Shown here one piece after another: positions 1 through 64,000 of a DNA stretch of 64,000 nucleotides (position 1 is the stretch's first letter; each line of letters begins with the position of its first letter). Below the pieces are notes generated by a model. It made no database searches. It was given only the letters and a program-made list of their open reading frames with translations, and had not been told where the DNA came from. Made by a program: the position numbers and the translations under genes. Source of the DNA: Neocallimastix lanati (nom. inval.) (taxonomy: Eukaryota; Neocallimastigomycota; Neocallimastigomycetes; Neocallimastigales; Neocallimastigaceae). The stretch spans positions 1,103,001 to 1,167,000 of the forward strand of contig JACVTC010000034.1 of NCBI GenBank assembly GCA_016946835.1. The letters are read 5' to 3'.

Positions 1-627
1 TATAATAATTATTATTAAATTAACTTTATTAAAATATTTAGGAATTAGTCTAGGCCAACTAATTACTAAATATTATTAACATATTGAATTTAATATATAT
101 TAAATAATGTAAACACGTGATTGTCATATTAAATTAATTTCTACATATTATATTTTAATTATAAAATATAATAGTTAGCAAATATTATATTCTTATATTT
201 TATTTATATTAAATATTTATATTATTATCTTAGTTTATATTATCAATATCAAACTTATATTAATACTATTACATATTCGTATTAATAATTAATATTTTAA
301 TAATTAATTATTTTATATAAATATATGTTTAAATCTTTTGATTAATCCTTTGTAGGATTATTGTAATTTAAATTATAGTAATAATTATATAAAATAATAA
401 TGTAATAAAATATTATTAAGATTAAATAAAATTTATATTTTGAATAAGAAAACTTAATTATAAAATTTACTAATAACAATATGTTTTAAATAGAGTATAA
501 TTAAATTATTAATTAATTACTATAATTTGGCATCTTGACCTAATCGTTAAGACCAAATTATCTAAAAACTTTGACAAGTAAAGAATTATTAATAATAAAA
601 TAAAGGTTATTAATTCATTCTTTACCA
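1..627. mobile_element. LTR-derived segment, cut by window start
   Basis: No gene is visible. Roughly positions 1-560 are an inverted copy of about 27832-28400, for example the stretch near 531-580 against 27830-27870. The right end, CATTCTTTACCA at 616-627, matches the end of the LTR at 12510-13462, and is followed by AAAA and a new TG start. This is what an LTR end looks like throughout the window. The left end lies outside, so family and orientation stay open. Confidence 0.55.
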
Positions 628-631
628 AAAA

Positions 632-3117
632 TGGTACAGTATTGAAGAATTTTTATCATAAAATGATATATTCTAATAATTAAAGAAAATTTTAAATTCT
701 ATTCTATTATTCTAATCTATTATTCTAATTTAAAAATCTAAATACTAAACAATTTAAACTAAAATAAATTATTCAAAATTAATATAACCTAATATAAATA
801 ATTTAACTAACAGCTATAATTATTAAAACTATTAACCAAACACTAAAAACCTTTAAACACTTAATACAAAACTTAAATTATTTTTAATTCTAACTTTATT
901 TAAAATAAACTATTTTATTTTTATTATTTAATCTATTCTAATTTTATTATTTAAACTATACTAATTTATTATTTAAACTATTTAAATTTAATTATTTAAA
1001 CTAATTTTATTTTAATTTAACTATCTAAATTTATCATTTAAACTCGAAAATATCAAAAGAATAATATAATAATAAAGTTGTAAGAAAAAGAGAGAGAACT
1101 AAAGTATTGTACTACTTTGTTCTTTTTATACATTTAGAATAGTTATTTGATTGGATTAGAATAAAAATTTAATAATAAAAATTTAATAATAAAATATAAT
1201 TAACTATTAAAATATTATTAAGTATTACAATATTAAATAAAAATAATAATTAATACATTTTCTAATTTATTATAACTAAATTTATAATTATTTTAATATT
1301 TTAATATTTGTTATTTAATTCCACTAATATTAATAATTTTTAATTGTAAAAGATATAACTCGATGAGCTATATAAGCCTCATTACCATAACAAATTAATC
1401 ATTATTTAGTATGATCATACGCCTCAAAATCCTTTTACAATATAAATATATATTATTTATTATTATTAAATAATAATAATAATAATAAAATTGTTGAATA
1501 TAATTTATACTTTTTAAAGTATAATTAATTGTTTATTTTTTATTTATTATTATCTAACTTTTTAAACTATTGTTAATTATTTTATTTATTATTATATAAC
1601 TTTTTAATTGTTTATTTTTTATGTATAAAAGAATAGTGAATTAAATGTTTTAAATAATCTTCTTAAGATTATTAACATTTTAATAATCTGATAACTTCAT
1701 TCATTAAAAAATATTATTAAATAAAATCAAATAAAATAATAAAATAAAAATATAATAAAATTCTATAAGAATACTGATAAAATAAAATTTAATTATCATA
1801 AGGAAGTTATTAGTTTATAGCATTCCAACCAAGTTATATAAAAACTAAATATAATCTTAACATTAATTGTTAAATTAAAATTGAGTGTTTAGGTAAGATT
1901 CTTGCTATATCTTTCCAAGTTTTGGGTTAAATTGGTCAGGTCAAGATGTTTTTATTAATTGTAACAATTAATTAAATTTAAATAATAAATAACACACACA
2001 GAGTTTTATAATTAAGATTTCAATATTTAAGATTTATGTTTTATTAGAACTTTATTTAATATATATTTTAATAATAAATTAACTAAGATTAATATATAAA
2101 AAATTATTTATTGTTATAATTAATTTATTAACTTTATGTTAATATTTTAGAATTTAAATTAATAATCTTACAAAGAATTCAAAATATGGAATTTCAAATC
2201 CTTTTTATACTAAACTAAAATAATAAACAATATAATTAATTAATACATTTTAATCTTAATATATTCATACATGTATATAAACTATATAAAATATAATAAT
2301 AAAATAATATTGATAAGAATCTTATAATAAAATGACTATATAATTATTCATAAAACAATTTAATAATAAAACTAATTTAATAATAAAATAAAAAATAAAA
2401 TAAAATAAAATATTAAAATTAATTAAAAATTCTCTTTCGGAAATCTTTAGAATAATAAAGAATTCCTTAGAATCTTTTAGAATTAATTGAATAAAAATAT
2501 ATAATAATAAAATATATAAAACTTATAAAACTTATTTAAATTATTATAAAACTATTACTAATAACTAATTCTGTATTTTTAATTAATAATACAAATTAAT
2601 AATATAATTTCCAAGTTAAGAGATTTATCTAATATAAATTTCTTAATTAATAATTTAGGGTCTTAATTAAATAATTAAATTATATTTTTATATTTAAATA
2701 TCTTTAAAGTCCAATATCTCGTTATCTAGTTGTCCAATAAGGTTGATTTTAACATATGTTGTAGTTCTCGACCGTAGCTTTCCAGTGGATATAATTTTAG
2801 CGGGAATATCAATATAATATTTCCATTATTTGTTGAGTTATCGTTGTTTTTATTCATGTTATTTTTATCAAATTCTTAAGGGTTAAATTAAATTAAATTA
2901 TCTGTGATAAATAAGTCCAAACCCTTTGGTTTCTAATTCTTTAATGTTTCTAATATTTATTTTTATAATTAAAATCGAATTAAAATAATTCTTGTCAATA
3001 ACTAAATTAAATTTCAATTGATCTAATAGTGAATTTTAACTTCAAATCCACTAGTATTCGTGACATTAATCTTTAATAATTAAATATAGTTTTAAATATT
3101 TTATTTGTTCCCTAACA
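632..3117. mobile_element. LTR-derived block, probably nested
   Basis: The block begins TGGTACAG directly after an AAAA spacer and ends CTAACA before AAA and the next TG start. At 2486 bp it is too long for one LTR here. The part around 1660-1950 resembles the solo LTR at 10925-11506, so nesting is likely. A TATA-like CTATATAAG lies near 1370. I see no open reading frame and could not fix internal boundaries. Confidence 0.4.
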
Positions 3118-3120
3118 AAA

Positions 3121-4089
3121 TGTTAAGGTTCGGAGAGAGGGAAAAATAAAAATAAGTATTAATATAAACAATAAAAAAAAAATAAACAAACAAGAAAAAT
3201 AATAAGCAAAATAAATTTTTGTTTTTAAATCCTTATTAAATTTTTTTTTAAAAATTACAATATTAAAATTACAATATAAAAAATACAATTTTTTTACTGT
3301 TATTTATATTTTTTTTCTTAAAATAATAGAAATGGTAAAGCCATTTCTTTGTATAATAAAAATTAATTATTAAATATTTTATATTATTTTTTTATTATTA
3401 ATATAATTATTATTTAACTTATAATAAATAATACTCATATATTAATCTATTACTAATTATTTATTACTAATCTACTTAATTATATATTTTAAAAGACAAT
3501 TTTTTTATTTTACAGAAGTTAATTCTGTGGTTTAGTAATATTTATTTAATCCTAAAGTTTAATTTTACTAAGTTTAGAAAAATAATATTATTTAAATAGT
3601 TAATATAAAATTTATAATCATTTCATCAAATTAATAATATAATATTTATAATAAAACATATAATAATAATATAACTAATTTCTTTTATGTTTAATCTTTT
3701 ATTAGTAATCATTAATACATTTTTTTTTTTAATTTGGAATTTTCCAAAGAAATAATTGATATTGATAAGTTTAATATTAATAAAAGAAATATTGATAAGA
3801 TTTTGATAAACTATAAAGAAAATTGATAAAATAAACTATATAATATTGATAAGGATTTTAATAATAATAAAATATAGATAAGAATAATAAAGGTAGCATA
3901 GATAAGGAATTAATATTAAATATACTTTTTTAAATAGTATAATTTAATTTGTACTAATTAGGAATATAGATTAATTTATTAGAATATAGAAAGTTCCAAA
4001 AGAATAAAGAATCAAATAATTTGTTTAAGGGTTAAATGAATCATTTAAGATGCATAACCAAAAGAACATTATTTGGGCATTCTTTATCA
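3121..4089. mobile_element. solo LTR (TGTTAAGG...TTTATCA)
   Basis: A 969-bp unit with TG/CA ends, bounded on the left by AAA and on the right by the CAAAA duplication of the next LTR. Its end resembles those at 47341 and 61380: a GAATATAG-AAAGTTCCA block followed by CATTCT(T/G)TAT. No internal coding sequence adjoins it. Confidence 0.6.
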
Positions 4090-4092
4090 AAA

Positions 4093-5077
4093 TGTAAGAA
4101 TCTATAATTATTTTTAACAAAATAATTATATTTTCTTAGTTAGGTTATAATTAATATAACTTTTATTTAACTCATATTTCATTTATACACTTAATTATAA
4201 TTAATAATTTATTTAATTATATATTAAAATTTTATTTAGTTTAATATTAAAAATTTATTTAATTAAATAATTTTTATACATTTAAAATAATATTAAATTT
4301 ATTTAATTACTCACATAATTATTAAATTTATTAGTTTTAGTTTTCTCTCACTTATTAAATCATAAACTAAAACACTATTCTGTATTTTATCATGTATTCT
4401 GTATTGTATTAATCATGTATTTTATTATTAATGTATTGTTTTATATTTTTTATGTAAAGTTCTATAAAATAGAACTAAATAGATTAAATTTTAAATTTTA
4501 TGATCGAAATAATTTTCATTTATTTTATTCTTTTATTTTCGATCATTATATTAGATTAAGTAATCGGTTAATTAAGGTTTTTCCAATTACTTCTTAAAAG
4601 TAATCGGTTTTACTTAATTAACGCGATGATCGATATGGATAGAATATCGATCAAAAAACTTATCTAGGTTTTTCTTCTAGTCTTTTCCTAGATAAGAGAT
4701 TTGTTAAGATTAGAACCCCTTTTGATTTTAACCTTATTTTGACAAAAAAGTATAAATAAGGCTCTTGAGTTCTCTTTGAGAAATCAAGAGTTATTATTAT
4801 AACAATTATAATATAATAATAATAATAATAATAAATAGTTTTAACATTTAAAGTTTCTAATAATTAATAAAACAAATTATTTTAAAAACAAATTTTATAA
4901 TTAAAACTTTTCTTTATCAATTTCACTGTTTCGTCTATTATAATTCGTTATAATAAACTCAATAATTAGAAAGAACCATAGGTAAGTATGATTCTTTTCT
5001 AAACCTTTAATATTAGCAGTTAGAGCTAATATTAATGATTAATAATTTAATTATAACTTTTTAATTAAATTATTACA
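4093..5077 (+). mobile_element. solo LTR, family B (copy B1)
   Basis: A 985-bp LTR, TGTAAGAA...ATTATTACA, flanked by perfect 5-bp duplications CAAAA at 4088-4092 and 5078-5082. The same family recurs as B2 (26461-27334), B3 (56493 onward, incomplete) and, in the opposite orientation, as E1 (11561-12503) and E2 (28537-29512). A TATA box, TATAAATA at 4751, sets the plus orientation. No coding region belongs to it, so it is a solo LTR. Confidence 0.8.
4502..4790 (+). promoter_or_regulatory. LTR-B U3 promoter with stacked inverted repeats
   Basis: Upstream of the TATA box are three perfect inverted repeats: GATCGAAA/TTTCGATC (4502-4544), GATCGATAT/ATATCGATC (4628-4652) and CTTATCTAGG/CCTAGATAAG (4659-4696). 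A fourth, CTCTTGA/TCAAGAG (4762-4790), lies just after the TATA box. Most of the set is kept in B2, E1 and E2, which suggests dimeric factor sites or a folded transcript start. The function is inferred. Confidence 0.5.
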
Positions 5078-5082
5078 CAAAA

Positions 5083-5827
5083 TGATAAATTTTAGAAATT
5101 ATCTTAATTTTAATATAGAATTAAAAAGTGATAATTTCTATTTATTTTAATAATAACTGTATAAGTTATTTATGAATTAAAAATGTTTTATTAAAAATAA
5201 CACTAAAAATTGATTTATTAGAACACTTGTTTTCTAATATTTAATTTTATAAATCTTTTATTAAAATTTATTAAACATTATAAAATTTAAAAGTGATTAT
5301 TAAAATTAAAAAAAATTAATTAATAATAATAATAATAATAATATTTACATGAAATATTTACAAGTATTTATATTTTTCTTTAAAATTAAACTATTTATAA
5401 TTTATAAATAAAAAGAATAATTAAATAAAATAAAAGTAATAAAATTAATAATAAAATAAATATTTAATAATAAAATAAATAAATTTGTTTATTATAAAAA
5501 TAATTAAAAATATTTTGTTATTTAAATTAATAAATTTTGTTATTTTAAAAATATTATTTAATTATAAAATTAATTATAAAAATTATTATAAAACTAATTA
5601 TTAAAACTAATTATTTTATTTTAAATTTAATCTTAATATTTTTATTTTGAAAAATATATAATATTTCTTTCATATCTGAGTATTAATGTAATTTTTAAGT
5701 GTAATTTATTTGTTTTAATTAATTAATTAATTTTTTTTTTTATTAAATTATTATTAAACTTGGCTAAGGTTAGTTTTGATTTTATGTATAATAAATTTTC
5801 AAGATTTATTAATTTTGTTATTTATTA
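5083..5827. mobile_element. probable solo LTR (TGATAAAT...)
   Basis: The segment begins with TG directly after the CAAAA duplication of LTR B1 and ends just before the A-run that precedes Gypsy-A. It holds no ORF. Its right terminus reads TTATTA instead of the usual CA, so its end is uncertain by a few bases. Confidence 0.4.
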
Positions 5828-5830
5828 AAA

Positions 5831-6222
5831 TGGTACAGATAGCACGAATTTCTGGAATTTAATTGTAATTTAATTAATATTATTAATAATAATTATTCTC
5901 TCAAATATTTAAATTCTTAAGTAAATTTTTATTTATTAAAAATTATTAATTTCAATTATTTTTATTTTAAATGTTAAATCTCACACATTCGGAATCTCAA
6001 TTTCACTAGATTCCGATTTTGATCAACTTTTAAATATTTTTATATTTGACAAAAACTACTTTATTAATTTTCTTTATTTACTACATATTTAAAATACATC
6101 TTACATTACAATTTTAATTTAACTATATTTAGTTTAATTTATTTCTATTTTTACAATTTTGTTATTAATTAAATTTTTTTATATAATTTTAAATTTTAAA
6201 TTTTTCATTTGGTCTTGTACCA
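5831..6222 (-). repeat. Gypsy-A 3' LTR
   Basis: 392 bp, TGGTACAG...TTGTACCA with the terminal inverted repeat TGGTAC/GTACCA. Its match to 10579-11557 covers both ends and is interrupted there by the nested solo LTR. The polypurine tract is next to it, read on the minus strand as AGGAGGGAGG just before the LTR. Confidence 0.85.
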
Positions 6223-6242
6223 AGACCTCCCTCCTAAGCTTA

Positions 6243-6261
6243 GACTTCGTCCCTTGAAGTC
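6243..6261 (-). other. conserved 3' hairpin GACTTC-AAGGGAC-GAAGTC (Gypsy-A)
   Basis: A perfect 6-bp stem with loop AAGGGAC (minus-strand sense), right after the pol stop and 20 nt from the 3' LTR. The same hairpin sits at the same distance in Gypsy-C (twice), the plus-strand H element and, with a one-base shorter loop, Gypsy-K. Conservation between otherwise diverged elements suggests a role in second-strand priming or RNA 3'-end function, which is inferred. Confidence 0.65.
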
Positions 6262-9200
6262 TATTTAGTGAAATAGGGAACTATATTCTTCTTATGAGCA
6301 TTTCTGTTCATTATCTCGCCAGTTTCAGGGTCACATAAGGTGACTGTGTTAAATTCCGTCTTTACAACCTTTAGAGGACCTAAGAAGAAAGGATCTAACT
6401 TCTTTCGATTTAGATAGCGGACTAGTACAAGGTCACCGCTTCGATAATTATTCTTCATTCGTTTAACTTGTTGTCTTCTATCCTTCCATAAGGCATTGGC
6501 ATGTTCGATATTTTCTATGGCTTCTTGAATCCATTTCCGATGTTTAATAAATTTTCTAAGTAGGAATTCTTCTTGACTTTCTCCAGGACTCTTCCTATCA
6601 ATGTTCACCAAAAGTTCGAATGGTTGTTTTTCACGTCTTCCATACATTAACTCAAAGCTAGAGAATCCAGTCTTTTCACTTTTCACCGTTCTCAAAGCCC
6701 ATAGAGCGGAAGGAAGTAATTCATCCCATTGTCTTTCTTTTTCACTTAATAATCTTAGGTACTTACCTATTTCTTTGTTGCGGTTTTCTACTTTACCATT
6801 AGTCTCGGGGTGATAAGGGGTAGCTGGTAACATATAAATTCCATATATGTCGAGAAATCCTTTTGTTTGTGCTGAAATGAATTGAGGACGGTTGTCTGTG
6901 ATTAATAACTTTGGTATACCATGGCGACTAAATACGGTAGATAGAAACTTAATAATATCTTTTGATTCTATTCTTTTAAGAGGTTCGGCCTCGACCCAAC
7001 CAGTGAAATAGTCTACAAGAACTACTATATATTGATTATTATTATTTGTAACATACAAGGGACCTATTAAATCAAGACCAACTCTGACGAATGGAGCTTC
7101 AGCCGGAGTCGCATAGTTTTCAGAATTCTTTGGAAAGGGGCGTGGGCGAAATAATTGACATTTAGGACAAGTTTTCACCATTAAATTAACATCTTTTGTC
7201 ATGTTCTCCCAGTAGTAATCTCTTCTTAAACGGTCATAAGTTTTTAGAAAGCCCTCATGTCCAACCTGATGAGCCTCTAAAAGCAGCTTATTTTTATGAA
7301 CTTCATTCTTGATAACTTTTCTCAGATTTGTACCCTCCTTATAATATTCTTGGCCATCAATTTGAATAAATTTTGAATTTATATAGTTATCCATTAAAGG
7401 GGTAGCAGAGGAAACTCGCACTTCTTCTGAATCCTTTGTACGTGGTAGTCTAGAGAGTGAATCTGCAATTACATTCTTCTTTCCTTCTTCGTATTGTACC
7501 TTAATTTTTAATTGACTAAATTCTAGGATCCAATTAGTTAATTGTCTGTCAGTGGGTTCTTTATTTTTGAATAATCCCACTAAAGGTTTATGATCCGTAT
7601 AGAGGATCGTTTCAAAATCATTACCTGTTATATACGACTTAAATTTCATAACGCAGAAAAAGGCAGCAGCACCTTCAAGTTTGGTTACAGAATAGTTTTT
7701 CTCTTCTTTTTTTAATGTTCGGCTAACATAGTGAACTGGGAACTCCTTTTCCTCATGGATTTGTAACAGAACTCCTCCGAAGCCTTCGTAAGAAGCATCA
7801 GTTCTTACAATAAATGGTTTTGAAAAATCAGGAAACTTCAGTATTGGGAAATTGATAATACAATCCTTTAGTTTTTCGAAGCTCGTTTGACAGTCTTGAC
7901 TCCAAATGAATTCCTGATTTTTCTTTAGAAGCTGATACAAACAATGGGCAATCTTCGCAAAGTTTGTAATGAATTTACGGTAGTATCCTACCGTCCCTAA
8001 GAATGAACTAAGACTTGACACATCTTTGGGTCTATCCCAATATTTGATAGCCTCTATTTTCCCTTCAGTGGGTTTAATGCCATCTACTGTCAGTAAATGA
8101 CCTAAGACTTCAACTTCCTTCATAAAGAAGTTGCATTTTTCAATATTGATTTTCAAACCGTTAGATTTTATAATTTGAAATACTTCTTTAATGTCCTCAA
8201 GATGTTGTTCTTCACTAGGAGAGAAAATTACTAGATCATCAAGGTAGACAAACATGCACTCACCGATCAGTGGGAAAAAGATGCGATTCATCTCCAAGGC
8301 AATGATATCGTCGTAAGAGCTTAGTATTTTTCTTATCTTTTTAAGAAATTTCTCATCACAGATACCAATGCTTTTGTCGTATATCCTATTGAGGGTTTCA
8401 CTCCTAGATTCCTCCTCGCCAATATTATAGACTAAGATTTCAGAATCACAGTTATCAACAATAGAATGAGGGCTAATCGAAGTAGAAAGGGTTGGTTCGG
8501 CAGTTATAAGTAAATTAACTACTTCTTCTTCTTTAATGTCAGCGGCTTCGTCTGATCTGTCCAGTTCGTCTAATTTTTCAACTATTTCCCATAGGTTATA
8601 CTTATTGTTAATTTCTTCGAATAGTTCCTTAAGTTCTTGAATTTCCATGCTAGAGTTGATCTTACATAATTCGAAAGTAACGGGATTAATGAACAGATAG
8701 TTTTCGATAATTGTTTCATAACTAATAATAATATCGAATAATACGTTATTCTTTTCAATTAATCGGAAATTGGATTCAAAGGTAATGTTTCCAATGGTTA
8801 GAGGAAGACGATAAAGTAAACCAGGAGTTTCATCTATATTCGATAATACTTGTACAATAGATGAGGTAGCTAGCCCAATAGGTTCTGGTTTCATCGGTAG
8901 CTTTTCCAAGTAAGATTTCGATATGAGGTTGATGCCAGAACCGTAATCTAGGTAGACCTTAGAGGGAACATCATAAACTCTGCATTTGGAAATGGCAATT
9001 TTTCCTTTGTGCACCAAGTTTACCTGATTTTCTTTATTAAATTTCAGTTGTCTATTTAGCTCAGCTTTAACTTTTGGGCTAATATCTAATAATTGGGCAA
9101 CTGAAATATTAGCTTTTAGGGTCCTCAAGTCTTCATCGACATCATAAGAAGAACCACTACCAAGTAATTTAATGTGCTTTTCTTTTGAGGAAGCCATATC

Positions 9201-9473
9201 ATTCACTTCTTCATCTTTGTTAATTTTATATTCTCCTTCTTTTTCTTTTATTTCCTTTATCTTATCTTGTTTCTCTTTCTTCTTAGCCTTCTCAATGGTC
9301 GGTTGAGCTATTATCAAGGGGTGTAATTCCGTTAGTGCTTCCGTATTGTTCCTTGGACTAACCTCGACTTCCATGTCAGTTTTCTCAAATTGTCGAGTGG
9401 CCGGAGTATTAGTTATGGGTAATGGGTTGTCCTTCAGGGTTTTCTTTTCCTTTGGCTTGTTTGTATAAAGCAT
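6261..9473 (-). CDS. pol: Gypsy-A Pol polyprotein (protease, RT/RNase H, integrase)
   Basis: A 1070-residue Pol reading frame. From N to C it shows a low-complexity Lys/Glu-rich spacer; an aspartic-protease-like region around residue 175 (LDYGSGINLIS); reverse transcriptase with the YLDD box (FVYLDDLVIFS); RNase H (RTDASYEGFG...TDHKPL); integrase with the HHCC zinc finger (HQVGHEG...CPKCQ) and core motifs GLDLIGPL, ITDN and HPETNGKVENRNKE; and a C-terminal GPF/Y-like module (PFFLGPLKVV) with no chromodomain. It copies element RNA and integrates the DNA, inside virus-like particles. Gag lies upstream as a separate ORF. The element is counted as broken. Codon use is markedly less AT-rich than the surrounding DNA. 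Confidence 0.85.
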   Translation of the reverse strand: MLYTNKPKEKKTLKDNPLPITNTPATRQFEKTDMEVEVSPRNNTEALTELHPLIIAQPTIEKAKKKEKQDKIKEIKEKEGEYKINKDEEVNDMASSKEKHIKLLGSGSSYDVDEDLRTLKANISVAQLLDISPKVKAELNRQLKFNKENQVNLVHKGKIAISKCRVYDVPSKVYLDYGSGINLISKSYLEKLPMKPEPIGLATSSIVQVLSNIDETPGLLYRLPLTIGNITFESNFRLIEKNNVLFDIIISYETIIENYLFINPVTFELCKINSSMEIQELKELFEEINNKYNLWEIVEKLDELDRSDEAADIKEEEVVNLLITAEPTLSTSISPHSIVDNCDSEILVYNIGEEESRSETLNRIYDKSIGICDEKFLKKIRKILSSYDDIIALEMNRIFFPLIGECMFVYLDDLVIFSPSEEQHLEDIKEVFQIIKSNGLKINIEKCNFFMKEVEVLGHLLTVDGIKPTEGKIEAIKYWDRPKDVSSLSSFLGTVGYYRKFITNFAKIAHCLYQLLKKNQEFIWSQDCQTSFEKLKDCIINFPILKFPDFSKPFIVRTDASYEGFGGVLLQIHEEKEFPVHYVSRTLKKEEKNYSVTKLEGAAAFFCVMKFKSYITGNDFETILYTDHKPLVGLFKNKEPTDRQLTNWILEFSQLKIKVQYEEGKKNVIADSLSRLPRTKDSEEVRVSSATPLMDNYINSKFIQIDGQEYYKEGTNLRKVIKNEVHKNKLLLEAHQVGHEGFLKTYDRLRRDYYWENMTKDVNLMVKTCPKCQLFRPRPFPKNSENYATPAEAPFVRVGLDLIGPLYVTNNNNQYIVVLVDYFTGWVEAEPLKRIESKDIIKFLSTVFSRHGIPKLLITDNRPQFISAQTKGFLDIYGIYMLPATPYHPETNGKVENRNKEIGKYLRLLSEKERQWDELLPSALWALRTVKSEKTGFSSFELMYGRREKQPFELLVNIDRKSPGESQEEFLLRKFIKHRKWIQEAIENIEHANALWKDRRQQVKRMKNNYRSGDLVLVRYLNRKKLDPFFLGPLKVVKTEFNTVTLCDPETGEIMNRNAHKKNIVPYFTK

Positions 9474-9604
9474 CTTCTTCTGTTTATCCCTATTTTCTTG
9501 ATTATTCTTCTCTATCCTATCAGTTCGTTCAGCCCCATATACCCTTACTTCTTCTTTTTCTTCAACGTTAGTTTGATTAACGAGAGCTAACGTTCTCTCC
9601 TTTT

Positions 9605-10429
9605 TCAGTTTTTTTGTACATGTCCATCTTCTTTCTTTATTCTTTTAGTGAGAATTTGAATTAATTCTTCGTCGGAATAGGGGCACTGGTATAATTTATG
9701 TCCCTCTTCTTTGCAACGGTAGCAGTAGAGTTTAGAACTTGCCATCACTGGTATTCTCTTCTTCTCGTCTTCATTAGATACAGTATTCTTTCCCTTCATA
9801 TACCGAAGTACCTTACCGCCTTCTGGGAATGGGTGAATGGGAGAGAATACCTTAAACTTCTTGTTACCTAAGTGAACTATTTCCTTTGGGCTACTTACTT
9901 TTTCAGAGTTCATTTCCTTTTCAAATTCTAGAAGCTTTTGGACTTTGGAAGCAGACTTGATGGCCTCTTCTATTGTTTCGCACTCGTCGTATAGGACTGC
10001 ATGACAAGCTTCCTTCCTGGTTTTAATTGATTTTAGGTAATCTTTTACTTTTATTCCGGACTTCAGGTCGTCACTTACTTTCTGGTATAATTCTAAATAT
10101 TTTCGGTTGAAATCTTCGAGTTCTTCATCAATTTTTATAGAGAGATTCTTCACTTTATCATATATATCGGTTTTTGTAGGTTCCTTAGCGGTCAATAAGG
10201 CTTTCTTCATCTGAAGTAAAGTTGGATATCCTTCTAAGGAGTTATTGAGCTCTTGAATTATGGATCTAACTTCTCCTTCAGTTACTAGGTAGACAAGTCG
10301 ATAGATGGTTTCGACATCTGTAATTCTTCCCATTTTAATTACATTGTCAAAGTCGTCATACCATTTATTTACCGTTTCCTTTTCTTTTGATTTTAGGCGT
10401 GGAAGAACACTTATAATATTATAATCCAT
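9605..10429 (-). CDS. gag: Gypsy-A Gag with CCHC knuckle
   Basis: A 274-residue Gag-like protein. The N-terminal two thirds is helical and charged, as in capsid domains of Ty3-type Gag (motifs KWYDDFDN and DFNRKYLELYQKVS). Near the C-terminus is one zinc knuckle, CYRCKEEGHKLYQCP (CX2CX4HX4C), for RNA packaging. Pol starts 131 nt downstream, so Pol expression would need the recoding or read-through typical of this family, or a separate start. A run of 35 A's (minus sense) lies 17 nt upstream of the start codon. Confidence 0.8.
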   Translation of the reverse strand: MDYNIISVLPRLKSKEKETVNKWYDDFDNVIKMGRITDVETIYRLVYLVTEGEVRSIIQELNNSLEGYPTLLQMKKALLTAKEPTKTDIYDKVKNLSIKIDEELEDFNRKYLELYQKVSDDLKSGIKVKDYLKSIKTRKEACHAVLYDECETIEEAIKSASKVQKLLEFEKEMNSEKVSSPKEIVHLGNKKFKVFSPIHPFPEGGKVLRYMKGKNTVSNEDEKKRIPVMASSKLYCYRCKEEGHKLYQCPYSDEELIQILTKRIKKEDGHVQKN

Positions 10430-10444
10430 GATTATTTAATTATT

Positions 10445-10446
<2 letters not shown>

Positions 10447-10481
<35 letters not shown>
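10447..10481 (-). repeat. poly(A) leader tract before Gypsy-A gag
   Basis: An uninterrupted run of 35 T's on the plus strand, A35 in the element's sense, ending 17 nt before the gag ATG. Gypsy-C and the chromodomain element also carry long A-tracts in their gag leaders. The tract may favour translation initiation, but it could equally be microsatellite growth. Confidence 0.6.
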
Positions 10482-10488
<7 letters not shown>

Positions 10489-10578
10489 ATTTATTTATGT
10501 TTTCTTATTATTATTATTATTATTATTTTTCATTAATTAAACTACTTCGTGCTTTTCCCGGATGAACCCCCACTTTTT

Positions 10579-11557
10579 TGGTACAGATAGCACGAATTTC
10601 TGGAATTTAATTGTAATTTAATTAATATTATTAATAATAATTATTCTCTCAAATATTTAAATTCTTAAGTAAATTTTTATTTATTAAAAATTATTAATTT
10701 CAATTATTTTTATTTTAAATGTTAAATCTCACACATTCGGAATCTCAATTTCACTAGATTCCGATTTTGATCAACTTTTAAATATTTTTATATTTGACAA
10801 AAACTACTTTATTAATTTTCTTTATTTACTACATATTTAAAATACATCTTACATTACAATTTTAATTTAACTATATTTAGTTTAATTTATTTCTATTTTT
10901 ACAATTTTGTTATTAATTAAATTTTGTCAAGGATTTGATACAAATTAATTTATATTTAATACTACAAAAATAACAATTTAATTATAAATATAATTTGTAC
11001 TCCTTAAATCCTTGTACCGTTCATAACCAAATTAATATTGTATTACATATTAATTAATATTATCCCTTTTTATATTAATTAATATAGTTGAATATTATTT
11101 ATAAAAATTGTTTTTTTTATTAATTATATTATTTTATATATTTTTATTATCTTATATTATATATGTATTATTCTATTACTTTATATATTAAAATTATATT
11201 TTATATTGTTATCTTTAAATTAGTATTTATTAAAATATATTATTAAATATTTTATATTGTTTTTCAAAAATATAAAAGAACTAAAAAATATTCTTTTTTA
11301 AATCTTTGTAAGATTATTATTTACAAATAATCTGATAACTTTATAATAAAACATATAAAATAAAAATATAGTTAATTAAAAGTTTAATAATAAAATAATA
11401 TTTTATATTTGAATAAATCAATTTATAAAATAAAATAATATCAAAAGGTTATTAGATTAAAGGCTTCCAACCAAGTTTACCCTTTAATCTAAGTACCAAC
11501 TTAACAAATTTTTTTATATAATTTTAAATTTTAAATTTTTCATTTGGTCTTGTACCA
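10579..11557 (-). repeat. Gypsy-A 5' LTR, split by a nested solo LTR
   Basis: TGGTACAG...TTGTACCA, the same 392 bp as the 3' LTR plus 587 bp of insertion (582-bp LTR and one 5-bp duplication). The sequence just inside it on the minus strand (10540-10578) should hold the primer-binding site, but I cannot match it to a tRNA 3' end with confidence. Confidence 0.85.
10925..11506. mobile_element. solo LTR nested in Gypsy-A 5' LTR
   Basis: 582 bp, TGTCAAGG...CTTAACA, flanked by a perfect 5-bp duplication AATTT (10920-10924 and 11507-11511). The intact 3' LTR of Gypsy-A gives the empty site. It is therefore younger than Gypsy-A, and shows that this family does not need the A-run target. Related sequence occurs near 1660-1950. 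Confidence 0.85.
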
Positions 11558-11560
11558 AAA

Positions 11561-12503
11561 TGTAATAATCATACTAAGTTCTATTACTAAATATGATTAT
11601 TAACTTCAACTTAATGACTAATTCATTAAGTTGAGAAATAAAATAAAAATAAAAATTTTACCTAAAAGAGAGTTTATTATAAAATTAATTATAATAACAA
11701 CACAAAAAATAAAAGAAGGAATATTTGGATAAATTTGGTTTAAAAAATATGTTTTTGAATAAAATGTTTTATTAATCTATTAAAGTTTAAAATATAAATT
11801 TGCTATTATTATAACTATCTTTTTATAATAATAACTCTTGATTTCTTAAAGAGAAATCAAGAGCCCTTTTTATATTTTTTTATTAAATTAAGGTTAAATA
11901 AAAAGTTTTTTCTAATCTTAAAAATTATCTTATCTAGAAAAAGATTAGAAAAAAAAACTAGATAAGTTTTGATCGATATTCTATTCATATCGATCATCGT
12001 ATATATTAAGTAAAACCAAATATATTATTTTATATTTGGATAAAACCTTAATATATCGATTTTCTAAATTTTAATTTAGATCATCAAATAAAAGGAAAAA
12101 TAAATAATAACCGGAATGATCTAAATTATTCTATTTTTCTAAATATTATTATTAAAATCTAATCTAAACTTATTAACATAAAACTATCTTTAAAAAATAC
12201 AGAAACTTATTAATTGTTCTTTTAAATGTACAAAATAAATAAAACTAATGTTTACATTAACTTGATAATTAAATGAATAACTAAATAAAATTAATAATAT
12301 TAATAAAAGAATATATAATAGTTATTTAAATAAATTTTTTAATATTATTTTAGTGTATGAATAATTATATTTTTAATAAATTTGATAATAATATTTCAAT
12401 GTAAGAATTAATTATAATTTAAATAAATTTATAATTATTATCAATAATTATAAAGACTAAGAAATAGTAATTATTTATTAATAAATAATTATTATTTCTT
12501 ACA
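11561..12503 (-). mobile_element. solo LTR, family B reversed (copy E1)
   Basis: 943 bp, TGTAATAATC...TTCTTACA, which is family B in reverse. Perfect CAAAA duplications lie at 11556-11560 and 12504-12508. The inverted repeats GATCGATAT/ATATCGATC and CTTATCTAG/CTAGATAAG are kept. It is very similar to E2 at 28537-29512. Confidence 0.8.
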
Positions 12504-12509
12504 CAAAAA

Positions 12510-13462
12510 TGGTAGACTCGGGGTGATTCTTATTGATTTAAAATCAAGCAGGGGGGGACGGGTATTACCCTGCTTTGATTTTAACAAAGAAAAAAATTTT
12601 TTTTTTTTTAAAAAGTATTTATTATTTATTAATATAAAATTTTATTTTATTTTTTTTTTTTTTTTTGAAGTACACATATTTAATTTTTAAGAAATATTTA
12701 CAATAATTATATTTTTTTATGAATTTAAAGTATAATTAGTTGTTTATAATTTAAGTAATTTTATAGAATTATTGAATTAATTTTATATCAATAATTCCTT
12801 TTTTGTTTTAATTTTTATAAATATAATAATATAATATTCAAATATAATTTAATTAAAAATAATTATAAAATAAATATATAGAAAATAGTTTTTACTATTT
12901 TCTTTGATATTTTTAAGTTAAATAAATTGTTTTTAAAGATTAATATAATAAATTTAATAATCTTTAATTATTTTAAATAATACTTGTAATTATTTTCAAA
13001 AATATAATAAAATTTTTATAATATTTAATTAATAAATTTGATAATATTTAAATAATAATTTTTATAATAAGTAATAATTTTTAATAATAAATTTAATTAA
13101 TAATCTTAATAATTTTATAATAATATTTAATAGTTATAATAATTTTTATAATAATATTTAATTAATAATTTTAATAATTTTGTAATAATTTTTATAACAA
13201 TATTTAATTAATAGTTTTAATAATTTAGTATCTTAAAAGTATAATTTTAATATTTACAATTGTATTTTAATATATACATATATTTAATAATATAACAATA
13301 AAGTAATTAAAATTTATTTACATTATTTACAAGTTAAAATTAATTTATATCAAAATAAATTAAATTTTATTATTAAGTTTAGGTTATCAAGAATATAGGA
13401 AAGTACAATTTAGTAAAGAATTATTAATAATAAAATAAAGGTTATTAATTCATTCTTTACCA
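12510..13462. mobile_element. solo LTR, family G (TGGTA...TACCA)
   Basis: A 953-bp segment with terminal inverted repeat TGGTA/TACCA between two AAAAA runs (12505-12509, 13463-13467), which are its target duplication. The last 45 bp match those ending at 627. Its first 20 bases (TGGTAGACTCGGGGTGATTC) read like the complement of a tRNA 3' end, so a remnant of LTR-adjacent internal sequence is an alternative reading. Confidence 0.55.
12540..12582. other. strong G/C-capped hairpin at start of LTR G
   Basis: AAAATCAAGCAGGG at 12540-12553 pairs with CCCTGC(T)TTGATTTT at 12568-12582, about 14 bp with one bulge, across a G-rich loop. In DNA this AT-rich the G/C cap stands out. It may stabilise a transcript end or be extruded DNA. 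The role is unknown. Confidence 0.5.
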
Positions 13463-13467
13463 AAAAA

Positions 13468-14195
13468 TGACAAACGATTCTATTATCTTAATTTGAAGTT
13501 ATTACTTCAAAAGTGATAATAGATGTATCAAGTTTGATATAAAATTTAATATAAATGAATTTGTTTTATTATTATTAATAATTAAGTTATTATTATTCTA
13601 GCTTAACACTGAATTGTTATTAATTTTTCAAAATTATACATTTCTTTTGTGTTTAGAATTAATTTTTATTATTATATTTATTAATTTTTATTATTATTTA
13701 TTAATTTTTAGTAATATTTATTAATATAATATTTGGTTATTATTTTTTTATTACATTTCTAATAACAACGAGAAATTAATTTTATAAAATATTTACAAGT
13801 ATTTATATTTTTACAATAATTTAAAGTATTTACAATTTTTAATAATAAAACAATTAAGAATAATTATATTTATAAAAATAAACAATAAAATAAACAAATA
13901 AACAATTAATACAAGAATTATTATAAACAAAGAATTCAAAATAATAAAAAAGAGAAAATTGTTTACAAACTATTTACTTTTAATTAAAAAAAGAAATTAA
14001 TTAACATTAGTATTTTATTATTTTAAAAATTAAAATAGAATTAAAGTATAATTTCGAGTTTTAGAATTTAATTAAAATAAATTTTTTTATTATGATTTTA
14101 ATTTCAAATTTTAATTTATTAATTTGTTGTTGAATAGGTTAGATATTATTCAAGCTTTCTAATAATTTTATGCGTAAGAATTCCAATCTGTATCA
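13468..14195 (-). repeat. Gypsy-C outer 3' LTR
   Basis: 728 bp, TGACAAACG...CTGTATCA. Boundaries come from comparing the three copies. The left neighbour is AAAAA, and the right neighbour is the PPT side of the internal region. Confidence 0.85.
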
Positions 14196-14207
14196 ATTCG
14201 TCGGCCC

Positions 14208-14411
14208 TTAAGAGATGACTTCGTCCCTTGAAGTCAAAGAATTTTCTTGAAGTACATATGGAAAAACATTTTTAATATGAACATTTCTATTTAAGAGTTT
14301 TCCAGTAGTTGGATCTTCTAATACTAAGGTATTGAATTTTTGTTTATTAACAACTTTAAAAGGTCCGTAAAGGTAAGGATTTAATTTACTTCTTCCTATA
14401 AGTCTTATCAT
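14208..14411 (-). CDS. Gypsy-C integrase C-terminal segment, copy 1
   Basis: A 67-residue frame matching the end of Gypsy integrases, with a GPF-like motif (LNPYLYGPFKVV) and the family ending (LLNRNVHIKNVFPY) also seen in Gypsy-A, -D and -K. There is no chromodomain. It is listed separately from the main pol frame because it is not continuous with it here. The element is counted as broken. It ends over the conserved 3' hairpin. Confidence 0.7.
   Translation of the reverse strand: MIRLIGRSKLNPYLYGPFKVVNKQKFNTLVLEDPTTGKLLNRNVHIKNVFPYVLQENSLTSRDEVIS
14217..14235 (-). other. conserved 3' hairpin (Gypsy-C copy 1)
   Basis: GACTTC/GAAGTC stem with loop AAGGGAC on the minus strand, 21 nt from the 3' LTR, identical in core to the Gypsy-A hairpin. 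Confidence 0.65.
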
Positions 14412-14444
14412 TACGTAATCTCCTGGTTTATATGTCTTCTTTAG

Positions 14445-17400
14445 TTAATTTTGAAATCCAATACGGTGTTCCCAATATTTATTTGCATACTCTGAATATT
14501 CAGTAGCCTGTTTTACCCAATTTTGATGTCTTAAGAAACGTCGAAATATATATTCTTCTTCTGATTCATTTGGATCTTTATAAATGTCAGGGAACATGAC
14601 TTCTAATGGCCAAGTGTTGTGTCTGCCATAAAGTAATTCGAAACTACTAAATTTTGTTTTTGAATTTTTAGTAGTTCTTAAGGCCCATAAAGCCGATGGA
14701 AGATATTCATCCCATTCAGACTCATTTTCTACTAATAATCTTAATAACTTCCCTATTTCTTTGTTTCGATTCTCAATCATTCCATTCGATTCTGGATGAT
14801 GCGGGGAAACGTAATGAACCCATGAACCATAAAGGTCAATCATCATCTTTGTTATTTCAGAGATAAAGGAACTACCATTATCTGTAATTATTATTTCAGG
14901 TGGTCCATGTCTTGTAAGTATTTCAACAAGAAATTTTATTACTTCTTCGGATTTCATGTTCGGGATTGCTTTAGCTTCAACCCACTTGGTAAAATAATCG
15001 ACTAAAGTTATTATATAATTGTTACCATTTTTAGTAGTTGGTAACGGTCCTATTATATCGAGTCCTACTCTAGTAAATGGTTGTTCAACAGGGGTAGCAT
15101 TATCTCCAGAACTTTTTGGAAATGGTTTAGGCCTGCATGTTTGACATTTGTGACAACTTTTTATCCACATTCTTACATCATTCCAAATGCCAGGCCAATA
15201 GTAAGATTGCATAATTCTATTAGTAGTTTTCTCTGCTCCTTCATGTCCTACTAAATGGGCACGATTAATAATATCCTTTTTGTCTTCATCTTTATAGATA
15301 ACTTTTAAATAAAGATCATCTTTTTTGTAATATAGAGTATTATCAACAACTTGATAATTCTTAGTGAAGTATTTTATTATACCTTCTGGTAGATCCAAAT
15401 CCCTTGGATTAAAGTCGGCTAATATTGCATTAGCGCATTGAATAATTCCTTTTGAATTTTTAGAAGGTAATCTTGATAACGCATCAACGAATACATTTTT
15501 TTTTCCTTTCTCGTAAATAAGTTCAATCTTATATTTGTTAAATTCTTCTATCCATCTTGCATGACGATTAGAAGTAGGAATGCTTTTTTTGAAAAACCCA
15601 AGTAATGGTTTATGATCCGTAATAAATTTTGTTAAATTTTTATTACTTAATATATATTGACTAAAATATTTTAAACTAAATATGACAGCTAATCCTTCTA
15701 AGTCCGTTACGTAGTAATTCTTTTCAGATGTAGAGAGTGTTCTACTTACGCAACAGATAGGATGTTCAAGACTATCCCCTTCCTTCTGTAAAAGAACACC
15801 ACCAATATCTTTAAGAGAAGCATCAGTACGAATGATGAATTCCTTTTTAAAATCTGGGTAACTTAATATTGGATCATTAAGTAAACATTCTTTAATATTT
15901 TCGAAAGCTTCTTCGCATTCATTTGACCATATATATTTTGAATTCTTTTTTAATAACTTAAAAAGAGGGTCAGCAATAATTGAGAAATTTGGAATAAATT
16001 TTCTATAATAACTAGCTAAACCTAAAAAAGAACGAAGTTCACTTACATCTTTAGGATTGTCCCACAAAGCAATACTTTGTACTTTGGATGGAATTGTTTT
16101 TAATCCTTTTGATGTTAGAACATGACCTAATACTTCAACACTTTCTTGAAAGAATTTACATTTTTGTAAGTTAAGAGAAAGATTGTATTTAGAAAATATT
16201 TCAAAAGCTAACTTTAAATGTTTAAGATGTTCATCAAGGGTTCTTGAATAAATTACAATATCATCTAAGTAAACAAATAAACATTTACCGATCAAAGGAA
16301 GTAATATTCTATTCATCTCCCGTTGGAAGGTAGCGGGAGCATTGGTAAGGCCAAATGGCATTACTTTAAAATTGTAATTGCCGAATTTTGTGGTAAATGC
16401 TGTTTTCTCTATATCTTCTGGATTCATTGGAATTTGATGATATCCAGAATATAAGTCTAATGCGGAGAATACTGTTGCACCATTTACTGAATAAATTAGT
16501 TCATCTATAAATGGTAGTGCGTAAGAATCTTTTATAGTAATTTCATTTAATTTGCGATAATCAATACACATTCTCCATTTCCCATTTTTCTTTTGAACTA
16601 ATAGAACAGGAAAAGACCATGGAGAATGTGAAGGAACTATAAGTCCTTTTTCTAATAATTTAATTATTTCCGATTTAAGAATATCTGCATGCTCTTTTGA
16701 TAATTTGTATGGTTTTAATTTTATAGGTTTATTACTAATTGTCACAATTGAATGTGGTTCTAAATTAGCTGTACTTAATTGTGACATTGAAGTTGCCATA
16801 CAGTTTTTATACTTCTCAATTAAATTTTTAAATTCTGTCTTAAATTTTTCCGGGACAGAATCAATAATTTTATTTAAGGTATCGATGAACTCTTGTTGTT
16901 CATCTTTTTCTATAATAATGGAATTAACAAGAGGTATTTCTGATTTACTATTAATTATATAGGTTACTTGTTTAATTCCTTTCTTAATTTTCTGGTAGAC
17001 AGCATCATCATCTGGATCTATATACAAACGATACTTTTTCTGAATTCCTCTACCAAATATAATTTCAAAATATGGATTCGTATAATTAATTACATAGAAT
17101 TTTTCTGTAATAGTTAATCTATTATTTACGTTTATTTTTAATTCAATGTAACTATTTGTAGTTACTTTAGTACCATCCACAATGGTAATATCTTCTAAAT
17201 TTTCACATTGTTTAATTACTTTATGTTTTAGTTTGCCTAGACAATTATTTGTTATAACATTATAGTTTTCACCGGTATCGTATAAGATTTTAAATGTTTT
17301 ATTATCTATTTCACCACAAATAATAGGAAGACTTGTATTAGTTAAGGAACAAAGGATTTTCTCAACTCTTGGTTTACAACCTTGTTCAAGTTCTTTTCTA

Positions 17401-17630
17401 ATGGACGGGCTTGCAGATAATAATTGAGATAAACTAATTTTTGGAAATAGGTTATTAGCTTCTTCAGTTATACTAAACTTTTCATTTTCATTTAACATTT
17501 GGATATTGGTCATTTTTCTTTTCTTAATAGTTTTTGATTTTTCTGATTCTTTTTCATTATTACTTTCAGTATATGAGGCTCCACTAATCTCATTTTCATT
17601 ACTATTTTCTTCTTCATTAACTTCCATCAC
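14445..17630 (-). CDS. pol: Gypsy-C Pol (protease, RT, RNase H, integrase), copy 1
   Basis: A 1061-residue Pol frame. Residues 1-55 are Glu/Asn/Lys-rich. An aspartic protease follows near residue 115 (LYDTGENYNVIT). Reverse transcriptase has all main blocks (RMCIDYRKLNEITIKDSYALP, VMPFGLTNAPATFQREM, FVYLDDIVIYS), then RNase H (IIRTDASLKDIGGVLLQ, TDHKPLLGFF). Integrase has its HHCC finger (HLVGHEGAEK...CHKCQ) and core (VGLDIIGPL, IITDNGSSF, HPESNGMIENRNKE). The protein is the same as that of the second copy (20562-23747), so the duplication is recent. Gag lies upstream on the same strand. Confidence 0.85.
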   Translation of the reverse strand: MMEVNEEENSNENEISGASYTESNNEKESEKSKTIKKRKMTNIQMLNENEKFSITEEANNLFPKISLSQLLSASPSIRKELEQGCKPRVEKILCSLTNTSLPIICGEIDNKTFKILYDTGENYNVITNNCLGKLKHKVIKQCENLEDITIVDGTKVTTNSYIELKINVNNRLTITEKFYVINYTNPYFEIIFGRGIQKKYRLYIDPDDDAVYQKIKKGIKQVTYIINSKSEIPLVNSIIIEKDEQQEFIDTLNKIIDSVPEKFKTEFKNLIEKYKNCMATSMSQLSTANLEPHSIVTISNKPIKLKPYKLSKEHADILKSEIIKLLEKGLIVPSHSPWSFPVLLVQKKNGKWRMCIDYRKLNEITIKDSYALPFIDELIYSVNGATVFSALDLYSGYHQIPMNPEDIEKTAFTTKFGNYNFKVMPFGLTNAPATFQREMNRILLPLIGKCLFVYLDDIVIYSRTLDEHLKHLKLAFEIFSKYNLSLNLQKCKFFQESVEVLGHVLTSKGLKTIPSKVQSIALWDNPKDVSELRSFLGLASYYRKFIPNFSIIADPLFKLLKKNSKYIWSNECEEAFENIKECLLNDPILSYPDFKKEFIIRTDASLKDIGGVLLQKEGDSLEHPICCVSRTLSTSEKNYYVTDLEGLAVIFSLKYFSQYILSNKNLTKFITDHKPLLGFFKKSIPTSNRHARWIEEFNKYKIELIYEKGKKNVFVDALSRLPSKNSKGIIQCANAILADFNPRDLDLPEGIIKYFTKNYQVVDNTLYYKKDDLYLKVIYKDEDKKDIINRAHLVGHEGAEKTTNRIMQSYYWPGIWNDVRMWIKSCHKCQTCRPKPFPKSSGDNATPVEQPFTRVGLDIIGPLPTTKNGNNYIITLVDYFTKWVEAKAIPNMKSEEVIKFLVEILTRHGPPEIIITDNGSSFISEITKMMIDLYGSWVHYVSPHHPESNGMIENRNKEIGKLLRLLVENESEWDEYLPSALWALRTTKNSKTKFSSFELLYGRHNTWPLEVMFPDIYKDPNESEEEYIFRRFLRHQNWVKQATEYSEYANKYWEHRIGFQN

Positions 17631-17945
17631 TATATCATCACTAGTATTTGGTTCATTTTCTTCAGAATTGCTAAGCTTTCTTCTTCTAGCATCTTTAATT
17701 ACTTTCTTTTGTTGTTTTACTAATTTTGTTTTGGGTTCACTTAATAATGAAGGCTTTACTATAGATTTGTTATTTAATTTTTTTGTCGAAGTTTTTCTCT
17801 TTTGTACTGTACCGATAAAGTTTGAAGAATTTCCTTCAATATTACTTTCTTCTTTAGTGAAATTTTCTTTGTCATTTTCACTTCTTTCGAAATTATTTTC
17901 ATTTTCATTTTCATTTTCATTTTCATTTGCAATTTTAATTGTCCT

Positions 17946-17963
17946 GGGAGATTGCGTACTCCC
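17946..17963 (-). other. hairpin between gag and pol, Gypsy-C copy 1
   Basis: GGGAG/CTCCC stem with an 8-nt loop, in the gag-pol interval of the transcript and repeated at 24063-24080. A CCHC zinc knuckle (CVQCKRIGHKMNDCP) is encoded close by. Stem-loops here can stimulate the recoding Gypsy elements use to make Pol. That role is inferred. Confidence 0.35.
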
Positions 17964-18052
17964 GATTATTAATTTAAATGGCTTTCGTCGTTTTCAGGGC
18001 AATCATTCATTTTGTGACCAATTCGTTTACATTGTACACAAAAGTTTATTTT

Positions 18053-18937
18053 TTATTGTTCTAATTTTTTTGTAATGTCATCTAAATTTTCTATTGTTGA
18101 TTGAGGGTACCTTAAAGTGTTCATTCTATGTTCTATTCCTTTGTTTATTTCTTCTCTTGATTGCATTTTATACCTATTATTTCTAATATTGTTATTATAG
18201 GTATCATTATTTTTATTTTTATTATCGTAATGATTATAATTATTATTATTGTTGTTATATTGCTTATTATTCGATCTAGAATTTGAAGTTGAAAAATAAT
18301 CATTTCTGTAATTATAATTGTTATAATTATTATTATAATTTTTAGATTCATTGAAATCTTTTATTTCTTTCTTGTTAACTCCGTGTAATTTTTTATATTT
18401 ATTTTTATTTTCTTCCATTAAAGCAATAATTTTTCCTTTCTTGGATGTTATTTTCATTGCATCCTGAAGTGAGGTTGGTTCCTCTTCTAATAAGGCTTCA
18501 TAAATTTTACCCCAATTCTTAAAAGCATTAATATAATATGAAGTGATAACTTGGTCACTAATTTCTAAATTCACTTGATTACATAGGGTATTGAATCTTA
18601 CATCAAATTCAGAGATTCTTTCCCCCTTTTTAATAGTGACTGTAGATAATTCTAATAATCTGGTATTTTTAGAGGTAGAGACTCTGAAATGTCCTCTTAA
18701 TTTATTTATTATAGTTTTGTAACTATCTGGTGCTTCTTTGTTTAATGAATTGAATTCAATGGTTCTCGCTATATCTGTAGTTAAGGAGATTAAGTATTCA
18801 ATTTTATCTTCTTCTTCTTCTATTTTATTAGCTTTACACCAGCGTTCATACGAAAAATGCCATTCCTTGAAGGAAACCTTATCCTTCCCTAATATAGGTA
18901 ACCTATTAAAGGTTATTGCCTTGGTTGAATTTTCCAT
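18053..18937 (-). CDS. gag: Gypsy-C Gag, copy 1
   Basis: A 294-residue Gag. The N-terminal about 170 residues are a capsid-like helical domain (FKEWHFSYERWCKANK; RISEFDVRFNTLCNQV). The C-terminal third is a low-complexity Asn/Tyr-rich stretch (NNNYNNYNYRND), probably disordered and RNA-binding. Nearby sequence encodes a CCHC knuckle. It differs from copy 2 at a few residues (for example K versus E near residue 24). The start codon is followed by the expected MENSTKAITFNRLP. Long A-tracts and a structured leader precede it. Confidence 0.8.
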   Translation of the reverse strand: MENSTKAITFNRLPILGKDKVSFKEWHFSYERWCKANKIEEEEDKIEYLISLTTDIARTIEFNSLNKEAPDSYKTIINKLRGHFRVSTSKNTRLLELSTVTIKKGERISEFDVRFNTLCNQVNLEISDQVITSYYINAFKNWGKIYEALLEEEPTSLQDAMKITSKKGKIIALMEENKNKYKKLHGVNKKEIKDFNESKNYNNNYNNYNYRNDYFSTSNSRSNNKQYNNNNNNYNHYDNKNKNNDTYNNNIRNNRYKMQSREEINKGIEHRMNTLRYPQSTIENLDDITKKLEQ

Positions 18938-19061
18938 TATTATTATTATTTTATTTATAAATTTTAAAAGAAACCTTACAATTTATATTTTCGCTTATCT
19001 TAATTTATGAATTTATGAATTATTTTACTTATTTCATTTTATTTATTCTTGCAAAAAGAAA

Positions 19062-19065
<4 letters not shown>

Positions 19066-19094
<29 letters not shown>
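19066..19094 (-). repeat. A-tract in Gypsy-C leader, copy 1 (proximal)
   Basis: T29 on the plus strand (A29 in element sense), about 130 nt before the gag start. It separates gag from the structured leader. Confidence 0.6.
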
Positions 19095-19098
<4 letters not shown>

Positions 19099-19147
19099 AT
19101 TCTTTCGACTGTAGATAGTAGTATTTGTATACAATTTTATTTTAATT

Positions 19148-19467
19148 AACACCTTTGCCTCACAACCATAAAAAAAAACCGGCGGTGTTAATATAACAAA
19201 AAGGGAACAAGTAAACCCTTAAAAGAAAATTTTAAAACTATATATTTAATCTTAGACCTTCGGTGATCTAAGCGCATTAACCGTTGTTAACTCGTTTACT
19301 GCAACCTCACTCTGTTGAAGAGATATGGGATTAGATTACGTCTTTTATAGTAATCCTTTACGCAGTCTCTAACCAAATAGATTCGTCTAAACGAGTTGCA
19401 AATGAGCTTATTGAATACACTCACAAACAACGTATAACCGAGTATTCTAACACTCGTCCTAATAATT

Positions 19468-19468
<1 letters not shown>
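19148..19468 (-). ncRNA. structured 5' leader RNA of Gypsy-C, copy 1
   Basis: Three hairpins can be drawn. H2: AACACC+GCC / GGC+GGTGTT (19148-19189), with an apical loop reading TCACAACC-ATA-A-run-CC. H3: AAGGG/CCCTT (19201-19220). H1: CTTAGA/TCTAAG capped by CCTTCGG (19251-19272). The same three, in the same order and with 61 nt between H2 and H1, occur in the unrelated chromodomain element (42007-42130) with compensating stem changes. A further block, AACCAAAT-NN-ATTCGTC, is at 19371-19387, and a 10-bp arm pair AACTCGTTTA/TAAACGAGTT closes this part. The region lies between the primer-binding site and gag, flanked by long A-tracts on both sides. Packaging signal, IRES or a selfish RNA module are all possible. 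Confidence 0.6.

Positions 19469-19504
<36 letters not shown>
19469..19504 (-). repeat. A-tract in Gypsy-C leader, copy 1 (distal)
   Basis: T36 on the plus strand, between the structured leader and the primer-binding site. The matching tract in copy 2 is 25591-25626. Confidence 0.6.
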
Positions 19505-19507
<3 letters not shown>

Positions 19508-19564
19508 CTACTTAAATCTACTTGAATAATTAAAATAGATATAACTTACTCGTATAGGAGTTAT

Positions 19565-19582
19565 ATCACTCACTCTCCACCA
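19565..19582 (-). other. primer-binding site for tRNA-Trp, copy 1
   Basis: The plus strand reads ATCACTCACTCTCCACCA. This is exactly the last 15 nt of the tRNA-Trp gene at 29529-29600 plus the added CCA. In the element's sense it is TGGTGGAGAGTGAGTGAT, 2 nt inside the LTR. It primes minus-strand DNA synthesis. Confidence 0.9.
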
Positions 19583-19584
19583 AT

Positions 19585-20312
19585 TGACAAACGATTCTAT
19601 TATCTTAATTTGAAGTTATTACTTCAAAAGTGATAATAGATGTATCAAGTTTGATATAAAATTTAATATAAATGAATTTGTTTTATTATTATTAATAATT
19701 AAGTTATTATTATTCTAGCTTAACACTGAATTGTTATTAATTTTTCAAAATTATACATTTCTTTTGTGTTTAGAATTAATTTTTATTATTATATTTATTA
19801 ATTTTTATTATTATTTATTAATTTTTAGTAATATTTATTAATATAATATTTGGTTATTATTTTTTTATTACATTTCTAATAACAACGAGAAATTAATTTT
19901 ATAAAATATTTACAAGTATTTATATTTTTACAATAATTTAAAGTATTTACAATTTTTAATAATAAAACAATTAAGAATAATTATATTTATAAAAATAAAC
20001 AATAAAATAAACAAATAAACAATTAATACAAGAATTATTATAAACAAAGAATTCAAAATAATAAAAAAGAGAAAATTGTTTACAAACTATTTACTTTTAA
20101 TTAAAAAAAGAAATTAATTAACATTAGTATTTTATTATTTTAAAAATTAAAATAGAATTAAAGTATAATTTCGAGTTTTAGAATTTAATTAAAATAAATT
20201 TTTTTATTATGATTTTAATTTCAAATTTTAATTTATTAATTTGTTGTTGAATAGGTTAGATATTATTCAAGCTTTCTAATAATTTTATGCGTAAGAATTC
20301 CAATCTGTATCA
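19585..20312 (-). repeat. Gypsy-C central LTR shared by both copies
   Basis: 728 bp, serving as the 5' LTR of copy 1 and the 3' LTR of copy 2. It is like the outer-left LTR in length and in the CGTAAGAATTCC variant near its right end, and unlike the right LTR (CTTAAGAATTCC). Confidence 0.85.
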
Positions 20313-20324
20313 ATTCGTCGGCCC

Positions 20325-20528
20325 TTAAGAGATGACTTCGTCCCTTGAAGTCAAAGAATTTTCTTGAAGTACATATGGAAAAACATTTTTAATATGAACA
20401 TTTCTATTTAAGAGTTTTCCAGTAGTTGGATCTTCTAATACTAAGGTATTGAATTTTTGTTTATTAACAACTTTAAAAGGTCCGTAAAGGTAAGGATTTA
20501 ATTTACTTCTTCCTATAAGTCTTATCAT
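20325..20528 (-). CDS. Gypsy-C integrase C-terminal segment, copy 2
   Basis: 67 residues, identical to the copy at 14208-14411 (GPF-like module, no chromodomain). The conserved 3' hairpin overlaps its end at 20334-20352. It is part of an element counted as broken. Confidence 0.7.
   Translation of the reverse strand: MIRLIGRSKLNPYLYGPFKVVNKQKFNTLVLEDPTTGKLLNRNVHIKNVFPYVLQENSLTSRDEVIS
20334..20352 (-). other. conserved 3' hairpin (Gypsy-C copy 2)
   Basis: Same GACTTC-AAGGGAC-GAAGTC stem-loop, 21 nt from the central LTR. Confidence 0.65.
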
Positions 20529-20561
20529 TACGTAATCTCCTGGTTTATATGTCTTCTTTAG

Positions 20562-23500
20562 TTAATTTTGAAATCCAATACGGTGTTCCCAATATTTATT
20601 TGCATACTCTGAATATTCAGTAGCCTGTTTTACCCAATTTTGATGTCTTAAGAAACGTCGAAATATATATTCTTCTTCTGATTCATTTGGATCTTTATAA
20701 ATGTCAGGGAACATGACTTCTAATGGCCAAGTGTTGTGTCTGCCATAAAGTAATTCGAAACTACTAAATTTTGTTTTTGAATTTTTAGTAGTTCTTAAGG
20801 CCCATAAAGCCGATGGAAGATATTCATCCCATTCAGACTCATTTTCTACTAATAATCTTAATAACTTCCCTATTTCTTTGTTTCGATTCTCAATCATTCC
20901 ATTCGATTCTGGATGATGCGGGGAAACGTAATGAACCCATGAACCATAAAGGTCAATCATCATCTTTGTTATTTCAGAGATAAAGGAACTACCATTATCT
21001 GTAATTATTATTTCAGGTGGTCCATGTCTTGTAAGTATTTCAACAAGAAATTTTATTACTTCTTCGGATTTCATGTTCGGGATTGCTTTAGCTTCAACCC
21101 ACTTGGTAAAATAATCGACTAAAGTTATTATATAATTGTTACCATTTTTAGTAGTTGGTAACGGTCCTATTATATCGAGTCCTACTCTAGTAAATGGTTG
21201 TTCAACAGGGGTAGCATTATCTCCAGAACTTTTTGGAAATGGTTTAGGCCTGCATGTTTGACATTTGTGACAACTTTTTATCCACATTCTTACATCATTC
21301 CAAATGCCAGGCCAATAGTAAGATTGCATAATTCTATTAGTAGTTTTCTCTGCTCCTTCATGTCCTACTAAATGGGCACGATTAATAATATCCTTTTTGT
21401 CTTCATCTTTATAGATAACTTTTAAATAAAGATCATCTTTTTTGTAATATAGAGTATTATCAACAACTTGATAATTCTTAGTGAAGTATTTTATTATACC
21501 TTCTGGTAGATCCAAATCCCTTGGATTAAAGTCGGCTAATATTGCATTAGCGCATTGAATAATTCCTTTTGAATTTTTAGAAGGTAATCTTGATAACGCA
21601 TCAACGAATACATTTTTTTTTCCTTTCTCGTAAATAAGTTCAATCTTATATTTGTTAAATTCTTCTATCCATCTTGCATGACGATTAGAAGTAGGAATGC
21701 TTTTTTTGAAAAACCCAAGTAATGGTTTATGATCCGTAATAAATTTTGTTAAATTTTTATTACTTAATATATATTGACTAAAATATTTTAAACTAAATAT
21801 GACAGCTAATCCTTCTAAGTCCGTTACGTAGTAATTCTTTTCAGATGTAGAGAGTGTTCTACTTACGCAACAGATAGGATGTTCAAGACTATCCCCTTCC
21901 TTCTGTAAAAGAACACCACCAATATCTTTAAGAGAAGCATCAGTACGAATGATGAATTCCTTTTTAAAATCTGGGTAACTTAATATTGGATCATTAAGTA
22001 AACATTCTTTAATATTTTCGAAAGCTTCTTCGCATTCATTTGACCATATATATTTTGAATTCTTTTTTAATAACTTAAAAAGAGGGTCAGCAATAATTGA
22101 GAAATTTGGAATAAATTTTCTATAATAACTAGCTAAACCTAAAAAAGAACGAAGTTCACTTACATCTTTAGGATTGTCCCACAAAGCAATACTTTGTACT
22201 TTGGATGGAATTGTTTTTAATCCTTTTGATGTTAGAACATGACCTAATACTTCAACACTTTCTTGAAAGAATTTACATTTTTGTAAGTTAAGAGAAAGAT
22301 TGTATTTAGAAAATATTTCAAAAGCTAACTTTAAATGTTTAAGATGTTCATCAAGGGTTCTTGAATAAATTACAATATCATCTAAGTAAACAAATAAACA
22401 TTTACCGATCAAAGGAAGTAATATTCTATTCATCTCCCGTTGGAAGGTAGCGGGAGCATTGGTAAGGCCAAATGGCATTACTTTAAAATTGTAATTGCCG
22501 AATTTTGTGGTAAATGCTGTTTTCTCTATATCTTCTGGATTCATTGGAATTTGATGATATCCAGAATATAAGTCTAATGCGGAGAATACTGTTGCACCAT
22601 TTACTGAATAAATTAGTTCATCTATAAATGGTAGTGCGTAAGAATCTTTTATAGTAATTTCATTTAATTTGCGATAATCAATACACATTCTCCATTTCCC
22701 ATTTTTCTTTTGAACTAATAGAACAGGAAAAGACCATGGAGAATGTGAAGGAACTATAAGTCCTTTTTCTAATAATTTAATTATTTCCGATTTAAGAATA
22801 TCTGCATGCTCTTTTGATAATTTGTATGGTTTTAATTTTATAGGTTTATTACTAATTGTCACAATTGAATGTGGTTCTAAATTAGCTGTACTTAATTGTG
22901 ACATTGAAGTTGCCATACAGTTTTTATACTTCTCAATTAAATTTTTAAATTCTGTCTTAAATTTTTCCGGGACAGAATCAATAATTTTATTTAAGGTATC
23001 GATGAACTCTTGTTGTTCATCTTTTTCTATAATAATGGAATTAACAAGAGGTATTTCTGATTTACTATTAATTATATAGGTTACTTGTTTAATTCCTTTC
23101 TTAATTTTCTGGTAGACAGCATCATCATCTGGATCTATATACAAACGATACTTTTTCTGAATTCCTCTACCAAATATAATTTCAAAATATGGATTCGTAT
23201 AATTAATTACATAGAATTTTTCTGTAATAGTTAATCTATTATTTACGTTTATTTTTAATTCAATGTAACTATTTGTAGTTACTTTAGTACCATCCACAAT
23301 GGTAATATCTTCTAAATTTTCACATTGTTTAATTACTTTATGTTTTAGTTTGCCTAGACAATTATTTGTTATAACATTATAGTTTTCACCGGTATCGTAT
23401 AAGATTTTAAATGTTTTATTATCTATTTCACCACAAATAATAGGAAGACTTGTATTAGTTAAGGAACAAAGGATTTTCTCAACTCTTGGTTTACAACCTT

Positions 23501-23747
23501 GTTCAAGTTCTTTTCTAATGGACGGGCTTGCAGATAATAATTGAGATAAACTAATTTTTGGAAATAGGTTATTAGCTTCTTCAGTTATACTAAACTTTTC
23601 ATTTTCATTTAACATTTGGATATTGGTCATTTTTCTTTTCTTAATAGTTTTTGATTTTTCTGATTCTTTTTCATTATTACTTTCAGTATATGAGGCTCCA
23701 CTAATCTCATTTTCATTACTATTTTCTTCTTCATTAACTTCCATCAC
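20562..23747 (-). CDS. pol: Gypsy-C Pol, copy 2
   Basis: 1061 residues, reading the same as copy 1 over its whole length: protease DTG, RT with YLDD, RNase H, integrase HHCC and DDE core. No difference between the two copies is seen in pol. The few differences lie toward gag and the leader (near 24060, 24160, 24200, 24870, 24980 and 25275). This pattern dates the duplication as recent. Confidence 0.85.
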   Translation of the reverse strand: MMEVNEEENSNENEISGASYTESNNEKESEKSKTIKKRKMTNIQMLNENEKFSITEEANNLFPKISLSQLLSASPSIRKELEQGCKPRVEKILCSLTNTSLPIICGEIDNKTFKILYDTGENYNVITNNCLGKLKHKVIKQCENLEDITIVDGTKVTTNSYIELKINVNNRLTITEKFYVINYTNPYFEIIFGRGIQKKYRLYIDPDDDAVYQKIKKGIKQVTYIINSKSEIPLVNSIIIEKDEQQEFIDTLNKIIDSVPEKFKTEFKNLIEKYKNCMATSMSQLSTANLEPHSIVTISNKPIKLKPYKLSKEHADILKSEIIKLLEKGLIVPSHSPWSFPVLLVQKKNGKWRMCIDYRKLNEITIKDSYALPFIDELIYSVNGATVFSALDLYSGYHQIPMNPEDIEKTAFTTKFGNYNFKVMPFGLTNAPATFQREMNRILLPLIGKCLFVYLDDIVIYSRTLDEHLKHLKLAFEIFSKYNLSLNLQKCKFFQESVEVLGHVLTSKGLKTIPSKVQSIALWDNPKDVSELRSFLGLASYYRKFIPNFSIIADPLFKLLKKNSKYIWSNECEEAFENIKECLLNDPILSYPDFKKEFIIRTDASLKDIGGVLLQKEGDSLEHPICCVSRTLSTSEKNYYVTDLEGLAVIFSLKYFSQYILSNKNLTKFITDHKPLLGFFKKSIPTSNRHARWIEEFNKYKIELIYEKGKKNVFVDALSRLPSKNSKGIIQCANAILADFNPRDLDLPEGIIKYFTKNYQVVDNTLYYKKDDLYLKVIYKDEDKKDIINRAHLVGHEGAEKTTNRIMQSYYWPGIWNDVRMWIKSCHKCQTCRPKPFPKSSGDNATPVEQPFTRVGLDIIGPLPTTKNGNNYIITLVDYFTKWVEAKAIPNMKSEEVIKFLVEILTRHGPPEIIITDNGSSFISEITKMMIDLYGSWVHYVSPHHPESNGMIENRNKEIGKLLRLLVENESEWDEYLPSALWALRTTKNSKTKFSSFELLYGRHNTWPLEVMFPDIYKDPNESEEEYIFRRFLRHQNWVKQATEYSEYANKYWEHRIGFQN

Positions 23748-24062
23748 TATATCATCACTAGTATTTGGTTCATTTTCTTCAGAATTGCTAAGCTTTCTTC
23801 TTCTAGCATCTTTAATTACTTTCTTTTGTTGTTTTACTAATTTTGTTTTGGGTTCACTTAATAATGAAGGCTTTACTATAGATTTGTTATTTAATTTTTT
23901 TGTCGAAGTTTTTCTCTTTTGTACTGTACCGATAAAGTTTGAAGAATTTCCTTCAATATTACTTTCTTCTTTAGTGAAATTTTCTTTGTCATTTTCACTT
24001 CTTTCGAAATTATTTTCATTTTCATTTTCATTTTCATTTTCATTTGCAATTTTAATTGTCTT

Positions 24063-24080
24063 GGGAGATTGCGTACTCCC
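24063..24080 (-). other. hairpin between gag and pol, Gypsy-C copy 2
   Basis: Same GGGAG/CTCCC stem-loop as in copy 1. A neighbouring base differs (C in copy 1, T here) without touching the stem. Confidence 0.35.
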
Positions 24081-24169
24081 GATTATTAATTTAAATGGCT
24101 TTCGTCGTTTTCAGGGCAATCATTCATTTTGTGACCAATTCGTTTACATTGTACACAAAAATTTATTTT

Positions 24170-25054
24170 TTATTGTTCTAATTTTTTTGTAATGTCATCT
24201 AAATCTTCTATTGTTGATTGAGGGTACCTTAAAGTGTTCATTCTATGTTCTATTCCTTTGTTTATTTCTTCTCTTGATTGCATTTTATACCTATTATTTC
24301 TAATATTGTTATTATAGGTATCATTATTTTTATTTTTATTATCGTAATGATTATAATTATTATTATTGTTGTTATATTGCTTATTATTCGATCTAGAATT
24401 TGAAGTTGAAAAATAATCATTTCTGTAATTATAATTGTTATAATTATTATTATAATTTTTAGATTCATTGAAATCTTTTATTTCTTTCTTGTTAACTCCG
24501 TGTAATTTTTTATATTTATTTTTATTTTCTTCCATTAAAGCAATAATTTTTCCTTTCTTGGATGTTATTTTCATTGCATCCTGAAGTGAGGTTGGTTCCT
24601 CTTCTAATAAGGCTTCATAAATTTTACCCCAATTCTTAAAAGCATTAATATAATATGAAGTGATAACTTGGTCACTAATTTCTAAATTCACTTGATTACA
24701 TAGGGTATTGAATCTTACATCAAATTCAGAGATTCTTTCCCCCTTTTTAATAGTGACTGTAGATAATTCTAATAATCTGGTATTTTTAGAGGTAGAGACT
24801 CTGAAATGTCCTCTTAATTTATTTATTATAGTTTTGTAACTATCTGGTGCTTCTTTGTTTAATGAATTGAATACAATGGTTCTCGCTATATCTGTAGTTA
24901 AGGAGATTAAGTATTCAATTTTATCTTCTTCTTCTTCTATTTTATTAGCTTTACACCAGCGTTCATACGAAAAATGCCATTCCTCGAAGGAAACCTTATC
25001 CTTCCCTAATATAGGTAACCTATTAAAGGTTATTGCCTTGGTTGAATTTTCCAT
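24170..25054 (-). CDS. gag: Gypsy-C Gag, copy 2
   Basis: 294 residues, the same architecture as copy 1 (capsid-like domain, then Asn/Tyr-rich tail). It differs at about three residues: E for K near 24, V for E near 61, D for N near 285. These are the only coding differences seen between the two copies. Confidence 0.8.
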   Translation of the reverse strand: MENSTKAITFNRLPILGKDKVSFEEWHFSYERWCKANKIEEEEDKIEYLISLTTDIARTIVFNSLNKEAPDSYKTIINKLRGHFRVSTSKNTRLLELSTVTIKKGERISEFDVRFNTLCNQVNLEISDQVITSYYINAFKNWGKIYEALLEEEPTSLQDAMKITSKKGKIIALMEENKNKYKKLHGVNKKEIKDFNESKNYNNNYNNYNYRNDYFSTSNSRSNNKQYNNNNNNYNHYDNKNKNNDTYNNNIRNNRYKMQSREEINKGIEHRMNTLRYPQSTIEDLDDITKKLEQ

Positions 25055-25186
25055 TATTATTATTATTTTATTTATAAATTTTAAAAGAAACCTTACAATT
25101 TATATTTTCGCTTATCTTAATTTATGAATTTATGAATTATTTTACTTATTTCATTTTATTTATTCTTGCAAAAAGAAAAAAAAAAA

Positions 25187-25212
25187 ATTTTTTTTTTTTT
25201 TTTTTTTTTTTT
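25187..25212 (-). repeat. A-tract in Gypsy-C leader, copy 2 (proximal)
   Basis: T26 on the plus strand, three shorter than in copy 1. Such length change is expected for homopolymers. Confidence 0.6.
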
Positions 25213-25270
25213 CTTTTAATTATTCTTTCGACTGTAGATAGTAGTATTTGTATACAATTTTATTTTAATT

Positions 25271-25589
25271 AACGCCTTTGCCTCACAACCAAAAAAAAAA
25301 CCGGCGGTGTTAATATAACAAAAAGGGAACAAGTAAACCCTTAAAAGAAAATTTTAAAACTATATATTTAATCTTAGACCTTCGGTGATCTAAGCGCATT
25401 AACCGTTGTTAACTCGTTTACTGCAACCTCACTCTGTTGAAGAGATATGGGATTAGATTACGTCTTTTATAGTAATCCTTTACGCAGTCTCTAACCAAAT
25501 AGATTCGTCTAAACGAGTTGCAAATGAGCTTATTGAATACACTCACAAACAACGTATAACCGAGTATTCTAACACTCGTCCTAATAATT

Positions 25590-25590
<1 letters not shown>
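25271..25590 (-). ncRNA. structured 5' leader RNA of Gypsy-C, copy 2
   Basis: The same three hairpins: H2 25271-25311 (one A-T pair now G-T, AACGCC/GGTGTT, so pairing is kept), H3 AAGGG/CCCTT, and H1 25373-25394 with the CCTTCGG cap. The 61-nt H2-H1 spacing is retained. Confidence 0.6.

Positions 25591-25626
<36 letters not shown>
25591..25626 (-). repeat. A-tract in Gypsy-C leader, copy 2 (distal)
   Basis: T36 on the plus strand, between the leader and the primer-binding site. Confidence 0.6.
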
Positions 25627-25629
<3 letters not shown>

Positions 25630-25686
25630 CTACTTAAATCTACTTGAATAATTAAAATAGATATAACTTACTCGTATAGGAGTTAT

Positions 25687-25704
25687 ATCACTCACTCTCC
25701 ACCA
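25687..25704 (-). other. primer-binding site for tRNA-Trp, copy 2
   Basis: Identical 18-nt match to the 3' end of tRNA-Trp plus CCA, 2 nt inside the right LTR. Confidence 0.9.
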
Positions 25705-25706
25705 AT

Positions 25707-26457
25707 TGACAAACGATTCTATTATCTTAATTTGAAGTTATTACTTCAAAAGTGATAATAGATGTATCAAGTTTGATATAAAATTTAATATAAATGAATT
25801 TGTTTTATTATTATTAATAATTAAGTTATTATTATTCTAGCTTAACACTGAATTGTTATTAATTTTTCAAAATTATACATTTCTTTTGTGTTTAGAATTA
25901 ATTTTTATTATTATTTATTAATTTTTATTATTATTTATTAATTTTTATTATTATTTATTACTTTTTATTATTATTTATTAATATAATATTTGGTTATTAT
26001 TTTTTTTATTACATTTCTAATAACAACGAGAAATTAATTTTATAAAATATTTACAAGTATTTATATTTTTACAATAATTTAAAGTATTTACAATTTTTAA
26101 TAATAAAACAATTAAGAATAATTATATTTATAAAAATAAACAATAAAATAAACAAATAAACAATTAATACAAGAATTATTATAAACAAAGAATTCAAAAT
26201 AATAAAAAAAAAAGAGAAAATTGTTTACGAACTATTTACTTTTAATTAAAAAGAGAAATTAATTAACATTAGTATTTCATTATTTTAAAAATTAAAATAG
26301 AATTAGAGTATAATTTCGAGTTTTAGAATTTAATTAAAATAAATTTTTTTATTATGATTTTAATTTCAAATTTTAATTTATTAATTTGTTGTTGAATAGG
26401 TTAGATATTATTCAAGCTTTCTAATAATTTTATGCTTAAGAATTCCAATCTGTATCA
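25707..26457 (-). repeat. Gypsy-C outer 5' LTR
   Basis: 751 bp, TGACAAACG...CTGTATCA. It carries extra TTATTATTTATTAATTTT units relative to the other two LTRs and scattered substitutions. Confidence 0.85.
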
Positions 26458-26460
26458 AAA

Positions 26461-27334
26461 TGTAAGAATCTATAATTATTTGTTAGCAAATAATTATATT
26501 TTCTTAGTTAAGTTATTATAACTATAACTTTATTTAATTACATATAATATTTATTAAATTTATTTAATTTAATTTTAAATATTCATTAATTTAACAAAAT
26601 TTATTTAATTAATTTTAAATAATATATTTACAATATGCCAAATTCTCTACTGTAACTAATGTATTTTGTATTGTATTCTGTATTTTATAATGTATTCTGT
26701 ATTTTATAATGTATTCTGTATTTTATTAACTATTTAATTTTATATTTTTAATATAAGGATAAATTATATGATCGAAATATCTTTTATTATTTTATTCTTT
26801 TATTTTCGATCATTAGATTGGAAAATCGGTTAATTAAGATTTTTTCCAATTACTTTTTAGAAGTAATCGGTTTTACTTAATTAATGCGATGATCGATATG
26901 GATAGAATATCGATCGAAAACTTATCTAGGTTTTTCTATCTAATCTTTTCCTAGATAAGAGATTTGTTAAGATTAGAAAACCCTTTCTTATTTAACCTTA
27001 TTTTAATAAAAAAATATAAATAAGGCTCTTGAGTTCTCTTTGAGAAATCAAGAGTTATTATTATAAAAAACATAGTTATAATAGTAACATTTTTATATTT
27101 TTAACTTTAATAAATTAATAAAAATATTTTATTCAAAAACATATTTTTAAGATCAATTTATACAAACAATTCTTCTCTTACATTTTGTGTTATTATTATA
27201 ATTAATTTTATAATAAACTCTACATTAAAGGTAAAAAAAAATTTATTTTATTTTATTTTCTCAACTTAATGAATTAGTCGTTAAGTTGTAGTTAATAATT
27301 CTATTTTGAGTTAGTTCTTAATAGAATTATTACA
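26461..27334 (+). mobile_element. solo LTR, family B (copy B2)
   Basis: 874 bp, TGTAAGAATC...GAATTATTACA, with perfect CAAAA duplications at 26456-26460 and 27335-27339. It shares the inverted repeats and TATA region with B1. The left duplication overlaps the terminal CA of Gypsy-C. Confidence 0.8.
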
Positions 27335-27340
27335 CAAAAA

Positions 27341-28533
27341 TGTTGAGGTTCATATTAGAAAAGGAGTGTGAGCATTAATTAAATAGATAAATTAAATAAT
27401 TACTAAATTACACTAAAAGAATTTATTATTACACATTATAAATTTTATTTAAAGAACTATTATTAAAAATATTTATTATTTATAAATTATATAATTATTT
27501 TATTGTTAAAAATAACTTTATTAATATTAAAATTTATTATTATAACAATATGGGAAACCTTTCAATTCTTATTCCTATTTCATTATCACTACTATTTCTA
27601 CTATTTCTTTTCTCAGAAAGGCCCCCCTCATAAAATAATATGGATAATACATATTTTATATTATTTAATTACATTATTAAAACCAATCATATAAATTAAT
27701 TAATTACATAAATTTAATATTTAAAATAATAAAATATAACCAATATAAAAATTATTAATATAGAATATAAGAAAATTATTAATAGTAAAGAATATAATAA
27801 TATATTTTTATATAATAAATTTGTCAAAGTTTTAAGATAATTTGGTCTTAACGATTAGGTCAAGATGCCAAATTATAGTAATTAATTAATAACTTAATTT
27901 TACTCTTATTTAAAACATATTGTTATTAGTAAATTTAATAATTAAGTTTTTTATTTAAAATATAAATTTTATTTAATCTTAATAATATTTTATTACATTA
28001 TTATTTTATATAATTATTACTATAATTTAAATTACAATAATCCTACAAAGGATTAATCAAAAGAATTTAAACATGTATTTATATAAAATAATTAATTATT
28101 AAAATATTAATCATTAATATGAATATGTAAATAATATTAATATAAGTTTGATATTGATAATATAAAGTTAGATAATAATATAAATATTTAATATAAATAA
28201 AATATAAGAATCAAATATTGCTAAATATTATAATTTATAATTAAAATATAATATGTAGAAATTAATTTAATATGACAATCACGTGTTTACATTATTTAAT
28301 ATATATTAAATTCAATATATTAATAATATTTAGTAATTAGTTGGCCTAGACTAATTCCTAAATATTTTAATAAAGTTAATTTAATAATAATTATTATATT
28401 ATTATTATTTATTAACATTGAAATTCAAATAACTGAATTATCGAAATTGAAATTGAATTGAAATTCAGTTATTATCTTAACAAAATTATTAAAAATTTAA
28501 TTAAAAATATCATTATTATTCTATTCTTTATCA
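27341..28533. mobile_element. solo LTR (TGTTGAGG...TTTATCA)
   Basis: 1193 bp. The left flank is AAAAA (27336-27340). With E2 removed, the right flank is also AAAAA, followed by TTCAGC and the tRNA gene. About 27832-28400 is the inverted counterpart of 1-560. No real gene is present; a small frame at 27503-27694 is low-complexity. Confidence 0.65.
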
Positions 28534-28536
28534 AAA

Positions 28537-29512
28537 TGTAATAATCATACTAAGTTCTATCACTAAATATGATTATTAACTTCAACTTAATGACTAATTC
28601 ATTAAGTTGAGAAATAAAAAATAAAAATAAAAACTTTACCTAAAAAGAGAGTTTATTATAAAATTAATTATAATAACAACACAAAAAGTAAAAGAAGGAA
28701 TATTTAGATAAATTTGGTTTTAAGAAATATGTTTTTTGAATAAAATGTTTTATTAATTTATTAAAATTTAAAATATAATATTGCTATTATTATAACTATA
28801 TTTTTATAATAATAACTCTTGATTTCTTAAAGGGAAATCAAGAGCCTTATTTATATTTTTTTATGGAAATAAGGTTAAATAAAAAGGTTTTCTAATCTTA
28901 AAAAATATCTTATCTAGAAAAAGATTAGAAGAAAAAACTAGATAAGTTTTTTGATCGATATTCTATTCATATCGATCATCGTATATATTAAGTAAAACCA
29001 AATATATTATTTTATATTTGGATAAAACCTTAATATATCGATTTCCTAAATTTTAATTTAGATCATCAAATAAAAGGAAAAATCAATAATAACCGGAATG
29101 ATCTAAATTATTCTATTTTTCTAAATATTATTTTTAAAATCTAATCTAAACTTATTAACATAAAACTATCTTTAAACTAGAATACAGAATTATAAAAAAT
29201 ACAGAAACTTATTAATTGTTCTTTTAAATGTACAATGTAAAAAATAAATAAAACTAATGTTTACATTAACTTGATAATTAAATGAATAACTAAATAAAAT
29301 TAATAATATTAATAAGTGTACATATAATAATTATTTAAATAAATTTTCTAATATTATTTAAGTGTATGAATAATTACAATTATAATAAATTTGATAATAA
29401 TATCTCAATGTATGAATTAATTATAATTTAAATAAATTTATAATTATTATCAATAATTATAAAGACTAAGAAATAATAATTATTTATTAGTAAATTATTA
29501 TTATTTCTTACA
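28537..29512 (-). mobile_element. solo LTR, family B reversed (copy E2), next to tRNA-Trp
   Basis: 976 bp, flanked by CAAAA at 28532-28536 and 29513-29517. The right duplication lies 12-16 bp upstream of the mature tRNA-Trp 5' end, the position Ty3 of yeast uses relative to Pol III start sites. Confidence 0.8.
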
Positions 29513-29528
29513 CAAAAAATTCAGCTAA

Positions 29529-29600
29529 GGAGGGTTGGCGCAACGGTAGCGCGTCCGCCTCCAGAGCGGAAGGTTGGGTGTTCGAATCACTCACTCTCCA
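29529..29600 (+). tRNA. tRNA-Trp: tRNA-Trp (anticodon CCA)
   Basis: A 72-nt intronless cloverleaf. The acceptor GGAGGGT/ACTCTCC has one G-T pair. The D stem is GCGC/GCGC, the anticodon stem TCCGC/GCGGA with loop CTCCAGA (anticodon CCA), the T stem GGGTG/CACTC with loop TTCGAAT, and the discriminator A. CCA is not encoded. It is followed at once by T6, a Pol III terminator. Its 3' end matches the Gypsy-C primer site exactly. The whole LTR stack on its left ends at its upstream flank. Confidence 0.97.
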
Positions 29601-29606
29601 TTTTTT
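29601..29606 (+). terminator. Pol III T-run terminator
   Basis: Six T's directly after the tRNA-Trp discriminator base. Confidence 0.85.
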
Positions 29607-30401
29607 GTTTATTATTAATATATACATATATATATACTTTTTTTTTCTATCATATTAAAATATATATAAATATAATATAAAACTAATATATATATATAAA
29701 AACTTATAATTTTCAAATATCAATGATTAAGAAAAAAAAGAAAAGAAAAATATATATATTATTTATAAATGAAAATATATTTTTTAATAATTTAATTTTT
29801 TATTTTATTATTTTATTAAGCTATATTTATTCTATATTTATTTTATGATATTATTTCATGATATAATATATACTATATATTATAATATATATATATATAT
29901 ACATATTTTTTATTATACATTTTATTGTATTTTTTTATACTAATGCTATCTTTAATTTTATATATATATATATAAATGTACACCAAAATTTTTAAAAAGA
30001 TATTTTTTTTTTCCATATGTATATTAATAAAATTTACTTATTATAGATTTTTGATAAATATTTTATAATTATTTTTTTTTTGTTGTTGTTGTTTTTTGCT
30101 TTTCACTTTATTTAATTTTTATTTTAATTATTTATTATATTTTATATTTAATTTTGTTTCGTTTCGATATTTTATTTTTATTTTAATTATTTATTATAGT
30201 TTATGTTTAATTTTGTTTCGTTTTGTTATTTTAATAGTTATTATCATTATAATATATTTTTTTTTTGTTATTATTATTATGATTTTATTATTAATGTTAT
30301 TTTTATCTGTATATTAAGTTTTAAATTTTAAGATATCTTCTTTTTAAAACATCTTTGTTTTTCAGTATGGTATCTGTAGTCCAACAAAATAAGGAATAAT
30401 A
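29607..30401. other. intergenic, nothing recognised
   Basis: AT-rich sequence with (TA)n runs around 29610-29700 and 29880-29970. The small frame at 30096-30317 is a low-complexity Phe/Ile/Tyr string with no sign of coding. No LTR ends are seen here, so the stack stops at the tRNA. Confidence 0.6.
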
Positions 30402-30430
30402 TGAAGAATGAGCGATTCGAACACCCAACC
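30402..30430 (-). pseudogene. fragment of tRNA-Trp 3' half, inverted
   Basis: On the minus strand GGTTGGGTGTTCGAATC is followed by CGCTCATTCTTCA. It matches 26 of the last 29 bases of the tRNA-Trp gene and runs to its discriminator. The 5' half is absent: an A/T-rich run lies there instead. It could be a decayed tRNA gene, or tRNA-end sequence left by a retroelement. Confidence 0.65.
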
Positions 30431-30484
30431 TTTTTTTCTTTTTTTATTTATTTATTTATTTATTTATTTATTTTGATTTATTTA

Positions 30485-32077
30485 TTAATTTGATTCCGGT
30501 ATTACAAAATGGTACTTTTTTTCTCTTGCAATAATGGTTTCTACGGTTTTGAGTTCTTCCTTCGACAATGGAATAATTTTTGGTTCCTTATCCTTTTCCT
30601 TCTGATCTTCTTCATCCACATTTATTGGACCAATAACAAGACATTCCCATTTGTTTCCGACCCAATTACCATGGTCATTATCGATAGTATATTCCTTAAA
30701 TTGAAGCAAGGAACTCTCCCCGATGATATTCGTCTTATCACGAACAATATGTTCATTCCAATATATGAAATGACCATTACTCAAGGCATGACCGATATGG
30801 CCACAGAGCTTCCTTTCCCCACTATTAAGATCCTCACGGACACTACCGATGAAGCCACAGGGGATAGAGCTTTGATAGTAATGCTCACGAGCCAGATCGA
30901 ATCCAATCCAAAAGGTTTCCTTGTCCCCGTAAACATATTTATAGACGACATCATCGCGCATCTTCTGTTCATTCAACTTTGCGGCACCAAGGAGTCCTAA
31001 AATGTTTCTGAGCTTATGGACCACCACAGTACTGGATTCGAACTCATGGAAACTTTGTTCATTCCAGAAACGAAGTTTTCTCGTCTCTGGAAGGGGATCG
31101 TCCATCCAAGATTTCAACCAACGGGTTCCTTCATTTGGACCTGGAAGAATGGTACGATCACGGAAAAATAATGTACCAGTGGTACGGTAGCCCTCCTCAT
31201 CAAAAAATTCTATTGGATCATGAATATACATCGCATCAGCATCTATCAAAATGACCTCCTCAAAGGGGCAAGCAAGGATGCCAAAAGGCTTAATAGACCA
31301 ACCACCAATTTTCACAATTGAATTATCAAAAAAGATGGTTATATCCTCGACAGTGACATCCTCAAATTCCTTTTGAAGCATTTCTTGATTTTCCTTCGTG
31401 AGATCCTCCTCACCATTATAAAATATATGAATGGGGAGTTTTGTATGAATTACATTACGTAAAGTGTCGAGAGTACTTCTCACCATTCTGATATGCTTAT
31501 TCCCAGCACAAATGACGATCCCTTTACCTTTCGAATTAAGAATGATATCCTTTAAACCATTAAAATGATGATGATAAAGCCATGGGTATAAAGTTTGATG
31601 AAGTATAGCCAATATTTTTCGATCATAATCCAGATCTTTAATATCACTTTGGCTAAGGAAATCTGAGTTTTCTATCAATAACTTTTTATATTTTTTATAA
31701 CCGAGGGTATCATATTGTCCAAAGAGAAAACGCCATAGATTAGTATGGAGTTCCATACGTTTTTTCAAATCCTTAAAATCATTTATATCAACAAGACGTT
31801 TAAGGTCAGGAGTAATCATATCTATAATGATATCGTTTGCATTATTTTTAAATTGTTTCTGTTCCACTAATTCACTGACATCTTTAGCATCAATGAAACC
31901 ATCTATATTATCAGTAAAACCTTTATTAATAGATTTTTGATTTGTATTTGATATATTGGTGAAAATTCCTCTATAATTATATTGAAAATTGAATAGTGAA
32001 AAAACTGTAGCTACTACCAGTATGAATAATATACTAATAATAAATATAATCTTTCCATTTATTATTAATTCCTTCAT
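30485..32077 (-). CDS. Mnn1-like alpha-1,3-mannosyltransferase (GT71), type II membrane protein
   Basis: 530 residues, one open frame. Residues 10-29 (IIFIISILFILVVATVFSLF) form an uncleaved signal-anchor after a short basic cytosolic tail. A stem follows to about 170, then the lumenal catalytic domain. It opens with GIVICAGNKHIRMVRSTLDTL (186-206, split here by family logic as the nucleotide-sugar fold). The metal-binding DxD is in VILIDADAMYIHDP (275-288), and GDKETFWIGFDLA (384-396) is the usual conserved late motif. Family members transfer mannose from GDP-mannose to N- or O-linked glycans in the Golgi. Linkage specificity is inferred. It is much less AT-rich than its surroundings and is the only protein-coding host gene seen. 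No intron is needed. The start is the first Met before the anchor. Confidence 0.88.
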   Translation of the reverse strand: MKELIINGKIIFIISILFILVVATVFSLFNFQYNYRGIFTNISNTNQKSINKGFTDNIDGFIDAKDVSELVEQKQFKNNANDIIIDMITPDLKRLVDINDFKDLKKRMELHTNLWRFLFGQYDTLGYKKYKKLLIENSDFLSQSDIKDLDYDRKILAILHQTLYPWLYHHHFNGLKDIILNSKGKGIVICAGNKHIRMVRSTLDTLRNVIHTKLPIHIFYNGEEDLTKENQEMLQKEFEDVTVEDITIFFDNSIVKIGGWSIKPFGILACPFEEVILIDADAMYIHDPIEFFDEEGYRTTGTLFFRDRTILPGPNEGTRWLKSWMDDPLPETRKLRFWNEQSFHEFESSTVVVHKLRNILGLLGAAKLNEQKMRDDVVYKYVYGDKETFWIGFDLAREHYYQSSIPCGFIGSVREDLNSGERKLCGHIGHALSNGHFIYWNEHIVRDKTNIIGESSLLQFKEYTIDNDHGNWVGNKWECLVIGPINVDEEDQKEKDKEPKIIPLSKEELKTVETIIAREKKYHFVIPESN

Positions 32078-32647
32078 TTTTCTTCTTTCTTTTTATATAT
32101 ATATATATTAATTATTTTTTGGTATTATTTTATTTTTATTTATTTTAATTTATTATTATTAATTATCTATTTATATATAATAAATAAGAATTTAATATTT
32201 TTTATATTTATTTTTTATAATATTTTTTTTATATATTTTTTATAATAAATAAGACTGATATGATAATTTACTTTTTTAATTTAAATTAGATGTTATTTAC
32301 TTATTCATTTATATTTTTGATTTAATATAATTATTTATTAAATTTTAATATCAGTTATTTATTAAATTTTGAAGTTATTTATTTATTTATTTATTATAAT
32401 TTGATATAAATATTTATTATAAATACTTAATTTTAAATTAACTTATTTATTAGACATTAATGTTTTTTATTTTTTCATTATATATCTTGATATTATTTTA
32501 TTTTATTGTAAATTTTATTATTAACAAAATCAATTATTATTGATATAAGAATTAGTTAATTATAAATATGTAAAAGTTATTATTTAAATGGTATGACTTT
32601 TCATATAAGTATTTAAAAAAAATAATCAATATTTATAAAAATATATA

Positions 32648-32656
32648 ATAATAATA

Positions 32657-32716
<60 letters not shown>
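32648..32716. repeat. (ATT)n microsatellite
   Basis: About 23 trinucleotide units, nearly perfect. Confidence 0.85.
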
Positions 32717-32718
<2 letters not shown>

Positions 32719-33021
32719 GCTAAATAAAAATTTCAAAAAAAAAAAAAAAAAAAAAAAAGGTTTTTTTTAATATTTATTTAAAATTCTAACAAAAATTTTT
32801 TTTTTTACAGCCGCAACTATTCAAACTTTAATTTTTATTTATTTATTCATTTATTAATTACATGAATATTCTTTATTTAAAAAAATACACAATTTACAAT
32901 TAATAGAATAAATAAATATTATTTTATCCAATTAGAACATAATAAAATTTTTAAATTGTAACGTGAACAATAAAAAGTTAATATTCAAAAAATAAAATGT
33001 AATAAATAAATTCAGAAAAAA

Positions 33022-33153
33022 AGTTCATAGGCAACGAAACCTTACTTCCATATTACTAGGGTTTGAATTGATTATATTGAAAGAATTTATGGTCTTCTTT
33101 TTCAGAGGCATTGACCCTGCTAGTCTGTCTTAATGAATTTTCAGCTTTGATGG

Positions 33154-33208
<55 letters not shown>
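33022..33208 (+). other. GC-richer island ending in a 52-base poly(A)
   Basis: About 135 bp of more complex sequence (TTCATAGGCAACGAAACC ... CAGCTTTGATGGTCT) ends directly in about 52 A's (33157-33208). It looks like a retroposed RNA copy or short SINE-like unit with tail. No ORF or known RNA fold is recognised, and no clear target duplication was found. Confidence 0.35.
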
Positions 33209-33210
<2 letters not shown>

Positions 33211-33672
33211 AGAAAATGTATTAAAAATTTTAAAGTTAAATAATTTAATTTATTTATTAAATTAAAAAAATCTAGATTTTTCGTATAATATAAATAAAAT
33301 AGATAATACATATGTAAATAAATATAAAAAGATATGAACACATAAACTCATACAGACTCTATTTATTATATTTTAGTGTTATTTTGTTATTTGTTTTTGA
33401 TGTTAGCATTGACAAAATCTATTATAGATTTATTGATTTAAAAAAAAGTTAATTAATATTACTTTTCTGATAATTTTTTTTTTTTTTTTTTTAACGACCG
33501 TAGCAGGATTTCTCACTTTTTTGATAAATTAAAAGAGTATTTATTATTTTTCTGATACATTAAAAGAAAAAAAGAAATTAAAAAATAATTAAAAATTAAT
33601 AAAATTTTTTATTATTACGCCAAGTAAAAACTTTTTTAAAAAAAAAGATTTTTCTTTAATATTTAAATAATG

Positions 33673-33675
33673 TAT

Positions 33676-33726
<51 letters not shown>

Positions 33727-33727
33727 T
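33673..33727. repeat. (ATTT)n microsatellite
   Basis: About 14 perfect tetranucleotide units. A (AATAT)n run follows at about 33793-33830. Confidence 0.85.
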
Positions 33728-33983
33728 TGTTACTTAATGTTTTTTAAATAGTAAAAATTTTTTTAAATTATTTATTAAAAGAATTAAAAAAATATAATAT
33801 AATATAATATAATATAATATAATATATATATTATATTAATATATTAATGCCATAAATTGACAAAAAAAATTTTTTAATCCGTTTTACCAAAAATAAAAAT
33901 TATAAAAAGAATTAAATATAAACAATCATCTTGGAATTCTATATATTAATTATTATTAAATAAAGTTTATTCCTAGTCAAAAA

Positions 33984-34014
<31 letters not shown>

Positions 34015-34314
34015 AATTAAAGTTTTTGTATTGATTATTAAAATATTTTTATATTAATTAAAGTTTCCATCTGCTTTTTTTTTTTTTTTTTTTGTAATAG
34101 GTCAAATAAAAATTCACATAAAATTTTTTAATAAGATTTAATTTATTAATTAATAGAAAAAAGTACAACAACATAATCTTCAAAAATATAATAAATTAAA
34201 TTTTTTTTTTTTGAAACTAAATATATTGAATAGTTTTATTTTATTTTATTTTATTTGCTTTATATATATATATAAAATACTTATTTATTATTTATTAATA
34301 AATACTCTTTTTAT

Positions 34315-34550
34315 TATTTATTATTTATTATTTATTATTTATTATTTATTATTTATTATTTATTATTTATTAATAAATACTCTTTTTATTATTTATTATT
34401 ATTTATTATTTATTATTCAATTATTATTATTCAATTATTATTATTCAATTATTATTATTCAATTATTTATTATTTGTTATTTATTAATATATACTCTTTT
34501 TATTATTTATTATTATTTATTATTTATTATTTATTATTTATTATTTAATT
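34315..34550. repeat. (ATTATTT)n and related heptamer arrays
   Basis: Two blocks of ATTATTT-type units with interspersed AATTATTATTC units. They are contiguous with the next array. Confidence 0.75.
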
Positions 34551-34552
34551 AT

Positions 34553-34671
34553 TGATTATTGATTATTGATTATTGATTATTGATTATTGATTATTGATTA
34601 TTGATTATTGATTATTGATTATTGATTATTGATTATTGATTATTGATTATTGATTATTGATTATTGATTAT
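34553..34671. repeat. (TGATTAT)17 heptamer array
   Basis: A near-perfect 7-bp tandem repeat of about 17 units, distinct from the neighbouring ATTATTT array by one base per unit. Confidence 0.85.
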
Positions 34672-34746
34672 TTATTATTTATTATTTAAAAATATTGTAA
34701 ATCATAAAAAAAAAGAAAAAGAAATTTAGAATATGTGCCATATTTA

Positions 34747-36185
34747 TTAAAAACATATTAAAATTGAATAACTTATTGAAGCATAAGCATATTTGACATG
34801 AATTGGCTTTTTAGTACTATTTTCATCTTTCTGAAGTAAAACGCCTTCAATACCATCGAAAGAAGCATCCGTTCTGATTATAAATTGTTTTTCAAAGTCA
34901 GGCATAACAAGAATAGGAGCAGATGCTAATTTTAATTTCAACTCATTAAAGCTTTCTTCTTGTTCTTTACCCCAAACAAATTTTACTCCTTTTTTTACAA
35001 GTTTAAATAATGGTTTTGCGATATTAGCGAAGTTAAGAATAAATAATTTACGATAATAACCCACTGCACCAAGGAAAGATTGTAATTGTGTAACATTTTT
35101 TGGTGGTATCCATTCTAATATTACTTGAACTTTAGCTTGAATAGTGGAAATACCATTAATTGATAATGTATGTCCTAATAATTCGACTTTTATTTAAAAA
35201 AGTGACATTTTTCTAAGTTTATTTTTAATCCATTTTCTTTAATAATATCAAGCACTTTCTTAATATCTTTAATATGTTGTTCAATGGAGGGTGAAAATAA
35301 AACTAGATCATCGATATAAACAAACATGCATACTCCAATAAGAGGAAAGAATTTTCTGTTCATTTCCCTTTGAAAAGTACCTGGGGCATTGCATAAACCA
35401 AAGGGCATAACTAAGAATTGATAGTTACCATACATTGTAGCAAAGCTAGTTTTAGGAATATCTTCTTTGTTCATGGGGATCTGATAAAATCCCGAAAATA
35501 AATCAATCGTAGTAAAAACTTTAACCTTTTTCCCAATAGAAAATAAAATTTCATCTATAAGCGGTAATGAATATGCATCTTTAATAGTAAGATTGTTTAG
35601 TTTTCGATAATCCATACATATTCTCCACTGTTTATTTTTCTTAGGCACTAAAATAACGGGAGAAGACCAAGGGGAGTGTGATGGTTCAATTAATTTATTT
35701 TTGATAAGTTTTTCTAATTCCTTTTTAAGAGCTAATGCTTGAACTTTAGAAAGTCGATAGCATCTCTGTTTATTCGGTTTAACATTAGGCTCGAGTTGAA
35801 TACTATGAGGTAACAATTTAGTTAGTTTCAATTCATCAATTTCTGTGGCAAGAATGGTATTATATTCATCAAATAACCTTTTTACTTCATTTCTTGGCTT
35901 TTTCGATATTTCTTTAAGTATTTTTTGAAGAAGTTGATCTTTTTCAATAACACCATTTTCATTAATAATATCTACTTCTTTAGTTATTGTTTTAGAGTCT
36001 TCTATTTTGTTTAGAGTTGTTGTTAAGTTATTATTAATATTATCAATTTCATTAACAAAGCAATAAAGATAGGAATTATTATTAATATCAGAATTTGTTT
36101 TATCATATATAATTATTGATTCCGCATCTTCATCATCACTAATAACATTTCCTTTCTCTTCTTTGCAAAGATTTGAAACACGCAT
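34747..36185 (-). pseudogene. Gypsy pol remnant (RT and RNase H)
   Basis: Minus-strand relic of a Gypsy pol. Open segments at 35190-36185 and 34747-35064 show RT (KQWRICMDYRKLNNLTIKDA, VMPFGLCNAPGTFQREMN, MFVYIDDLVLFS) and the start of RNase H (FIIRTDASFDGIEGVLLQ). It is closest in style to Gypsy-A and Gypsy-K. It is broken (two or more breaks), has no LTRs of its own, and is bounded by simple repeats on one side and LTR-H sequence on the other. It is older than the chromodomain element beside it. Confidence 0.85.
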
Positions 36186-36226
36186 CCATTTGTTATTTTT
36201 TATTAATTTAGTTGGTCGTTTCTCTA

Positions 36227-36870
36227 TGTAACGGAGGTGCTTCTATTGTAAAGGCGGGATGAGATATAGAAACACAGAAAGGAGAAAACTCAATAGGTTT
36301 ACACTATCTGTATAAATAATTCGTTTTATTAGAAATATTTTTTATTAATTATAAAATTTAAAATAATTATTAATATTAATCAACAAGGTAATATTTCGAA
36401 TTACTTATACGTTAATTATTATTAATAAAAGCACGAAGAAAAATATTTTCATTCGTGAAGTTCGCACTATTTATACTTTTAACGGAAAAACAGTTTTAAC
36501 ATGTAAAAATAATTTTAAAGAAATATTTAGAAATATGTTTGTAATAATTAATAATGTAAAGTTTCTAGAATATAGATTTTAATTGATGAAAATGAATCTT
36601 ATCAAAAAAGAATAAAATAATTTATATAATAAGAATTTCTAAATTCATTTCGGTTAAATTACAAACCGAAAGAATCTTTAACTTTCTATAATTTTATACA
36701 GAAAGAATATTCAAGAAGATATTATTAATAATTAATAAAATAATTAATAAAATAATTATTTATGCAAAATGGGTTGAGGTGTGAGTCGAACCCATGAAGT
36801 ATTGGTCATGGTCAGTATAACTAACCATTGAACCAAAGTTCTAATTTTACTAACTGAAGATTTCGTTACA
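36227..36870 (-). repeat. chromodomain element 3' LTR
   Basis: 644 bp. The inner side reads, on the minus strand, CCTGGAGGCGGACCA just before the LTR, taken as the polypurine tract. Confidence 0.9.
36766..36842 (-). other. tRNA-like Pol III unit in 3' LTR
   Basis: On the minus strand an A box TGGTTCAATGG (36825-36835) fits the consensus fully. A B box GGTTCGACTCA (36782-36792) fits 10 of 11. They are 32 nt apart, as in tRNA genes, and a T4 terminator follows at 36766-36769. The cloverleaf is degenerate: the acceptor arms do not pair, and the anticodon and T stems have mismatches. It is therefore a tRNA-derived promoter and not a working tRNA. It lies about 28 nt from the LTR's 5' edge, in U3. 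Confidence 0.5.
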
Positions 36871-37198
36871 TGGTCCGCCTCCAGGATTCGGATACCAGAC
36901 GAATCTAACAGTTAGGCATAACTTATACTAAAATTAAGCAAACTAAACTAAACTAAACTAAATTAAAATAAAATAAAATATAATAAAATAAAAATAATTA
37001 ATTAACCATTTTATAGTACGAACTTTTTTGAATAAAATTACATGATATTAATAAAGTTACATGAATATAATATATAATAAGAATACATGAATATTAATAA
37101 TATTTAATAATATAAAATAATATTTAGTAATATTGATATTAATAAATTAATATAAGTTTGATATTAATAAAGTAAAGATTCATTTTCAAGTTTTAATT

Positions 37199-40100
37199 TT
37201 AGTTATTTTTGTTAAATTCTTTTAAGAGTTTAGAGCAATTTAAATTTTCTTCGGGTTCCCAAGATGCTTCAGATAAAGGATAACCTTTCCATTTAATAAG
37301 ATATTGGGTTTTGCCATAATGTTTCCTTTTATCAAGAATTTTTTCAACTTCGTATTCTTCTTCATTGTCAATAATTATCGGTGGTGGTGGTTCTTTCTTT
37401 CGTCCAAAGTGATCTTCATAAAATGGTTCAAGTTCAGAAACATGTATTACAGGATGGATTCTGATTTCTTTTGGTAAGTCTAACTTATATGAAACGGGAG
37501 AAATTTTCTTAATGATTTTATATGGACCAAGTTTTCTAGGTTTAAGTTTTTTATTTCCATTATGGATTATAAGTGAACTATTAATCCACACTTTATCACC
37601 AGGTTTAAAATTTGGAGCTTCAATACGATGTTTGTTTGCAAATTCTTCTTGCTTTTTTCTTGCTTGTTGTAAATTTCCATTAAGTGTTTTAAATAATTCT
37701 GAAAGGTCTTTTGTAAATTCATCAGCTCTAGGAACATCTGTACTGTTTGGAATTGATGGTGAATATCTTGGATTATATCCATAGTTTGCATAAAAAGGTG
37801 AGTGCTTAATTGATTCTTGAATTGAATTATTATAACTGAATTCTGCTAGGAATAAAAAATTATACCAATCAGAACCTTTAAAGTTTGAATAACATCTTAA
37901 GTATTGTTCAATAACGGAGTTCACCCTCTCCGTTAAACCATTGGTTTGGTGATGGAAGGGAGAAGCAAGTTTCGTTGTGATATTGAAAGATTTACAAATA
38001 GCTGACCAAAATTTTGAAGTGAATTGAGAACCTCTATCAGAAATGATTTCGGAAGGAAGTCCATGAATACGAAAAATATTGTTCATAAAAGCCGAAGCCG
38101 TATCAGCAGCAGAGGGTACTTTAGGGAACGGAATAAAATGACTCATTTTAGTAAATCTGTCTGTGACAACAAAGATACAAGTGTAACCATTAGAAACGGG
38201 AAGATCAGTAATAAAATCCATTGAAATAGAAATCCAGGGTTTACAAGGAATGTCCAGAGGATTAAGAAAACCGTAAGGCTTATGTCTAGAGTCTTTAGAG
38301 CGGGAACAGACATCACAAGAACGGATATAGTCTTTAACATCAGATTGCAAGGAAGGCCACCAGAAATCACGATTAATTAGATTAATAGTTTTCTTTATAC
38401 CAAAGTGTCCAGCAGAAGGGGAATCATGACAAATATTAAGAATAGAAGATCTACAATTTGGAGGAACATAAATTTTATTTTTGAATAAAAGAAAGCTGTT
38501 GCTAATTGAGAAATCATTAAGTTTAGAGGGTATTTCTTGGTATTCTGAATTAAGTTGATTGTATGTGTCAGAGTAGGATTCATCATTTTTGTATTCTTGA
38601 AGAATTTGATCATTAAGAGAAGAAACAAGAGTTGCGACAGCACAAAAGTTTTCGGGACGAAGAACTGTGAATGGAATATCAGATGATGGGTCATCATTAT
38701 TAGAAGCATAATCTGGTCTTCTGGATAAAGCGTCAGGTTTACCATTATTTGATCCGGAGCGGTAAACAATTTTGAAGTTAAATTCAGAAAGAAATAAAGC
38801 CCAACGAACCAAACGTTGAGTCATCTTTTCTGGTTTCTTTTGATAAAGTAGGTTGCGATGATCTGAAAAAACGGTGAAAGGCGTGTCGGTTCCTTTAAGA
38901 AGGTGTCTCCAGTGTTCAAGTGCATCGACTATAGCTAAAAGTTCTTTATCATATATGGGATAGTTTCTTTCAGCAGAATTAAGGGATCTAGAGAAGAAAG
39001 CAACTGGATGAATTTTATTATCTTTAGGAGTAGTTTGGGATAAGATTGCACCTATGGCGAAATTACTACTGTCAGTTTCAACCATGAAAGGAAGTTCGCG
39101 ATTAGGATAGACAAGAATAGGAGCAGAAGAAAATTTTGATTTGATGTTATCGAATGCGATTTGAGTTTCAGTAGACCAATTAAATTTAGAGTTTTTCTTT
39201 AGTAAGCAATGAAGAGGATGAGCAATAGATGCAAAGCTAGGAATAAATCGTCGATAATAATTCGCTAGTCCGAGAAATGATTGTAATTCTTTTATATTTT
39301 TAGGAATAGGCCATTCTAAAATGGAAGAAACTTTTTTAGGGTCCATAAATATTCCATCTGAAGAAATTCTGTGACCAAGGAAGTCCAGGAATGGTACGCA
39401 AAATTCACATTTTTCCAATTTTGCATATAAACCAGCTTTTCTTAGTCTTTTTAAAACTTCAATAAGATGTTGAAAGTGAGTATCCATGTCAGGAGAAAAG
39501 ATAATTATATCATCAATATAGCAATAAACGAAAGAACCAATAATGTCTTCAAATATGTCATTAATGAAATGTTGAAAAACCGCTGGAGCATTTTTTAGTC
39601 CAAAAGGCATGACTAGATACTCATAGTGACCATATTTGCATGTGAATGCTGTTTTATATTCGTCACCTTCTTTGATCCTTATCAAATTATATGCTGAACG
39701 TAGATCTAATTTTGAGAAGACTTTACCATTACTAAGATTTTCTAACATATCATTAATTAGTGGAAGAGGGTATGAATCACGGATGGTGACTTCGTTTAAA
39801 GGTCGATAGTCTACAACTAGCCTAAGATCATTCACGTCTTTCTTAGGAACAAAGAAAACAGAAGCAGCAGCTGGAGATTTAGATTTTCTAATAAATTTTT
39901 TGTTTTCATTTTCTTTAATATATTTCTTTAAGACTAGAGATTCTTTTTCAGTTAGGGGATAAATTGGGCCATAATGAAGTTTTGCATTTTGCTTAAGTTT
40001 AATCTCGCAATCATAAGGACGATGAGGAGGTAATTCATTAGCGGATTTTTCGTTAAAAACATCCTTGAATGGAATAAGCTGTGTTGGTAATAATTCTTGA

Positions 40101-41386
40101 ATATCAGTATCTTTAAGTTTTTCGTCTTCAGTGGTTAAGGTTTCATTTTCAGAAATATGGGTAGTAAAGGAATTAGGAATGATTAAACAATTTTCAATAC
40201 AATGATTGGAATTGAATCTTAAAACTTTATTTTTGAAGTCAATGTCGAGATTGTGAGTAGAAATCCATTCGAAACCTAAAATAGCACAATAAGAAGGAAG
40301 GTCAACCACATAGAATTGAGTTTTACATTTGTGATTTTTATAAGTGATGGAAATAGGAAGAGTTTTACCAAGAATAGTTTGCTTTCCACCGATGCCAGAT
40401 ACCTTAGGGAAATTAGTTTTAGTTGAATACGGGATATTATTTTCTTTAATATAGTAGATATCCATTAAATTGATTTGAGAACCAGTATCGAGAAGAATTT
40501 TAGCAGTAGAATTTGTATTATCAATACTCAAAGAAAATTCGTAAATAGGAAGATTTGAGTTAGAAACTCTAGGTCTAGAAATAGGTTTTGATTCGGGATT
40601 AGAAACATAAGTGCTACTTGATGAAGGTTTATTTTTATTTTTATATTTATTTTTAAGTGGACAATTGTCGAGAGAATGTTCAGAGGATCCACAATACAAA
40701 CAAAGATTTTCTCTTCTTCTTCTTTCTTTTTCTTCTTGAGATAGAGGTCCATGAGGTTTGGATTTAAATTGCTTTTGGAAAAAGAATGATTTTTTGCTCT
40801 TTTTATTTTTATTATTATTACTATTATTTGAATTTTGACCTTGAAGATTGGAGAATTGTCTATGAGTAGAAATACGATTATCGATTCTAGATGCAATTGT
40901 TTGCATAGCAAGGAGGGTTTGAGGTCCAGGAAACATTTCTAAAATTCTAGTAGCAATATGGTCATGTAGACCGGCAAGAAAGGCGTCCATCTTGGCTTCT
41001 TCATTCCAAGAAGATTCATCGGCGTATTTATTAAATTCTAAAATATAATTTCTGACTTCACCAATTCGTTTTTGTTTGATTGTTCTTAATTTCTGGTTGG
41101 CAATAAAGGTAGAGTCGTAGCTTCCAAATACTGTTTTTAATCTAGCAATGAATTGATTATAATTAAGGAGACAAGGATCTTGGTTTTCAATAAGGGTAGC
41201 AGCCCAATTCATGGCGTTTCCATACAAACGAGAAATGATATAGATTACTTTAGCTTCATCGTTTGCAAATCTTTCCGGTTGAATCATAAAAATAAGTTCC
41301 ATTTTAGCTAGAAATCCTTTAAAGAATCGACGATCACCAGCAAAACCGTCCTTTAAAGTAGGATTTTCTTGATAATAGTTGTCCAT
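37199..41386 (-). CDS. Gag-Pol polyprotein with C-terminal chromodomain
   Basis: 1395 residues in one frame. Gag: capsid-like domain ([30 protein letters not shown]) and a zinc knuckle [14 protein letters not shown] near 230. Protease [11 protein letters not shown] near 300. [48 protein letters not shown]. RNase [17 protein letters not shown]. Integrase: HHCC ([14 protein letters not shown]...CDVCSRSK), core [34 protein letters not shown]-like [14 protein letters not shown], then a chromodomain ([35 protein letters not shown]). The chromodomain directs integration to marked chromatin in known chromoviruses. A single gag-pol frame means no frameshift is needed, as in Tf1-type elements. No disruption is seen. 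Confidence 0.95.
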
Positions 41387-42433
41387 ATTAAAATAAATAA
41401 GGTAAAGTAGAATAAGTTTTCAAAGGTAAAGAATAGGCGGTAGAATCCAGAAGTTCCCAAAGTGGTAGTAGAGATTCCAATAATCCAAAAGGTAGATAGG
41501 TAGTAGAGATTCCAGAAGTTCAAAAGTTGTTTATTGGTAGGTTTCCAAGGTTAATGGATAAGAACACAAAATTTTAATAACACTTTATAATATTTTATAA
41601 TTGAATATTTTTATTTTATAATTATTTATCAAAAATTACTGAAATATAAACTAGATTATATAGTATTGGACCAACTAAATATATAATCTATCAAAGTTTT
41701 ATACGATAAGTTCCTTTAGCCTTTTAGTGATAACGCAGATAAAATCGATTGTTAATGTCTTATAGACAAAAGGAAGTAATATTGTTAGATTCTTTATTAT
41801 GTCTAACTTATTGTTAGCTGAAAAGAATAAAACAAATTATTTTCCCCTATATCAATAGTATCTGAACACTAAAATGTTACGAAAACAGAGACCAACTTCT
41901 GTCGCTTTGGAAGTCGTATAAACCTTATATTTATATTTTAATCTTTGTTTTCTTAATTATAAAATTATAATATTAATTATAAAATTATTAATTGATAAAA
42001 TAGAATAGTACTATTGACTCACAACTATAGAAAAAACCGTCAGTACTATTATAACTAGTGCCGCGAGTAAGCACGAAATAAAATTTTAAAATACTATATA
42101 ATTTTAATCTTACGCCTTCGGTGACGTAAGCTCCTTATTCGCCAGAGTTGTTGCAAACCTAGAACCGTTTTCCTTTATAATAGGCTACGGTGCTCTCTTA
42201 TAGAGTTTTACCTAGTCTAGAACCAAATCTATTCGTCGAGTGCAACACTAAAGAAGACAATTCTTCTAACTCTGTATATGAGCTCTATTCGCTCGTATAA
42301 ACGCTTTTTTTAAATAATTAAATAAAAAATAAAATTGAACAAGTTTTTCTTGCTATTATTTCAAGCAAGTAATTTATTAAAATAATTAAAAATAAAAAAT
42401 TATTATTACAATTATTAATATTATTATTATTAT

Positions 42434-42484
<51 letters not shown>

Positions 42485-42734
42485 CTAAGCTAATTTAAAA
42501 AATTTATTATTTTTGTAATAAATTAAATGAAAAAAAATTTTTTTTTTTTTTTTTATTTATCTAGAACTAATTGATTTATTCACTAAATTAATCTAAAATA
42601 TTTATCTAAAAATTAAAATTTTTTTTTACTAAATTAATTTAATATTATTTATCTAATTATAAATTAATTTTGTTGGTAAATATTAGAATTAGTTTTAAAG
42701 GGTTAAGGTAATACAAGATTAATTTAATATTATC

Positions 42735-42766
<32 letters not shown>

Positions 42767-43251
42767 ATTTTTTAAAAGGTTAAGGTAATGCAAGTTTTAT
42801 CTTAATAGGGTAGTACAAATTTAATTTGAATTATTTGATCGGGTAGTACAAGAATTTTTGTTATAAGAATTAATTTCAACAACCATAGGATTAGGATTAT
42901 CCGGTAATATAATAGATACAAAGGATTGAATTATATAATAGTGAGGGTAACTCAAAACAGACAAGGTGATAATTTGAATAGGAATCAATAGGCAGTAATT
43001 ATTCGTCTGGGAGGAGATAGAATCCGAGATTAAAAGATATAGAAGTCCGGTATTAAAGAGATAGTAGATAAAAAGATTTATTCAAAGATTATTAGATTAA
43101 GATAGAGAGAACCGGAAGAGTAGGTATTAGTAAAAGTAGAAACCCAACGATTGCCAAAAGATATTAAGAAAGTAGAATTCCTAAAAGTGCGGTAGAATGT
43201 CTGCGGGATAGCGCAAAGGAATTGAGGGCTTGGATTAGCAGGTGCTTTTAT
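41387..43251 (-). other. long 5' leader of the chromodomain element
   Basis: 1865 nt between the 5' LTR and gag, no ORF. It contains the structured RNA, T-runs (A-runs in sense) at about 42439-42481, 42536-42554 and 42741-42767, a direct repeat of GTAGTAGAGATTCCA (about 41463 and 41501), and repeated GGTTAAGGTAAT(A/G)CAAG units near 42710-42790. No convincing tRNA primer site starts at the LTR edge. The priming mode is unresolved, and self-priming as in Tf1 was not demonstrable by eye. Confidence 0.6.
42007..42237 (-). ncRNA. structured 5' leader RNA, chromodomain element version
   Basis: Counterpart of the Gypsy-C leader. H2: AGTACT+GAC / GTC+AGTACT (42007-42047), with the same TCACAACTATA...CC apical loop. 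H3: GTGC/GCAC (42058-42074), replacing AGGG/CCCT. H1: CTTACG/CGTAAG with the identical CCTTCGGTGA cap (42109-42130). There are 61 nt between H2 and H1, as in Gypsy-C. The block AACCAAATCTATTCGTC is at 42221-42237. Stems change in pairs while loops are kept, which is the mark of selected RNA structure. Confidence 0.6.
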
Positions 43252-43895
43252 TGTAACGGAGGTGCTTCTATTGTAACGGCGGGACGTGGTATAGAAACAC
43301 AGAAAGGAGAAAACTCAATAGGTTTACACTATCTGTATAAATAATTCGTTTTATTAGAAATATTTTTTATTAATTATAAAATTTAAAATAATTATTAATA
43401 TTAATCAACAAGGTAATATTTCGAATTACTTATACGTTAATTATTATTAATAAAAGCACGAAGAAAAATATTTTCATTCGTGAAGTTCGCACTATTTATA
43501 CTTTTAACGGAAAAACAGTTTTAACATGTAAAAATAATTTTAAAGAAATATTTAGAAATATGTTTGTAATAATTAATAATGTAAAGTTTCTAGAATATAG
43601 ATTTTAATTGATGAAAATGAATCTTATCAAAAAAGAATAAAATAATTTATATAATAAGAATTTCTAAATTCATTTCGGTTAAATTACAAACCGAAAGAAT
43701 CTTTAACTTTCTATAATTTTATACAGAAAGAATATTCAAGAAGATATTATTAATAATTAATAAAATAATTAATAAAATAATTATTTATGCAAAATGGGTT
43801 GAGGTGTGAGTCGAACCCATGAAGTATTGGTCATGGTCAGTATAACTAACCATTGAACCAAAGTTCTAATTTTACTAACTGAAGATTTCGTTACA
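43252..43895 (-). repeat. chromodomain element 5' LTR
   Basis: 644 bp, near-identical to the 3' LTR. The motif GTGCTT(T/C)TATTGTAACGG is repeated across its inner edge (43241-43279). Confidence 0.9.
43791..43867 (-). other. tRNA-like Pol III unit in 5' LTR
   Basis: Second copy of the unit: A box 43850-43860, B box 43807-43817, T4 at 43791-43794. Sequence and spacing are unchanged from the 3' LTR. Confidence 0.5.
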
Positions 43896-44877
43896 CTCTA
43901 AGGAATTATGACACGATAATATATTCTAATAAAGATAAGAAAATAATTTATAATAATAATGTTTTATAATAATATTTTATTCTTTATTTATTTTTATAAT
44001 TTTATCTTAACATACATAAATATTTTTTATTACATTCTCTTAATTTTATATAATTGTTAAAATAATTATTTAATATTATATTTTTATTAAACATATCTCT
44101 TAAACTATTAATTTCTTAATAACTTTATTTAAAACTACAATTTCATTATTGAATATATTTAACTATTAATATTTAAAAATATATTTCCTAAATAAAATAT
44201 AATTATCAATATTTATAATATAATTCCTAAAACTATATAATTCTCAAAATAATATTTAAAATATAAAATAAAACTTATTAATAATAATGATGAATTAATT
44301 TATTATCATAATAATAGAATCATTAATAATATAATTTATCTATTTTAATTATGATAAAAGAATTAACCATGCTTTTAAAAATAATTATTTGAATAACTAT
44401 ATATAAATTATTTTAATTATTATAACCAATAATATTTACACAATTTTTCTAACCTAAATTTCCTACCGAAATCTTATTTTTATAGTGGTACCGTATCAAG
44501 ATTCCCTGGATTCATTTCCATATCTACTGGTTCTCTATACTCGGTTAAGTCTTTGGAGTTGCCTTGTTGGTTGGTAATAGCGTTGACATTTTCCTTCTTC
44601 TTAACTTTTGTATTTTTAGTTCTTTCTTGTTGTTGTGGTTGTGAATTATAAACCATAGCAGTGGTTGATATAGACATTGGATTTTCTTTTAAATCAAAGT
44701 TATTTATTGACCTTGGTTTAGTATAGAGAGTATTTCTCTGGTTTCTAGGGATGTTCTTCTTTATTGCTGGAATAACGACTTCAGCATGTGCATTTGTAGT
44801 ATGGACTTAGTCATTCAGCTATTGACTAGCTGTAAGTATGCTGGTTTATTTACTGGAAGTTTTCCTTCTCCCATCTT

Positions 44878-45570
44878 CTAATTTAAAAGTCCCTTTTCTT
44901 CCATTTCCGCTAGATCTTTGAAGGTATAGGGACATTCTGGTAACTTATGACCAAGTTGATTACATCTAAAGCACCTAGAAGTACTAGATTTCTTGGAAAG
45001 CGCATCTTTAGCTTCTTTATCGTTAGTATCCAATGTTACTCTTTTCGGAATGGTTTTAAAATAGATTTGTTTCTTGTCTGTCCTCAGGTTGCCCATAAAT
45101 CTTCTATCCGAAATTGGATTTGGCTTAGAATAATAGTTTCTTGGTTGATATCTTCGACTACTATCCCTATTGTAACCAAAAGGGGTTTTTATATATTTTA
45201 GCTCATCCTTGTATTGGTAATTATCTTCGTTATCCATGAAATTCCGGTATATAGGGTGGCTAGTCATATAACTTCTGTTTTGCGTAATCATGGTAGCGTT
45301 TCTTGAGCTCTTTTTCTTCTTTTGTTGTAATTCCTCATTTCTTTCTTGAATTTCTTTTTTGGTAGTTTCCGCAAGCTCAGCAATCTCATATGCATCTTGT
45401 AAAGTATTTACCTTTGCAATAGATACTTGAGAACACGGTAAAACCCTAGAACTAATGGAATCCTTGTATTCTTTAACGGTAATTAACTTTTGGTAGTCCC
45501 GATTAAGATTGTGGTATAATTTTTTGTAACGGTGGTTAAACTGTTTTAATGACTCACCTTCTGCAATCAT
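44878..45570 (-). CDS. gag: Gag, C-terminal part with CCHC knuckle
   Basis: 230 residues: the end of the capsid-like domain (SLKQFNHRYKKLYHNLNRDY), a basic Arg/Asn-rich stretch, and a zinc knuckle CFRCNQLGHKLPECP followed by YTFKDLAEMEEKGLLN, which is very like the gag remnant near 57930. It binds element RNA in known Gag proteins. The N-terminal part of Gag is in the adjacent frame (45570-45848). The pair is treated as a fossil gag. Confidence 0.7.
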   Translation of the reverse strand: MIAEGESLKQFNHRYKKLYHNLNRDYQKLITVKEYKDSISSRVLPCSQVSIAKVNTLQDAYEIAELAETTKKEIQERNEELQQKKKKSSRNATMITQNRSYMTSHPIYRNFMDNEDNYQYKDELKYIKTPFGYNRDSSRRYQPRNYYSKPNPISDRRFMGNLRTDKKQIYFKTIPKRVTLDTNDKEAKDALSKKSSTSRCFRCNQLGHKLPECPYTFKDLAEMEEKGLLN

Positions 45571-45848
45571 TAAGTTTCGTAAAATGGCCCATTTATCACC
45601 CTCTGATTTTCGCTGAACTTGGGATAATGTTCTTCCTGTTCTTCTCCATTTCTCTGAATAGCTAATGCTTTAACGGCGTCTTTAACATCATCTTCTACAG
45701 CAGCAAGTACCCAAATGAATACCTTTTTTAGTTCCGTAATATCATAAAGAAGAAGGTATTCCTTAAGATCGTCCACCCATTCGAGAACATTTTTCCAATA
45801 ATCTTCTAAGCGTGAGAGTTCTCTTTTGATTTTAGCAACATCCAACAT
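45570..45848 (-). CDS. gag: Gag, N-terminal part
   Basis: 92 residues (MLDVAKIKRELSRLEDYWKN; DDLKEYLLLYDITELKKVF) resembling the start of the Gypsy-A Gag capsid region. It belongs to the same fossil gag as 44878-45570. Confidence 0.6.
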   Translation of the reverse strand: MLDVAKIKRELSRLEDYWKNVLEWVDDLKEYLLLYDITELKKVFIWVLAAVEDDVKDAVKALAIQRNGEEQEEHYPKFSENQRVINGPFYET

Positions 45849-45973
45849 AGTGTATTGTTAAGTTTATGTTTAGCAATATATATATATTTTTTTTATTTTA
45901 TTTTTATTTTTATTTTTTTTTTATATATATTTTATAGCAAGTTATTTTTTTTTATAATGGTTTATAATGTTTC

Positions 45974-46025
45974 ATAGAGCATACTCTCAGATACTCCACC
46001 AGAAATTTGGGACGTAATGCTCTAT
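45974..46025 (-). other. hairpin presenting a CCA-containing loop, possible primer site
   Basis: Perfect 9-bp arms ATAGAGCAT (45974-45982) and ATGCTCTAT (46017-46025) enclose a 34-nt loop with CAGATACTCCACCA at 45988-46001. This looks like a tRNA 3' end, so the minus strand would offer TGGTGGAGTATCTG as a primer site upstream of gag. The tRNA is not identified, and the T-loop part is not canonical. Confidence 0.4.
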
Positions 46026-46538
46026 ACTTATTATTTTTACAATATTTTATTTATTTTATTTTATTTTATTAATATTATTATCTTTCCCTAAAAATTTATT
46101 TTTTGTAAATTTTCCTATTTATATATGTTTTTAAAATTTAATTTAATATTTTTATACTATTTGATTATTTTGCTAATTTTTATTTTATAATTTTTATACT
46201 ATTTAATTGTTAATATAAATTGAATTAATATATTTTAACTAAATATATCATAAAAATAATAAACAATATTTATTTTAAATATATATTATTTAGAAATGTT
46301 AGTAATTTAGAATTATCTAACTATTTAGTTTATTATTTACATAAATAAAAATACTAATTTTTAATTAAAAATATACTTTAATTTAATAATTTAATTGTTT
46401 GTTAAATAACTATCATTATTTAATTACTTATTCATATAAACTAATTAAATATAAATTTAAATAATTTAAATTTTTTTTTTGATTAGGTTATTTTTTTTAA
46501 ATTTAAGAAATTCATATTTTTCTGAACGTAACGTTACA
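46026..46538. mobile_element. LTR-like remnant ending CGTTACA
   Basis: AT-rich and non-coding. It ends CGTAACGTTACA followed by AAAA and a new TG start, like other LTR ends here. No left boundary was found. It may be what is left of the 5' LTR of the gag-only element. Confidence 0.35.
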
Positions 46539-46542
46539 AAAA

Positions 46543-47341
46543 TGTTACGGTTATTTTGAATACTTTAATGAATTAAATAAATAAATAAATATTGGTTTTA
46601 TATAATTTTTATTAAAATTATTTCAATTAAAAAAATAATTAAAAATGTTTTATTAATTCCTATTTTTTTTAAAAAGTTATTTTAAAAATTAAATGTATTT
46701 ATATTTTTTTTTTACATTTAAAATTTGTTAAGCCTATCTAAAATATTTTCTAAATATTTCTAACTAATTACTAAAATAATGTTTTAAATTGATTTTAAAT
46801 TATTAATATAATTATTATTTATTTTTAATAAATAATTATATATTATTTAATTATAAAATATTTATTATTATTTAAAATTAATAATATATATAAAAGAAAA
46901 ATATAAAAATTATACAGAATTTTTAAGTGTGGTTTAGTAAGTTTTTAGTAATTAAAAATTACCAAAAAATATGTTTAAATTATCAATATAAAATTTAGTA
47001 ATTAATTGAATTGATTTTTAGAAATTATAATAAGTAATATATTTTAGAAAATATAAAATATTAATAATATTGATATAACTATATAATTAATATTAATAAT
47101 AAAGTGATATTGATAATATATTGATATTAATAAAATAATTGAATATTAATAATAATTTTTCATCTTTAATTTGATATTAATAATATATAAAAATTTAATA
47201 ATAAAATATTAATAATAAAATTTAATCATAGAATATAGGAAAGTTCCAAAGTATTGAAGAATAAAATAATTTATTTGAGTGGTTAGGTAAGAAAATATAA
47301 TTCTAACTAAAATAATAAGATTATTTGTTCATTCTTTATCA
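46543..47341. mobile_element. solo LTR (TGTTACGG...TTTATCA)
   Basis: 799 bp between AAAA spacers. Its end block (GAATATAGGAAAGTTCCA...CATTCTTTATCA) matches those of several LTRs in both stacks. Confidence 0.6.
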
Positions 47342-47345
47342 AAAA

Positions 47346-48155
47346 TGATACTATATTTTATTAAATACCCTATATGTTAGTTGGGCGTTTATGAAAAAGG
47401 GAATTACTCCAAGAATATTATATTACAATAATTATATTTATTTATCTTTTATTATTTTATTTATAATAAATTTATTAGATACAATTTTTAAATTGTATCT
47501 AATAAATTTATTTTAATTTAAGTATTTCTAAAATATATAAAAATTTATCCTAATTAATTATTAATGTAATATTAATATATTTTAAACATAATTTTATCAA
47601 TTTTGCAGAATTTAATAATGTGGTTTAGTAATTATAACTTACTAAATCCTTCATTTATTTGTAAAATAATATTAATTTTAAATTATTCAATATAATTGTT
47701 ATAATTAATTCTTAAAAATATAACATTATGGATTATAATAAACATATATTAATAATATATAATTTTATTTTTTTGTTTTATTATGTATTAGTAATATTAT
47801 TTAGAAATTAATTTTTATTATTAATACAATGAATAACTATTGGTTAAAGAAAAACTATCTAGATTTTTAATATAACTTGACAATAATAAATTGATAAAAT
47901 AAAAATATTAATAAAAAAAAATATTGATAATTTGTTAACATTTTAATAATAATATAATAATTTTAAATAAGAAATATATTAATAAGAATTTATTTTATAT
48001 AAGTAATATATTATTTATTAAGAAATAATTTGATTTTAATTTATAATAGAATATAGGAAAGTTCCATACAATAAGGAAGGCAAATAGTTTAATTTGTGGT
48101 TAAGTTATTTGTTCAATTTGAGACCAAATTAACAATATTTGCTTCTTCTTTAACA
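47346..48155. mobile_element. solo LTR (TGATACTA...CTTTAACA)
   Basis: 810 bp between AAAA spacers. From about 47470 on it is clearly similar to the LTR at 59673-60591, with the same order of motifs through GGAAAGTTCCATACAATAAG. Confidence 0.6.
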
Positions 48156-48159
48156 AAAA

Positions 48160-48696
48160 TGATACATATCTTTTATATTTAAAGATGTATCTAAATAATT
48201 TTATTTGTTTGGACGTTGTCAGAAGGGAATTATTGACAAAATAATATATTCTAATAAATATAATAATAACACATAATGTATAAATATAAATATATAATTT
48301 AAATGTAAAGATTTGTCTTTATTTATTTATTCTTATTTCTTTATTTATTTTTATTACATTATTCTCAATGTTTACAAAAATATAAAAATACAAGTTATAT
48401 ATTTATTATTATCTTTCTCACTAACTATCTAATTATACACTTAATAATTAATATTTATTACTCTATCAACTATTATATTTTCTAATAATAAACCTGTTAT
48501 TTTGAAGTATCTTTATTATATATTTCCTCTATTATAACAAAGAACTCCCCGTTTAATTCTTAATGAATTATCAAAATATGTATCTAACTATTTAGTCTAA
48601 TTTAATTATCTACCAATCATTATTTATTTTTAATTTATTACTCTAACTAATTTCTAAAACTATTCCTAATAATGTTTTTAGTGTGGTACCATATCA
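48160..48696. mobile_element. solo LTR (TGATACAT...CATATCA)
   Basis: 537 bp between AAAA spacers, TGATAC start, GGTACCATATCA end. No coding sequence. Confidence 0.55.
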
Positions 48697-48700
48697 AAAA

Positions 48701-50001
48701 TGTTTAGGTTATTAGAAATTAAATAAAAACAATAATAAATGCAAAGATTTTATTTTATTTATTTTATTTTATTTATTTATTTAATTCTTTATTTTATGAT
48801 TTTATTGATGATTTTTTAAAAATTAGTAGCAAAATTTACAACTATTTATACTTTTTTCAAGGCATAAAAGTTGTTCTTGCCACTAAATTTTTTTATTATT
48901 ACATTTTATTTTTTTTTATGAAAACTATTAAATTTAAATTGATTTTTATAATCAATTATATAAAATTTAATTATAACAATATAGATAAAATACATTTATA
49001 ATATTAATAAAACATTTATTTTTTATAATCATCTATCTAAAATATTACTAATACGAATTTATTTAATTGGCTTTAATTATTATTACAATCTGTTAAAATA
49101 AAAATAAAAATACTATTCTAATATAAAGGTTTTTAATAAAATAAAATATTTGTCAATATAAAATAAAACATTTCGATATAAAATTTTATAATAAAATTTA
49201 AAATATAATATATAAATTTTTAATTATTAATATATAAAAATATTATTAATACAAATTTTCATTATTAATATAAAAATAAAAAAAAATAAGATTTATTATT
49301 AATATTATGATAAAGTACGCCTTTGGTTCAAGTTCTCTTGTTGGGAGAAGTTTTATAAAATTGTTATTTAATTATAAAATTTATTTATTTATTTAAAAAT
49401 AATTATAAAATTAATTAATACATGTATTCAATATTTATCTTGAAAATATAAAATAATTATAATATAAATTTGGCATAAAATTGTGCTGCAAAGAATAATT
49501 ATAAAGAATTATTCTTGTTTTTATATTTGAAATTCATAATAAACTATTTAATTAATTAATTCTCTTAGAGTAACTATTAAGTATTTAAAGTATTTAATAT
49601 AAAAGTATAAAATAAAATATAAAATATTCATAAAATATTAATAAAAATATAAATTTATTATAATTAATAAAATATTAATATAAAATAATAATTATTAAAA
49701 TAATTAAAAATATAATAAAATAAAATATTAAATATAAAAATAATAAAAATAATAAAAAGAAATTTATAAATTATTTCAATTTTAACATAACATAAAATTT
49801 ATGTAATAAATTTTATGTTTACATTAAATTTTATGTTCTTTCATAATTTTATGTCTTTACATAATTTTAATTTTCTCACGTTATTTTCGATCACGTTTTA
49901 TTTATGTCACGAATTTGCAAATGATTTATTAATTTATTTTTATGTAATTATTAATAAAATAATTTATTAATAATTAAAGTTTTTATTTACGTTTTATATC
50001 A
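48701..50001 (-). repeat. Gypsy-D 3' LTR
   Basis: 1301 bp, TGTTTAGG...TATATCA. The polypurine tract is next to it (minus sense AAAGAAGGGACGAA). The AAGGGACGAA core of the 3' hairpin seen in other elements is present here, but at the LTR edge and without the stem. Confidence 0.65.
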
Positions 50002-50023
50002 TTCGTCCCTTCTTTAGTTACAA

Positions 50024-53000
50024 CTATGGTATAGTTGTTGAATTAAATTTTATTATGTTTTTAATATGTACGGGTCTTTCCAAAGGTAGCTTTGTATTTG
50101 GGTCCACTAGTTTTACGGTATTAAATTGTTTTCCTGTAACTTCAAATGGACCTACAAAATAAGGATCAAGTTTATATCTAGAAAAATTTCGAACTTTCAC
50201 TAAATCTCCTATTTTAATTTGGTTTTGTTTATTCATACTAGTAATTTCTTCTCTTCGAGTTTCCCAATATTTATTATTCTTCTTTATATTATTACATGCG
50301 TCTATAACCCATTTATTATGATTAATAAATTTTTCAATTAATAATTCTTCTTTGCTTCCTTGTACATTCGAAGTTGGAAGAGATGAAGCTAATTCAAATG
50401 GTTGTTGATCTCTTCTTCCATAAAGCAATTCGAAACTTGAATATTTAGTAACTGAATTTTTCGAAGTTCTTAAAGCCCATAAAGCAAAAGGTAGGACAAG
50501 ATCCCATTCTTTTTCTTTACTTGCTAATAGACGTAATAATTTTCCTATTTCTCTATTACGATTTTCAGTTAGACCATTAGATTCAGGATGATACGTTACA
50601 GTAAATTTAATGTATACGTCATACAAATCCAAAAATATTTTTGTAAAATCTGAATTAAACTGTACACCATTATCAGTTGTAATTGTATTTGGTGTACCAA
50701 ATCTTGCAAAAATTTGAGACAAAAAGTTGACTACGTCACGTGAAGTAATGGTAGATAGCGGTTGTGCTTCTACCCATTTTGTAAAGTAATCTACTATAAC
50801 AATAATATATTGATTTCCACTACTGGTTTCTGGTAGTGGTCCAATTATATCTAAACCCAAGTGCGTAAAAGGAGCTTCTACTTGTGTTGCAAATTTTTCG
50901 GTAGGTTCCGGAATTTCGTTTCTTTTGTTTAATTGACAATTTTCACAATTTGCAATAAATCTTTTTATATCTACTGTCATTCCTTTCCAGTAGAAAGATT
51001 TTCTTAATCGTTCATATGTTTTATCAAAACCTTCATGACCGATGGCATGGGCTTTCCATATAAGATTGAATTTTTCTTCATTCGTGGTAATAATTTTTCT
51101 TAAATTTTCCTCTTCTTTCAAATATTTACTACCATCAATAGTTATTATATGATCATTAATGAATTTTTGCATAAATTCAGTAATATTTGAATTTTCTTCA
51201 TTAATAGTTTCATTATTATTTCCATTTTCTTCAATATTATTATTATTATTAACATTATTAGAATTAATAGTATTAATGGAGTATATTTTATAAGTATTAT
51301 TATTATATTCTTCACTTTTATTATCAAGTATATTATCAATATATTTTATTGTATTATTTTTCAATTGATTTATTTGTCCTTTTAATTGACATAGATCATT
51401 AAAATTATGTTTTTCGTACATAGAAGAATTACCTTGGTTATATTGTAATATATAGGAATTTATATTTGCTAATATATTAGAATAATATTCAATTATATTT
51501 CTTTTTAATTGAAGTAATTGAATTAAAAATTTTTTTAATTTACTCTGATTTAATTTTAATTTATTGAAATTTATATTGAGCCATATATTAGGATTATATT
51601 GTAATTTATTGAAATCCATATTGTCAGTAAAAAGATTAGAAATTTTTGAAAATTTCAAATTGTCTATATACCACCATTTTTCCCTCAATTTTTGAAATTT
51701 GAAATTTTTAAATTTTAAATTTTTCTTAATTTTTAAACTTGAAATTTTTTTATTATTTAATATATTAATATGTGGCGTATTTGACTCTTTTAATTTCTTA
51801 TTTTCTTTATTAGGATTATTTTTAATGTCCAGTTTGTTATCATTAATTTTTATTCTTGATAATGCATCCGCTAAGTAATTTCTTTTACCAGGTTCATATA
51901 AAATTTTTATTCTTAGCATACTGATTGTTATACACCATCGGATGTGGCGTATACTATCAGGTTCTTTAGTTTTGAATAATCCAATTAGTGGCTTATGATC
52001 TGTATATAATAAAGTTTCATGCTTATTACCTGATATGTAGTATTTGAACTCCCTTGCACAGTAATACACTGCAGTACCTTCCAGGTCCGTAATACTGTAA
52101 TTTAATTCAGCTTTGTTTAATGTTCTGCTTATGAAATGTATTGGATATTCTTTATTATCGTTTTCGTCCTTTTGAAGCAGTACACCTCCAATACCTAGTT
52201 TACATGCGTCCGTTCTAATAATAAATTGTTTATTAAAATTTGGATAACGTAAAATTGGAGCAGAGATTAGTGCTTCTTTTAACTTATTAAAGCTATCTTG
52301 ATGTGTATTGTCCCATATATAAGGAACATCCTTTCGTAATAATTTATAGAGTGGCGCAGCAATCATAGCAAAATTATTAATAAATTTTCTATAATAACCA
52401 ACAGAACCTAAGAAAGATCTAAGTTCTGAGATATTTTCAGGTTTCAACCATTTAGCTACAGCATTGACTTTTGAATTTATGGTTTTGAGGCCGTTATTAG
52501 ATACTACATGGCCGAGTAGTTCTACCTCCTCCTTGAAGAAGCAACATTTTTCAATGTTGATTTTAACTTCATATTTACGAAAGATTTCAAAAACTTGTTT
52601 AAGGTGTACAAGATGTTCTTCAAAAGAATTTGAAAATATGAGAATATCATCGAGAAAAACAAAAACACATTTACCTAATAAATCGAAAAGAATACGATTC
52701 ATTTCTCTCTGGAATGTGGCTGGAGCACCAGTTAGACCGAATGGCATAACTTTGTATACGAAATTTCCATATTTGGTAGTAAAACTTGTAAGATCAATAC
52801 TATCTTCCGCCATACGTATTTGATGATACCCCGAAAATAAATCCAGAGTAGAGAATATTATAGCACCATCTAATGAACTAAAAATTTCATCAATATTTGG
52901 AAGTGAATAAGAATCAGGAACAGTCATTGCGTTTAATTTCCTGTAATCAGTGCAAAGTCTCCATTTACCATTCTTTTTCATAACAAGTACAATTGGTGAA

Positions 53001-53938
53001 GACCAAGCAGAATAAGAAGGAACAATTAAGCCTTTATTAATAAGTTTAACAAGTTCAGCTTTTAATGCATCCGATTTAAGCCTATTAAGTTTATAAAATC
53101 TACTCTTAAAAGGAACAGCGTTTTGAAATAACTGGATATGATGAGGTTTTAGTTTTGAGGGAGAAAGTTGCTCAGACGAAGTGGCAACGATATCAATGAA
53201 ATCCATTAAAAGTTTAGATATATTTGGTTTAAAAGGACCTTCGATTTTTGATTGAAAATTTTGAGATTGAATATATTCAGTAGGTGAAAGATTTTCTTCT
53301 TGTGGCGCATTTTCAATAATTTGTGGCTCAGGTTCAATAATTTGCTTATTTCTTGTATCCGTAGTAAAATTATTAGATTTATTAATATTAATATTATCAT
53401 TATAATTTAAAGTATTAATTAATTTACTAGGATTAATATATTTAACAAAACAACTAATTAATTCGGCTTCCTGATTTTCTAATAAAGGTGTAATAATATC
53501 AAAAGAATCATAGGAAGTAAAACGACATAAAGTTTTAGCCATAGGATGAATAAATAAATAATTATCAGCTATAGTTTTAAGACCAATTAGCAAATCAAAA
53601 TAATTAGTATTATGATCAATAACACAAAAGTTAGCATAAAAGGAATAAGTATTAATAAGAACATTAAGACGAATAACTATGGCGTCAGTGACTGTATCAT
53701 CACCTAAAGCTTCGCAAATACGACCATGGCAAATACCAACAGTTTCGTATTGGCCAGGTAAAGAATTAAAATAATCAACTGAAATAAGATTTAAATTGCT
53801 ACCGGAATCTATGAGCAATTTATTTTCAATATTATCGACAGAGGCTAGAACAATACCTAAGTCGTCTTCTTTGAAATTGTTATTATTTTTAATTTCATCA
53901 TATTCATAATTATAGACAAAATTATCCTCTATATTCAT
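50024..53938 (-). CDS. pol: Gypsy-D Pol with Asn-rich insert between RNase H and integrase
   Basis: 1304 residues, about 240 longer than its relatives. Protease LIDSGSNLNLIS near 40. RT: WRLCTDYRKLNAMTVPDSYS, MPFGLTGAPATFQREMN, FVFLDDILIFS. RNase H: IIRTDACKLGIGGVLLQ, TDHKPLIGLF. Then a long Asn/Lys/Ile-rich linker (about residues 680-930). Integrase follows: HHCC (HAIGHEGFDKTYERL...CENCQL), core LGLDIIGPL, TTDNGVQFN, HPESNGLTENRNRE, and a final GPF-like module (LDPYFVGPFEVT). The linker explains the extra length. It is AT-driven low complexity and probably disordered. The coding frame is open, but the element lacks its 5' portion. Confidence 0.85.
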   Translation of the reverse strand: MNIEDNFVYNYEYDEIKNNNNFKEDDLGIVLASVDNIENKLLIDSGSNLNLISVDYFNSLPGQYETVGICHGRICEALGDDTVTDAIVIRLNVLINTYSFYANFCVIDHNTNYFDLLIGLKTIADNYLFIHPMAKTLCRFTSYDSFDIITPLLENQEAELISCFVKYINPSKLINTLNYNDNININKSNNFTTDTRNKQIIEPEPQIIENAPQEENLSPTEYIQSQNFQSKIEGPFKPNISKLLMDFIDIVATSSEQLSPSKLKPHHIQLFQNAVPFKSRFYKLNRLKSDALKAELVKLINKGLIVPSYSAWSSPIVLVMKKNGKWRLCTDYRKLNAMTVPDSYSLPNIDEIFSSLDGAIIFSTLDLFSGYHQIRMAEDSIDLTSFTTKYGNFVYKVMPFGLTGAPATFQREMNRILFDLLGKCVFVFLDDILIFSNSFEEHLVHLKQVFEIFRKYEVKINIEKCCFFKEEVELLGHVVSNNGLKTINSKVNAVAKWLKPENISELRSFLGSVGYYRKFINNFAMIAAPLYKLLRKDVPYIWDNTHQDSFNKLKEALISAPILRYPNFNKQFIIRTDACKLGIGGVLLQKDENDNKEYPIHFISRTLNKAELNYSITDLEGTAVYYCAREFKYYISGNKHETLLYTDHKPLIGLFKTKEPDSIRHIRWCITISMLRIKILYEPGKRNYLADALSRIKINDNKLDIKNNPNKENKKLKESNTPHINILNNKKISSLKIKKNLKFKNFKFQKLREKWWYIDNLKFSKISNLFTDNMDFNKLQYNPNIWLNINFNKLKLNQSKLKKFLIQLLQLKRNIIEYYSNILANINSYILQYNQGNSSMYEKHNFNDLCQLKGQINQLKNNTIKYIDNILDNKSEEYNNNTYKIYSINTINSNNVNNNNNIEENGNNNETINEENSNITEFMQKFINDHIITIDGSKYLKEEENLRKIITTNEEKFNLIWKAHAIGHEGFDKTYERLRKSFYWKGMTVDIKRFIANCENCQLNKRNEIPEPTEKFATQVEAPFTHLGLDIIGPLPETSSGNQYIIVIVDYFTKWVEAQPLSTITSRDVVNFLSQIFARFGTPNTITTDNGVQFNSDFTKIFLDLYDVYIKFTVTYHPESNGLTENRNREIGKLLRLLASKEKEWDLVLPFALWALRTSKNSVTKYSSFELLYGRRDQQPFELASSLPTSNVQGSKEELLIEKFINHNKWVIDACNNIKKNNKYWETRREEITSMNKQNQIKIGDLVKVRNFSRYKLDPYFVGPFEVTGKQFNTVKLVDPNTKLPLERPVHIKNIIKFNSTTIP

Positions 53939-54450
53939 AGTACTAGAAATTTTTAATTTTTCTAATTTTAAATTTTTAATTAAATCAGCTCTTGCTTTGG
54001 GAGAAATATCTAATAATTGAGCATATGTAATATCACATTTAGTATTTGCTAAATCTTTCGATAAATTATAAGGTTCAATAGAATATTTATTAGCTAATAA
54101 TATATGTTTTTCTATCTTTTCATTTTTATTATTATTATTAGTATCTTCATCATGATCACGTGTATCAGGAGGATCTTTAATATTAAATCGGACTTTCTTT
54201 TTATTGGTCCCAACTTTTAATTCTTTCGGATTAATTAAATTTTTATTAAAATTATTAAGATCATTAGGGTTAAAATCATCAGTAGAATAATTTAAGTTAT
54301 TTAATTTTTGATTAGAATTAGAATAATTATTTAAAGTATCATTATTAGTATTTTTAAGATTATTAAATTTATTATCAATTAAAATTTTATTATTAAAATC
54401 ATTAGAATTATTATTAAAAAATAAATAATTTTACGCCTAGACAAAACAAA

Positions 54451-55350
54451 ATGAATTATTATAAAAGAAATTATAATATTGAACAAAATAAAAATTTTAA
54501 TTATTTTGATTCGGATTATACTAATGTTGAATGTGGCAATTCAAATTTTAATGGTAAAGAAAATTATTTAAAATCTATGAATAATTCTAATTGTAATTCT
54601 TGCATGAATGTTAATTCAATAAATAATTATTATATTAATAAAGAAAATTTGAATTCATATTATTATTATGGTAATATTAATAGTTCTTCAAAAGGTATTT
54701 ATAAAGAAATAATAAATAGTAATTATGATCATAATATTAATAGTAAAGATACTTGCACTATTGAAGAAAATTATAATTTAAATTCCGTGGATGAAAATGT
54801 TAATGTTAAGGGCGAATCAGGAAATAAACACGTAAATAATGATAATGATAGAATTCAAACTAAAATCACAACTTATAATGATAATATGGATAAACAAATT
54901 ATTGAAGAAAATATAGAAGGTAATATGGTAATTAATAAATTGAGTGATACTATTCTCGAAGGTAACGTATATAATCCATCACATAAACTAATTCCAGTAG
55001 AAAAGAAAAACGAAAACATATTATTATGTAAAGAGGAAAGTAAATTATTAGAAAGTAAACCTATTGATAAATTGAAAATAAATAAAATTAAGATGGAAGG
55101 AAATAATTTAAATATTTATAATGAAATGATAAATAAAATTAAAATAAATTCAGATAATAAAATAATAATAAAAAAAATACCTACTGTAGAAAATTCCAAC
55201 CAAAATAATGGTAATAGCAAAAATAATTCAAAAAGAAAATTTAAAATTAAATTTAATTATAAAAATACAATTATTAAAAAGTATAATAATAGGAAAGATA
55301 CAAAGTGTATTATCAGGAATTACAAATATAAAAGAAAAAGAAAAACATAG
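54451..55350 (+). CDS. orphan Asn/Lys-rich ORF next to plus-strand LTR H
   Basis: 299 residues. The first about 100 are Asn/Tyr-rich (INNYYINKENLNSYYYYG); the middle is more varied (INKLSDTILEGNVYNPSHKL); the last about 50 are strongly basic (KRKFKIKFNYKNTIIKKY). No known domain, no membrane segment. It lies between the cut end of Gypsy-D and the polypurine tract and 3' LTR of a plus-strand H element, where third ORFs of some Gypsy elements sit. It may equally be spacer or linker remnant like those of Gypsy-D. The function is unknown. Confidence 0.4.
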   Translation: MNYYKRNYNIEQNKNFNYFDSDYTNVECGNSNFNGKENYLKSMNNSNCNSCMNVNSINNYYINKENLNSYYYYGNINSSSKGIYKEIINSNYDHNINSKDTCTIEENYNLNSVDENVNVKGESGNKHVNNDNDRIQTKITTYNDNMDKQIIEENIEGNMVINKLSDTILEGNVYNPSHKLIPVEKKNENILLCKEESKLLESKPIDKLKINKIKMEGNNLNIYNEMINKIKINSDNKIIIKKIPTVENSNQNNGNSKNNSKRKFKIKFNYKNTIIKKYNNRKDTKCIIRNYKYKRKRKT

Positions 55351-55369
55351 TTTGAATATAATTCAATTA

Positions 55370-55450
55370 AATTTTCAAAATTCAAAATTCAAAAATTCAA
55401 AATTTAAATTATTAAATTTCAAATTTCAAATTTCAAATTTCAAATTTCTA
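55370..55450 (+). repeat. short TTCAAA-type tandem repeat
   Basis: Repeats of TTCAAAA and then TTTCAAA (7-bp period), followed by an A-run. A second A-run lies at about 55541-55564. Confidence 0.7.
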
Positions 55451-55582
55451 TAAAAAAAAAAAAAAAAAATTTATACATAATATTTTTATGTTTTTACTTT
55501 TTTAACAAAATATATATAAAAATTTAATTATTAAATAATTAAAAAAAAAAAAAAAAAAAAAAAAATTTTTTTTTTTTCGCCT

Positions 55583-55601
55583 GACTTCAAGGGACGAAGT
55601 C
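55583..55601 (+). other. conserved 3' hairpin (plus-strand H element)
   Basis: GACTTC-AAGGGAC-GAAGTC on the plus strand, 21 nt from the LTR start, followed by the polypurine tract AAAGTGGGGGAATCT at 55608-55622. Confidence 0.7.
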
Positions 55602-55622
55602 TTATTTAAAGTGGGGGAATCT

Positions 55623-56280
55623 TGATACGATACCACTATAAAAATAAGATTTAGGTAAGAAATTTAGGTTAGAAATATTGTATAAATATTATTGGTTATA
55701 ATAATTAAAATAATTTATATATAGTTAATTCAAATAATTATTTTTAAAAGCATGGTTAATTCTTTTATCATAATTAAAATAGATAAATTATATTAATAAT
55801 GATTCTATTATTATGATAATAAATTAATTCATCATTATTATTAATAAGTTTTATTTTATATTTTAAATATTATTTTGAGAATTATATAGTTTTAGGAATT
55901 ATATTATAAATATTGATAATTATATTTTATTCAGGAAATATATTTTAAATATTAATAGTTAAATATATTTAATAATGAAATTGTATTTTTAAATAAAGTT
56001 ATTAGGAAATTAATAGTTAAAGAGATATGTTTAATAAAAATATAATATTAATTAATTATTTTAACAATTATATAAAATTAAGAGAATGTAATAATAAATT
56101 ATTATGTATGTAAAAATAAAATTATAAAAATAAATAAAGAACAAAATATTATTATAAAACATTATTATTATAAATTATTTTCTTATATTTATTAGAATAT
56201 ATTATTGTGTCATAATTCCCTAGAGAAACGACCAAATAAATAAATAACTAGATATGGAATATTTTAAATGTTCTGTATCA
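55623..56280 (+). mobile_element. 3' LTR of family H, plus strand
   Basis: 658 bp, TGATACGATACC...GTTCTGTATCA. It is the intact inverse counterpart of the H LTR split by the chromodomain element. Together with the hairpin, polypurine tract and the 54451-55350 ORF it forms the 3' part of a plus-strand element. The 5' part is not seen. Confidence 0.75.
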
Positions 56281-56488
56281 ATTACTAATATAAGTTTTAA
56301 ATATATAAAAATATTATTATTAAAATAAGATTTAATAAATAAATATAAAGTTTAATATAATTTTTGATTTAATTTTTGTTCTTTGGATTTAAAAATTTAT
56401 TAAAGTACAAAAATAATAATGTACACATAATGTATTAGAAATGAATAGTAGATTTAATTAAGAATGTATTATTTGGTACATTCTTATC
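56281..56488. mobile_element. LTR remnant ending TTCTTATCA
   Basis: Non-coding. The right end (GGTACATTCTTATCA) abuts the CAAAA of the next LTR. Its left part is missing or lies beyond the H insertion. Confidence 0.4.
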
Positions 56489-56492
56489 AAAA

Positions 56493-56837
56493 TGTAAGAA
56501 TCTATAATTATTTTTAAATAAAATAATTACATTTTCTTAGTCAAGTTATAATAATTATAACTTTATTTATCTTTATTATACTTATTTATTAAAATATTAT
56601 TAATAATTTATTTAATATTACATTTAATTATTAAATTTATTAGTTTTAGTTTATTTATTTAATTAAAATGTAAACAAACACATTATGTATTTTATTATGT
56701 ATTTAACAATGTATTTTGTATTTTGTTTATTAATATTATTAATATGTTATTTTCCTTATTTGAAAATTTATAATTTTTAGATCGAAATATTATTTATTAT
56801 TTTATTCTTTTATTTTCGATCAATTAGATTAGATTAG
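56493..56837 (+). mobile_element. incomplete LTR, family B (copy B3)
   Basis: It starts TGTAAGAATC after CAAAA (56488-56492), like B1 and B2, and stops after the first inverted repeat (GATCGAAA...TTTCGATC). Gag-pol spacer sequence follows directly. Confidence 0.65.
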
Positions 56838-58320
56838 TTAATTATTATTATGTATTTCTTTTTCCTTAGTTATTAAATTTTCGTTATCTTTTGAGTTAGT
56901 AATATTATTGTGTGTTTTATCATTTATTTGTGTATCTGTAAGAGAAATATCATCATGAATTTCAATTACGTCATTAAAAGAAACATTTTTATTATTAGTT
57001 TTTGGAATATTTTTTTCATTAATTATATTAATTTTTTTAATAGTGTTATTTATTTCTTCATTATTTGGAAGATCATTGGTTGTCACATTAATATCTTCCA
57101 TTTCCATATTGGAGTTTATAGATTTGTTAATTTTATTATTTAATTTACTTTGAATTTTCTTTTTTATTGCAGGTGTGATAATTGGGACAGGATTGTCTGT
57201 TAGCTTTTTCTTAGCTTCTTTTAGAAAAGGAGTTGATTTTGAGTTATTTTTATTTCCTTTTCTCTGAACCACTGCCGCAATTTCCTCTACTTCATCATTA
57301 TCATTGAAATCATTATTATATTCATTTATTTCATCATTTTCAATATTATTTTCTTTATTGTTAAAATAATAAATATTACTATTTTTTCCCATGTAATTTT
57401 GATTATTAGAATAATCAGGATAATTATTATATTTATTAACTTCATCTTCATAATAATCATTATGCATTAAATGTTCATTATTATTATCATAATTACTCTT
57501 ATTTAATTTTATATTATTAGAAAAATTATTATTTTCAACATTATTATTATATTTATTGTTATTTATAATTTCATTCTCAATTTTAAAATTGTTTTTATTA
57601 TTAATATTGTTAATATTATTTATATTATCATTATTATTTATATAATTATTAATATTTTTAAAATTGTTATATTTAACATTGTTAGGGGAATTATCATAAT
57701 TCATGTTGTTATTAATTTTTTTTATTTTGTCACTATCATTATTATAATTATATTTTCCATTATCATTATAAGGAGTTTTATTAGTTTCCATTATATTATT
57801 ATTATTATTTAAATCTAATGAATATGTTAAATTCACATATTCGTTATTATTGTTTTTATTATAGTTAATATTTTGTTGATTGGTTTGATTAGTGGAAGTT
57901 ATCCTTCTCCCAATATTTAGTTTAAATGGTTATTATTAAGAAGTCCTTTTTCCTCTATTTCTGCTAATTGCTTTAATGTATAAGGGCATTTATTACTCTT
58001 GTGTCCTTCTTGGTAACAACGATGGCAATATAATGTAGAATTTGGGTTGTTTAAATCTATCCCTTACTGAATTTTATTTTGAATATCGGAGTTATTAATA
58101 AATTGTTCTTTTCTATTTTTTATATACGAATTTTTCATTTGATTATTTTGATCATGATAATTATTATATCCTTGAATATTATTATAATTATTTTGTGGAA
58201 CTCTAGCATTATAGTTATTAGTTCCATTGTTTATATAATTAAAATTATTATTTCTTCTATTATTGCTATTATTAAAATTATTTATATTTCCATTTGTACG
58301 GTGTAACCCCTGAGCCTATT
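56838..58320 (-). pseudogene. Gypsy gag end and Asn-rich Gag-Pol spacer remnant
   Basis: The open frame at 56838-57836 (332 residues) is Asn-rich for its first half. It ends in KKKLTDNPVPIITPAIKKK and NSNMEMEDINV, matching the Pol N-terminus of Gypsy-A (KKTLKDNPLPI; DMEVEVS). Upstream (about 57900-58320) is the end of a Gag with a CCHC knuckle and LAEIEEKGLLN, close to the gag at 44878-45570. It is broken, and both ends are cut. The Asn stretches are typical of AAT/ATT expansion in this genome. Confidence 0.65.
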
Positions 58321-58355
58321 CAGAATTAAGATATAAACCATAAAATATCAAAAAA

Positions 58356-59668
58356 TGATACGAATAAATTTTATATTGTATCGGGTGGTTCGTGAATGAA
58401 AGTTTTATTATAAAATTATATATTCTAATAAAAGAATTATAATAATTATCACACAAAAAGATTAAATAAAAATAATAAGAAAAAGATAAATGAATATTTG
58501 TTGTCGTTTTGTTTTATTAAAATATATATATATTTTTTTTTACATTAATTATTTTTAAATACTTATTAGTTATTTTAATCTATTCCCTTGAATAATTAAA
58601 CCTTAACTTTAATAAGTATTTATTTTAAATTTAGCTAAAATAATTATTTTCTAAGTATTCCTAACTTAGATTTATAAATTCCTAATTCTAATCTAATTAA
58701 AACTACGTCTCTAAAAAAAAATCATTTTTCTTTCATATTTATATATTTATTTTTATTAAATCCTATTGGTTCAATTTATATATTATTTTTACTATCTTTA
58801 CTAATATTTTTTTTATTTATTTTAAATTTAATTATTATTATTTATATATAATTATTATATAATTATTTCCTATTTAACTTGTTGAAATTACAACTGAATT
58901 AAATTTCAATTTCAATTAATTTCAATTAAATTATTAAAAACAAAATAATTAATAAAAATTTATAATTCATTAATTATTCTTTAAATTTTATTTATTTTAT
59001 AATATTATAAGTTATTTGATCATCTTAGGACCAGCTTAGGCCTACTGATTCTAATGATATCATATTAAACTTTAAATATTATTAATAAATAAAATATTTA
59101 TTCAACATGAATCATTTGGTCATGTCATCCTTGATTCATAAATTAATGTTTATGTATTAATTTATGTTATATTGATTTAATTAATTATTAATTATTAATT
59201 ACTATATTAAATATTTAAATTTAATATTATATATATATTAGCTAATATATTAGATTAAAAAATATAATTTATTTATATTAAACATATTCTTATACTAAAT
59301 ATTATTATTATCAACTTTATATTATTATTATCAATATTCTCAAACCTACAAAGTATAAAAAGAAATTTCAAATTTATCTTTTTGTTCTTTGTAAGGTTAT
59401 AGTTAACCTATTATAATAATATAACTATATATTTTTATTAATAAATAAAAATTTCTTATCATATCAAACCAATTATTAGTTTTAATTAAGTGTTAAATTA
59501 ACAAATTTAACTTTATAACTCTTTTATTTTAGTAATTCATTTATATCTATATAGTTATATTATATAGATATATCAACCTGATTCCGTCGTTAAATTCAAT
59601 CTGTCTACTTTTTAACATAACTTTACTATTTATATTAAAAATTATATTTTTAGTTCGGCACCGTACCA
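58356..59668. mobile_element. solo LTR (TGATACG...CGTACCA)
   Basis: 1313 bp between A-runs, with terminal repeat TGATACG/CGTACCA. Around 59030-59400 it carries sequence related to 1-560 and 27832-28400 (for example TCATTTGGTCATGTCATCCTTG against the LTRs there, at low similarity). Confidence 0.55.
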
Positions 59669-59672
59669 AAAA

Positions 59673-60591
59673 TGGTTTGTTCGGGGTTTTTATAAAAATT
59701 ATTCAAAAATTATAAATAAAATTAAAACAATAATAAAAATAAAAGAAAATTTTTGTTTTATTAAAAATCTTTATTAAAATTTATTTATTATAATTTATTA
59801 CATGATTATTATTATTATTTTTTTTTTCTAAACTATCTCTTTTTATACTTTTACAATTAATTAGAAATGGGAAAGCCATTTCATATTTTTAATTTCTTTT
59901 AATAATAATTCAAATTTTTAAATTATATCTAATAAATTTATTTTAATTTAAGTATTTCTATTATATATAAAAATTTATCCTAATTAATTATTAATGTATT
60001 ATTAATATATTTTAAACATAATTTTATCAATTTTACAGAATTTACTACTGTGGTTTAGTAATTATAACTTACTAAATCCTTCATTTATGTGTAAAATATT
60101 ATTAATTTTAAATTATTCAATATAATTGTTATAATTAATTCTTAAAAATATAACATTATGGATTATAATAAACATATATTAATAATATATAATTTTATTT
60201 TTTTTTTTTTGTATTATTATGTATTAGTAATATTATTTAGAAATTAATTTTTATTATTAATACAATGAATAACTATTGGTTAAAGAAAAACTATCTAGAT
60301 TTTTAATTAACTTGACAATAATAAATTGATAAAATAAAAATATTAATAAAAAAAAATGTATTGATAATTTGTTAACATTTCAATAATAATATAATAATTT
60401 TAAATAAGAAATATATAAATAAAAATTATTTAATATAAGTAATATATTATTTATTAAGAAATAATTCAATTTTAATTTATAGTAGAATATAGGAAAGTTC
60501 CATACAATAAGGAAGGCAAATAGTTTAATTTGTAGATAAGTTATTTGTTAGATTTGAGACCAAATTAACAATATTTGCTTCTTCTTTAACA
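59673..60591. mobile_element. solo LTR (TGGTTTGTTCGG...CTTTAACA)
   Basis: 919 bp between AAAA spacers. Its 3' two thirds match the LTR at 47346-48155, and its start resembles 3121-3140 (TGTTAAGGTTCGG). Confidence 0.6.
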
Positions 60592-60595
60592 AAAA

Positions 60596-61380
60596 TGGTA
60601 TGGTTCATATAGTTTTAGGAATATAATAATAATTAACACAAATAATAAAATTACAATAAAAATAATTTTGTTTTAAAATCAATGTTTATTTATTTAAATT
60701 TATAAAAGAAAAATAATAATATAATTATTTATTTAATAAAAGTAAGTTATTGATTATATTTTATTTCACTAAAAATTACATGTATTTATATTTTTTTATC
60801 AAATTAAAATTTGTAAAGCCTAACTATTTCTTAATAAACTAATTACTAATTATTTTAATAAATAAAACATTTAAATTGAAATTGAATTATTATTTTAGTT
60901 AATAATATTATTGTTATAAATAGTAGTTATATATTATTGAATTATTAATTATTTAATAATAGTTTAATACTAATATATATAAAATAAAAATAAAAAAGAT
61001 TATACAGAATATTTTATTGTGGTTTAGTTAAATTTAGTAATTAAAAATAAATTTAAATTGATAACGAAAATTTTAATAACTAATTAAATAAATTTGATTA
61101 TTTTCAATATAACATAATACAAAAGAAATATAATATTAATATATTAAGTGGGCAAGGACAATATTCTTGGCTAAAGATTTTTAATACATTATAATGGAAT
61201 CGGATCGATAATTCAAAAAGGAATTATAAGTTAATTAGTGATTTATTAACTTAAGATTTCTATTTAGTAATATTTGAAGAATATTGGAAAGTTCCAATTA
61301 TATAGAATAGAATAATCTATAAGGTTAGAATAATTTATATTTTTCTAGCACAATTAGTATTATTTGTTCATTCTGTATTA
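60596..61380. mobile_element. solo LTR (TGGTATGG...CTGTATTA)
   Basis: 785 bp between AAAA spacers. The end block is GAATATTGGAAAGTTCCA...CATTCTGTATTA. No ORF. Confidence 0.55.
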
Positions 61381-61384
61381 AAAA

Positions 61385-62056
61385 TGGTACAGGACTTTTC
61401 ATTTATTTATTTTCAATAATAATATATTCTAATTAATTCTAATTAAACTTATTTAATTATTTCCGAATATTATCTAAACTAATTAAACTCAACATTAATA
61501 TTCTAATGTTTTTAAATATTAACTAAGCTCTCTTTTATTTTATTTTAAACCCCTTAACTAACTTAATTATTATTTAAACTTAAAACTATTATATTAACAA
61601 CACAGCTTAACACTAAATTAAAACACCCTTAATTTATTTTACCTTATTTTATTCTAAAATTTAATTTATAAAATTTTGAGAGAGAGTTTTTAATATTTTT
61701 TGATTTTACAAGTTATTTATAGAATTTAATAAAGTTTTTTAATTGGTTCAAATAAATTTTTAATTAATTAAAATAAAATAATGTATAAAAAATAATAAAA
61801 TAATATATAAAAATAATAAAAATTAAAGTAAAAATAAAAGTAAAAGTAAAAATAAAAATAAAAATATAAAATAAAAATAAATTATAAGATAAAAATAATA
61901 TAATAAAAATTAAAATAAAAATAAAGTAAAAGTAAAAATACAAATAAAAATTTAAAATAAAAATAAAGATATAAAATAAAAATAATATAAAAAAATAAAA
62001 ACAAATATAAAATAATAAATTCAATAATATAAGCAATATTAGATTGTTCCGTATCA
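61385..62056 (-). repeat. Gypsy-K 3' LTR
   Basis: 672 bp, TGGTACAGG...CCGTATCA. Positions 61780-62010 are dominated by AAAATAAA-type repeats. The polypurine tract on the minus strand reads AACGGGGGCATCT just before it. Confidence 0.7.
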
Positions 62057-62072
62057 AGATGCCCCCGTTGAG

Positions 62073-63044
62073 TTAGGACTTCGTCCCTGAAGTCTCTATT
62101 TCACATAACTTATACGGAACAATATTTTTTAAATGGACATTACGTTCTGCAATTTCATTAGTGAGCGGATCACACAAGGTAACAGTATTAAATTGTTTTT
62201 TAACTATCTTCATTGGTCCAAGGAAAAATGGGTCAAGTTTTCTTCGATTTATTAGTCGTACTAATACAAGATCCCCTGGATTGTAATCTGCCTTAAGTCT
62301 CTTCATTTGTTTTCTCCGATCTTCCCAAAGCTTATTAGCTGTTTCAATATTGTTAACAGCTTCTTTTATCCATTTATTATGTTTTGTAAATCTTCTAATT
62401 AAATATTCTTCGTCAGACTCCCACTCCTCTTTTTTATCTAAGTTAATCATTAGCTCAAATGGCTGCAAATCCCGACGACCATATAGAAGCTCAAAACTTG
62501 AAAATTTAGTTGTTTCATGCTTACATGTTCTAATAGCCCATAATGCACTTGGAAGGATTTCGTCCCAATTAGTAGTATTTTTATTACATAATATTCTTAA
62601 ATACTTCCCAATTTCTTTATTGCGATTCTCTACCTCGCCATTGGATTCCGGGTGATAAACATTAGTATAGTTTACATAGACACCATAGAGATCTAAGAAA
62701 GACTTTGTCTTATCTGATCGAAACTGCGGACCGTTGTCAGTGACAAGTATCTCTGGTGTACCGTGCCTAGAAAATACTCTTGTAAGAAAATGTATGACAT
62801 CATCAGATTCGATATTAATACTGGGTTCGGCTTCGACCCACTTGGTAAGATAATCTACTAATACAAAGATATATTGGTATCCCTTCTGTGTTTTGGGTAA
62901 AGGTCCAACAATGTCTAATCCAACCTTCGTAAATGGTAAACCAGGTTTAGTAGGTAAATTTTCAGTTTGATAGTTTCCTGTTTGTGGACGAAAGAGTTGG
63001 CATCTTTTACATGTTCTAACTAAGTACTTAACATCCAATATCAT
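62073..63044 (-). CDS. pol: Gypsy-K integrase region
   Basis: 323 residues covering the end of the HHCC finger (CKRCQLFRPQ), the catalytic core (VGLDIVGPL; LVTDNGPQFRSD; HPESNGEVENRNKE) and the C-terminal module (LDPFFLGPMKIVKKQFNTVT). It joins element DNA to the genome. No chromodomain. It is part of a fossil pol. Confidence 0.85.
   Translation of the reverse strand: MILDVKYLVRTCKRCQLFRPQTGNYQTENLPTKPGLPFTKVGLDIVGPLPKTQKGYQYIFVLVDYLTKWVEAEPSINIESDDVIHFLTRVFSRHGTPEILVTDNGPQFRSDKTKSFLDLYGVYVNYTNVYHPESNGEVENRNKEIGKYLRILCNKNTTNWDEILPSALWAIRTCKHETTKFSSFELLYGRRDLQPFELMINLDKKEEWESDEEYLIRRFTKHNKWIKEAVNNIETANKLWEDRRKQMKRLKADYNPGDLVLVRLINRRKLDPFFLGPMKIVKKQFNTVTLCDPLTNEIAERNVHLKNIVPYKLCEIETSGTKS
62077..62094 (-). 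other. conserved 3' hairpin (Gypsy-K)
   Basis: GACTTC/GAAGTC stem with a 6-nt loop (one base shorter than elsewhere), 20 nt from the 3' LTR. Confidence 0.65.
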
Positions 63045-63140
63045 GTTTCTCCAGTAGTAGTCGCGTTTGAGCCGATTATAAGTCTTGAATATTCCTTCAT
63101 GCCCGATTCCATGGGCCTGTAAAACAAGATTTATCTTTTC

Positions 63141-63917
63141 TTAATTATCCTTTATAACTTTTCTTAGGGTTTTAGAATCTTTATCATCATAATATTCTAC
63201 ATTGTCAATTGTTACAAAGCTATTTTTAAAATTATTAACGGGGTTATTACCATCTTCCAATATTAAAGGAGCAACTATTTCGTCTTTAGATTCCATTCTG
63301 GACAGTGCATCTGCTATGACATTCTTTTTTCCGGGTTCGTATAATACTTTTATTTTAAGCATTGAAAATAATATTACCCATCTTGTCTGTCTTGCATTAT
63401 TTGTTTCTTTATTCTTAAAGAGTCCTACTAATGGTTTGTGATCCGTGTAGAGAAGAGTTTCGAATTTATTTCCAGCAAAGTATGATTTAAATTTTTTGAC
63501 ACAATAAGCAGCAGCAGTACCTTCAAGATCAGTAATTCCGTAGTTTTGTTCTCCTGGTTTTAAAGTTCGACTAATAAAATGTATTGGCTTTTCATTATTA
63601 TTTTCATCTTTCTGTAATAATACACCTCCTATTCCTGAATATGATGCATCCGTACGTATAATAAATTGCTTTTCAAAATCTGGCATTGTTAGTATTGGTG
63701 CTTTCATTAATCTATCTTTCAACTTATCGAATCCTTCTTCTTGTTCTGAGTTCCAAACAAATGGGGTTTCTTTCTTTAAAAGTTTATAGAGAGGTTTAGC
63801 AATACTTGAGTAATTAGCAATAAATTTACGATAGTATCCAACTGCGCCCAAGAAGGACTGGAGTTGCTTTACTGTTGTAGGAGCAGACCAACTAGCAATG
63901 GCGTTGACTTTAGACAT
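63141..63917 (-). CDS. pol: Gypsy-K RNase H and RT C-terminal region
   Basis: 258 residues: the RT connection (LQSFLGAVGYYRKFIANYSS), RNase H (FIIRTDASYSGIGGVLLQ; TDHKPLVGLF) and the start of the linker to integrase (KKNVIADALSRM). It continues into RT sequence to the right, up to and past the window edge. Confidence 0.8.
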   Translation of the reverse strand: MSKVNAIASWSAPTTVKQLQSFLGAVGYYRKFIANYSSIAKPLYKLLKKETPFVWNSEQEEGFDKLKDRLMKAPILTMPDFEKQFIIRTDASYSGIGGVLLQKDENNNEKPIHFISRTLKPGEQNYGITDLEGTAAAYCVKKFKSYFAGNKFETLLYTDHKPLVGLFKNKETNNARQTRWVILFSMLKIKVLYEPGKKNVIADALSRMESKDEIVAPLILEDGNNPVNNFKNSFVTIDNVEYYDDKDSKTLRKVIKDN

Positions 63918-64000
63918 TATCGGTGAAATTCCTTCAACTGAGAGTGTATGTCCCAGAAGCTCTACCTTTTTCTTAAAGAAATTGCATTTTTCTAGATTTA

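Follow-up and report, generated by a model that had tools for sequence, protein, structure and literature searches.

A branched, covarying RNA domain in the gag leaders of Ty3/Gypsy elements of Neocallimastix lanati

Shared hairpins in two distantly related lineages

Why do Gypsy elements whose pol sequences are only 31% identical carry the same hairpins ahead of gag? The question is raised by the window, the whole 64,000-nt stretch of Neocallimastix lanati DNA analysed here, which contains two copies of Gypsy-C (lineage C) and the chromodomain element D. The first-pass annotation had proposed a covarying three-hairpin RNA in the leaders of these distantly related elements, and such an RNA is found. 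Read directly from the sequence, the hairpins are present at 19148-19272, 25271-25394 and 42007-42130, the gap from the first to the third is 61 nt (19190-19250 in C copy 1 and 42048-42108 in D), and the block AACCAAAT-NN-ATTCGTC lies at 19371-19387 and 42221-42237. Two points of that description are corrected. With gag on the minus strand, the sequence as first written has to be reverse-complemented to give the RNA, and the three sequences count as only two independent ones, the C copies being near-identical.

The three hairpins are real, but they show the 3' part only of a larger structure. The third hairpin (P3) and the block belong to a branched RNA domain of ~190-240 nt, sited in the gag leader of Ty3/Gypsy elements and assigned to six lineages, of which C and D occur in the window and E, F, G and H elsewhere in the genome. 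The order of its parts is hairpin Pz, closing helix P0, arms Pa and P1 (with P2 and P1b), a linker and hairpin P3; the 3' strands of P0 and P1 adjoin. For the window copies, the functional strand is the minus strand, that is, the sense of gag. The features are as follows (R1 and R2 are search models described below).

19251..19456, minus strand: leader RNA domain of Gypsy-C copy 1, from the Pz hairpin to the end of P3; R1/R2 match 19251-19387
25373..25578, minus strand: leader RNA domain of Gypsy-C copy 2; R1 match 25373-25509, R2 match when searched alone
42109..42294, minus strand: leader RNA domain of element D, from Pz to the end of P3; R1/R2 match 42109-42237
19251..19272, minus strand: P3 hairpin of Gypsy-C copy 1, CUUAGAUC[ACCGAA]GGUCUAAG
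42109..42130, minus strand: P3 hairpin of element D, CUUACGUC[ACCGAA]GGCGUAAG
19371..19387, minus strand: GACGAA and the start of the P2 hairpin UCUA[UUUGGU]UAGA, Gypsy-C copy 1 (the block mentioned above)
42221..42237, minus strand: GACGAA and the start of the P2 hairpin UAGA[UUUGGU]UCUA, element D (the same block)
19148..19219, minus strand: hairpins P5 (19148-19189) and P4 (19202-19219) of Gypsy-C copy 1, downstream of P3
42007..42074, minus strand: hairpins P5 (42007-42047) and P4 (42058-42074) of element D, downstream of P3
18053..18937, minus strand: gag of Gypsy-C copy 1, named by position and by Gag similarity to lineage E; no Pfam match
37199..41386, minus strand: gag-pol of element D, with Ty3-type capsid, RT, RNase H, integrase and chromodomain
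36227-36870 and 43252-43895: LTRs of element D

Pz and P0 of copy 1 were placed by sequence, folding and cross-lineage pairing, and the end coordinate of copy 2 was derived by offset from copy 1. The leader of Gypsy-C copy 1 is the stretch between the LTR end at 19585 and gag; leader length is ~650 nt in C and ~1.87 kb in D. The steadiest parts of the domain are the P3 stem ends, the P3 hexaloop and some single-stranded blocks. The strands of the helices vary between lineages, with complementarity kept.

Distribution of the domain in the genome

Model R1 was built from lineages C, D and E, and model R2 from C and D only. In the window, R1 has three matches and no others (E 1.3e-25 to 2.4e-24), and copy 2 of Gypsy-C, searched alone with R2, scored the same as copy 1. 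A further two Gypsy elements of the window have no match to the domain, which could reflect either its loss or its exchange between elements.

Searches with these models reached lineages beyond the window. Out of sample, R2 matched lineage E in four of four loci (~1e-14) and lineage G in three of four (2.5e-6 or better); lineage F was matched by its 3' part only (1e-5 to 0.005), and locus L108 was missed. R2 matches to lineage H were unconvincing: in loci L111 and L112 only P3 was matched, at 0.012-0.021, which does not improve on a chance hairpin in L099 (0.053), and the H copy in L077 was not listed. The tentative membership of H rests on R1 (6.5e-5 to 0.0038), on P0 and P1 as read by eye and on gag context.

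More than 500 matches to the domain are present in the genome. A P2-region pattern had 430 exact matches (reversed control, 0), and a P3 pattern with up to 3 mismatches had 513 (control, 51). A pattern with an altered upper P3 stem had 77 matches against 0 in the control and brought in lineage H; of the four places read, L113 proved not to carry the RNA. When the P3 loop was combined with a different outer stem, there were 46 matches against 44 in the control, mostly one repeated sequence without a stem, and a pattern with an altered P2 closing pair gave none.

The P3 loop ACCGAA was found again in all six lineages, most of the searches having used that loop. E, F and G were first found by patterns that fix it, and H by a model that includes it and then by a pattern. 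Because the searches included the P3 loop, they would have passed over any lineage with a different one. Among copies found by DNA similarity, the exact P3 10-mer is kept in 25 of 27 C loci and 30 of 30 D loci. Exceptions exist: the loop is changed in L104, L106, L107, L108 and L025.

In line with the first-pass annotation, which knew of no named RNA family of this shape, Rfam holds no credible match. Rfam 15 at the gathering threshold found only a tRNA in the whole window. At relaxed E-values, the C and D leaders and one E leader gave only matches far below the cut-off, and six F/G/H loci gave none. In viral contigs, the P3 and linker patterns matched nothing and two protein scans detected no relative. 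In other genome contigs, the P3 pattern matched twice. The hairpin in a spirochaete contig (L099; E 0.038-0.053) is taken for a chance match, and the fungal-looking contig (L100) bears lineage F. No description of this RNA is among the matches listed for the open-licence literature, and PMC5640933, on fungal structured RNAs, contains none of five terms for gut-fungus genera or transposons.

Covariation and the limits of similarity

It is well supported that the branched domain is a conserved structured RNA: compensatory changes exceed both shuffled and slid controls. In an alignment of 26 distinct rows with 17 pairs, 95.2% of cells are paired, compared with 69.6% after shuffling and 30-45% after sliding. 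Changes on both sides occur in 14 of the 17 pairs, and none of 500 shuffles equals the real value on any measure. Copies within one lineage are near-identical, so the rows amount to about six independent sequences, of which E and G are close.

With one sequence per lineage and segments picked by eye, P1 pairs at 36 of 36 positions, a score that, of 720 permutations, the true pairing alone attains. The corresponding values are 20/20 for P2 (1 of 120 permutations), 16/16 each for P1b and upper P3 (1 of 24 each), and 41/42 for P0 (6 of 720). All five helices are kept despite changes on both sides. The outer CUUA/UAAG of P3 barely varies and hence yields no covariation. C copy 2 breaks one P5 pair in the RNA sense (AACGCC for AACACC on the plus strand).

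RNAalifold, unaided on four rows, recovers P2, P1b and P3. In single-sequence folding, Pz, P0, P1 and P3 of C and D are predicted at 0.91-0.99; P1b is not predicted in C, D, E or F (0-0.17). Values are lower for P0/P1 of E (0.37/0.34) and for P1 (0.00) and P3 (0.20) of G, and folding z-scores are weak (D -1.6, G -1.1).

Two loop contacts were considered. The P2 and P3 loops of C, D and E are complementary at six of six positions, with one G-U, but a general kissing contact was dropped: G, F and H differ in the P2 loop, and L026 and L062 have UUUAGU while keeping the P3 loop. The Pa loop of F, GGUGA(U), is able to pair with UCACC of P3. By eye, this pairing is compensatory in copy L106 and broken in copy L105, and it is an idea only.

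Leaders would also be alike if leader DNA without a function had simply been inherited from a common ancestor or recently copied. Copies within a lineage are near-identical, long exact stretches around P3 are common to D and E, and the C-F and E-F flanks are slightly more similar than expected (a level reached by 3, 6 and 4 of 200 shuffles). Against this, similarity stops at the domain in C-D, C-E, D-E and D-F, and the helices have changed on both sides, which drift does not give. For C-D, where even similarity beyond the hairpins had been named as the sign of simple copying, the flanks are no more alike than chance predicts (194 and 165 of 200 shuffles score as high), and the core and P4/P5 are above all 200 shuffles. 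Since C-D similarity ends at the domain plus P4/P5, it does not come from recent copying, and this explanation is very improbable. The similarity of P5 and P4, the first two hairpins of the first-pass annotation, exceeds shuffles in C-D but not in the other five pairs among C, D, E and F.

Position relative to gag

Exact P3 motifs in L001-L087 comprise 82 distinct places (88 occurrences, 6 of them fetched twice). At 79 of the 82, gag comes next in the same sense at a family-specific distance; the remaining three end 71-72 nt past the loop. The distance from P3 to gag is 271-334 nt in C, 702-710 in D, 926-1053 in E and 362 in F, and gag lies ~600 nt downstream in the one H copy read. The domain is located between the primer-binding region/LTR and gag, with LTR ends known for C and D and inferred for E and F.

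The Gags are partly related. H Gag aligns with F Gag and with E Gag (46% identical to the latter), and C Gag aligns with E Gag (24%, 8e-7). C Gag shows no direct similarity to F Gag (E 0.47). D Gag is of the Ty3_capsid type and shows no similarity to C Gag or F Gag (E 2.4 and 0.32). In an RT tree, the carriers of the domain are not one group, and well-supported branches force one change only.

AUGs are scarce in several leaders. Against base shuffles, D has 1 AUG from the LTR to Pz (9.9 expected), 0 inside the domain (3.7) and 0 from P3 to gag (11.2). Three E copies have 1 each from P3 to gag (17.7-18.0). Upstream, C has 0 (2.6), and F has 2 (4.4), which is not significant. The 600 nt upstream of the domain in E, a partly untranscribed stretch, contain 6 AUGs (8.2-9.1). 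With a neighbour-preserving null, the D flanks are still AUG-poor (1 vs 7.4 and 0 vs 7.8), and the scarcity in the D core and the C segments is not significant.

Possible functions

Several functions can be weighed on these observations. The least probable is a conserved upstream peptide: a frame through P3, read from the sequences as Leu-x-Ser/Ile-Pro-Lys-x-stop, closes at the same UAA in all six lineages, but the core has no AUG in D or three E copies, the changes are paired rather than synonymous, and 4-nt indels upstream differ among F copies. A self-cleaving ribozyme is very improbable. The domain is compact and branched with conserved single-stranded blocks, and retrozymes, according to the available parts of PMC4918200 and PMC9695139, are LTR elements with hammerheads in their LTRs, so a small RNA fold within an LTR retroelement has a parallel; the fungal domain, unlike these, is not in an LTR and matches neither the hammerhead nor any other ribozyme family in Rfam, relaxed E-values included. 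Cleavage in mid-leader would also split the 5' end of the transcript from gag-pol. Internal ribosome entry or a shunt, which would let ribosomes pass the long leader ahead of gag, is improbable as well, despite the E upstream stretch not being AUG-poor. In E, four of the six upstream AUGs precede a TATA-like box, and in D, AUGs are scarce upstream, inside and downstream, as would be required if ribosomes scanned from the 5' end. Internal initiation would tolerate AUGs upstream of its site, and the few leader AUGs speak, indirectly, against it; the P3-to-gag distance varies from 271 to 1053 nt.

The most serious alternative is a packaging or dimerization signal like retroviral psi, bound in each lineage by its own Gag and kept by common descent of the Gags; this is possible, but on balance unlikely. 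The retroviral psi/DIS leader is a structured part of the genomic RNA between the primer-binding site and gag with a conserved apical loop, and the fungal domain is similar in structure, position and loop. It differs in that no palindromic loop, self-complementary for the start of a dimer, is seen by eye, and in that one loop is common to lineages including D, whose Gag lacks detectable similarity. The Gags of C, E, F and H are joined by detectable similarity, which fits a Gag-read signal; D Gag is unlike that of C or F, and C unlike F, yet D has the same P3 loop, and the window also holds elements without a match. The available text of PMC4974528 places the packaging signals of Ty1 in the first 580 nt of the RNA and states that, even in yeast, the sequences and structures related to packaging of Ty1 and Ty3 RNA lack a clear definition. 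The same source and PMC11381356, as far as their available text goes, describe the Ty1 5' pseudoknot and Ty3 5' palindromes as cis-acting structures near the 5' end. The fungal domain resembles them in being near the 5' end of LTR retrotransposon RNA, and differs from the pseudoknot, which uses the first nucleotides of the transcript, in being a closed branched unit inside the leader.

The reading preferred here, held tentatively, is that the domain may be a cis-acting tag on full-length element RNA, for export, sorting or packaging, read through P3. P0 and P1 would stack into a scaffold presenting P3, and a factor able to read the common loop in all lineages would bind it. This factor could come from the host, as a protein or an RNA, or be Gags that share ancestry. 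Bound P3 would mark the full-length transcript for a non-translational fate (export, sorting or particle packaging), and ribosomes would get to gag by moving along the leader, not by entering at the domain. Least certain of all is that the reader is a host factor and not Gag; this step is weakened because the Gags prove related (C-E, H-E/F) and only that of D stands apart.

Constitutive transport elements (CTEs) are read by a host export receptor, through which unspliced RNA is exported. They and RNA transport elements resemble the fungal domain as RNA modules that lineages can gain; the CTE of SERV-K1 was acquired by recombination and lies between env and the 3' LTR, in the available account of PMC11379458. 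The fungal domain, in contrast, is in the 5' leader, and the comparison is at the level of description. A bolder and rather doubtful extension is a portable module, a P0-P1-P3 domain whose nearly fixed hexaloop would be read by one gut-fungal host factor and which would have been swapped between self-primed chromodomain and apparently tRNA-primed Gypsy lineages, giving distant retroelements one host route with one RNA key.

The divergent natural versions mark out the helices, the boundary and a loop that is nearly fixed, and thus provide ready variants. The presence of the domain in both self-primed chromodomain and apparently tRNA-primed lineages would indicate a role separate from priming, and the unrelated Gag of D with the same domain raises the question of who the reader is.

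The RNA Domain and Its Strand

The first-pass annotation had described a covarying three-hairpin RNA in the leaders of two Gypsy lineages, Gypsy-C (C) and the chromodomain element (D). The hairpins (here P5, P4 and P3), their coordinates and the 61-nt gap were all borne out on re-reading the sequence, while the extent was not: comparison of C, D and relatives from the genome (199-Mb assembly, 762 contigs; the window, 22% G+C, is C268:1103001-1167000) gave a larger, branched domain. Because the minus strand codes gag and pol of the C and D elements, the RNA is the minus strand. A U-G inside P3 in 18 of 26 distinct rows pairs in the minus-strand sense only. The Gypsy-C copies are tandem duplicates with a common LTR and were thus counted once; ungapped stretches of their LTRs are 98-100% alike, with one at 83%.

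13468-26457: tandem Gypsy-C pair, in the order LTR-internal-LTR-internal-LTR

In RNA sense, the order is the Pz hairpin, a short A/U linker, the P0 helix, the Pa hairpin, the P1 arm, a linker and P3. The P1 arm contains GACGAA, the P2 hairpin and the P1b helix, and the 3' strand of P1 directly adjoins the 3' strand of P0. Pz is present in lineages C, D, E and H and was not identified in F. The linker 5' of P3 is GGCGAAUAAGGAGC in D and E, and P3 is CUUANNNN[ACCGAA]NNNNUAAG. Folding of the H copy in locus L077 showed Pz, P0, a P2-like hairpin and P3. A UUCAACA block recurs between the P1b strands in C, E, G and H (L001, L060 and L077, inside the P1b loop), in some cases capping a small hairpin.

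Table. Strands of P1 and P0 by lineage (source locus in brackets).
C: P1 AACUCGUUU/AAACGAGUU; P0 CGUUGUU/AACAACG
D: P1 GUUGCA/UGCAAC; P0 CAGAGUU/AACUCUG
E: P1 UUGGAAAGU/ACUUUCCAA
F: P1 UCGAUCUUG/CAAGAUCGA (L105); P0 CAGUGUU/AGCACUG
G: P1 UUUGGUUGU/ACAAUCGAA (L109)
H: P1 UGUGGA/UCCACA (L112); P0 CUGAGUU/GACUCAG

Structural Support and Boundary

Across 28 model matches (26 distinct), in an alignment fitted to the model where P2 and P1b of the F and H rows are out of true register, 95.2% of cells were paired, 14 of 17 pairs had changes on both sides, and the covariation score was 0.650 versus 0.171 when shuffled and at most 0.081 when slid. A permutation test used one sequence per lineage with segments picked by eye, leaving out F for P2 (three pairs in F) and G and H for P1b; P1 of H came from L112, as that of L077 has only five pairs. 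Matched versus cross-family pairing was 0.92 versus 0.38 for P1, 0.94 versus 0.48 for P2, 0.92 versus 0.64 for P1b, 0.88 versus 0.78 for P0 and 0.96 versus 0.87 for whole P3. Folding-energy z-scores were -3.3 (C), -1.6 (D), -4.7 (E), -3.8 and -4.3 (F) and -1.1 (G). P1b was improbable in C, D, E and F when each sequence was folded singly.

The boundary was examined with local alignment scores against 200 shuffles that kept local composition. In the core, 0 or 1 of 200 shuffles scored as high for all six pairs of C, D, E and F; among these pairs, P4/P5 similarity exceeded shuffles for C-D only. The far flanks of C-D, C-E, D-E and D-F showed no unusual similarity, and those of C-F (3/200 and 6/200 shuffles as high) and the 5' flank of E-F (4/200) showed a weak excess. 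Even similarity outside the hairpins, named in the first-pass annotation as the sign of simple recent copying, was thus not seen between C and D.

Lineages and Distribution

The genome holds 27 matches to the C leader, 40 long matches (44 first-look candidates) for F and 6 matches for G; for D, there were 422 first-look candidates and 40 scored matches. The P2-region pattern occurs at 430 exact places, the first 100 listed being 73 E, 21 D and 6 C by hand count. The H pattern matched 77 places (control 0), and three of four looked at are the RNA domain, L113 being the exception. The total of >500 matches (430 + 40 + 6 + ~76) is based on matches, few of them read individually.

The covariance model from C and D only (R2, 18 sources) found E at 4/4 loci (E-value ~1.3e-14) and G at 3/4 (4.5e-9, 1.8e-8, 2.5e-6; L108 not listed). 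F was found at 8/8 loci (1e-5 to 0.0049), all via the 3' part of the model only. H was not convincingly recovered, L112 (0.012) and L111 (0.021) matching through P3 alone and the L077 copy not being listed; the best chance match was 0.053. The model from C, D and E (R1) found G at 4/4 loci (4.5e-15 to 2.2e-5), F at 10/10 (2e-6 to 3.4e-4; five through just P3 and the linker) and three H copies (6.5e-5, 5.6e-4 and 0.0038), with 0.038 for L099, a presumed chance hairpin in a spirochaete contig. H had first come to light through R1, which matched the L077 flank (6.7e-4).

Two other Gypsy elements in the window, 6261-9644 (50% identity to C over 620 aa) and 50024-54430 (41% and 46% in two stretches), have no R1 match: within the window, R1 matches are confined to the three known places, and an unfiltered search gave best E-values of 0.16 in 9500-11500 and 0.78 in 54200-58500, the stretch of the putative leader of 50024-54430. 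In the RT tree (13 rows), C and F are intermingled with these two elements, and D lies in a separate chromodomain group. Carriers fell on one side of a branch in 0/200 bootstrap trees; the well-supported branches require no more than one change, and the same holds with labels shuffled. Absence of the RNA from some Gypsy elements may reflect loss or exchange between elements.

No description of this RNA was found in the available portions of PMC4974528, PMC11381356, PMC11379458, PMC10224137 and PMC5640933, nor in those of the other literature searched.

Element Context and Priming

The domain is upstream of gag in the same sense at 79 of 82 distinct places. It begins 128 nt past the LTR in C; the corresponding distance for D is 957 nt. 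In D, the post-LTR ATAAAAGCAC (43242-43251) is 10/10 complementary to GTGCTTTTAT within the LTR (about 43450-43459), about 40 nt past a TATAAATA box. Because of this complementarity, D looks self-primed, as is the retrotransposon Tf1. TGGTGGAGA, which has the form of a tRNA-primed site, directly follows the LTR in C (19560-19584) and stands at the inferred LTR end of E (L060, RNA-sense about 1079); being common to both, it suggests that C and E use the same tRNA primer.

The chromodomain element protein (P0018) has relatives in Orpinomyces as well as on metagenome contigs. Lineage F is also represented by a fungal-type Gypsy element on contig L100 (SUTQ01000043.1), which is assigned to a Methanosphaera stadtmanae MAG and apparently contaminates it. 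From these relatives, the genome is probably that of an anaerobic gut fungus. A ~600-nt repeat in inverted orientation (43896-44506 and 55615-56225) adjoins the D LTR end, which would fit insertion of D next to or inside a copy of a different element. The E leader has tandem short hairpin-like units, AAGTTGTCGATAAAGATTTCGAACTT, on the stretch from the domain to gag (L060, RNA-sense 2100-2330).

AUG Content and Possible Function

AUG counts were compared with base-shuffle expectations for the P3-to-gag and LTR-to-Pz segments. From P3 to gag there are 0 AUGs in D (11.2 expected), 1 in each of three E copies (17.7-18.0), 0 in F (3.2) and 2 in C (5.3; not significant). From LTR to Pz, D has 1 (9.9), C has 0 (2.6) and F has 2 (4.4; not significant). 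The whole D leader (41386-43251) has one AUG in about 1.87 kb, and an E copy (L060:532-1516, RNA to gag) has one in about 1 kb; in D and E, AUG is rarer than every other ordering of A, U and G. Under a neighbour-preserving null, the scarcity holds in both flanks of D, and not in the core or the C segments. The upstream 600 nt of E has six AUGs, four lying before a TATA-like box.

The scarcity is consistent with ribosomes scanning along the leader and is indirect evidence against internal entry. The Gags of C, E, F and H are linked by similarity; the D Gag is without such a link. The remaining reading would be that the full-length RNA uses the domain for something other than translation, with P3 read perhaps by a host factor or by Gag.
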